Source: Bacteroidaceae bacterium (GTDB lineage: Bacteria > Bacteroidota > Bacteroidia > Bacteroidales > Bacteroidaceae). From it: DNA of 32,843 nt. The first letter of the stretch is position 1, and every line of letters begins with the position of its first letter. This document shows positions 1 to 32,843 of this stretch, piece by piece. The notes beneath the pieces are model-generated. The model had not been told where the DNA came from and ran no database searches. It saw only the letters and a list, made by a program, of their open reading frames with translations. Location: the NCBI GenBank assembly GCA_017428785.1, contig JAFRQD010000013.1, positions 1 to 32,843 on the forward strand, in the 5' to 3' direction. Both the position numbers and the translations under genes were made by a program.

Positions 1-112
1 ACTTCCGCATTTCTTTTAAATGTGGTTCTTTCGGCAGCGCCTCAGCATAGTCAGGCACGCTTGCCTCTGCATTCGGCTTGCACGAAAGTTCCGCATATTC
101 TTCAGTAAGATG

Positions 113-195
113 TGGGTGGTGATGGATTCGAACCACCGAAGGCGAAAGCCAGCAGATTTACAGTCTGCCCCATTTGGCCACTCTGGTAACCACCC
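113..195 (-). tRNA. tRNA-Tyr (anticodon GTA)
   Basis: The minus strand folds into a complete cloverleaf. The 7-bp acceptor stem is GGGTGGT (189-195) with ACCACCC, followed by discriminator A at 113. The anticodon GTA is at 159-161, and a long variable arm makes the gene 83 nt, as expected for bacterial tRNA-Tyr. The T-loop reads GGTTCGAATCC. No CCA is encoded. It lies 38 bases downstream of tRNA-Thr and is probably co-transcribed with it. In related Bacteroidales this cluster continues with tRNA-Gly, tRNA-Thr and tuf, which would lie left of the window. Bases 1-112 hold no recognisable gene. Confidence 0.96.
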
Positions 196-233
196 TTTAG
201 TGCTTTTAATCAGCTACCACTCTTGGTTTGCTG

Positions 234-307
234 AGCCTCTTGTCGGATTCGAACCAACGACCCCGAGATTACAAATCACGTGCTCTGGCCAACTGAGCTA
301 AAGAGGC
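234..307 (-). tRNA. tRNA-Thr (anticodon TGT)
   Basis: The minus strand gives a 74-nt cloverleaf. The acceptor stem is GCCTCTT (301-307) with AAGAGGC, and the discriminator is T at 234. The anticodon TGT is at 271-273, and the D-arm (AGCTCAGTTGG) and T-arm (GGTTCGAATCC) are standard. It is the first gene behind a strong promoter (349-379) and probably heads a tRNA-Thr/tRNA-Tyr transcript that runs on towards tuf in relatives. Confidence 0.96.
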
Positions 308-348
308 AATTTACAGCCTTATCGGCGTGAAAAGCGCCTAATCGGCTG

Positions 349-379
349 CAAAATTACAAATATTTTTAGAACCAGCAAA
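349..379 (-). promoter_or_regulatory. Bacteroidetes-type promoter for the tRNA-Thr/Tyr operon
   Basis: Read on the minus strand there is a -33 box TTTG (376-379), a 19-nt spacer, and a -7 box TAATTTTG (349-356), which fits TAnnTTTG perfectly. The tRNA-Thr 5' end is about 40 nt downstream. The short leader can pair GCCGATTAGGC with its mirrored GCCGATAAGGC. Confidence 0.8.
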
Positions 380-395
380 AAGTTTCGCCTATTTT

Positions 396-695
396 TTAAC
401 GATTTTTTTGCTTTTCTTTATATTTGGAAGCTTGCCGCAGCAAAGATTCCACTGTTTGGTCGATTGCTTCTTCGAATGTGTCGCAAACTTCCTGAGCGAA
501 AAGTTCCGTTCCTGGCAGTATTGCTCTCAGGGCGGCTTCCTTGTTCAGTGCGGTCTCAGGCTTTACGACTTTAAGTGACACCTCTATCCTTCCTATTTCG
601 TCGTTGAACTTTGCGAGTTTGGATAGTTTCTTCTCGATGAACTTCTCCAGTTTCTCTGTTGCCTCAAAGTGGATTGCTTGAATTTTAATTTCCAT
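396..695 (-). CDS. hpf: Ribosome hibernation promoting factor, short HPF/RaiA type (99 aa)
   Basis: This is a short HPF/YfiA (ribosomal subunit interface, S30AE) protein that binds the small-subunit decoding region and silences or dimerises ribosomes in stationary phase. The N-terminus MEIKIQAIHFEAT, the helix ATEKLEKFIEKKLSKLAKF and the β-strand region IEVSLKVVKPE fit the family. At 99 aa it has only the N-terminal domain and lacks the C-terminal dimerisation domain of long HPF. The start codon (693-695) lies inside the 3' end of xerC: the genes overlap by 11 bp and an AGGAGG ribosome site sits within the last xerC codons. This suggests translational coupling. The rpsU-xerC-hpf-tRNA order is conserved in Bacteroidales. 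Confidence 0.93.
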   Translation of the reverse strand: MEIKIQAIHFEATEKLEKFIEKKLSKLAKFNDEIGRIEVSLKVVKPETALNKEAALRAILPGTELFAQEVCDTFEEAIDQTVESLLRQASKYKEKQKNR

Positions 696-1605
696 AGTTA
701 CCTCCTTTTGTTTTAGCCCGGGGATGGGCTTGGTTATACATTTCTTTCAATTGCTCGAAAGTGGTGTGCGTATAGATTTCGGTGGTTGACAGGCTCTCGT
801 GTCCGAGCAGTTCCTTGACGGATTGCAGGTCGGCTTTGTGGTTGAGCATTGCTGTGGCGAACGTGTGCCTGAGCACATGTGGGCTGTTGCGCTGCTGTGT
901 GGTGACCATCGAGAGGTACTTCTTGACGATGTTTCTCACTTTGACTGGCGTCATTCTACGGCCGGTCCGTTCGTCCAGGAAGAGGCTGGTGTCGGCGTCG
1001 AACTGCTTTGCAAAGGTATCGCGCTCTGCAATGTATTGCCTCAGGCTGTCGCCGAACTCGTCGCCATAGGGTATGATGCGCTGTTTGTTGCGCTTGCCTG
1101 TGACTTTGAGCTGCATCTGATCCAGGTCCACGTCCTTGTCGTCGAGGCCTACGAGTTCCGAGAGTCGTATGCCTGTGGAGTAGAATGTGAGCAGAATCAT
1201 GCGGTCGCGGAAGCCTTGGTAGCCTTCGCCGAAGAAGTCGCCGTCGAAGAGGCGGTCCATCTCTGTCTCGCGGACATAGGCCGGCAGTTTCTTCTCCACC
1301 TTCGGCCCTGGCATGTTGTGCACGGGGTCTTTGGTGACGAGGCCTCTGCGGAGCAGGAACTTGTAGAAGGAGCGGAGCGAACTGAGACGCCGGCGGACGC
1401 TTGTGGCGGCGTTGCCTTTGTCCATCATCTCCACTACCCACTCCCGCACGATGTCGGTCGGCATGTCTGCCCAGTCGAGATTGCTGTCTGTTGCTTCATA
1501 GAACCGCTTGAACGCTTCCAAGTCGGCCTGATATTCTTCGGTTGTCTTGCTGGAATAGTTCCGCTCGTACCGAAGGTAATCTATGAAGTCTTCAATCCAA
1601 TTCAC
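685..1605 (-). CDS. xerC: Tyrosine recombinase XerC/XerD-like (306 aa)
   Basis: This is a site-specific tyrosine recombinase, presumably resolving chromosome dimers at dif together with a partner. The N-terminal SAM-like DNA-binding domain covers about residues 1-90 (YLRYERNYSSKTTEEY) and the catalytic domain about 105-295. All catalytic residues are visible: Arg147 (STGIRLSEL), Lys171 (TGKRNKQR), His243 and Arg246 (HVLRHTFA), His269 (LGHES) and nucleophile Tyr278 (TEIYTH). Length is normal for XerC/D. It follows rpsU after an 81-bp gap that contains its own promoter, and overlaps hpf downstream. The synteny with rpsU and hpf argues for the housekeeping Xer protein and against a mobile-element integrase. 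Whether it is the XerC or XerD paralogue cannot be settled here. Confidence 0.92.
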   Translation of the reverse strand: MNWIEDFIDYLRYERNYSSKTTEEYQADLEAFKRFYEATDSNLDWADMPTDIVREWVVEMMDKGNAATSVRRRLSSLRSFYKFLLRRGLVTKDPVHNMPGPKVEKKLPAYVRETEMDRLFDGDFFGEGYQGFRDRMILLTFYSTGIRLSELVGLDDKDVDLDQMQLKVTGKRNKQRIIPYGDEFGDSLRQYIAERDTFAKQFDADTSLFLDERTGRRMTPVKVRNIVKKYLSMVTTQQRNSPHVLRHTFATAMLNHKADLQSVKELLGHESLSTTEIYTHTTFEQLKEMYNQAHPRAKTKGGNYGN

Positions 1606-1629
1606 GCACTTCGCTTACTGTTTCTTCTG

Positions 1630-1660
1630 CGAAGGTAGCTGTTTTTTTTGACAATCCAAA
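1630..1660 (-). promoter_or_regulatory. Promoter for xerC-hpf
   Basis: On the minus strand, TTTG (1657-1660) is followed by a 19-nt spacer and TACCTTCG (1630-1637), one mismatch from TAnnTTTG. It lies in the 81-bp rpsU-xerC gap, so xerC and hpf could be expressed independently of rpsU. Confidence 0.6.
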
Positions 1661-1686
1661 GAGATGCGTCAAAAATTTAAGGACTT

Positions 1687-1878
1687 TTAATCTTCTACGC
1701 GGTGGAGCTTCTGTACATAGACAGCGTGTTCCATAGCGAGGCGCTTCAGAACAGAGGGCTTGTCGAACTGCTGACGGGCACGGAGTTCCTTCACGATACC
1801 GGTCTTCTCGAACTTACGCTTGAACTTCTTGAGAGCCCTTTCGATGTTCTCACCTTCTTTTACGGTTACTACAATCAT
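1687..1878 (-). CDS. rpsU: 30S ribosomal protein S21 (63 aa)
   Basis: This small basic protein of the 30S subunit sits near the 3' end of 16S rRNA. The N-terminus MIVVTVKEGENIERALKKFK and the Arg/Lys-rich middle (RKFEKTGIVKELRARQQF) are diagnostic of bS21, and 63 aa is the usual Bacteroidetes length. It is the first gene of the rpsU-xerC-hpf group and has a strong promoter 60-90 bp upstream. In Bacteroidetes S21 has been linked to low use of Shine-Dalgarno sequences, which agrees with the weak ribosome sites seen across the window. Confidence 0.96.
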   Translation of the reverse strand: MIVVTVKEGENIERALKKFKRKFEKTGIVKELRARQQFDKPSVLKRLAMEHAVYVQKLHRVED

Positions 1879-1937
1879 GTTTCCTTTTTGTTGTTTTTAA
1901 ATTAGATAATCTAGTTTGTGCAGTGAAAAATGCGGCG

Positions 1938-1968
1938 CAAAATTACACATACTTTTTGAATTGGCAAA
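1938..1968 (-). promoter_or_regulatory. Promoter for rpsU
   Basis: On the minus strand, TTTG (1965-1968), a 19-nt spacer and TAATTTTG (1938-1945) give a full match to the Bacteroidetes consensus. The predicted transcript has a leader of roughly 50 nt before the rpsU start. Confidence 0.8.
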
Positions 1969-2022
1969 GCTTTTTAGCAAAAAATTACACAAAGTGTTAA
2001 CTTACTGCATCCAAAGGCCCCT

Positions 2023-2111
2023 AAAACGCCGTATGCGACGATGCAAAATCACACATTCTGTGATTGCAAACGCAGCACGCGGCGTTCTGTTTTGCCGCGT
2101 GCCGTGTTTCG
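2023..2111. repeat. 22-bp-period intergenic array, GC-rich type (4 units)
   Basis: Four consecutive units of 22, 23, 22 and 22 bp start at 2023, 2045, 2068 and 2090. Units 1, 3 and 4 carry variants of the GC-rich core seen at three other sites in the window: CGCCGTATGCG, CGCAGCACGCGG and its inverse GCCGCGTGCC. Unit 2 is a palindrome, AATCACA then CATTC then TGTGATT. Units 3 and 4 form a perfect 9-bp inverted repeat (GCACGCGGC with GCCGCGTGC). The array lies between the rpsU promoter and the 3' end of mdh. The rest of 1969-2218 holds a GGCAGA-TTG-TCTGCC hairpin (2125-2139), an AT-rich stretch (2141-2160) and a CCTCCT-CGG-AGGAGG palindrome, and no credible gene. Confidence 0.6.
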
Positions 2112-2218
2112 AGGTGCGCCATGAGGCAGATTGTCTGCCCTTATATATAATATATAATGTACGCGCGTGAAATTCATCCTCCTCGGAGGAGGGGGTTAGG
2201 GAGGGGTGCCTGCTCTTT

Positions 2219-3211
2219 TTAGAGGTTGGCGTTGTCGTCCTTCCAGTTTGCTACGGGAGGAATGATGCCGAGCTCGATGATTTCGTCGCGCATCTTCTGC
2301 AGGTGCTCGTAGGAAGCCTGGAGTGCTGCCATCTCTTCTGCCGTGCCTTCGGGAGCGGTGAAGTGGACGCCGTCCTTGTCGATGACGGTAGGCATAGCCA
2401 TCATGACGTTCTTGAAGCCGCACTTGTCGCAGTTCACATAGCAGCCTGCGGGCCACTTGAAGGGTTCGCCGCCCATAGCGCCTTCAATCATCTTGACGGC
2501 CTGGTAAGCGGGGCTCTGGAATGAAGAGCGGCCGCGGAGCTTGATGATGTTGCTGCCGCCCTGAGTGGTCATGTGCTTGATTTCGGCCCAGCGCTCGGCA
2601 GAGAGAGGAAGCTCGCTGAGGGGCTTGCCGTCGATCTTTGCCTTCGAGGCGAAGACGGCCATCTGCTCGCCGTGACCGCCGTAGGTGAAGGCGTCGGTCA
2701 CCTTGTCCTGCTGCACGCCGAACTCCTGAGCGAGCTGCTGCTGGAGGCGGGTTGAGTCGAGGGCTGCAAGGGAGGTGAGCTGGTTGGGCTTCAGACCTGA
2801 GTGGATGAGAGCCGTGAGGGCTGTCACATCGGCAGGATTGAAGATAACTACCACGTGTTTCACGTCGGGGCAATACTTCTTGATGTTCTCGCCGAACTCA
2901 GCTGCTATCTGGCAGTTGCCCTTCAGCAGGTCTTCGCGGGTCATACCCTCCTTACGGGGAGCGCCACCGCTGGAGATGATGTACTTGGCACCTGTGAAAG
3001 CCACAGCGGGGTCGACGGTGTAGGAGATGTTTGCGCCGGGGAAAGCGCAGTGGCACATCTCGTCGTAAACGCCGTGCACGCCGGGTTCGTAGATATCATA
3101 CAGACAAATGTTTGGGGTAAGGCCGAGCATCAGGACGCTCTGCACCATGTTGGAGCCGATCATGCCGCCGGCACCAACGATAACGAGTTTCTCGTCAGTC
3201 AGGAATTTCAT
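2219..3211 (-). CDS. mdh: Malate dehydrogenase, Prevotella-type (330 aa)
   Basis: This is an NAD-dependent L-malate/lactate dehydrogenase-family enzyme, assigned as malate dehydrogenase interconverting malate and oxaloacetate. In fermentative Bacteroidales it serves the fumarate/succinate branch. A Rossmann dinucleotide motif GAGGMIG is at 13-19. The substrate-loop arginines Arg86 and Arg92 (APRKEGMTR) carry the pattern of malate rather than lactate specificity. Asp152 and Arg155 (ALDSTR) and catalytic His180 (YGGHGEQM) are present. The length fits. It resembles the Prevotella enzyme beginning MKFLT more than the 313-residue Bacteroides type beginning MSKVTVVG; this comparison is from memory. 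The gene is monocistronic with its own promoter. A short Cys-rich stretch (CYVNCDKCG) is present, of unknown meaning. Confidence 0.88.
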   Translation of the reverse strand: MKFLTDEKLVIVGAGGMIGSNMVQSVLMLGLTPNICLYDIYEPGVHGVYDEMCHCAFPGANISYTVDPAVAFTGAKYIISSGGAPRKEGMTREDLLKGNCQIAAEFGENIKKYCPDVKHVVVIFNPADVTALTALIHSGLKPNQLTSLAALDSTRLQQQLAQEFGVQQDKVTDAFTYGGHGEQMAVFASKAKIDGKPLSELPLSAERWAEIKHMTTQGGSNIIKLRGRSSFQSPAYQAVKMIEGAMGGEPFKWPAGCYVNCDKCGFKNVMMAMPTVIDKDGVHFTAPEGTAEEMAALQASYEHLQKMRDEIIELGIIPPVANWKDDNANL

Positions 3212-3252
3212 GATTTTTAGTTATTTTAGTTGTTTTACTATGTTTCGGGCTA

Positions 3253-3284
3253 CAAAGTTACAAATAAGTGCGCACAAAAACAAA
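3253..3284 (-). promoter_or_regulatory. Promoter for mdh
   Basis: On the minus strand, TTTG (3281-3284), a 20-nt spacer and TAACTTTG (3253-3260) give a perfect -7 match. It lies about 45 nt before the mdh start. Confidence 0.72.
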
Positions 3285-3466
3285 AGAAACTGAATTTATT
3301 TTGTTTTGTAGAACGAAAGTAACTTCGACACAGTCAAAGTCGCGAGTAAATGAGCGCACACATAACAAATAGGACATTGTTTTGCATAAAATCCCATTCG
3401 TGCCCGTGGAACCTGTTGATACACAGCCCTTGCAGCCCCCTGAAAAAGGGCGGCAGCGAGGCCTCG

Positions 3467-3556
3467 AAAACGCCGCGTGCGGGGATTGGCAACGCCGCAC
3501 GCGGAAATGGTCATCGCCGCAGCCGGGGATTGCCATCGCCGCACGCGGCGTTTTCA
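3467..3556. repeat. 22-bp-period intergenic array, GC-rich type, framed by an inverted repeat
   Basis: Four tandem units of exactly 22 bp start at 3469, 3491, 3513 and 3535. Each begins (A/T)CGCCGC and has the core CGCCGCACGCGG or a close variant (unit 1 CGCCGCGTGCGG, unit 3 CGCCGCAGCCGG), followed by an ATTGGC, ATGGTC or ATTGCC tail. The array is bounded by a perfect 16-bp inverted repeat: AAAACGCCGCGTGCGG at 3467-3482 and its complement at 3539-3554. It lies between mdh and the giant secreted protein gene. Confidence 0.7.
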
Positions 3557-3745
3557 CACCCTCCTGGAGAGGCATTTTCCGCCTCTGCTCCTCCCCTCAA
3601 ACGGGAGGGTAGTCAGGGTGCCTTCTTCCCTTATCAGAAGGGCGAAAGCACTGTCCTGAAGAGGATACTGCCTCCCCTGCTCCCTTCCCTTTCCTTGAAG
3701 GGGAGGGGCAGAGCGAAGCGAGTGTGGGGCGAAAGAATGGCGTCT
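3557..3745. other. C/G-rich intergenic stretch with small hairpins downstream of the giant gene
   Basis: No credible gene is seen. Short inverted repeats follow one another: CTCCC-GGGAG (about 3592-3608), CCCTT-ATCAG-AAGGG (about 3628-3642) and a CCTTGAAGG-centred C-rich/G-rich palindrome (about 3690-3710). They may act in RNA 3'-end formation for the gene ending at 3746 on the minus strand, but none has a clear T-tract. Confidence 0.35.
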
Positions 3746-6700
3746 TTACTTCACCAGCACTTTCTTGCCGTTTACGATGTTGATGCCCTTCTGCATCTTG
3801 CTCAGGCGCATACCAGCCAGATTGTAGATGGTCTCCGCCTCTGGTTCCTTGGGAGAAGATACTCCTGTAATCAGCTCTTCCTCCTCGCCTGTGTTCAGGA
3901 AATAGGCATACGAGATGTCGAAGATATTGCCCTGGAGATAGAGGTAAGCGTCGAAGGCATTGATTATCGTCCCATCATCACACGGGGCAAGTATCGGGTT
4001 GCCGTCCACCATCACCCTATTCCAACCAGCGTAGTCGTCGAAAATGCGCTTGGAATATTCTCCCCTGAATTCGATTTCGCCATTGTAGAGTATTACATTA
4101 TTGTAGGCACTTCGTATGGTGACTTTTTCGAAAACGGGATCCTCGATGTCGTCCCCTTCTTTCCACCTCAAGATGTAAGGAACGCCAGCCTTGAACTTGG
4201 TGACAGGTGTCAGGCAGTTCACGATGACGGTACCATCCTTGATTGTAACCGATTCTGCCGTCCTGATCTCGGCACCGGCAAGCGGACTGTTCTCTATATC
4301 CACATCGAAGGGCAGGCAAAGCGTCTGCCACTTGCCGTCCTTCTTGAGCGTGCGGTCAACGAGTATGACGTTAAGATAGAATCCATCGTTCTCTTTAACA
4401 ATATTCAAGTTATCTCTTGAATTATTGATATACAGGTTGATGGCTATATTGTCTTTCGTAGCGAACTTCATGGTTCCTGTGCTTGCTTCTACCACGCCGT
4501 CATTGAGGCCCATTATCATGAGCTCATACCTCGTGTTACACTTCAGGCCCTCAATCGTGGCTTCCGTATCACTGGTGGATATGCTCTTCCAAACATTATT
4601 ATCTGATTTATAAATGCCGAAATCATCAAGGCTGAGCATGTACTTATCCGATACGTTGAAGTGACGGATAGCAACGTAACCCTTTTGGCCAGCATACGCA
4701 CTCAAGTCTGCAGTATATTCCTTGTATTCGTTCGTAGCAGTGAACATATCTGATATCTGGACGAAGTCGCTTGGAGTAGGGTTGGAGGCAGTAGAGACAT
4801 AGAAGGCGAAATGCTCGTCAGCACGTTCCGGATCTTGTCCAATCAACCAAGCACGAACAGTGCCCTGCAAGTCAAGCTGAGGCGAAATCAGCCAGTTGTC
4901 GGGATTCAGTGCTGTTTGGCTAGGCCTGTCGAAACTATTGGACGAGATGCTGACTATACCTGAATGGCATCTTAATTTCGATGCTTCCCAATTAGCATGA
5001 GGATACCAGTTGAAGCCGTCATTATCGGAATCAATACTCGTCCACCCTTCAGGCAAAACATTTTTGAAAGCAATGCCTTCGAAGTCCTCAAAGAAGACAG
5101 CTTCACCCGCTTCCGGTCTGTAACAAACCATATACTGTTCGCTATTGCCCTTCCAGCTGAGTGTGGCAAAGGTGGTGTCGGGAGCGACTTCTATATCGTA
5201 TGGTATAGAGTTGTCCTCCAGCGTGGTGAATGTATTGATGGGGCTTGAAGCGTCGGCGTAGCCTTCCATCTTGCCGGTAACCTTAAACTCGTACTCCGAT
5301 TCGGGCTGCAGGCCGGTAAGCGTCAACTGGTTTGAAGCTGTCTCCACAGAAATCCAGGACTCTCCCACCTGACCTGGGCCGGCGATGACGATGTCGTCAA
5401 TACCGAGGATAAACTGGTCGGTGCAGTTGAAATGGCGGATGGCCACATAGCCCTGCTTTCCGGCATAGGCGCTCAGGTCAACAGTGAAGAGGCCCCAATT
5501 TCCTTGCGCCTTTCTTCGGGTGCCCTTGGAGCCTGTGCCGTTGGCATTCAAGGTCCATTCATCAAGGAGCGTAAAGGCATTGGGATCGGTATTGCTCGTT
5601 GTGGAAACTGCCACACCGAAGTGCTCGTTGGCATAGTTAGCATCCTGCCCTCTGACATAGAAACTGATGCTGCCGCCCAGCTCGACGAGCGGCGAAACAA
5701 GATAGTTGTCGGGGGTCAAGGCGTGATGGCCTATGCTGACAAACGAACCGGAAAGCAGGAAGGCTTTAGAATCCGCGAAACCAGTTCCCTCCAAGATGGC
5801 GCTGCTGGAGATATAGTCTCCAGGCTCAGTACTCGATGCCCAGGTATATCCGTCGCCATCAGCATCGATGGTCGTCCAGCCCTGGAAGGTTCCGTCGTCG
5901 AAGTCGTAGATGCCACCTTGAGCTCTCTTCCTGTACCTTACCTCATAGCTTTCGCTGATGCCTTTCCAACTGATGGTGGCAGAAGAGCGGGATGGCTCGA
6001 CTGCTATGTCGCAGGGCACAGGGTTGTTTTCCAAAGTGGTGAAGTCCGCTGGGCCAGCCCATTCGCTGTACTGTTCGGCGTCATCATCGATGACGGCACG
6101 AACCAAAGCCTGATATTCTGTACTCTCTTTTAGGTCATATATATAGCAATAGGGCTTGTTCGACCTAAGCCTTTTCTGATTCTCGCCATCATAAAGGTAT
6201 ATTTCCCAGGAAGAAGCTCCACAGTTGTCTGTCCAGTCCAGACGGACGCTGTTTGACCTGATTTGCGATGCAGCCAAGTCAGTCGGACTCGGGAAACGCA
6301 CCGGCGTCTCGAATCCCGTCTGGGCCCATTCGCTGAGTTTGCCATCATCGCCAACTATCTGCACACGAACGAAATAATATGTGTCCTCGTCAAGCGACTC
6401 CAGCCTATAGCTCTTGGATGTCAAGCCAGGAATCTCTATCCAATTGTATGTCCTGTTCTCTCTGTACTGCAGGTTCCATTTGCTGCCTTCGCTTTCCCAA
6501 GTCACCAGGGCGCTGTTCCATTCAATATCGCTGACCTCGATGCTGGAGGGTTTTATGTTGGCATCTTCTTCGTTGAACCTCACAACATTCCTGAATTTCT
6601 CTGGGGTACCATAGTATTGTCTGATGTTCTTCGGGATGAAGCCTTCTTCATCGCTGCGAACGGAAAGGGCCTGAATCCTTGGGTTAACATTAGTGAATAC

Positions 6701-9403
6701 GGCAAAAGACAATCCGCTGGCACCATACCCGGTCTTATCGACCATAACTATGGCAACATTGTCCTTGCCATTATAGCTGAAGATCTTACTGAGCCTGATT
6801 GCTGTCCAGTCGTTGGCTTCGAAGGTCACCTCGCCATCGAACACCTTGTCTGCTGCTGAGAAGTCGACCCAATCGCAGCTCTCGTTGTCATCTGTATTGG
6901 TAATATTGAACTCGTATTTATAGGTATGAACCAGATACATGTCTATTTGGCGTGTCACTTTCTTGCCTGTATTGAAGAAGCTGACGCTGGTAAGGTCTTT
7001 GGCTTCGCCGAGTTCTTGCTGCGTATAGATTTGCTGTGTCAGCGAGTGTTTCCAAGAAGAGGCTGTCGGGAAACAACTGGTGGAAGGGCTTATGTCCTCT
7101 TCGTTGAGCTTAATCTTATTCTTCAAATAACCCAGATGCCTTTGCGTGTAGGTGCTCAAGTCTGCCAGATTGTAGTTGGTGTCGTTACTGTGTGTGTACG
7201 TACTCTGTAGCGGAGCAGTTCTGTACACAAGGAATTGTGTAATGATCGTAGAATACTGGCTATAAGCCCCCGAATTGTCATCCACGATGACAACAAGATT
7301 GCTTGTGCCATCGTAAGCGAACGGCCTGTCGAATGTAATCGTGCACCAGTTGTTCTCTTTGAAGGTAACTTCGCCGCGGTAAACTCTGTCGGTTTCTGAG
7401 AAGTTTATCCAGTTCCTGTTATTTTCGTCGAAGTTTGAGAAGTCTGTGTGTACCAAATAGAGGTCGATGTTGCGCTTCGTTTCCGAACCGGTATTGTAGA
7501 AGCTGATGTTTGTGAGGTTACGGGCAGAGCCTACTTCATCCTGCGTATAGATTTGCTGCGTCAGCGAGTATTTTCTTGCTGTGAAAGAGGGCAGATATTC
7601 GTCGGTATATGTTTTGCTAGCGTTTATCTCTACCACTCCCGGTTCGAGGCCCGGCTCGAAGCTGTCCCCGCCGACGAAGGTGAGCTGCAACTGGTTCTTG
7701 TAAGACACACGCCAATCGGCAGCTGGCAGCGATGCCGGATTGTGGGGAGAACTGCCTCCGGCAAAGTAGATTCCCGTCTCGCGCTTGTCATTATAAACGC
7801 TCCAATACACCTTCTTACCACTCGAGCCGGTCTTGTCGTTCGCTACGAGGCAGAGGTTTTCCAAACCATCGTACTCGAAGGGTTTGCTGAGCCTGATTGA
7901 CGTCCAGTCGTCAAGGGCAAAGGTCACTGAGCCGCTGAACACTTTATCGCTCTCGGAAACGCTTACCCAATCTTCATCGCTAGTGAACTCCTTCTTATTG
8001 GTCTTCACCAGATAGAGGTCGATGTAGCGAGTCTGAGCTTCTGTAGCGCCACCTGATTGGCTTACTGATTTAAAGCCGATGGTGGTGATGGTGCCTGTCC
8101 TGGCGATTTCCTGTGCGGTGTATATTTGCTGTGAGACTGAATGGCTGAAGTTTAAGTTTACAGGCAACGGGATGTTGGAATTGTCGCCGCTGCCTACCTG
8201 AATTGTCGTCTCCGGCTCTGGGCTTCCGCCGTCTGTGAAGGTGAGCAGAAGCTGATTCTTGGTGTTATCGATATTATCAAATTGAGAGTACGCTATCCAG
8301 TTCACAGAAGATGTCGGATCATAGCTGCCGTTCCTAGAGTTGTAAAGTCTGAAAGACTGCTTTTGCCCATCAAATACAGACCATTTAGGGGTTGAGGCAT
8401 ACTCACCGGTCTTATCGTTGACGATGACACAAAGGTTTTGGCTGCCGTCGTATTCGAAAGGCTTGTCGAAAGTAAGGGTCGCCCATTGTCCGGCAGTAAA
8501 CTTCACAGCACCGCTGAAGACTTTATCGCCTGCCGATGCGACAATGCCATCGGAAGAACTGCTGAAGGAAGTCTTGCTCGTCTTCACCAGATAGAGTTCC
8601 AGATTTCGCGTCACATCGTAACCCTCGGCCATTTTGAAGGCGAGACTGCCGATGTAGCCGGTATGGCCGATTTCTGCAATCGTATAAATCTGCTGAGTCA
8701 AGGCGTAATTCCAATTGGTTGCTGTAGGGTAGCCCCTTTCTGATACTGCGTCGCCGCTGCCCACCTGGATGGTTCCGGCACCCGATTCCGGGCCTGAGCC
8801 TCCGCTAAAGGTCAGCTGAAGCTGTGACTTGTAGGACACCGGCTGTGGGGTCGATTGACTTTGCACGCTCTGCGGCGAGGCAGGATTGTATGCACCATAA
8901 GCATCATTGAGGCGGAAAATGGCTTGCCCCGTTGCGGAATAAACAAGCCAACTTGCAACATCAGAGAATGAGCCGGTCTTGTCATTCACAATGAGGCAGA
9001 GGTTTGTCGAACCGTCATACACGAAAGGCTTGTCGAAAGTGATGGTCGTCCATTTTCCTGCATTAAAGCTGACGCTGCCGCTGAAGACCTTGTCGCTCTC
9101 CTGTGCGCTAAGGTAGTCGGTTGCATTGCTGAACTGACTCTTAGAGGTTTTCACAAGATAGATGTCGATGGTTCGGGCAAACGCTAAGTCCTCCATTATC
9201 TTGAAACCTATGCTGGTAATAGTGCCCTTCCTGCCTATTTCAGATGACGTGTAGATTTGCTGTGTCAGACCATATTTCCAGTTATTGTAAATGGGCATTC
9301 CTATTTGGGCACTCGTGCCGCTGCCCACCTGGATGGTTTCAGCCTTGGAGATGCCGAAGCACATCAGCATCAACATTACGATTAGTAGTGATTTCTTGTT
9401 CAT
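3746..9403 (-). CDS. Giant secreted modular adhesin-like protein: five repeat modules, FN3 and cleaved-adhesin domains, T9SS-like tail (1,885 aa)
   Basis: A probable cell-surface or secreted protein. It has a signal peptide (about 1-21, MNKKSLLIVMLMLMCFGISKA). Five modules of about 185 residues begin near 24, 213, 399, 588 and 770. Each has the signature SLTQQIYT..EIG, then IDLYLVKT, DKVFSG, a KPFxYDG box and VNDKTG. Two fibronectin type III domains follow (about 950-1120). After these come two units in which a cleaved-adhesin-type lectin-like domain (GWTTIDADGDGYTW and GWTSIDSDNDGFNW, ending GYVAIRHFN) sits inside a split FN3 fold. The C-terminus (IYNLAGMRLSKMQKGINIVNG) resembles the sorting tails of type IX cargo and should direct export across the outer membrane. 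The role is unproven: adhesion, glycan or protein binding. It is transcribed alone, divergently from nagB. Base composition is somewhat more AT-rich than its neighbours. Confidence 0.85.
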   Translation of the reverse strand: MNKKSLLIVMLMLMCFGISKAETIQVGSGTSAQIGMPIYNNWKYGLTQQIYTSSEIGRKGTITSIGFKIMEDLAFARTIDIYLVKTSKSQFSNATDYLSAQESDKVFSGSVSFNAGKWTTITFDKPFVYDGSTNLCLIVNDKTGSFSDVASWLVYSATGQAIFRLNDAYGAYNPASPQSVQSQSTPQPVSYKSQLQLTFSGGSGPESGAGTIQVGSGDAVSERGYPTATNWNYALTQQIYTIAEIGHTGYIGSLAFKMAEGYDVTRNLELYLVKTSKTSFSSSSDGIVASAGDKVFSGAVKFTAGQWATLTFDKPFEYDGSQNLCVIVNDKTGEYASTPKWSVFDGQKQSFRLYNSRNGSYDPTSSVNWIAYSQFDNIDNTKNQLLLTFTDGGSPEPETTIQVGSGDNSNIPLPVNLNFSHSVSQQIYTAQEIARTGTITTIGFKSVSQSGGATEAQTRYIDLYLVKTNKKEFTSDEDWVSVSESDKVFSGSVTFALDDWTSIRLSKPFEYDGLENLCLVANDKTGSSGKKVYWSVYNDKRETGIYFAGGSSPHNPASLPAADWRVSYKNQLQLTFVGGDSFEPGLEPGVVEINASKTYTDEYLPSFTARKYSLTQQIYTQDEVGSARNLTNISFYNTGSETKRNIDLYLVHTDFSNFDENNRNWINFSETDRVYRGEVTFKENNWCTITFDRPFAYDGTSNLVVIVDDNSGAYSQYSTIITQFLVYRTAPLQSTYTHSNDTNYNLADLSTYTQRHLGYLKNKIKLNEEDISPSTSCFPTASSWKHSLTQQIYTQQELGEAKDLTSVSFFNTGKKVTRQIDMYLVHTYKYEFNITNTDDNESCDWVDFSAADKVFDGEVTFEANDWTAIRLSKIFSYNGKDNVAIVMVDKTGYGASGLSFAVFTNVNPRIQALSVRSDEEGFIPKNIRQYYGTPEKFRNVVRFNEEDANIKPSSIEVSDIEWNSALVTWESEGSKWNLQYRENRTYNWIEIPGLTSKSYRLESLDEDTYYFVRVQIVGDDGKLSEWAQTGFETPVRFPSPTDLAASQIRSNSVRLDWTDNCGASSWEIYLYDGENQKRLRSNKPYCYIYDLKESTEYQALVRAVIDDDAEQYSEWAGPADFTTLENNPVPCDIAVEPSRSSATISWKGISESYEVRYRKRAQGGIYDFDDGTFQGWTTIDADGDGYTWASSTEPGDYISSSAILEGTGFADSKAFLLSGSFVSIGHHALTPDNYLVSPLVELGGSISFYVRGQDANYANEHFGVAVSTTSNTDPNAFTLLDEWTLNANGTGSKGTRRKAQGNWGLFTVDLSAYAGKQGYVAIRHFNCTDQFILGIDDIVIAGPGQVGESWISVETASNQLTLTGLQPESEYEFKVTGKMEGYADASSPINTFTTLEDNSIPYDIEVAPDTTFATLSWKGNSEQYMVCYRPEAGEAVFFEDFEGIAFKNVLPEGWTSIDSDNDGFNWYPHANWEASKLRCHSGIVSISSNSFDRPSQTALNPDNWLISPQLDLQGTVRAWLIGQDPERADEHFAFYVSTASNPTPSDFVQISDMFTATNEYKEYTADLSAYAGQKGYVAIRHFNVSDKYMLSLDDFGIYKSDNNVWKSISTSDTEATIEGLKCNTRYELMIMGLNDGVVEASTGTMKFATKDNIAINLYINNSRDNLNIVKENDGFYLNVILVDRTLKKDGKWQTLCLPFDVDIENSPLAGAEIRTAESVTIKDGTVIVNCLTPVTKFKAGVPYILRWKEGDDIEDPVFEKVTIRSAYNNVILYNGEIEFRGEYSKRIFDDYAGWNRVMVDGNPILAPCDDGTIINAFDAYLYLQGNIFDISYAYFLNTGEEEELITGVSSPKEPEAETIYNLAGMRLSKMQKGINIVNGKKVLVK
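6560..9340 (-). repeat. Five in-gene module repeats of about 550-570 bp
   Basis: The coding DNA repeats five times (module starts near 9335, 8765, 8207, 7640 and 7095, minus strand). Each copy encodes the QQIYT, YLVKT, DKVFSG and YDG boxes. The copies are diverged, with modules 4 and 5 the most different (VYRGEVTF and VFDGEVTF in place of VFSGSVSF). This suggests old duplications rather than recent slippage. Confidence 0.8.
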
Positions 9404-9547
9404 AACATTATAATATTATTTGATTTGACGCATTAGCGTGTGTAAAGTTACGGTTTTTTATGGAAAGGAGCAAGGAAACAGGTCGTTTATTCGTCGAAAA
9501 CACGCAATATTAAAGCCTGCGGAACCCAAAACGGCACTCGCTGTTGC

Positions 9548-9650
9548 CAGACGCCGCACGCGGAGTTCATTGATTATTCATGATGCAGCAATTGATTATT
9601 CATGATGCAGCAATTGATTATTCATGATGCAGCAACGAACACCGCCTGCT
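9548..9650. repeat. 22-bp-period array, compound type (three identical direct AT-rich units)
   Basis: Left flank 9548-9569 is a GC-type 22-mer with the core CGCCGCACGCGG and end AGTTCA. Three identical 22-bp units follow at 9570-9591, 9592-9613 and 9614-9635, each made of left arm TTGATTAT, centre TCATGA and right arm TGCAGCAA. The right flank is CGAACACCGCCTG (9636-9648). The site lies between the divergent giant-protein and nagB genes. The rest of 9404-9832 holds a possible -7 box for the minus-strand gene (TAACTTTA, 9443-9450) and the nagB promoter, but no gene. Confidence 0.85.
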
Positions 9651-9767
9651 GCACCGACCGGCGAGGGAGGGGGACCTGAGTGGCACAGGCTGCGGCGACG
9701 GATGACAAAATGCAACAGATTCTGCATTTTTTTTAGACATACTCTATGATATTTCACGAAAAAGATG

Positions 9768-9775
9768 TAATTTTG
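9768..9775 (+). promoter_or_regulatory. -7 box for nagB
   Basis: TAATTTTG fits the TAnnTTTG consensus perfectly and lies 57 nt before the nagB start codon. No good TTTG is found 19 nt upstream (the position reads TATG), so this promoter may be weaker or activator-dependent. Confidence 0.55.
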
Positions 9776-9832
9776 CAGCGTTTTACAAGGATAACAGTAG
9801 TATTACAATTAATCTTTTAAACAGTTAAAGTT

Positions 9833-10624
9833 ATGAGAGTAATTATCGAACCTGACTATGAGAACCTGAGCCGCTGGGCTGCTGAGTATGTTGCAGCAAA
9901 GATCAACGCTGCCAAGCCGACCCCCGAGAAACCCTTCAAACTGGGTTGTCCCACCGGTTCATCACCACTTGGCCTTTACAAGCACCTCATCGAGATGTAC
10001 AAAGCCGGCAAGGTCTCTTTCCAGAATGTCATCACCTTTAATATGGACGAATACGTCGCTCTGCCCGAGGAGCATCCGGAAAGCTACCACAGCTTCATGT
10101 GGACCAACTTCTTCTCGCACATCGACATCAAGAAGGAGAACGTGCACATCCTCAACGGCAACGCCAAGGACCTGGCTGCGGAATGCGCTCAGTATGAGGC
10201 TGCCATCCAGGCTGCTGGCGGCATCGACCTCTTCATGGGAGGCATCGGCCCCGACGGACACATCGCATTCAACGAGCCCTTCAGCTCTCTGCAGAGCCGC
10301 ACACGCGTGAAGAGCCTCACCACCGACACCATCATCGCCAACAGCCGCTTCTTCGACAATGATGTCAACAAGGTGCCCAAGACCGCTCTGACAGTCGGCG
10401 TAGGCACTGTGATGGATGCCAAGGAAGTGCTCATCGTGGTGAACGGCCACAACAAGGCACGCGCCCTGCAGCACGCCATCGAGTGCGGCGTCAGCCAGGA
10501 ATGGACCATCAGCGCCCTGCAGATGCATCCGCATGCCATCATCGTATGCGACGAAGCAGCCACCGACGAGCTGAAGCACGGCACATACAAGTACTTCAAG
10601 GACATCGAGAAGGACAATCTGTAA
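9833..10624 (+). CDS. nagB: Glucosamine-6-phosphate deaminase (263 aa)
   Basis: A cytoplasmic enzyme converting glucosamine-6-phosphate to fructose-6-phosphate and ammonia, the committed step of amino-sugar catabolism. Numbering coincides with E. coli NagB: Asp72 (FNMDEYV), Asp141 and His143 ([11 protein letters not shown]) and Glu148 are all present, as is the phosphate-binding [11 protein letters not shown] loop at 39-49. The length equals that of the single-domain enzyme, without the larger fusion domain found in some Bacteroidetes NagB-like proteins. The start ATG begins the conserved MRVIIEPD. It stands apart from nagA and has its own promoter. Downstream lies a 10-bp tandem repeat. Confidence 0.96.
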
Positions 10625-10630
10625 TAAAAA

Positions 10631-10690
10631 AAGGAGACAGAAGGAGACAGAAGGAGATAGAAGAAGATAGAAGAAGATAGAAGAAGATAG
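10631..10690. repeat. 10-bp tandem repeat, six units
   Basis: Six consecutive 10-mers follow the nagB stop: AAGGAGACAG twice, AAGGAGATAG once, AAGAAGATAG three times. The purine-rich strand is the coding strand. Variation is graded, with one substitution per step, as expected from slippage expansion. It begins six bases after the stop codon and is noncoding in the chosen annotation. Confidence 0.9.
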
Positions 10691-10793
10691 AATCAGGGCC
10701 TTGAACTATTGTCCTCTATCTTCGCCGCCGAAGGCGGCATATCTTCCTCTAACTCCCTCTCATTACACAAACCCTCAAACACTTCACAAAACT

Positions 10794-11033
10794 ATGCAAG
10801 GACTCATCATTGGCATCATCACCGGCATACTGGCCGGTTTCATCGCAAGTAAGCTGCAGAGCGGCACAGGCAAGGGTCTGCTTCTCGACCTCTTCCTGGG
10901 CATCGTGGGCGGCATGTTCGGCGGCTGGCTCTTCGGATTGCTTGGCATCACCACAGCCGGCTGGCTCGGAGAACTCGTCTGCGCCGTCGTAGGTGCTTTC
11001 ATCATTCTCTGGGTTGTATCGAAGATGAAGTAA
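10794..11033 (+). CDS. GlsB/YeaQ/YmgE-family small membrane protein (79 aa)
   Basis: A transglycosylase-associated/GlsB-type stress protein of the inner membrane, with no known biochemical activity. Three hydrophobic helices (about 2-20, 29-48 and 55-75) with many Gly residues (GIITGILAGFIASKLQSG, GIVGGMFGGWLFGLLG) match the family, and 79 aa is its usual length. The ATG at 10794 is preferred over an in-frame ATG at 10701, because the extra 31 residues are Pro/Thr-rich and come from intergenic DNA, while the family starts right at the first membrane helix. A weak CCTCCC-GGGAGG hairpin follows (about 11048-11066). Confidence 0.85.
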   Translation: MQGLIIGIITGILAGFIASKLQSGTGKGLLLDLFLGIVGGMFGGWLFGLLGITTAGWLGELVCAVVGAFIILWVVSKMK

Positions 11034-11089
11034 AAGCCCCCTCTGCCTCCCCCAAAAAGGGAGGAAACGAACAGGGCTTCACATGAAAT

Positions 11090-12631
11090 ATGAACAAGTA
11101 TCCTCTCTTCCTTAGAAGAGCGGGAGTGGTGTTTGTGGCGCTGCTCCTTCTCTGCTCTCAGCCCCTTGCCTCCCACCCCTTGCTGACCATGAGCCGCGAT
11201 GTGCTGCTCGACAAGATAAAAGGCGGTTGGGCAGGACAGACGATTGGCTGTGCCTATGGCGGGCCCACCGAGTTCTGCTATCGAGGCGTCATGATTCCTG
11301 ACGACACAGAGATAGCTTATCCGGAGCATCATCTGAAGCTCCACTACGACCGCTTCCCCGGCCTCTTCGACGACGTCTATATGGACCTGACCTTCGTCAA
11401 AGTGTTCTGCGAGGAAGGGTTCGACGCATCGGCAGAGTCGATGGCAAAAGCCTTCGCCTATGCCCCCTACCCTCTTTGGCACGCCAATCAGCAGGCACGC
11501 TACAACATCCTGCAAGGCATTATGCCGCCGCAGTCAGGCCATTGGAAGAACAATCCGCATGCCGACTGCATCGACTATCAGATTGAGAGCGACTTCGCCG
11601 GCTTGATGTCGCCGGGAATGCCCAACGCGGCCTCCCGGATCTCGGACAAAGTGGGACACCTCATGAACTACGGCGACGGCTGGTATGGCGGCGTCTTCAT
11701 GGGAGCGATGTACACCTTGGCCTTCGTCGAGACAGACCTCCTCACCATTGTCGAAGAGGCACTCCAGACGATTCCGAAGAAAAGCAAGTTCCACCGCTGC
11801 ATCGCCGACGTCATCCGTTGGTACAAGCAGGAGCCTACGGACTGGAAGAGGACATGGACGCTCTACAACGAGAAGTACAGCGAGGACATCGGTTGCCCCG
11901 AACTCATCCTCGCACCAGGCAACATCGATGCCACCATGAACTCCGCCTATGTCGTGATGGGCCTGCTCTTCGGGCAAGGCGACTTCGGCAAGACAATGGA
12001 GATAGCAACCCGCTGCGGGCAGGACTCCGACTGCAATCCCTCTTCTGCGGCAGGCATCCTGGCGACGATGATCGGCTACAGTAACATCCCTGAGCGATGG
12101 ATGCCGAATCTTCGCGAAGTGGAGGACCGCCAGTTCGCCTACACAACAATGTCGCTGAGCGATGTCTATCAGCAATGCCTCGACCTCGCCCTCAAGAACA
12201 TCGAGCGCAACGGCGGCAGAGTATCCGGACAGGAAGTCAGCATCAAAGTGCAGAAGCCTAAAGCCGTCCGGCTGGAACAAGGCTTCACCGGCATGACTCC
12301 CAAACTGCTTGCTGAAGGCATCGAACACCTCGGGACAGAGGCATCAAGCGCAAAAAACATCGATTTCATCGGTAAAGGCATCACCATCTACGGCAACATC
12401 GAGTGCCCCGACAAAAGCTATGAAGCACAACTCGAGGTAACTGTAGACGGCAAGAAAGACAAGGTGATGAAACTCACCTCCGACTTCCACAACCGCACCG
12501 CCGATTGCCTCTACTGGAACTATGACCTCCGAGACGGCAAGCACCGCATCGAGTTCCGCCTCCTCAACCCTCGCGAAGACGCCAACATCAAAGCGTGGCG
12601 CATCATACGATACGAAAAGGGGGAAAGGTGA
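11090..12631 (+). CDS. Secreted ADP-ribosylglycohydrolase-family protein (513 aa)
   Basis: The N-terminal hydrophobic segment (about 10-28) should be a signal peptide, so the protein acts in the periplasm or outside. Residues about 35-390 show the all-helical ADP-ribosylglycohydrolase fold. The start motif is KIKGGWAGQTIGCAYG. One metal-site acidic cluster is Asp94, Asp95 and Asp99 (DDVYMD), and the second is Asp312 and Asp314 (GQDSDCNPSSAAG), as in DraG/ARH proteins. Residues about 400-513 look like a separate β-rich domain. Family members cleave ADP-ribose linkages, but secreted Bacteroidetes versions lie in nucleoside- or glycan-use loci and their substrate is uncertain. It starts 56 bp after the GlsB-type gene and could share its transcript. 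Confidence 0.82.
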   Translation: MNKYPLFLRRAGVVFVALLLLCSQPLASHPLLTMSRDVLLDKIKGGWAGQTIGCAYGGPTEFCYRGVMIPDDTEIAYPEHHLKLHYDRFPGLFDDVYMDLTFVKVFCEEGFDASAESMAKAFAYAPYPLWHANQQARYNILQGIMPPQSGHWKNNPHADCIDYQIESDFAGLMSPGMPNAASRISDKVGHLMNYGDGWYGGVFMGAMYTLAFVETDLLTIVEEALQTIPKKSKFHRCIADVIRWYKQEPTDWKRTWTLYNEKYSEDIGCPELILAPGNIDATMNSAYVVMGLLFGQGDFGKTMEIATRCGQDSDCNPSSAAGILATMIGYSNIPERWMPNLREVEDRQFAYTTMSLSDVYQQCLDLALKNIERNGGRVSGQEVSIKVQKPKAVRLEQGFTGMTPKLLAEGIEHLGTEASSAKNIDFIGKGITIYGNIECPDKSYEAQLEVTVDGKKDKVMKLTSDFHNRTADCLYWNYDLRDGKHRIEFRLLNPREDANIKAWRIIRYEKGER

Positions 12632-12800
12632 AAAGATAAAAAGGTGAATAATTAAAAAAGGGAAGAGATGAAGATGATGAAATGGGGGAAAGAAGAAAAC
12701 CTCGGCGTCGGCAAGCGTCTTCTCTGTGAACAAATGTTAAATTGTAGGCTTCGCGATAAAATTCTTCATTCTTCATTATTCATTCTTCATTTTTTTGCCG

Positions 12801-12808
12801 TACCTTTG
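12801..12808 (+). promoter_or_regulatory. -7 box before tRNA-His
   Basis: TACCTTTG matches TAnnTTTG and lies 64 nt before tRNA-His. Just upstream (12761-12792) is a run of ATTCTTCATT-like repeats, and no clear TTTG at the usual spacing. The rest of 12632-12871 appears empty. Confidence 0.5.
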
Positions 12809-12871
12809 CACCGCAATTGAGGAAAGAGAGGAGAATCAACCTTCAATTCTCAATCTTCAAGTGACAAACAC

Positions 12872-12946
12872 GGTGCCTATAGTTCAGTTGGTTAGAGCGT
12901 CAGATTGTGGTTCTGAATGTCGTCGGTTCGAGTCCGACTAGGCACC
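12872..12946 (+). tRNA. tRNA-His (anticodon GTG)
   Basis: A complete cloverleaf. The acceptor stem is GTGCCTA (12873-12879) with TAGGCAC (12939-12945), with the extra G at 12872 opposite C at 12946 that is typical of tRNA-His. Anticodon GTG is at 12907-12909 in the loop TTGTGGT. The T-arm reads GGTTCGAGTCC. It is followed at once by an intrinsic terminator. Its right side is the edge of the accessory stretch carrying the methyltransferase and nuclease. Confidence 0.96.
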
Positions 12947-12954
12947 CACGGAAG

Positions 12955-12992
12955 TCCCTGCAAGTGAAGCAACTTGCGGGGATTTTCTTTTT
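12955..12992 (+). terminator. Intrinsic terminator of tRNA-His
   Basis: An 11-bp stem TCCCTGCAAGT (12955-12965) with ACTTGCGGGGA (one G-T pair) is followed by TTTTCTTTTTT. Confidence 0.85.
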
Positions 12993-13021
12993 TGCAAGCA
13001 GCAGCACCCAGGCATCCCAAA

Positions 13022-13109
13022 AAATCCACACGAGGATTTTGCAAAGTTCACACGAGGATTTGGCGAAATCCACACGAGGATTTGGTGGAATCCACACGAG
13101 GACTTTGAA
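13022..13109. repeat. 22-bp-period array with a distinct unit sequence (4 units)
   Basis: Four tandem units of exactly 22 bp start at 13022, 13044, 13066 and 13088. The core is (T)CCACACGAGGA with dyad arms AAATCC and GGATTT, so each unit is a small inverted repeat around ACACGA. Only a few positions vary (for example TTCACACGAGG in unit 2 and GAGGACTTT in unit 4). The array lies between the tRNA-His terminator and the restriction-modification genes. Confidence 0.85.
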
Positions 13110-13283
13110 GTCACCACTGCACATCCCTCAAAAAGGCTCGTTTCATCGGTCCGAAAGCATGAGGGCTTATCGTCGAATCCTCACATAGCCTCAAAGCAAA
13201 CTAAGCATGGCTAATTGGATAACCAGGCGTGTTAAGTTATTCAAGATGGAATGGAGCGATGCGCTATGTGCTCTCGTTTGCTC

Positions 13284-13314
13284 GTTCTTCCTCTATATAT
13301 AAGGGAGGAAGAAC
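13284..13314. repeat. 10-bp perfect inverted repeat
   Basis: GTTCTTCCTC (13284-13293) pairs with GAGGAAGAAC (13305-13314) around the loop TATATATAAGG. The flanks CGTTTG and CAAACGA extend the symmetry imperfectly. No T-tract follows. It sits 50 bp before a strong promoter, and may be an operator or the end of an upstream RNA. The surrounding 13110-13366 shows no credible gene. Confidence 0.6.
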
Positions 13315-13366
13315 AAACGAACAGGAACAAACATAGGGCTAAACCTTCAAATAATCTGCTGTTTTC

Positions 13367-13397
13367 TTTGCACGAAAAAGATAAATCGCTATCTTTG
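13367..13397 (+). promoter_or_regulatory. Strong promoter upstream of the methyltransferase
   Basis: TTTG (13367-13370), a 19-nt spacer and TATCTTTG (13390-13397) give a perfect Bacteroidetes consensus. Transcription should start near 13403, some 280 nt before the methyltransferase start codon, leaving a long leader or a separate small RNA. Confidence 0.8.
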
Positions 13398-13402
13398 CAA
13401 AC

Positions 13403-13681
13403 GAAAGGCCATGATATCACCTCAGCGGAGGTGCCTTTCATATCTTATTGGAAACATTAACAAGCGTTTGCTGTTATTCGGAATTGCTTCAAGAACCTGA
13501 GAAATTCAAAAAGCTAACCCCATGAATAAATCGCAAATGTCTGTGCGTTATGCATGGATGTGATTTATCTGGGTTAGCAGGCATTCTCAGGGCCTTTGAA
13601 GCATGGGTGATGATCGTCCATGCTTTCTTTGTGCCCTACTGCCTGCCTCCGAAGATAAGCAATACGCGCAATGCATAGCGT
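13403..13681 (+). other. Structured leader or small RNA region before the methyltransferase
   Basis: Three inverted repeats are visible. At the predicted 5' end GAAAGG (13403-13408) pairs with CCTTTC (13434-13439), enclosing CACCTC with GAGGTG. A long stem follows, GCTAACCC (13513-13520) with GGGTTAGC (13571-13578), continued inside by ATAAATC (13526-13532) with GATTTAT (13562-13568). Finally ATACGC and GCGTAT form a hairpin that overlaps the ATG at 13682. No convincing peptide is encoded. Whether it acts as a leader, an independent RNA or a recombination site is inference. Confidence 0.45.
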
Positions 13682-14740
13682 ATGGCTAACAAGAACCTTA
13701 ATGCTGCCAAGACTGCGAAGAAGGATGAGTTCTACACGCAGATGGCAGACATCGAGCGCGAGTTGCAGCACTACTGGCCGCACTTCGCCGATAAGGTCGT
13801 GCTCTGCAACTGCGACGACCCTTACGAGAGCAACTTCTTCAAGTATTTTGCCCTGAACTTCAACCAGCTGGGCTTGAAGAAACTTATCTGCACCTGCTTC
13901 GACGGCTCGCCCGTGCAAGGCAACGAACTCCTGCTCGACTTTGGCGACTTCACCGACGACCCCAAGAAGATTGCCTATAAGGTCGAGATAACGGAAGTGA
14001 AGGACTTGAACGGCGATGGTGCAGTCGATTTGGCAGACGTGCAATATCTGCTGAAGAACGACAAGAACGCCATCTCCCTGCTCAAGCAGCATGGCGACTT
14101 CCGCAGCGCAGAATGTATCGAACTGCTCAAGCAAGCGGACATCGTCGTAACCAACCCGCCGTTCTCGCTCTTTAGGGAATACATCGGGCAACTGATGCAG
14201 TATGGGAAGAAGTTCTTGATAATAGGACATCAAAATGCTATCACGTATAGAGAGGTTTTTCCTTTGCTTCAGTCAAATCAAGTATGGCTTGGATATGGTT
14301 TCAAAGGGGCAGCCGCGCATTTTTCTTCTCCTTATGATGATATTGCAACTGCTGGTGACCACAAAAAAGATATGATTCGCGTTTCTGGCGTTAATTGGTT
14401 TACAAATCTAGAAATACCTAAACGAAATGAAGACTTGGATTTAGTATGTCGTTATTCTTCTGAAGAATACCCGACATACGACAATTATAATGCCATTGAA
14501 GTAAGCAGAGTTCAAGATATTCCATGTGATTATTCTGGTGTTATGGGAGTGCCTATAACATTCCTTGACAAGTACAACCCTGACCAGTTCGAGATAATTG
14601 GAGCAACAGAAAACGAAGCAACAGAAGAAGTAAAAGAATTGAGGATTCAAGGCTTTACTAAATATGACAGGCCATATATTAAAGGTATAAGGAAATATGC
14701 TCGCATCCTCATCCGCAACAAACACCTTCAAACGATATGA
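13682..14740 (+). CDS. M.EcoRI-family adenine-specific DNA methyltransferase (352 aa)
   Basis: A probable N6-adenine DNA methyltransferase of the EcoRI-modification family. The N-terminus MANKNLNAAKTAKKDEFYTQ is typical of the family. The catalytic motif IV is N158-P-P-F161 (VVTNPPFSLF). An Asp/Asn-rich loop at 108-119 (DLNGDGAVDLAD) resembles an EF-hand; I recall it as a normal family insertion. The gene follows a 280-nt structured leader, and the start ATG overlaps a hairpin. Its TGA stop lies in the string ATATGATG, which would have overlapped the start codon of the nuclease gene before the intervening insert arrived. The first 178 codons are GC-rich like the neighbouring genes, while codons from about 178 (near 14215) to the end are markedly AT-rich, suggesting a mosaic gene. 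No EcoRI-like endonuclease is seen. Confidence 0.85.
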   Translation: MANKNLNAAKTAKKDEFYTQMADIERELQHYWPHFADKVVLCNCDDPYESNFFKYFALNFNQLGLKKLICTCFDGSPVQGNELLLDFGDFTDDPKKIAYKVEITEVKDLNGDGAVDLADVQYLLKNDKNAISLLKQHGDFRSAECIELLKQADIVVTNPPFSLFREYIGQLMQYGKKFLIIGHQNAITYREVFPLLQSNQVWLGYGFKGAAAHFSSPYDDIATAGDHKKDMIRVSGVNWFTNLEIPKRNEDLDLVCRYSSEEYPTYDNYNAIEVSRVQDIPCDYSGVMGVPITFLDKYNPDQFEIIGATENEATEEVKELRIQGFTKYDRPYIKGIRKYARILIRNKHLQTI

Positions 14741-14742
14741 TG
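14716..14742 (+). repeat. 27-bp direct repeat, left copy
   Basis: It begins CAACAAACACCTTC and ends CGATATGATG. It differs from the copy at 14968-14994 by one base. The left copy contains the methyltransferase stop codon and the right copy the nuclease start codons. Confidence 0.9.
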
Positions 14743-14967
14743 CCTAAAAATATGGCTGGAAGCCATCACATTGAGTAACCGAGGGCAGCGCCCTCGGGAT
14801 AGGCAAAGGCCTCAACCCTACTTTGCCTGGAAGGCAATACAATGAGACAGACTTTGTACTGCCTTCCAGGCAGAGAGACAGAGGACTGCTTTCTTGTCCG
14901 AGGGCGTTGCCCCCGGTTTCTCAAAGTAAAGCCTTTCAGGCTAAATGCAGAAACTTTAACTTTTCAT
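14743..14967. mobile_element. MITE/REP-like palindromic insert between methyltransferase and nuclease
   Basis: A 225-bp noncoding segment bounded by 27-bp direct repeats. Its ends mirror each other imperfectly. The left end carries GGCTGGAAGCC, TTGAGTAACC and the hairpin CCGAGGGCAGCGCCCTCGG (14779-14797). The right end carries CCGAGGGCGTTGCCCCCGG (14898-14916), then GTTTCTCAAAG and GCCTTTCAGGC. The centre holds a perfect 13-bp inverted repeat, TGCCTGGAAGGCA (14824-14836) with its complement at 14860-14872. The whole could fold into one long imperfect hairpin. No transposase is encoded, so any mobility would depend on another element. The 27-bp repeats are longer than usual target duplications. 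Confidence 0.75.
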
Positions 14968-14994
14968 CAACAAACACCCTCAAACGATATGATG
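14968..14994 (+). repeat. 27-bp direct repeat, right copy
   Basis: It begins CAACAAACACCCTC and ends CGATATGATG, where two ATG codons (14989 and 14992) can start the nuclease. It matches the left copy at 14716-14742 in 26 of 27 bases. Confidence 0.9.
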
Positions 14995-16113
14995 ACAATT
15001 GAAAAGAAAGAAGTAACCGTTCGTGAGATTTACGAAGGTTACATCAACAACGACGAGCTGGGCGTGCGTGGCTATGGTGGCTTGCTCGACATACGTCCGC
15101 CTTATCAACGCGAGTTCATCTACAACGAAAAGGAAGAGAAGGCTGTCATCACGACCATCCTCCATAATTATCCATTGAATGTGATGTATTGGGTGAAGCG
15201 TAGCGACGATGCCGAATGCCCCTACGAAGTGATGGACGGGCAGCAGCGCACCATCTCCATCTGCGAATATGTGGCAGGACACTTCTCCTACGACTTCAAG
15301 AACTTCCACAACCAACCCGAAGACATCAAGCGAAAGATACTCGACTACAAACTCGACATCTATGTCTGTCAAGGCGAGGCAAGCGAGAAGCTTGAGTGGT
15401 TCCAGACCATCAACATCGCCGGCAAAGTCTTGAACGACCAAGAAATAAACAACGCTATCTTTGCGGGACCTTTCGTCTCGGATGCCAAGAAGCATTTCTC
15501 GAAAACAAACAGCGGCGGCGCACGCTTAGGCAAAGACCTCGTAAACGGTACGCCCATTCGTCAGGACTTCCTCAAGAAAGCCCTCGAATGGATGAGCGAA
15601 CACGAGACAAGGCAAGGACATCCCCAGTCCATCAAAAGCTACATGGCAGCCCACCAGCACGACCCTAACGCCAACAACCTGTGGACTTACTTCCAAAATG
15701 TACTGAACTGGGCACAGACGAACTTCGACATGAGGAAGTTCAAGAAGATAATGAAGGGACTCAACTGGGCAGAACTTTACGACAGGTTCGGCTCAGCAAC
15801 GCTCGATACTGCCGACCTTGCCCGTCGCATCTCTGCCCTGATGCGCGACGGCGACATACAGAAGCAGACGGGCATCATCCCTTACGTCCTAACAGGCGAC
15901 GAGCGCTATCTCGACCTTCGTGCCTTCCCCGAAGACATCAAGCTGGCTGTCTGGGAAAAGCAGAACCATATCTGTCCGCTTTGTGGCCGCGAGTTCGACT
16001 ATGAGTTGATGGAAGGCGACCACATCACACCATGGCGTGAAGGCGGCCGCACAGTCGTCGAGAACTGCCAAATGTTGTGCATCGAATGCAACAGAAGAAA
16101 GGGCGGAAGATAA
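14989..16113 (+). CDS. DUF262-HNH endonuclease, probable restriction partner (374 aa)
   Basis: The N-terminal domain is DUF262 (GmrSD/ParB-like NTPase type), with RPPYQREFIYNEKEEKA and the signature D83-G-Q-Q-R (VMDGQQRTISICEY). The C-terminal HNH nuclease, from about 329, has zinc-binding CPLC and CIEC pairs, catalytic His345 in EGDHITPW, and Asn in the CIECN region. DUF262-HNH proteins include NTP-dependent nucleases that act on modified or phosphorothioated DNA (GmrSD, SspE, BrxU types). Lying directly after an M.EcoRI-type methyltransferase, it most likely cuts DNA lacking or bearing that mark. I chose 14989 over the in-frame ATG at 14842 because the extra 49 codons derive from the inserted repeat. 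Translation was probably coupled to the methyltransferase before the insertion. Confidence 0.85.
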   Translation: MMTIEKKEVTVREIYEGYINNDELGVRGYGGLLDIRPPYQREFIYNEKEEKAVITTILHNYPLNVMYWVKRSDDAECPYEVMDGQQRTISICEYVAGHFSYDFKNFHNQPEDIKRKILDYKLDIYVCQGEASEKLEWFQTINIAGKVLNDQEINNAIFAGPFVSDAKKHFSKTNSGGARLGKDLVNGTPIRQDFLKKALEWMSEHETRQGHPQSIKSYMAAHQHDPNANNLWTYFQNVLNWAQTNFDMRKFKKIMKGLNWAELYDRFGSATLDTADLARRISALMRDGDIQKQTGIIPYVLTGDERYLDLRAFPEDIKLAVWEKQNHICPLCGREFDYELMEGDHITPWREGGRTVVENCQMLCIECNRRKGGR

Positions 16114-16141
16114 AACTTATTCAACACGACAGCTAATAACA

Positions 16142-16186
16142 AAAGCAGCGAGTCCGGCAATAAGACCAGGCTCGCTGCTTTGTTTC
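16142..16186. terminator. Terminator between the nuclease gene and galM (possibly bidirectional)
   Basis: An 11-bp perfect stem AAAGCAGCGAG (16142-16152) with CTCGCTGCTTT (16171-16181) is followed by TGTTT on the plus strand. It lies between convergent genes. The A-rich run before the stem could serve the minus-strand transcript. Confidence 0.75.
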
Positions 16187-16199
16187 TATACCAGCAATC

Positions 16200-17363
16200 T
16201 TACTTCGTGCTGAATTTATACATGGTGTTGGTGATGTACTCTTCGCCGGGACGGAGCGTTGTGCTTGGCCACTCGGGATGATTGGGGCTGTCGGGATAGT
16301 GCTGTGTCTCGAAGCAGAATGCGCTGCGACGAGGATACTTCACACCTTTCTTGCCGACGAAGCTGCCGTCGAGGAAGTTGCCTGCATAGAACTGAACTCC
16401 GGGCTGGTCGGTGAACATCTCCATGAAGATGCCGGTGTTGGGGTCATAAAGGCTGCCGAAGCACTTGCTCATCTGAACCGGAGTGTTGAGTATCCAGTTG
16501 TGGTCGTAGCCGTGACCATTCACAATCTGCTGGTTGCTCTCGTCGTCGATGCGGTCGCCAATAGCGGTGGGGGTGCGGAAGTCGAACGGTGTGCCCTCTA
16601 CGTCGAGCACTTCGCCTGTGACTGCCACATCGGCATCAACAGCGGTGAACTTGTCGGCATCGAGCCAAAGCACCTCGTCGAGGCAGTCCTTCGAGCCGTC
16701 GCCACTGAGGTTGAAATAGCAGTGGTTGGTCAGGTTCAGGACAGTCGGCTTGTCGGTCGTAGCGAAGTAGGAAATCAGGAGAGCGTTTTCTTCTGTAACA
16801 ACATAGGTGACTGTTACGTCGATGTTGCCGGGATAGCCGTCTTCGCCGTCAGCACTACTTGTGCTGAAAGCAATGCTCTTGCTGTCGAGAGGTTCTGCTT
16901 TCCAGATGCGGTTGTGGAAAGCAATCGGGCCGCCACCGTGCAGGCTGTTGGGGCCGTTGTTGATGGGAAGCTGATAGCTCTCGCCATCGAGCGTGAACTG
17001 TCCCTTTGCGATACGGTTGCCGTAGCGACCGATGAGGGCACCGAAGTTGCAACCCTCTGCTCCGTACTTCTCATAGTCGGCGATGTTGTCGTGACCGAGG
17101 CAGACGTCTGTCATGTTGCCGTTCTTGTCGGGCACCATGATGCTGACGATGCGGCCACCAAAGTTGGTGAGGCACACCTCCATGCCTGCTTCGTTCTTGA
17201 TGACATAGAGACCGGTGGAGTCGCTGGCAAAGTCAGCGGGATTGAGACCAGAAAGGGTAAGGCTGTCGCCACACTCCTTGTTGCAAGCAGTCTTGTTGCA
17301 GCAAGCTGTCATGCAAAGTCCTGCAACAATTGCTACAAGACCAATGGAAAAAAACTTCTTCAT
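16200..17363 (-). CDS. galM: Aldose 1-epimerase, lipoprotein form (387 aa)
   Basis: A galactose mutarotase interconverting α- and β-anomers of aldoses. Unlike E. coli GalM it carries an export signal: a hydrophobic stretch then MTAC with Cys21 as the probable lipidated residue, so it should sit in the periplasm or on a membrane. This is common for Bacteroidetes homologues. The mature domain has all signatures: FGGRIVSIMVPD, GRYGNRIAKGQF, NSLHGGG (substrate His), TNHCYFNLSG (catalytic His), GYDHNWIL, and FCFETQHYPDSPNH with the catalytic Glu. The length fits the family plus signal. A Cys/Lys-rich linker follows the lipobox (CCNKTACNKEC). It is monocistronic, with a perfect promoter. Confidence 0.94.
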   Translation of the reverse strand: MKKFFSIGLVAIVAGLCMTACCNKTACNKECGDSLTLSGLNPADFASDSTGLYVIKNEAGMEVCLTNFGGRIVSIMVPDKNGNMTDVCLGHDNIADYEKYGAEGCNFGALIGRYGNRIAKGQFTLDGESYQLPINNGPNSLHGGGPIAFHNRIWKAEPLDSKSIAFSTSSADGEDGYPGNIDVTVTYVVTEENALLISYFATTDKPTVLNLTNHCYFNLSGDGSKDCLDEVLWLDADKFTAVDADVAVTGEVLDVEGTPFDFRTPTAIGDRIDDESNQQIVNGHGYDHNWILNTPVQMSKCFGSLYDPNTGIFMEMFTDQPGVQFYAGNFLDGSFVGKKGVKYPRRSAFCFETQHYPDSPNHPEWPSTTLRPGEEYITNTMYKFSTK

Positions 17364-17401
17364 TTCTTTAATATTTAATAATTCTTATACTTATTTTGCA
17401 G

Positions 17402-17432
17402 CAAAGTTACGATTATACAGACAAATTACAAA
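17402..17432 (-). promoter_or_regulatory. Promoter for galM
   Basis: On the minus strand, TTTG (17429-17432), a 19-nt spacer and TAACTTTG (17402-17409) match the consensus fully, about 38 nt before the galM start. Confidence 0.8.
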
Positions 17433-17450
17433 AGAAATAAGGCAAAAAAG

Positions 17451-17481
17451 TTGCTTTGTATTAGATTTTCTTCTAACTTTG
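17451..17481 (+). promoter_or_regulatory. Promoter for the fasciclin-domain gene
   Basis: TTGC (17451-17454), a 19-nt spacer and TAACTTTG (17474-17481). The predicted start is only about 20 nt before the ATG at 17507. It is divergent from the galM promoter, with about 20 bp between the two -33 boxes. Confidence 0.7.
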
Positions 17482-17506
17482 TACCGAAATATGAACCTAA
17501 AGCAAC

Positions 17507-19636
17507 ATGAGACGACTCTTTAATACTCTCTTATTGTGCCTTGCGGCCGGCTGTGTGTGGAACTGCACGGAAAGCATAGACACTTCTGCTCGTTATGTCT
17601 TCAAGGAGGAGACCATAATGAGCTACCTGGAGAAACATCCTGCCTATAGCAGTTATGTTGATGTTCTGCGAAAAGTGAATATCAGTAAGCGCAGTGACTC
17701 GAAGGTCAGTCAGCTGTTGAGCGCACGAGGCGTTTACACCGTCTTCGCTCCTAACAACGAGGCCATCCAGAAGTACCTCGAAGACTTGGTAGAAGAAGAA
17801 CTCATCCCGGAACCTTCGTGGGATGCTTTCCCCAGCGAACACAAGGCGGACTCTATCCGCAAGGTCATCGTCTTTAACAGTATCATCGATGGTGGAGACG
17901 AGCTCGATGCCTTCTTCTACACATCCAATTTCCCCGAAGACAAGGACGAATTCATTCTCGGCACCCTCAACGACAAGAAGCTCTCGGTAAGGAAACCTGC
18001 CAACAAGCCCGACAGCATCTACATCAACGATGACTGCCCTGTCAATGTCAAAGAACGTGACATCCTTGCCATCAACGGCATCATTCATCAGATGGAAAAG
18101 GTCATCGCACCAAAGGACATCACCGCTGCCAGCTACATCCAGCAGTGCCTCGATGAGAAGCGCGACGGCTTCTACGCTTGCTTCCGCGTCATCCAAGCCT
18201 GCGGTTTGTTCGACACCCTGAGCAAGGTGCGCGACGAGAAGTATGAAGAGCTTTACCAGACAGGTCAGATACCCGACCTGATTGGCATGCAGGTCAGCTA
18301 TGGCTTTGCGGAAGGCGATATAGGCTATGCACCCAAGCACCGCCTCTATGGCTTCACCATCTTTGCCGAACCCGACGACTTCTGGCGCGAGCAAGGCATC
18401 GACCCTGCAGACCCCGACTTGCTCAGGAAGCTCACTCAGTGGATTCTCGACAACCATCAGTACAGCGACGACGACAAGTTCACTACCGACAACAACTACG
18501 AAAGCGAGGACAACCTGCTCAACCAGTGGATTACATACCACATCCTGCCCATGCGCATTCCTAAAGGCAAGCTTGTGTTCCATGTCAACGAGTACGGCTA
18601 CAACCAGAACAGACCCAATGTATATGCCATCCCCGTCTATGAATACTACACGACCTTGGGCAAGCGACGCCTCTTCAAGCTCATCGAGAGCAAAGCCAGC
18701 AACGGCGTCTATATAAACCGCTTCCCCATCACCGACAACGGACGGCGCGGCACGGGCGAAGAGATCGGATGTGATGAGAAGAAGGTGGGAAGCCTTGTCG
18801 ATACGGACTCGCCTCTGGCCATCCTCAGCGATATGATAAACTGCAACATCTATCCCATCGACGCACCCATCTCATACAACGATGAGGTGCGCGACAACCT
18901 GCAGCGCGAACGCATCCGCTTCGACGGCATGAGCCTCTTCCCCGAAGCAATGAACAACGACATCCGACTCAAGAAAGCCTCTGAGGAGCGCTATAAGCAT
19001 GTCTTCATCCCCAACACCGTGCGCCACTACAACTACTTCGAGAACATGCAGCAGAACGCGCTCATGAACTTCGTCTATTACAACGCATGGAACGACGACT
19101 GGTGCAATCTCCACCGTGACGAGATGAAGGCCGTAGGGCGGTTCGAGGTTATGTTCAAGCTGCCTCCCGTTCCTCGCCGCGGCACATACGAGGTGCGCTA
19201 CAAGGTGCTTGCCAACGGCAAACGTGGCGTAGCGCAGGTTTACTTCGGCTCCGACCCCGAGAAGCTGCCCGTAGCAGGCATTCCTCTTGACCTGACAATG
19301 GATTGCAGGAACGATGTCACAGCAAGAATCGTAGGTTGGGAAAGAGACACAGAGGATGACGACTACGATGCCGAGGTGGATAAGAAGATGCGCAACAACG
19401 GCTACATGAAAGGGCCGAAGTCCATCAACTCCAACGACGGCACAGAGCGTGACTATAATGACCGAGAGAACATCCGCCACATCTTTGTTCGCCAGACGCT
19501 CGACCCCAACGAAACATATTACATCAAGCTGAAATCCGTGCTCGAAGAGGAGCGTAAGGAGTTCTACATGGACTTTATCGAGTATTGCGCTAAGGAGATA
19601 TACGACAATCCGGAAAAGCCCGAAGACATCTGGTAA
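17507..19636 (+). CDS. Fasciclin-domain outer-surface lipoprotein (709 aa)
   Basis: A signal peptide with a lipobox-like end (LAAGC, Cys16) suggests a lipoprotein. The first fasciclin (FAS1) domain covers about 30-205, with the typical VNISKRSDSKVSQLL, YTVFAPNNEAIQKYL and ILAINGIIHQMEKVI motifs. A second, diverged one follows at about 215-500 (YACFRVIQACGLFDTL, YGFTIFAEPDDFWRE, a long acidic insert, LVFHVNEYGY). The last 200 residues are β-rich (RGTYEVRYKVLANG). FAS1 lipoproteins in Bacteroidetes often belong to SusC/SusD-type nutrient loci, but no such genes are nearby, so the partner is unknown. Adhesion or glycan capture at the cell surface is possible. It is monocistronic between its own promoter and a terminator. 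Confidence 0.75.
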   Translation: MRRLFNTLLLCLAAGCVWNCTESIDTSARYVFKEETIMSYLEKHPAYSSYVDVLRKVNISKRSDSKVSQLLSARGVYTVFAPNNEAIQKYLEDLVEEELIPEPSWDAFPSEHKADSIRKVIVFNSIIDGGDELDAFFYTSNFPEDKDEFILGTLNDKKLSVRKPANKPDSIYINDDCPVNVKERDILAINGIIHQMEKVIAPKDITAASYIQQCLDEKRDGFYACFRVIQACGLFDTLSKVRDEKYEELYQTGQIPDLIGMQVSYGFAEGDIGYAPKHRLYGFTIFAEPDDFWREQGIDPADPDLLRKLTQWILDNHQYSDDDKFTTDNNYESEDNLLNQWITYHILPMRIPKGKLVFHVNEYGYNQNRPNVYAIPVYEYYTTLGKRRLFKLIESKASNGVYINRFPITDNGRRGTGEEIGCDEKKVGSLVDTDSPLAILSDMINCNIYPIDAPISYNDEVRDNLQRERIRFDGMSLFPEAMNNDIRLKKASEERYKHVFIPNTVRHYNYFENMQQNALMNFVYYNAWNDDWCNLHRDEMKAVGRFEVMFKLPPVPRRGTYEVRYKVLANGKRGVAQVYFGSDPEKLPVAGIPLDLTMDCRNDVTARIVGWERDTEDDDYDAEVDKKMRNNGYMKGPKSINSNDGTERDYNDRENIRHIFVRQTLDPNETYYIKLKSVLEEERKEFYMDFIEYCAKEIYDNPEKPEDIW

Positions 19637-19718
19637 AACAGTCAGGCTCATATACGAAGCCTGCGTAGAGGCCAAACGCCTCGTGCGTCGAGCCGAAACA
19701 TCACACGCTATAAACACA

Positions 19719-19764
19719 AACACTCCCCGTCAAGTTTGCCGACTTAGCAGGGAGTGTTTTTTAT
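19719..19764 (+). terminator. Intrinsic terminator after the fasciclin gene
   Basis: AACACTCCC (19719-19727) pairs with GGGAGTGTT (19750-19758), followed by TTTTTATT. It lies between convergent genes and may serve the acyltransferase transcript from the other side as well. Confidence 0.85.
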
Positions 19765-19798
19765 TATAACTGCCGATACGAGAATCAGCGGCTTGGGG

Positions 19799-20917
19799 TT
19801 ATACGCCTACAAGCCACTTGCTACCGGGGAGGAAGGATATGATCTTCGTCGTTATGGCACAGCAAATATAGCTCAGCACGGCGATTGCAGGGATGGCGGC
19901 CCACACGGGGATGAGCGGCTCGGCTTGATTGCCGTTCACAAAGTACACGGCGATGGGAGCCAGGAAGAACATGTGCATCAGATACATGCCGAAGCTCATC
20001 TTGGAAATCGACGTGACGAGTCGGGGAGCAGGCTTCTTGATGGTGGAGAACACGAGGAAGAGCCCGAAGGTGGCCAGCAGGACATTCGGTGTGCAGAACT
20101 CCCAGCTCCATTCAAGCGCAGGTGTCTCAATGGCAACGCCTGGCACGCCCTTCAGCCAGAAGCTCCATGCCGTGAAAGCTGCTCCGACGAGGAAGAAAGC
20201 CCAACCGAGCCAGATGCGACGGCCGTCTTCCCACTTCAGATGGACGCGGATATAGTGTGCCAGGACAAGATAGCCGAGGTAGCCCGAGCAATACCACAGC
20301 ATGTGGAAGCCGTTCCAGAAGCATTCGCCCCACAACTCGTCGCTCACAAAGCGGTGCAGCCACGGCATCATAGTAGAGAAGGCAAAGAGGTAGATGAATA
20401 TCCTCTCTTCCTTTGCCGAAGCTTTCTCCAGCCAAGGCGACACAACGGGAATAATGATGTAGAGACTGATGAGCGGGTACATGAACCAGAGATGGCCGGC
20501 CATCGAGGGGAAATTCCACGGCAAGCGGCAGAAGTCAGCCCACGACGTCTCCCACGTCATACCGCCCCAAGCAAGAGGCAGGAAGCAGTAGAGCAGCATA
20601 AAGACGAGCAGCGGAGGCAATATTCTCAGGGCGCGACGGCGGTAGAAGTCCGTCATGCTCATGCCCGGCTTGAGTGGCACGAGCAGGAAAGCGCTGATGG
20701 TCATGAAGAGAGGGACAGCCGTACGGCCCACTCCTCCGTCATAAAAGGCCACCCAGAAGCGGTTGGCTTCGCAGGCGAGCTTGGACATGTTGCCTGCCAA
20801 CCCACTGTCGTCGGCCCCATAGAAGTTCTCGCTGGCGTGCACCAGCATTACCATAAAGCATGCTATGACGCGTATCCAATCTACGAAGGCCACGCGCTGT
20901 TCAGTTCTCTCATTCAT
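19799..20917 (-). CDS. Acyltransferase 3 family membrane protein (372 aa)
   Basis: An integral membrane O-acyltransferase of the OatA/NodX-like family, which transfers acyl (often acetyl) groups to sugars of surface glycans. The N-terminus RVAFVDWIRVIACFMVMLVH contains the family RxxxxDWxR motif and the catalytic His in the first helix. About ten hydrophobic helices follow, with the RALRILPPLL segment after helix 3 and the late YLMHMF motif typical of the family. The length is usual. Its start overlaps the stop of the upstream PH-domain gene by 8 bp (AATGAATGA), so the two are translationally coupled. The acceptor is unknown. Confidence 0.88.
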   Translation of the reverse strand: MNERTEQRVAFVDWIRVIACFMVMLVHASENFYGADDSGLAGNMSKLACEANRFWVAFYDGGVGRTAVPLFMTISAFLLVPLKPGMSMTDFYRRRALRILPPLLVFMLLYCFLPLAWGGMTWETSWADFCRLPWNFPSMAGHLWFMYPLISLYIIIPVVSPWLEKASAKEERIFIYLFAFSTMMPWLHRFVSDELWGECFWNGFHMLWYCSGYLGYLVLAHYIRVHLKWEDGRRIWLGWAFFLVGAAFTAWSFWLKGVPGVAIETPALEWSWEFCTPNVLLATFGLFLVFSTIKKPAPRLVTSISKMSFGMYLMHMFFLAPIAVYFVNGNQAEPLIPVWAAIPAIAVLSYICCAITTKIISFLPGSKWLVGV

Positions 20918-21470
20918 TGTTTTCGGTATTATTCGGAGTTATCGGAGTGGTCGGAGCATCCGGAGTTGTCGGAGTGCTTTGGGGCTTGCTCTTGATTGAG
21001 GCACAGATGAGGTTGCGCACCTTCATCGGATGCTTCACGCAATGCACTTGATGCGAGGTGCCGCCGCTGCCCACCAGTTCCACACAGCCTGTGCCGAGGA
21101 AGCGCTGCCACAGGGACTGATAGAAGTTCACGGTCTCTATCTTAGAGAAAGGAATCTCCGTCATCTTGATGTTGAAGATGCCGTCCTTCTGCACGAAACG
21201 CGTATTCGTGACGGAGAACTCGGTCCGAGTGCGGATGATTCGCCCGACAATCCAGATGAAGAAGGCCAGCACAAGCAGGGCTATGCCTGTGTAGAAGAGC
21301 GCTTGCTTGTGCTCAGGGAACTTGTAGTAAGCAAGTAAGAGGGCTACGATGCCAGCAACCGTAAAGAGGAACGAATAGAAGAGATACCTGAAGATGTACG
21401 ACCAATGAAGCCGTCCGTTGTAGATGATTTGTTCGCCTTGTTCAAGGCTTTGTCTGATGTAGTTTGCCAT
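20910..21470 (-). CDS. Membrane protein with bacterial PH domain (YdbS/bPH2-like, 186 aa)
   Basis: Starts MANYIRQSLEQGEQIIYNGRLHW, has two membrane helices (about 25-49 and 57-77), then a bPH2-like domain (about 80-160: RTEFSVTNTRFVQKDGIFN, EIPFSKIETVNFYQSL, GCVELVGSGG). The C-terminal tail is a Thr/Pro-rich repeat (TPTTPDAPTTPITPNN) encoded by repeated ACTCCGA-type triplets. The ATG at 21468-21470 is preferred to an upstream in-frame one at 21611 because the -7 box lies between them. The function is unknown. It is coupled to the acyltransferase gene by an 8-bp overlap. Confidence 0.82.
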   Translation of the reverse strand: MANYIRQSLEQGEQIIYNGRLHWSYIFRYLFYSFLFTVAGIVALLLAYYKFPEHKQALFYTGIALLVLAFFIWIVGRIIRTRTEFSVTNTRFVQKDGIFNIKMTEIPFSKIETVNFYQSLWQRFLGTGCVELVGSGGTSHQVHCVKHPMKVRNLICASIKSKPQSTPTTPDAPTTPITPNNTENNE

Positions 21471-21490
21471 AGTTTCACTTATTTTCTTTG

Positions 21491-21498
21491 CAAAGATA
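21491..21498 (-). promoter_or_regulatory. -7 box for the PH-domain/acyltransferase pair
   Basis: TATCTTTG on the minus strand matches the consensus, 21 nt before the start codon. The -33 position reads TTGT (19-nt spacer), a partial match. Confidence 0.6.
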
Positions 21499-21607
21499 TG
21501 ATGTTTTAGCCTAAAAAACAAGAAACAGGGCAGAAAAATTATCCTCTCCGCTGCATGTCTCACACGATTCTGCATGCCGAAACGCCCGTCGCGGCACGCA
21601 TGAACAC

Positions 21608-21708
21608 GCAACGCAGCACGCTTAGTTCATTGATTTGTCATGAACAATCAATTGCTGCATCATGATAAATCAATTGCTGCATCATGATAAATCAATGAAC
21701 GCCGCCTG
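21608..21708. repeat. 22-bp-period array, compound type (units inverted relative to the 9548 site)
   Basis: Left flank 21608-21629 is a GC-type 22-mer (core CGCAGCACGC, end AGTTCA). Three 22-bp units follow. The first, at 21630-21651, is a hybrid with left arm TTGATTTG, centre TCATGA and right arm ACAATCAA. Two identical units (21652-21673 and 21674-21695) have left arm TTGCTGCA, centre TCATGA and right arm TAAATCAA, nearly the reverse complement of the unit at 9570. The right flank TGAACGCCGCCTG (21696-21708) matches the other site. The ends TTCATTGATTT and AAATCAATGAA mirror each other. The site lies between divergent genes. The rest of 21471-21786 holds the two promoters and no gene. Confidence 0.85.
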
Positions 21709-21727
21709 AAGAAATTTGTCACACCCC

Positions 21728-21758
21728 TTGCACAAATGAGTATTTTATGCTACCTTTG
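21728..21758 (+). promoter_or_regulatory. Promoter for the GH66 gene
   Basis: TTGC (21728-21731), a 19-nt spacer and TACCTTTG (21751-21758). The leader is about 20-30 nt and AT-rich (TATATAATATATAATGT). Confidence 0.65.
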
Positions 21759-21786
21759 CAGGCAAAGATGCCCTATATAATATATA

Positions 21787-24447
21787 ATGTGTAGTATGGA
21801 CAGACTTAATAAGGCCTTCGTTGCTCTCGTTTTTCTCGTTATGGCAATGCCGATGCAGGCAGCGCTCTATATCGTTGGCTCTGCCATCAATACCGGTTGG
21901 AGCCGCCAGGCGATGACGGAGCAGGCAGAGGGCATCTACACTTGGGAAGGCCATCTTTTCCACGGAGGCGAGCTGAAGTTCATGACGGAGGCTACGGATT
22001 GGGGCAACCACTGGGGCCCTTCCGCCGCAAACACCCTGCTTTCCCTCGGCACACAGACGATCTCCCTCCACACCAGCGGCGACTATAAGTATCGGGTTGA
22101 CAACATCGGTTTGTGCAAAGTGCTGGTCGACACGAAAGGCAAGACGATACAGATTGCCGACAGCAACGGCCTGCTGCCTCCTGTCCGGCAGTTCCCCACC
22201 TGCCTCTACCCTATCGGAACTGCCGTCAGCCGCACGCTTTCCGACCAGAATCTCTATGCTCTTCAAGAAGACGCTCCCGATGCAGGCACCTACAGCGGCT
22301 TGCTGACGCTCGGTTCCGGCACGCTGGCTCTGCACTCGAAGCCGTATAAGAAGGCTGTCGAGGCTCGCCCCATCACACCGTTTCTCGCCTCCGGAGCATC
22401 GGTGAAACTGCCCAAACTGCGCTATCAGATTGAGACCGACAGGTGCAGCTACAGCCCTGGCGAGACGGTTTCGCTGACCTTCTCGGCTGTTCCGCCATCG
22501 GGAGCGAGGGTGCGCTACCGCTTCCTCGGCGACATCATCGCCGACACGCTGCTCGCTTCGCGCAGCTGGACCTGGACAGCTCCCACGGAGGACTTCCGCG
22601 GATATATGGTCGAGGTCTATCGTCCGGCTGAGGCTGGCGACGAAATCCTCGCGACAATCGGCATAGACGTCAGCAGCGACTGGACGCGTTTCCCACGCTA
22701 CGGTTTCGTGGCCACCTTCGGAAGCGACAAATCGCTCAGCAAGACGAGGAGCGAGATGAAGTGGCTCAACCGCTGCCACATCAACGGGGTGCAGTTCCAG
22801 GACTGGCACTACTGCCACGACTGGCCACTCGGCGGCACCCGCGACGGCGGGCTCTGGACGACCTACAAGGACATCGCGAACCGCACCATCTACACCTCCG
22901 CCATCAAGAACTACATCCGTGCCCAGCACGACCGAGGCATGAAAAGCATCTTCTACAACCTTTGCTTCGGCGCCCTCGACGGCTGGCAGGAGCGCGGCGT
23001 GCAGCCCGAATGGTTTATCTATAAAGACAACAGACAACAGACAACAGACCGACATGACCTGCCGGACAGCTGGAAGAGCGACATCTACCTGCTCAATCCC
23101 GGCAACGAAGGCTGGCTGAACTACCTGGCAGAGCGTAACGACGAGGTCTATTCGATGCTCGACTTCGACGGTTTTCAGATAGACCAACTCGGTTCGCGAG
23201 GCACCGTCTATGACTACAACGGCAACGCTGTCAACCTGCGCGACGGCTTCTCCACCTTCATCAGCCACATGAAAAACCGTCACCCCGACAAGCGCCTCAT
23301 CATGAACGCCGTCTCGCAATGGGGCGCGTCGCAGATTGCAGGGACAGGAAAGGTTGACTTCCTCTACTCGGAAGTCTGGGGGAATCAGGCCGGCAACAGT
23401 CTTGCAAGTGGCGACGGGCGCTTCTCGAACATCAAGCATGTCATCGACCAGAACCTCAGCCTCAACCCCGCCCTTCGCTCCGTCCTTGCCGCCTACATGA
23501 ACTACCTCGCTGACAACAAGGACTTTAACACAGCCGGAGTGGTTATGGCAGATGCCGTGATGTTCGCTCTTGGCGGGTCGCATCTGGAACTTGGGGGCGA
23601 CCACATGCTCTGCAGAGAGTACTTCCCCTACTCGGGCATGAAGTGGCATAATCAACTGGAGGACTGGATGACGCGCTACTACGACTTCCTCACCGCCTAC
23701 GAGAACCTGCTGCGAGACAGCTGGAAGGAGCGGACAAATGTCAAGGCAACATGCTCCGACATCACTATCAACACTTGGGAACCGGTCGCCAACCAAGTGA
23801 CGATGCTCGCCAGGGAAGTGGACGGCAGGCAAGTCATCCACCTGCTCAACTTCACGCACGACGAGACATCGACCGACGTTAGCGACGACTACATGCTTTG
23901 CTGGCACGATAACAAGGCCACACGACCTTGGCCGAAGCGCTTCGAGGCACTTTCCATCAAGCTGACCGGCCTGACGGGAATGGGCAAAGTGCGTCGCATC
24001 TGGGCCGCTTCGCCCGACTATTGCGGCGGCGCCATGCAGGAGCTCACGGGCTATCGCTACACCTCATCGACCGGCACGATTACCCTCACCCTGCCCTCCC
24101 TGCAGTTCTGGACGATGATTGTCATCGAGCCGGAAACTGCCACAACGAAGGACAACACCTGTTATGCCCCGTCTTCCAATGGCGAATCGCTCGTCCCGTT
24201 TATCCCTTCGACACTCGTCTACACCACTTCCAGCACACGCTCTTGGAGCCTGCAACTCGACGAAGCTGTTTATCAAGCCCGTGCCGACATCCCATCCGGC
24301 ACGCTAACGCTGTTCAAAGACAACGACGATGCCATCGTTCTCCCCCTCGGAGAAGACAGAGGGAGGCAGTTTACTCCAGCCGGACTTCCTGCCACTTCTC
24401 GTACCCGAGGCATTATTATAGAGGAAAACAAAAAGGTGCTCCGATAG
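21787..24447 (+). CDS. GH66 dextranase-like glycoside hydrolase with N-terminal SusE/F-like domain (886 aa)
   Basis: A secreted enzyme (signal peptide about 5-25) probably hydrolysing α-1,6-glucans, as endo-dextranases of family GH66 do. An N-terminal carbohydrate-binding-like domain (about 27-120: ALYIVGSAINTGW, ELKFMTEATDWGNHWGP) resembles the SusE/SusF starch-binding modules. The catalytic part starts near 300 (RYGFVATFG, INGVQFQDWHYCHDWPL) and includes the nucleophile Asp466 (DGFQIDQLG) and the likely acid/base Glu529 (YSEVWG). C-terminal β-domains follow, the last ending near 886. A cyclo-isomaltooligosaccharide synthase activity cannot be excluded. The start may be 21787 or 21796. No SusC/SusD genes or other glucan genes are nearby. 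Confidence 0.85.
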   Translation: MCSMDRLNKAFVALVFLVMAMPMQAALYIVGSAINTGWSRQAMTEQAEGIYTWEGHLFHGGELKFMTEATDWGNHWGPSAANTLLSLGTQTISLHTSGDYKYRVDNIGLCKVLVDTKGKTIQIADSNGLLPPVRQFPTCLYPIGTAVSRTLSDQNLYALQEDAPDAGTYSGLLTLGSGTLALHSKPYKKAVEARPITPFLASGASVKLPKLRYQIETDRCSYSPGETVSLTFSAVPPSGARVRYRFLGDIIADTLLASRSWTWTAPTEDFRGYMVEVYRPAEAGDEILATIGIDVSSDWTRFPRYGFVATFGSDKSLSKTRSEMKWLNRCHINGVQFQDWHYCHDWPLGGTRDGGLWTTYKDIANRTIYTSAIKNYIRAQHDRGMKSIFYNLCFGALDGWQERGVQPEWFIYKDNRQQTTDRHDLPDSWKSDIYLLNPGNEGWLNYLAERNDEVYSMLDFDGFQIDQLGSRGTVYDYNGNAVNLRDGFSTFISHMKNRHPDKRLIMNAVSQWGASQIAGTGKVDFLYSEVWGNQAGNSLASGDGRFSNIKHVIDQNLSLNPALRSVLAAYMNYLADNKDFNTAGVVMADAVMFALGGSHLELGGDHMLCREYFPYSGMKWHNQLEDWMTRYYDFLTAYENLLRDSWKERTNVKATCSDITINTWEPVANQVTMLAREVDGRQVIHLLNFTHDETSTDVSDDYMLCWHDNKATRPWPKRFEALSIKLTGLTGMGKVRRIWAASPDYCGGAMQELTGYRYTSSTGTITLTLPSLQFWTMIVIEPETATTKDNTCYAPSSNGESLVPFIPSTLVYTTSSTRSWSLQLDEAVYQARADIPSGTLTLFKDNDDAIVLPLGEDRGRQFTPAGLPATSRTRGIIIEENKKVLR

Positions 24448-24535
24448 TCTTTCACCTTTTCACTTTTTCACCTTTTCACTTTTATTTTTGCCGCTCGGCG
24501 TGACATTTTGCCTCTTTGTGTCTATATAAGGTAAA

Positions 24536-25087
24536 ATGACAGACAACGACAACAGCATCATAGAGCGCATACAAGGCAGCGAGACAAGTGAGTTCAGCCA
24601 GCTCGTAAAGCGTTACGGCCCATCGCTCATGGTGTTCGTCGGACGCATCGTGGGGGTGCAGGAGGACACCGAGGACGTGGTGCAGAACACTTTCGTTGCG
24701 GCCTATCAGCACCTGAACGACTACGACCCGCAGAAGGCATCTGTCGCAACGTGGCTCCAACGCATTGCCTATCACGAAGCGCTCTACCATCTGCGGAAGC
24801 GAAAACGGCAAGTCATGCTGCCGCTTAACATAAGTGATGACGTTCCCGACGAGCTGCCTGAAGACACGACAGCACAGCAACTGGACGAAGCCATACAGCA
24901 GCTCTCACCCGAGGACCAGATGCTCCTGCAGCTCTTCTACTTCGACGGACGTTCTCTAAAAGAGATTGCCTACATCACCAACCAAGCGGGCGAAGTCACA
25001 GCTCGCGAGGTGTCGCGCCTCAGCAGCCAGCTTCACCGCATACGCCAAAGACTCAGAATCATCTTAACAAATACATTGAAGCTTTAG
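24536..25087 (+). CDS. ECF-type RNA polymerase sigma factor (183 aa)
   Basis: An alternative sigma factor with region 2 (about 18-85: EFSQLVKRYGPSLMVFVGRIVG, DTEDVVQNTFVAAYQHLNDYDP, ASVATWLQRIAYHEALYHLRKRKR) and region 4 (about 115-175: LSPEDQMLLQLFYFDGRSLKEIA, then SSQLHRIRQRLR). Region 4 has extra residues (NQAGEVTAREVSR) between the two helix-turn-helix helices. The next gene starts 8 bp downstream and encodes a membrane protein with the layout of an anti-sigma factor, so the two probably form a signalling pair. The upstream 24448-24535 contains two copies of a TTTTCACCTTTTCACT-like repeat and no clear consensus promoter. Confidence 0.88.
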   Translation: MTDNDNSIIERIQGSETSEFSQLVKRYGPSLMVFVGRIVGVQEDTEDVVQNTFVAAYQHLNDYDPQKASVATWLQRIAYHEALYHLRKRKRQVMLPLNISDDVPDELPEDTTAQQLDEAIQQLSPEDQMLLQLFYFDGRSLKEIAYITNQAGEVTAREVSRLSSQLHRIRQRLRIILTNTLKL

Positions 25088-25095
25088 CTCGACAA

Positions 25096-25704
25096 ATGTC
25101 AACCATGAATAACAACAAACTTTTCCGCCAGGCCCTACAGCGGCAGAACGACCAGGCAGCAGGCATGAAGATGCCCGACGACATGGAGCAAAGGGTGATG
25201 AAAAGCATCAAACCCCAAGCCACCAAGCGTCGCTGGCTCTATCCTCTATCGACAATTGCTGTGGCAGCCAGCGTGCTCCTGCTCATCTTGCTCAATATAG
25301 AAAAGCAGAAGTCTGAGCAACAGACGCCTGTCATAGCAGAAGTAGTGACGGAGCCGCAGCCTATTATCCCTGACGAACCTGTTGAACACGCCAATCCTAC
25401 TAAGCCTATTATACCCGTTAAGGTTGCCAAAACAGCTGCACCTAAGAAGCAACTTGCCGAGGCAGAGCTTCCCGATACGCTCGGGCAAGGTATCTTCGAG
25501 TCGGAAGAAAACGTTCGGCTCGCCGTGCAGATGCTTAGCGAATGCGAAGCCACCATACGCCGCGAGGAGCAACAAGTGAATAACAGAATCATAAAAGCAA
25601 CGTTCAATGCCTTGCCACAAGCTGAGAATGCCTTGCTTGTCACCAACGAGAACGGCGACTTCGAAGTGATAGAAGTCAGCGAACAAACTGCCATCGAAAT
25701 ATAA
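25096..25704 (+). CDS. Probable membrane anti-sigma factor (202 aa)
   Basis: No enzyme motif is seen. The layout is a cytoplasmic N-terminus (1-46, with DDMEQRVMKSIKP), one membrane helix (about 47-67: WLYPLSTIAVAASVLLLILL), a Pro-rich linker (TEPQPIIPDEP) and a C-terminal domain of about 90 residues outside the membrane. The gene starts 8 bp after the sigma gene and ends 19 bp before the next, so all three should be co-transcribed. By position and layout it is a candidate anti-sigma factor, though it lacks a recognisable zinc-binding HxxxCxxC motif. Confidence 0.6.
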   Translation: MSTMNNNKLFRQALQRQNDQAAGMKMPDDMEQRVMKSIKPQATKRRWLYPLSTIAVAASVLLLILLNIEKQKSEQQTPVIAEVVTEPQPIIPDEPVEHANPTKPIIPVKVAKTAAPKKQLAEAELPDTLGQGIFESEENVRLAVQMLSECEATIRREEQQVNNRIIKATFNALPQAENALLVTNENGDFEVIEVSEQTAIEI

Positions 25705-25723
25705 ACCCTTAAACTAAATAGAA

Positions 25724-26728
25724 ATGAAAACTACAGCAAAACTCGTGACGCTCTTCTTGCTCGTCCTCACTTCAAGTCTCAAGGCGCAGGAAGAATACAT
25801 CAGTCAAGAAGTGCGAATTCAGCAAGCCTTCGAGCAAATTGCGAATGCGAAGGGCATCGAGCACTCCGTGAACAAATACATTGAACGCGATGAAAAGGCA
25901 TTCGATAAGGTGCTGGAGGAAACGGAAATCCACAACTTCCGCATCGGACGCGCCAACTTCAAGCTCCTCGACAAGCTGCAGGAAGTCTTCACATCGCTCG
26001 AAAGCAACAACCGCCTGTTGTCTATTTACACAGACTTCAACCCGATAGAATACAGCACTCGGCAGAAGTGGAACATCAAGACCAACAAAGATGCCATCAT
26101 CATCGGCGCACGGCCACGTTCGAGCTATGCCATAGCAGCCTATCAAGACTCTGGAAACAAGGACTTCCGCACCGTCTATGCCGTCGAATGGTGGGACACG
26201 GACGACAAGGACATACGCCAAGGCATACTTGTCCGCACCTATGGCGAGAAAGTGCAGAAGCGAGATGGAGACATTAATATGAGGTCTTTGTTCAGCACGA
26301 AAGACAATGAAGAGGCATGGAAAAGGTACGAGGCATGGAGGCAGAAACTGCAAAAAGGGCAGAGAATCGTTTCAGGAATGGCTGACTCAACCAACATTCC
26401 TTTCGATGGCACGAGCCTGAAAGAGTGGATGAATAAGGCTATCAATGGCATCGGACACCTGGAGAGTGACGACTGGCTGCGCATCTTCGGACTGCTCACC
26501 CAGCAGATAGAAGATGCTGCCGAAAGCAATTCGAAGTCGATGACAAAGGAGGAGTTGGTGGTGGCATCTAACTTGGTACTGCAGCTTTGCAAGGATGCGC
26601 CTATCGATGACGACGAGATTGAGATGTGCTGCAAACGCCTGAACTTCGTAGCAGCCAAGGTCTCAGCACATAGCATGTACGTCGGCGACACCCTCCGACT
26701 CGCTATGAAAAGGCTGAGGAAAGAATAA
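25724..26728 (+). CDS. Secreted protein of unknown function in the sigma-factor operon (334 aa)
   Basis: A signal peptide (about 1-21, ending LKAQ) is followed by a helical, charged protein without catalytic motifs I recognise. One region (about 115-200: IIIGARPRSSYAIAAYQ, VYAVEWWDTDDKDIRQGILVRTYGEKVQKRDG) looks like a small β-domain of the kind found in Bacteroidetes DUF6108-like proteins; this is a weak impression. The C-terminal half is helical. As third gene of a probable sigma/anti-sigma operon it may be part of the envelope signal or its target. Confidence 0.6.
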   Translation: MKTTAKLVTLFLLVLTSSLKAQEEYISQEVRIQQAFEQIANAKGIEHSVNKYIERDEKAFDKVLEETEIHNFRIGRANFKLLDKLQEVFTSLESNNRLLSIYTDFNPIEYSTRQKWNIKTNKDAIIIGARPRSSYAIAAYQDSGNKDFRTVYAVEWWDTDDKDIRQGILVRTYGEKVQKRDGDINMRSLFSTKDNEEAWKRYEAWRQKLQKGQRIVSGMADSTNIPFDGTSLKEWMNKAINGIGHLESDDWLRIFGLLTQQIEDAAESNSKSMTKEELVVASNLVLQLCKDAPIDDDEIEMCCKRLNFVAAKVSAHSMYVGDTLRLAMKRLRKE

Positions 26729-26895
26729 GTTAGCCGCAACAAGAAGACCTACCTCAAAGGCATGGAGCCGAAGGAAGACAAGAGATAGAACATATGTTAG
26801 TTTAGTTAATACAAATTGATAGATCGGTGCGCCACCCTGCTCCTGCGTCGCGAGATGCGGAAGCAGGCTTCATAAAAAAACTTAAATCTTTGCCC

Positions 26896-26917
26896 AAAGT
26901 CGGAACATTTCGACTTT
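26896..26917. promoter_or_regulatory. Inverted repeat upstream of the S41 peptidase gene
   Basis: AAAGTCG (26896-26902) and CGACTTT (26911-26917) form a perfect 7-bp inverted repeat around GAACATTT, 34 bp before the start codon. It may be an operator or a 5'-leader hairpin. A CCTGCT/AGCAGG inverted repeat lies further upstream (about 26837-26868). Otherwise 26729-26950 is empty. Confidence 0.45.
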
Positions 26918-26950
26918 TCGCGCGTCTCATATAATAAAAGGAACAATAAA

Positions 26951-28894
26951 ATGAAGCAAATCATCATCACCCTCCTGCTCGCTCTCGTCTGTCTGACAGG
27001 GCAGGCACAGAACGCCAATCCGATGGGACTATACAAGCTCTCCGAAATCATTCATCAGGACGGCAAGCATGTGGAGGCAAGCTTCAAGCAGTACAAATAC
27101 TGCCAGAAGGAATTCTCGCTCATGCTGAACCACGATGCTATACTCTTTCCCGGCGACCCTTTCTCCTTCACCATATCCAATCCCGACGGCAAGCCCCTGC
27201 TGTTCACAGGCGAACTATCGAAGACGGAGAACCGAGGCATACAGGTGTTCGGCACTTCCGACAGCACCTTCACCTTGCGTTGGTTCAACGACCGCGGCAC
27301 TATCAACGAGCATCTGTTTCCCTATCAGACAAACATCGACGAGACATACGAGCTGGTAAAGGATTCAACCGATGCCATCCTGCGAGCCTTGAACCTGTTG
27401 CAGATGAAGCTTGGAACCAGGCAGCACCACATGCAGGGAGCATGGAAGCTGCGCGGAACACAGCAGACAAACACAGCCACTTCGCAGTACTGGATAGAGC
27501 GAAGCGATGCAGAAGTCTATCAAATCTTCGGCAGCATGGAGGCAGTAATGGTCTATGCCAACGCAAGGTTCCCGAAGGGGAACATGCAATGCCACTTCAT
27601 ACCATGCGTTTATCTGAGCGAGAATGCCTTCGAGTGTGGCGAAAAGACATTCATCGTACATTGGTTTGACAGCGAAACGATTTCCCTGACAACCTTAGAC
27701 GAGACCGGTCAAACAAACGTGACCGTCTGGGACCGCCAAGGCCTCCCGCGGAACATACAGGACACGTTCGGCACAGACACACCACTAATGCAAAAGGACG
27801 TCTCGCGCTTCTTCGCCGACGAGTTCCAGAAGAGATACGGCTCCCTGCCCGACTCTGTCCGTCTTGCCTACGAGACCTTCGACTTCGCCGTAAGTGCCAA
27901 CGAAAGCAACAATGCCATCTTCCCCGTCCTGATGCGCCAGGGCTTCGAAGAGGAGTATAAGGCCATGAAGGACTCGCTCCTGTCGCACCTGATGAGAAGC
28001 GAGATAGATGTTGACGAGGCCGTTGGGCGCTATGTCTTTTGGTTCTACAAGGACTTCGACCGCCATACGAGCTGCACTTCGCAGTTCTTCCGCAGGCAGA
28101 GGTCGGAAGTCCTGATACATTACAATCAGCTCATCCCGAAGTATGCTCCCGAACCCGTCGGATGCAAGATGGATGCCGAGACATACCTCCTGCGTCTGCC
28201 CTCCTGCATGGGCGACGTACCCACATGGGACTGGATGCTGAAGAAAGAGGAGGAGTTCAAGAGGTCTGGCTGCAAGTACCTGATTCTCGACCTTCGCGGA
28301 AACCCGGGAGGCAATGACTTCTTCTCGAACTTCTGGGCGCAGATGATGTGCAACGGCTGTGCGGCAAACGATCAGCACTATTTCTACAGAAACAGCACGG
28401 CGAACAACAAGATGCTAAGGAGGTTTCTGAAGGCAATGCCCGACGGCTTCTTCGGTCGGGTTCTTGCGGAAGCGGACACGACGGCAGAGGGAAGCCTCAT
28501 CAATTGGATGACCATTGAGAAAGGGACAGAAGAATATACGCCCTTGGTGCGCAAGGGAGCCATCATCATCGACAACTTCAGTGCCAGCGCAGCAGAATCG
28601 CCGATCAGGCTGGTGCGCGACTATCCCAGGAGTGATGTCAAAGTTTATGGCCGCGAACGGACAAACGGATGCGAACAGACAGGAAATATCAACACCGTCC
28701 GTCTGCCTAACAGCGACATGACATTGAGTTTCCCAATGACCGTAGATGATATCTTCGAGGAGGCATGCAAGGAACGAAGTCCTGGCTACAAGCCCGATGT
28801 CATCATTCCCCTGCCCTACCCCAAATGTCTCACAGACAACATCGATGAATGGGTTCGCTGGGTGGCTAAGAAGATGAAGAAAAGTCGTTTCTAA
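26951..28894 (+). CDS. Secreted S41-family peptidase-like protein (647 aa)
   Basis: A signal peptide (about 1-19, ending GQAQ) is followed by an N-terminal lipocalin-like β-domain region, possibly duplicated (NPMGLYKLSEI about 25-130; MQGAWKLRGTQQ about 160-270). The C-terminal third is an S41/C-terminal-processing protease domain. The LILDLRGNPGGND loop is near 445, and FSASAAES holds the nucleophile candidate Ser544 or Ser546. The later motif GRERTNGCEQTG occupies the place where CtpA/Prc enzymes carry the catalytic Lys (TFGKGT), and here there is Cys. It may therefore use the tricorn-like variant mechanism or be inactive. It follows the sigma-factor operon after 222 bp and could be a regulon member. 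Confidence 0.72.
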   Translation: MKQIIITLLLALVCLTGQAQNANPMGLYKLSEIIHQDGKHVEASFKQYKYCQKEFSLMLNHDAILFPGDPFSFTISNPDGKPLLFTGELSKTENRGIQVFGTSDSTFTLRWFNDRGTINEHLFPYQTNIDETYELVKDSTDAILRALNLLQMKLGTRQHHMQGAWKLRGTQQTNTATSQYWIERSDAEVYQIFGSMEAVMVYANARFPKGNMQCHFIPCVYLSENAFECGEKTFIVHWFDSETISLTTLDETGQTNVTVWDRQGLPRNIQDTFGTDTPLMQKDVSRFFADEFQKRYGSLPDSVRLAYETFDFAVSANESNNAIFPVLMRQGFEEEYKAMKDSLLSHLMRSEIDVDEAVGRYVFWFYKDFDRHTSCTSQFFRRQRSEVLIHYNQLIPKYAPEPVGCKMDAETYLLRLPSCMGDVPTWDWMLKKEEEFKRSGCKYLILDLRGNPGGNDFFSNFWAQMMCNGCAANDQHYFYRNSTANNKMLRRFLKAMPDGFFGRVLAEADTTAEGSLINWMTIEKGTEEYTPLVRKGAIIIDNFSASAAESPIRLVRDYPRSDVKVYGRERTNGCEQTGNINTVRLPNSDMTLSFPMTVDDIFEEACKERSPGYKPDVIIPLPYPKCLTDNIDEWVRWVAKKMKKSRF

Positions 28895-28918
28895 GGAAGC
28901 AGCAAAAGCCCAAAAACA

Positions 28919-28950
28919 AAGCGTGCCGTGTTGTTGAACACGGCACGCTT
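28919..28950. terminator. Bidirectional hairpin terminator between the S41 gene and the ATPase operon
   Basis: A perfect 13-bp stem AAGCGTGCCGTGT (28919-28931) with ACACGGCACGCTT (28938-28950) and a 6-nt loop. It is flanked by A-rich sequence on the left and GCTTATT on the right. It lies between convergent stop codons at 28894 and 28968. Confidence 0.85.
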
Positions 28951-28967
28951 GCTTATTAGGAATCTTC

Positions 28968-30290
28968 TTACTTCCAATAGATGTCGGTGAACTCCTTCTT
29001 GATATTCACCTCCTCAAGCTTGAAGTATTTGCGCAGGAGTCCCCATGTCACATCGAGCATCTCCTCGGTGTTGAGGTTGACGTCGATGGCAAGGAGCTTG
29101 CTCGAGTAATCCTTCGCAAAGTCGAGGCAACGGTTGTCGTAGTCGGTGAGGTCGAAGCCGTTCTCCAGCTTTGTCTTGGCATTCGCCGCGTCGGCATAAA
29201 GGCGGATGGCAGCGTTCATGACTTGGCTGTGGTCCTTTCTGGTCTTCTTACCTGCGACAAGCTGCTTCAGACGAGACAGCGAGCGGAACGGATCGACGAT
29301 GACCTTGCCCACGTCACTGTCGCGACGCAGGTAGAGCTGACCCTCCGTGATGTAACCGGTGTTGTCGGGCACGGCATGCGTGATGTCGCCACCAGACAGC
29401 GTGGTCACGGCGATGATGGTGATGGAGCCGCCGCCTGCGCTCTCGGGGAACTGCACGGCCTTCTCGTAGATCTTTGCCAAGTCGGAATAGAGCGAGCCAG
29501 GCATCGAGTCCTTCGACGGGATTTGGTCCATACGGTTGCTCACGATGGAGAGCGAGTCGGCATAACTGGTCATGTCGGTCAGCAGGACGAGCACCGTCTC
29601 GTGCTTCTCCACGGCGAAGTACTCGGCAGCCGTCAGCGCCATGTCGGGAATGAGGAGTCGCTCCACAGCAGGGTCCTCGGTGGTGTTGATGAAAGAGATG
29701 ATGCGGTCGAGCGCACCGGCACCGGCGAAGGTGTTGCGGAAGAAGTAGTAGTCGTCGTTGGTCATACCCATGCCGCCCAGGATAATCTTGTCGGCCTTGG
29801 CACGCATGGCAACGAGGGCCATCACTTCGTTGAACGGCTGGTCGGGGTCGGCAAAGAAAGGAATCTTCTGACCCGAGACAAGCGTGTTGTTGAGGTCTAT
29901 GCCGGCAATACCCGTGGCGATGAGCTCGCTGGGCTGCTTGCGGCGAACGGGGTTGACCGACGGACCGCCAATCTCCACCTCTTTGCCCTCAACCTCTGGG
30001 CCGCCGTCGATGGGCTGCCCGTAAGCGTTGAAGAAGCGTCCTGCCAGCTGGTCGCTGACCTTGAGGGACGGGCTCTTGCCGAGGAACACGACCTCTGCAT
30101 TGGTGGGAATGCCGCCCGTGCCTTCGAACACCTGCAGCGTCACATCGTCACCGATAATCTTCACAACCTGAGCCAACTTGCCGTTGATGGTCGCCAGCTC
30201 ATTGTAACCCACGCCCTTCGCCTTGAGCGAACAGGTAGCCTTCGTTATCTGGCTTATCTTTGTATATACTTTCTGAAATGCTGTAGCCAT
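28968..30290 (-). CDS. atpB: A/V-type ATP synthase subunit B (440 aa)
   Basis: The non-catalytic nucleotide-site subunit of the A/V-type ATPase head, alternating with subunit A in the A3B3 ring. Family sequences are clear: YNELATINGK near the N-terminus, GRFFNAYGQPIDGGP, SELIATGIAGIDLNNTLVSGQKIPFF, LVLLTDMTSYADSLS, SMPGSLYSDLAKIYE and GYITEGQLYLRRD. The P-loop is replaced by FADPDQPFN, as is usual for B subunits. The length is normal. It begins 5 bp after the stop of the A gene. In relatives the genes for D, I and K follow, but here a terminator and a convergent gene come directly after. Confidence 0.96.
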   Translation of the reverse strand: MATAFQKVYTKISQITKATCSLKAKGVGYNELATINGKLAQVVKIIGDDVTLQVFEGTGGIPTNAEVVFLGKSPSLKVSDQLAGRFFNAYGQPIDGGPEVEGKEVEIGGPSVNPVRRKQPSELIATGIAGIDLNNTLVSGQKIPFFADPDQPFNEVMALVAMRAKADKIILGGMGMTNDDYYFFRNTFAGAGALDRIISFINTTEDPAVERLLIPDMALTAAEYFAVEKHETVLVLLTDMTSYADSLSIVSNRMDQIPSKDSMPGSLYSDLAKIYEKAVQFPESAGGGSITIIAVTTLSGGDITHAVPDNTGYITEGQLYLRRDSDVGKVIVDPFRSLSRLKQLVAGKKTRKDHSQVMNAAIRLYADAANAKTKLENGFDLTDYDNRCLDFAKDYSSKLLAIDVNLNTEEMLDVTWGLLRKYFKLEEVNIKKEFTDIYWK

Positions 30291-30295
30291 GTCTG

Positions 30296-32041
30296 TTATG
30301 CATTAATCATTTCTTCGATTTGCTTGATGTAGTCGTAGTACTGCTCACTCTTATAGAGGGAGTAGTTCATCTGCTTGCACAGGTTGATGAGCTTCTTGAA
30401 GTAATCGATGACCTGAAGGAAGGTGTCAAACTTGTAGTCTTCCTTGTCGCAGATCTTCGTAACGAGGTTGAGTATCTCTTCCTGGCGTGCGAGTGGCGTC
30501 ACAGCGTCAACCTCGTCGAAGGCATCCTGTTGCAGGATGACGTAGTCAATCACCTCGGACTTCCAGAAGGTCACATGATACTCGACAGGCACGCCGTCGT
30601 CACCGAGGATGTTTATCTGCTCGGCAATCTCCTTACCACGCTGCATGCGGGTCTTCAGGGCGAGCACCTTCGGGATCCATTCCTTATTGATATGCCCTTC
30701 GATATACTCGGCAAACTCTGGATATTCGAGGTATTTGGAGTAAGAGTCTATGGGGTTGACTGCCGGATAACGCTTCTTGTCGGCACGGTCTTGCTCAAGT
30801 GCGTAGAAGCAGCGGGCAACCTTCTTGGTGCTTTCTGTAACGGGCTCCTTCAAGTTACCGCCTGCTGGCGACACTGTTCCCAAGAAGGTAACGGAACCGA
30901 CCTCACCATTGTTGAGGTAAACATAGCCGGCACGTCCGTAGAAGTTACTGATGAGGGCGCCGAGGTCCATCGGGAAGGCATCGGGTCCGGGCAGCTCTTC
31001 CATGCGGTTCGACATCTCGCGGAGAGCCTGTGCCCAACGCGACGTCGAGTCGGCCATCAGCAGGACGCGGAGACCCATCGAGCGGTAGTACTCGGCCATC
31101 GTCATGGCTGTATAGACAGAAGCCTCGCGGGCTGCAACAGGCATGTTGGAGGTGTTGGCAATGATAATGGTGCGCTCCATCAGCTTGCGGCCTGTGTGGG
31201 GGTCAACCAGTTCAGGGAACTCAGTGAAGATTTCCACAACCTCGTTGGCACGTTCACCGCAAGCGGCAATCACCACAATGTCGGCCTCAGCCTGCTTCGA
31301 TATGGCGTGCTGCAGCACAGTCTTGCCCGTACCGAAGGGACCGGGGATAAAGCCCGTGCCGCCTTCCACGATAGGGTTGAACGTGTCGATGGTGCGGACG
31401 CCTGTCTCAAGCAGTTTGAATGGGCGCGGCTTCTCCTTGTAGTTCGTCATGGCGAACTTCACAGGCCAGTGCTGCACCATATCGACCTTGATGTCGTTGC
31501 CCTGCTCGTCGGTCAGGACGGCGATGGTGTCGTGTATCTTATACTTGCCCTTTCCCACGATGCTCTTGATGGTAGCAGTGCCTTTCATCTGGAAAGGCGC
31601 CATTATCTTCAAGGGCTGATGGTTCTCTTCAACCTTACCGAGCCAGTCACTTGCCTGCACTTTGTCGCCTTCCTTTGCAAGAGGTTCGAAGTCCCAAAGG
31701 CGTTCGGCATCGAGAGGCTCTGTGTATTGACCGCGCTTCAGGAAGACACCATCCATCTTGTCGAGGTCGTTCTGCAGACCATCGTAGTTGTGGCTGAGCA
31801 TACCAGGGCCGAGCTGTATCTCGAGCATGTGTCCTGTGAACTCAGCCTCGGCACCGACCTTCAGGCCGCGTGTGCTCTCGAAGACCTGCACATATACGTC
31901 TTGACCGAGAATCTTGATGACCTCAGCCATCAGTCGGTCGCCGCCTGTTGTGATGTAGCATATCTCGCCCTGGAGCACGGGACCGTCCACACGGAGCGTG
32001 ACCATGTTGGCGACTACGCCACTTACAATTCCTTTTGTCAT
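30296..32041 (-). CDS. atpA: A/V-type ATP synthase subunit A, catalytic (581 aa)
   Basis: The catalytic subunit of the A/V-type ATPase. The P-loop is G234-PFGTGKT-241, the Walker B region is RVLLMADSTSRWAQALREMS, and the bulge domain characteristic of V/A-type A subunits lies before the P-loop (about 110-200: QASDWLGKVEENHQPLKIMAPF). Also present are GTVSPAGGNLKEPVTESTKKVARCFYALE and NPIDSYSKYL. The length is standard. It probably couples ATP hydrolysis or synthesis to H+ or Na+ movement; which ion cannot be told without subunits K and I. It lies 51 bp after DUF2764 and 5 bp before B. Confidence 0.97.
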   Translation of the reverse strand: MTKGIVSGVVANMVTLRVDGPVLQGEICYITTGGDRLMAEVIKILGQDVYVQVFESTRGLKVGAEAEFTGHMLEIQLGPGMLSHNYDGLQNDLDKMDGVFLKRGQYTEPLDAERLWDFEPLAKEGDKVQASDWLGKVEENHQPLKIMAPFQMKGTATIKSIVGKGKYKIHDTIAVLTDEQGNDIKVDMVQHWPVKFAMTNYKEKPRPFKLLETGVRTIDTFNPIVEGGTGFIPGPFGTGKTVLQHAISKQAEADIVVIAACGERANEVVEIFTEFPELVDPHTGRKLMERTIIIANTSNMPVAAREASVYTAMTMAEYYRSMGLRVLLMADSTSRWAQALREMSNRMEELPGPDAFPMDLGALISNFYGRAGYVYLNNGEVGSVTFLGTVSPAGGNLKEPVTESTKKVARCFYALEQDRADKKRYPAVNPIDSYSKYLEYPEFAEYIEGHINKEWIPKVLALKTRMQRGKEIAEQINILGDDGVPVEYHVTFWKSEVIDYVILQQDAFDEVDAVTPLARQEEILNLVTKICDKEDYKFDTFLQVIDYFKKLINLCKQMNYSLYKSEQYYDYIKQIEEMINA

Positions 32042-32092
32042 GTTTATATCTTGCTGTGTTTTGTTTAATCTATCGTTGTTTTGTTATAACGG

Positions 32093-32843
32093 TCATCTCG
32101 TCATGCTCTTCTGGGCGATGTTTGGAGCGACGAATTCCTCGGGCACTCTTGCTTCTGAGCGCAGGTCGTCGATTATCTTCCGGAAGGTTTCCTTGCCTTG
32201 CTCGACATCGAGCTTTGCCCAGCGCTGCTGCATTTCGAGCTTGCAGAGATAGGCAAAGACGGCTGCCATGTCGAAGGGCTCGAAGAAGGTGCGCTCGTCG
32301 AGCCAAAGCCACTTGAAGGCGTCTATCATCTTCTCCTTGCGGACGGGGTCTTCTTCATCCACTATCTTCATGAGCTGCGGAATGTAGTCGAGCTCGTGGC
32401 TGAGGTTGAAGTCCTTCGTCTTGTTCTCGCGTATCATCTCCTGCACCTCGCCCTCGCCTTTGATGAAGTCGCCGACGCTCCAGCCCTGGCCGCGTGCCAG
32501 CATAGCTGTGAGGATGTTGGTGATGTCGAGGTTGAGCTTGTACCAGCGGCGCATCATGCGGTTGGGGCAGGTCTTGATGGCGTAGTCGAGGAACTGATAG
32601 GCCATCTCGTCCTCTGGGAAGTAGCCTGCCTTGTCCTTGTTGAAAGGGTATTCGCGAGCGAAGATGCTCATGAAGGCCGGGTAGCGATGGACGTTGAAGT
32701 TAAGCTCGGTGGCGCTTGTGATGAGGTCGCGCAACTGTTCGAGGGAGAAGTTTCCCCATTGGTCGATGGTTGCCTCCGGGTTCTTGAGGAGCTTGACCAG
32801 ATTGACGCAATCGAAGTGGAGGAAGAAGTAGAAGAGCAACTTC
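32093..32843 (-). CDS. DUF2764 family protein of the V-type ATPase operon (5' part outside the window)
   Basis: The DUF2764 protein accompanies bacterial A/V-type ATPase genes in Bacteroidetes between subunits E and A; its role may be like subunit C. The sequence seen (LHFDCVNLVKLLKNPEATIDQWGNFSLEQL, later LDITNILTAMLARGQGWS and AFKWLWLDERTFFEPFDM) fits the family. The first Met in the window (32839) lies inside the protein, because relatives have about 60 further residues before this point and the frame is open to the window edge, so the gene is cut by the border. Helix-rich, with many aromatic residues. Confidence 0.85.
   Translation of the reverse strand, partial: KLLFYFFLHFDCVNLVKLLKNPEATIDQWGNFSLEQLRDLITSATELNFNVHRYPAFMSIFAREYPFNKDKAGYFPEDEMAYQFLDYAIKTCPNRMMRRWYKLNLDITNILTAMLARGQGWSVGDFIKGEGEVQEMIRENKTKDFNLSHELDYIPQLMKIVDEEDPVRKEKMIDAFKWLWLDERTFFEPFDMAAVFAYLCKLEMQQRWAKLDVEQGKETFRKIIDDLRSEARVPEEFVAPNIAQKSMTR

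Follow-up and report, generated by a model that had tools for sequence, protein, structure and literature searches.

A group of uncultured gut bacteria carries intergenic arrays of short pseudo-palindromes repeated at a near-constant pitch of 22 bp, in which spacing is kept while letters turn over at retained sites and changes of length are scarce. This near-constancy of spacing despite changing letters suggests a cellular factor that recognises the spacing. Tentatively, and somewhat short of an even chance, we favour the reading that the arrays are genus-specific intergenic DNA elements of ~3–6 pseudo-palindromes, bound by a dimeric protein and BIME-like at gene 3′ ends.

Array sites in the window

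The window is the whole stretch analysed (32,843 nt; Table 1). Periods were called with Tandem Repeats Finder (TRF), merging overlapping rows and retaining the best score, and genes with our own simple hexamer caller. The first-pass annotation had listed five sites composed of 22-bp tandem units, and four of them receive a TRF call at period 22: 3469–3548 (3.6 copies), 9569–9635 (3.0 identical copies), 13021–13107 (1% indels) and 21638–21696 (2.7 copies), with lag-22 self-match of 0.60–0.69. The fifth, at 2023–2111, has no TRF row and no lag-22 signal and is not a tandem repeat. Considered as a palindrome lattice, its best four-centre pitch was 22, with 12 of 24 pairs, which lies within the null (mean 10.1, sd 1.4 and maximum 14 over 222 control windows), and it was rejected on that count. 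The sites at 3467, 9548, 13022 and 21608 scored 19, 14, 17 and 16, respectively, the score at 9548–9650 merely equalling the null maximum, with pitch 19 tying there.

Table 1. Coordinates of arrays and anchor genes in the window
Feature	Position	Strand	Basis
Palindrome-rich stretch; doubtful member, not a tandem array	2023..2111		No TRF row; lattice within null
Lactate/malate dehydrogenase family gene	2219..3211	-	Pfam PF00056/PF02866; orthology anchor
GC-type array (family A) with four CCGC-NN-GCGG or similar cores	3467..3552	+	TRF; alignment
Mixed array in 22-bp phase throughout: family B between two A-like units	9548..9657	+	TRF
Glucosamine-6-phosphate isomerase family gene, 3′ neighbour of B array	9833..10624	+	Pfam PF01182; orthology anchor
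Family C array (AAATCCACACGAGGATTT type), 3.9 units	13021..13107	+	TRF
Mixed array: family B (three units, 21630-21695) between two A-like units	21608..21708	-	TRF

The family A array has cores at 3473, 3495, 3517 and 3539 and the two ends AAAACGCC...GGCGTTTT, a layout that recurs in 44 aligned family A copies. The family B part of the first mixed array consists of three identical 22-bp pseudo-palindromes (9570–9635), and the family C array sits 3′ of a tRNA gene (12873–12946). By eye, the arrays at 9569 and 21630 are one family (B) on opposite strands, a relation overlooked earlier; each has an A-like unit on either side in 22-bp phase, again by eye. A GC core had been claimed at four sites. 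The exact core CGCCGCACGCGG is present at two of the five (3493, 3537 and 9552); in our own reading, 2023 and 21608 have degenerate forms and 13022 has none, so that four is a generous count. An Rfam gathering search of the window returned three tRNAs and nothing else, and thus no match of the arrays to an Rfam family.

Abundance of the 22-bp period in the genome and its relatives

The array census covered 733,485 bases, 25% of this genome (84% complete), about half of the first own stretches having been picked for showing cores, and returned 86 period-22 arrays, compared with 14 at period 21 and one at period 23. Six of the 86 lie mostly within called genes and 80 do not; two outcomes that the first-pass annotation had named as fatal to its idea, absence of a period-22 excess and location in genes, were looked for, and the reverse was found. 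The 12-mer core occurs in 459 exact genome copies (reversed control, 0) and in 0–7 copies in 36 same-genus relatives; the copies are dispersed, near-identical and amplified by species. Period-22 arrays with other letters are present in other members of the genus, the sample holding such an array in 11 same-genus genomes, and the constant length with changing sequence first noticed in the window holds genome-wide and in several genus members. Samples of 23 other Bacteroidales genomes showed no period-22 excess. In 100 kb each of two genomes, period-21 repeats are about as frequent as period-22 repeats (G011, 4 and 3; G013, 6 and 7), which argues against the DNA-platform reading. An order-level genome (G054) holds 23-bp arrays that resemble the present ones in their palindromic core, three to four tandem units and intergenic position, but only two were found in a sample of 180,000 bases.

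Should selection act on spacing and not on sequence, an entire class of bacterial chromosome elements would escape standard motif searches; a sequence-blind test of palindrome distance detects the 22-bp class. In this genome, strong intergenic palindromes stand 22 bp apart 49 times, against 4.4 (sd 2.0) at other distances, and in 38 same-genus stretches 28 times against 3.1 (sd 1.7), the latter excess persisting when TRF repeats of score at least 30 are masked (12 against 2.0, sd 1.4). Order-level genomes gave 11 against 8.1 (sd 3.1). With TRF repeats masked in this genome, the excess at 22 bp drops to 5 against 2.4 and that at 11 bp persists (17). Coding DNA of this genome shows a slight 22-bp excess (24 against 15.0, sd 3.0), perhaps from arrays within miscalled genes. 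A stricter lattice test, which required three palindromes with 17 of 21 pairs, returned 12 sites at pitch 22, 14 at 33 and one at 19 in this genome, 7 at pitch 22 in the genus and 1–2 at several pitches in the order set, and was set aside as too coarse.

Unit architecture and constancy of length

Each unit is a pseudo-palindrome of two 11-bp halves facing each other, which bears out the internal dyad symmetry described earlier, although palindromy is moderate (28 of 83 unit consensi score above shuffled versions of themselves by z 2). Units abut and are alike within an array, which distinguishes them from CRISPR repeats with unique spacers of at least 20 bp, and families are homogeneous within a genome. 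The half-site vocabulary differs by genome: TTGCTGCATCA/TTGATTTATCA in G000, TTATACATACA in G061 and TTGCTTCATCG in G013. Unit number is also regular, 45 of 56 A chains spanning four units and 43 B-type runs in all fetched DNA comprising 35 of three units, eight of two and none of more.

Among 94 neighbouring exact A cores less than 40 bp apart, 93 stand at 22 bp and one at 21, and the 22-bp windows around the 93 pairs contain 457 differences. As control, 114 array-masked intergenic local alignments to G061 and G062 gave one gap per 11.7 mismatches. At that rate ~39 length changes would be expected against the one seen among GC units, a figure to be read with the shared ancestry of units (events are not independent), the inclusion of some flank in the outermost windows and the low gap costs, which favour gaps in the control. 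Together with the census and the genus comparison, this count supports the earlier interpretation in part, in that spacing is kept far more than letters. The pitch is not absolute, since 24 of 190 neighbouring core gaps in G061 measure 21 bp; in a more complete list of chains, 24 of 26 gaps of this length fall at an outer junction. Moreover, 22 bp corresponds to 2.1 turns of B-DNA, so that four units drift by ~0.4 turn.

The likeness of units within arrays and the homogeneity of families within genomes would also be expected had the arrays arisen once by duplication, with gene conversion copying letters but not length changes and spacing under no selection. We regard this as very improbable: the 22-bp palindrome distance survives TRF masking in same-genus genomes, more weakly in this genome, and outer palindromes flanking A arrays keep phase on the lattice (0.46 and 0.43 at offsets -22 and +88, against 0.239, sd 0.044) despite varying letters.

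Orthologous sites

Orthologous sites often retain an array with a different unit. Among 19 own arrays with both flanks in the fetched G061 DNA, eight face the same family (seven A–A and one B–B with other letters), five another family and six no TRF array; seven own arrays compared with G062 gave two A–A, one B–B and four without, the A–A matches in both sets being biased upward by the choice of loci L054–L120 for holding a family A pair. The own array L049:2160, which occurs twice in the orthology listing, was counted once, and 'no TRF array' can mask a degenerate array, as seen in one instance. At a twentieth site, 5′ of the window gene at 9833, G061 carries a differently lettered B array, which aligns with the window site through the array without gaps, and G062 an A-type array. 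No TRF array was found at the G061 orthologue of the second mixed array. Where an array stays in place at constant pitch and its letters turn over, it offers a natural experiment on co-change of protein and genomic site.

Dispersed near-identical copies, and arrays that are present at a site in one genome and missing from its orthologue in another, are also compatible with simple mobile DNA, and mobility of the arrays is likely. That the arrays are REP- or MITE-like repeats spread by transposition or recombination, mostly passengers, with a pitch inherited from the founding copy and a position at gene ends that tolerate insertion, is nevertheless rather unlikely. Amplification by species and the six sites without a TRF array in G061 suit such repeats, as does the finding that no four-unit A array was placed in a divergent region (below), expected if promoter insertions are harmful; BrickBuilt of Porphyromonas gingivalis is described as a MITE containing a 23-nt repeat (PMC4596501). 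Six orthologous comparisons (four without array, one degenerate A missed by TRF, one C-type) revealed neither terminal repeats nor target duplications, at junctions that are mostly unalignable, and no clean empty site; A copies are symmetric at their ends. One pitch is common to several unlike families, site and phase persist while the family changes, and length changes between units are few, all of which argues against passengers.

Mobilisation by a RAYT-type enzyme, one of three roles suggested at first, finds no support and was rejected on a Y1_Tnp search of this genome and 60 relatives and on reading of the locus. The only Y1_Tnp gene of this genome is flanked by other palindromes, with no 22-bp array in its 3.3-kb locus. 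No Y1_Tnp match was found in nine of the 11 same-genus genomes with a sampled period-22 array, these being incomplete drafts; G013 and G031, both with such an array, have matches. A gene lying between two B arrays in L159, considered as a possible transposase, resembles a secreted protein by eye and was discarded.

Placement relative to genes

Family A arrays lie closer to stop than to start codons, with medians of 47 against 222 bp in this genome, 32 against 128.5 bp in G061 and 51 against 98 bp in G062; the 3′-end bias is seen in two of three genomes and is weak in G062. None of 40 placed four-unit A arrays of this genome lies between divergent genes (of 45, three at stretch edges and two within called genes were left unplaced), and A arrays of at least three cores occupy divergent regions in 1 of 58 cases in G061 and 3 of 19 in G062, sets from which L096, L101 and L110, belonging to other genomes, were left out. 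TRF-defined arrays occur between divergent genes in 2 of 36 (A), 3 of 9 (B) and 4 of 20 (C) cases. A orientation is neutral to transcription (14 against 12, three undecided). Along the chromosome, array intervals have a CV of 0.65 against 0.81 for random intergenic choice, evenness that is not significant (0.106 of 2000 draws as low).

Proximity to stop codons in all three genomes would suit arrays acting as RNA, either as bidirectional transcription terminators or as mRNA 3′-end hairpins. Short T-runs and hairpins occur at both ends of A arrays, and nine of the ten strands of the five window sites fold better than shuffles (z < -2). Classical terminators are rarer at A-array gene ends (3/38 against 37/181), a depletion that is not significant (Fisher p = 0.10), and at one convergent site, by eye, an A array in G061 takes the place of a classical hairpin with T-run in this genome. 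Sense strands of co-directional arrays carry more G-T than A-C mismatches (18 against 9), which leans towards RNA. However, T-runs in co-directional arrays are equal on the sense and antisense sides in this genome (4.37 and 4.53, n=30), as they are in G061 (5.05 and 5.07, n=41), and the neutral orientation of A arrays likewise opposes an RNA role. Across 38 of 44 A copies, six having been removed beforehand as degenerate, double changes do not exceed shuffled expectation for the long hairpin (47 against 47.4), unit hairpins (6 against 15.6) or adjacent-unit hairpins (6 against 10.7). The halves of B units agree no more closely than random pairs in four of six genomes (G000, G061, G018 and G016), but more closely in G013 (1.41 against 2.62 mismatches) and G062 (2.94 against 3.45). 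Separate RNA hairpins have no need of a fixed 22-bp pitch, and family B also lies between divergent genes. We therefore consider action as RNA unlikely; the structured-RNA ladder suggested earlier folds well but gains no support from the covariation or strand tests.

A proposed double-stranded binding platform

Protein-binding arrays were the best fit among the roles suggested at first. We propose that a candidate DNA-binding protein, or small protein family, occupies each palindrome as a dimer and that adjacent dimers, about two helical turns apart, contact each other; such contact would place the distance under selection while letters between key positions drift. The half-site vocabulary of each species would then track its own protein. 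When bound, family A at gene 3′ ends may set neighbouring genes apart as a boundary, topological or transcriptional, a role modelled on that ascribed to E. coli BIMEs, and family B, which usually has three palindromes, may be a separate platform that also occurs in promoter regions. A broader version appears doubtful: a chromosome-wide 'spacing code' in which an 11/22-bp dyad lattice would be read as double-stranded DNA by a putative genus-specific protein family, the half-site letters being rewritten in concert across each species' genome without loss of site, phase or pitch, in the manner of an arms race or of coevolution of a protein with its sites throughout the genome. To our knowledge, little is known of chromosome organisation in this gut-bacterial group, in which the arrays, if the proposal is true, would signal a nucleoid or boundary factor.

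Comparison with known systems

Cooperative dimer operator arrays include the 22-bp end sites of Tn7 TnsB and Mu A and the ArgR and MetJ boxes. They share with the present arrays tandem sites about two helical turns apart and a spacing that matters, but have a fixed sequence at few loci, whereas the present arrays occupy hundreds of loci with changing letters.

REP/BIME elements are similar in their short palindromic units, extragenic clusters, high copy number (hundreds per genome) and species-specific letters. A bias to gene 3′ ends is likewise common to both, and we know of no BIMEs between divergent genes. The present arrays differ in their nearly fixed 22-bp pitch and unit number, in the direct repetition of near-symmetric units and in flanking no RAYT gene of this genome. 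Binding of gyrase, IHF or Pol I is a further REP/BIME trait. Within BIMEs, REPs are described as regularly spaced in alternating orientation, and BIME-2 as binding gyrase (PMC2817692). REP palindromes are described as tagged GTAG or CGTC at one end (PMC3733652); by eye, the consensus built from 44 A copies has neither tag at its ends, A being the one family inspected.

BrickBuilt belongs to the same order and is likewise an intergenic tandem repeat; its unit has nearly the same length (23 nt) and is imperfect from copy to copy. As described, it is one repeat family with 19 copies of 1 to 22.8 units and has a leader, tail and terminal inverted repeats (PMC4596501); the present arrays, in contrast, have three to four units as a rule, several families and no such ends that we could find. 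A literature search of open-licence papers returned no published description of 22-bp palindrome lattices. As to carriage by phages, one family B 26-mer was present in no viral contig and the family A pair pattern in two.

Period-22 arrays in the window and its genome

The first-pass annotation had claimed five tandem arrays of 22-bp units; Tandem Repeats Finder (TRF) recovered four period-22 arrays in the window, each at one of these sites, whereas at 2023–2111 a tandem repeat was absent by TRF and self-matching and the palindrome lattice did not rise above chance. In the source genome (G000), a 2.98-Mb draft of 71 contigs that is 84% complete, CGCCGCACGCGG has 459 copies against 0 for the reversed control. 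Non-overlapping arrays with a TRF score of at least 50 were counted in the window and 40 further stretches (733,485 bases), the first 20 partly picked for holding the core and the second 20 mostly contig starts, giving 86 arrays of period 22, 14 of period 21, 1 of period 23 and 9 of period 24. Only 6 of the 86 lie mostly within called genes. Sorting by unit letters yielded family A, with a GC core (43), the pseudo-palindromic family B (9), family C (21) and others (13).

Coordinates of arrays and accompanying features (window unless a locus is named)
Location	Feature	Remarks
2023–2111	Claimed array	
3467–3556	Period-22 array	
9548–9650	Period-22 array	
13022–13109	Period-22 array	
21608–21708	Period-22 array	
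2219–3211	Lactate/malate dehydrogenase family gene	
3746–9403	1885-aa protein (Cleaved_Adhesin, fn3 domains)	Separates dehydrogenase and isomerase genes
9833–10624	Glucosamine-6-phosphate isomerase family gene	
10631–10692	Purine-rich 10-bp repeat (AAGAAGATAG, 6.2 copies)	3' of isomerase gene; similar stretches at many places in G020, G005, G013, G014 and G017
13682–16113	EcoRI-type adenine methylase (PF13651) adjoining GmrSD_N/HNH nuclease-like protein (PF03235, PF01844)	Candidate restriction-modification or defence pair
14740–14960	Palindromes	Resemble Y1_Tnp-flanking repeats (by eye)
G018 L292:455–552	Further 22-bp array (TTTCCGTGTCCGCTGGATGGCA, 4.5 copies)	About 30–40 bp from B array
G054 L198:8231–8298, 9647–9736	Two 23-bp arrays	Palindromic core TCACAAGNTTGT

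Unit anatomy

Period-22 units are partial palindromes on a 22-position circle, with on average 0.63 of positions paired (83 arrays) compared with 0.46 for 31 repeats with a period other than 22; 28 of the 83 beat their own shuffles in palindromy by z 2, and the palindrome centre falls between bases in 77. Given a 22-bp period and one dyad, a second dyad must lie 11 bp off. In family A, CCGCNNGCGG-like cores form 56 chains, of which 45 span four units; 44 copies align without gaps between the ends AAAACGCC and GGCGTTTT, and an extra, weaker palindrome stands exactly 22 bp beyond each end.

Family B runs contain three units (35 of 43) or two (8), each unit consisting of two 11-bp halves from a small vocabulary particular to each genome: TTGCTGCATCA along with TTGATTTATCA and related halves in G000, TTATACATACA and kin in the same-genus relative G061, TTGCTTCATCG in G013, and TTGCTGCATCA, TTGCTTGATGA and kin in G018, G003, G016 and G019. 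Halves of a unit pair worse than random same-genome halves in G000 (3.12 vs 2.41 mismatches, sd 0.24), G061 (1.64 vs 1.34, sd 0.14), G018 (2.00 vs 1.53, sd 0.20) and G016 (2.22 vs 1.75, sd 0.34), and better in G013 (1.41 vs 2.62, sd 0.38) and the same-genus G062 (2.94 vs 3.45, sd 0.29).

Near-constant spacing and turnover of letters

Among adjacent exact A cores less than 40 bp apart in G000, 93 of 94 are separated by 22 bp. The 22-bp windows round core pairs hold 457 differences (447 in the 12 positions 3' of each core, a different window that overruns the array at the last unit), and about 39 length changes would be expected because 114 array-masked intergenic alignments contain 1 gap per 11.7 mismatches, a figure that low gap costs may inflate. 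In G061, 24 of 190 gaps measure 21 bp, and its chain listing places 24 of 26 such gaps at an outer junction.

Nineteen G000 arrays had both flanks in sampled G061 DNA: A stood opposite A in 7 and opposite C or another type in 4, C opposite A in 1 and B opposite B with other letters in 1, while 6 had no TRF array at the counterpart. Upstream of the isomerase gene the G000–G061 alignment runs gap-free across a B array in which each of the three units differs in letters between the two genomes, and G062 carries an A array there; among 19 loci of other relatives at this gene, a 22-bp array lies upstream in G024 only and downstream in G016 only. At L049:19613 an A array faces a C-type array of G061 in like phase, as judged by eye. 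Place and pitch can therefore outlast letters, yet arrays are also gained and lost; that they are mobile passengers is a less favoured but serious alternative. B letters do not track relatedness, because the more distant genus members G018, G003, G016 and G019 (loci L287–L298; isomerase gene DNA identity to G000 72–75%) share G000 half-sites and the closer G061 (86%) does not. In G061 and G062 the dehydrogenase and isomerase genes lie near each other with an array in between.

Gene context and proposed mode of recognition

The 45 four-unit A arrays of G000 occupy 29 co-directional, 11 convergent and 0 divergent gaps (3 others lie at stretch edges and 2 within called genes), at a median of 47 bp from the flanking stop and 222 bp from the flanking start; by comparison, 38 of 207 intergenic regions of at least 120 bp are divergent. 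Arrays with at least three A cores numbered 40 co-directional, 17 convergent and 1 divergent in G061, and 11, 5 and 3 in G062. Families B and C do not share this restriction.

Action as RNA terminators is rather unlikely, though still a serious alternative. All five sites give good folds on either strand (z −0.9 to −4.9), as is usual for palindrome arrays, and sense-strand mismatches lean towards RNA (18 G–T vs 9 A–C). Across 38 A copies no hairpin scheme showed double changes above shuffles, T-runs are equal in both directions, and A-array orientation is neutral to transcription. Recognition as double-stranded DNA is more likely, and the best-supported reading, a tentative one, is that the arrays would serve as platforms on which protein dimers sit and touch their neighbours, with a BIME-like role at gene ends. 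The classes of mechanism are compatible, as one element may both spread and bind.

Kinship with known repeats

Such a 22-bp palindrome lattice was not found described in the open-licence literature; the nearest known elements there are REP/BIMEs (PMC2817692, PMC3733652) and BrickBuilt (PMC4596501). The 22-bp arrays are proposed to work like BIMEs, but the A consensus, by eye, lacks the end tag of REPs and no 22-bp array flanks the one RAYT-type gene of the G000 draft; we therefore regard them as an intergenic palindromic repeat variant, not as REPs. Other palindromic repeats (CCCTGAAAGGGC, CCCAGGGCGTTGCCCTGGG and similar) flank the single Y1_Tnp (RAYT-type) gene at locus L161 (G000:C56) and, by eye, are probably the true REPs of the G000 RAYT.

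Distribution among relatives

The A core is amplified in G000 and has 0–7 copies in each of 36 same-genus genomes; among the matches listed, RUG12391 (G061) and SRR8387715_bin.115 (G062) hold many cores in pairs. Several genus members with few A cores still carry period-22 arrays with other letters, and 353,257 bases from 20 same-genus genomes held 10 arrays of period 22, 5 of period 21 and 1 of period 23. In 100 kb sampled from each, period-22 arrays numbered 3 in G011, 6 in G012 and 7 in G013, and period-21 repeats 4, 0 and 6. Among other Bacteroidales (23 genomes in all, some represented by a few kilobases only), the first 287,223 bases sampled contained no period-22 array and later stretches one, in G059; G054, from another family of the order, has 23-bp arrays. 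A sequence-blind palindrome-distance test gave a split between genus and order-level genomes that agrees with the array counts.
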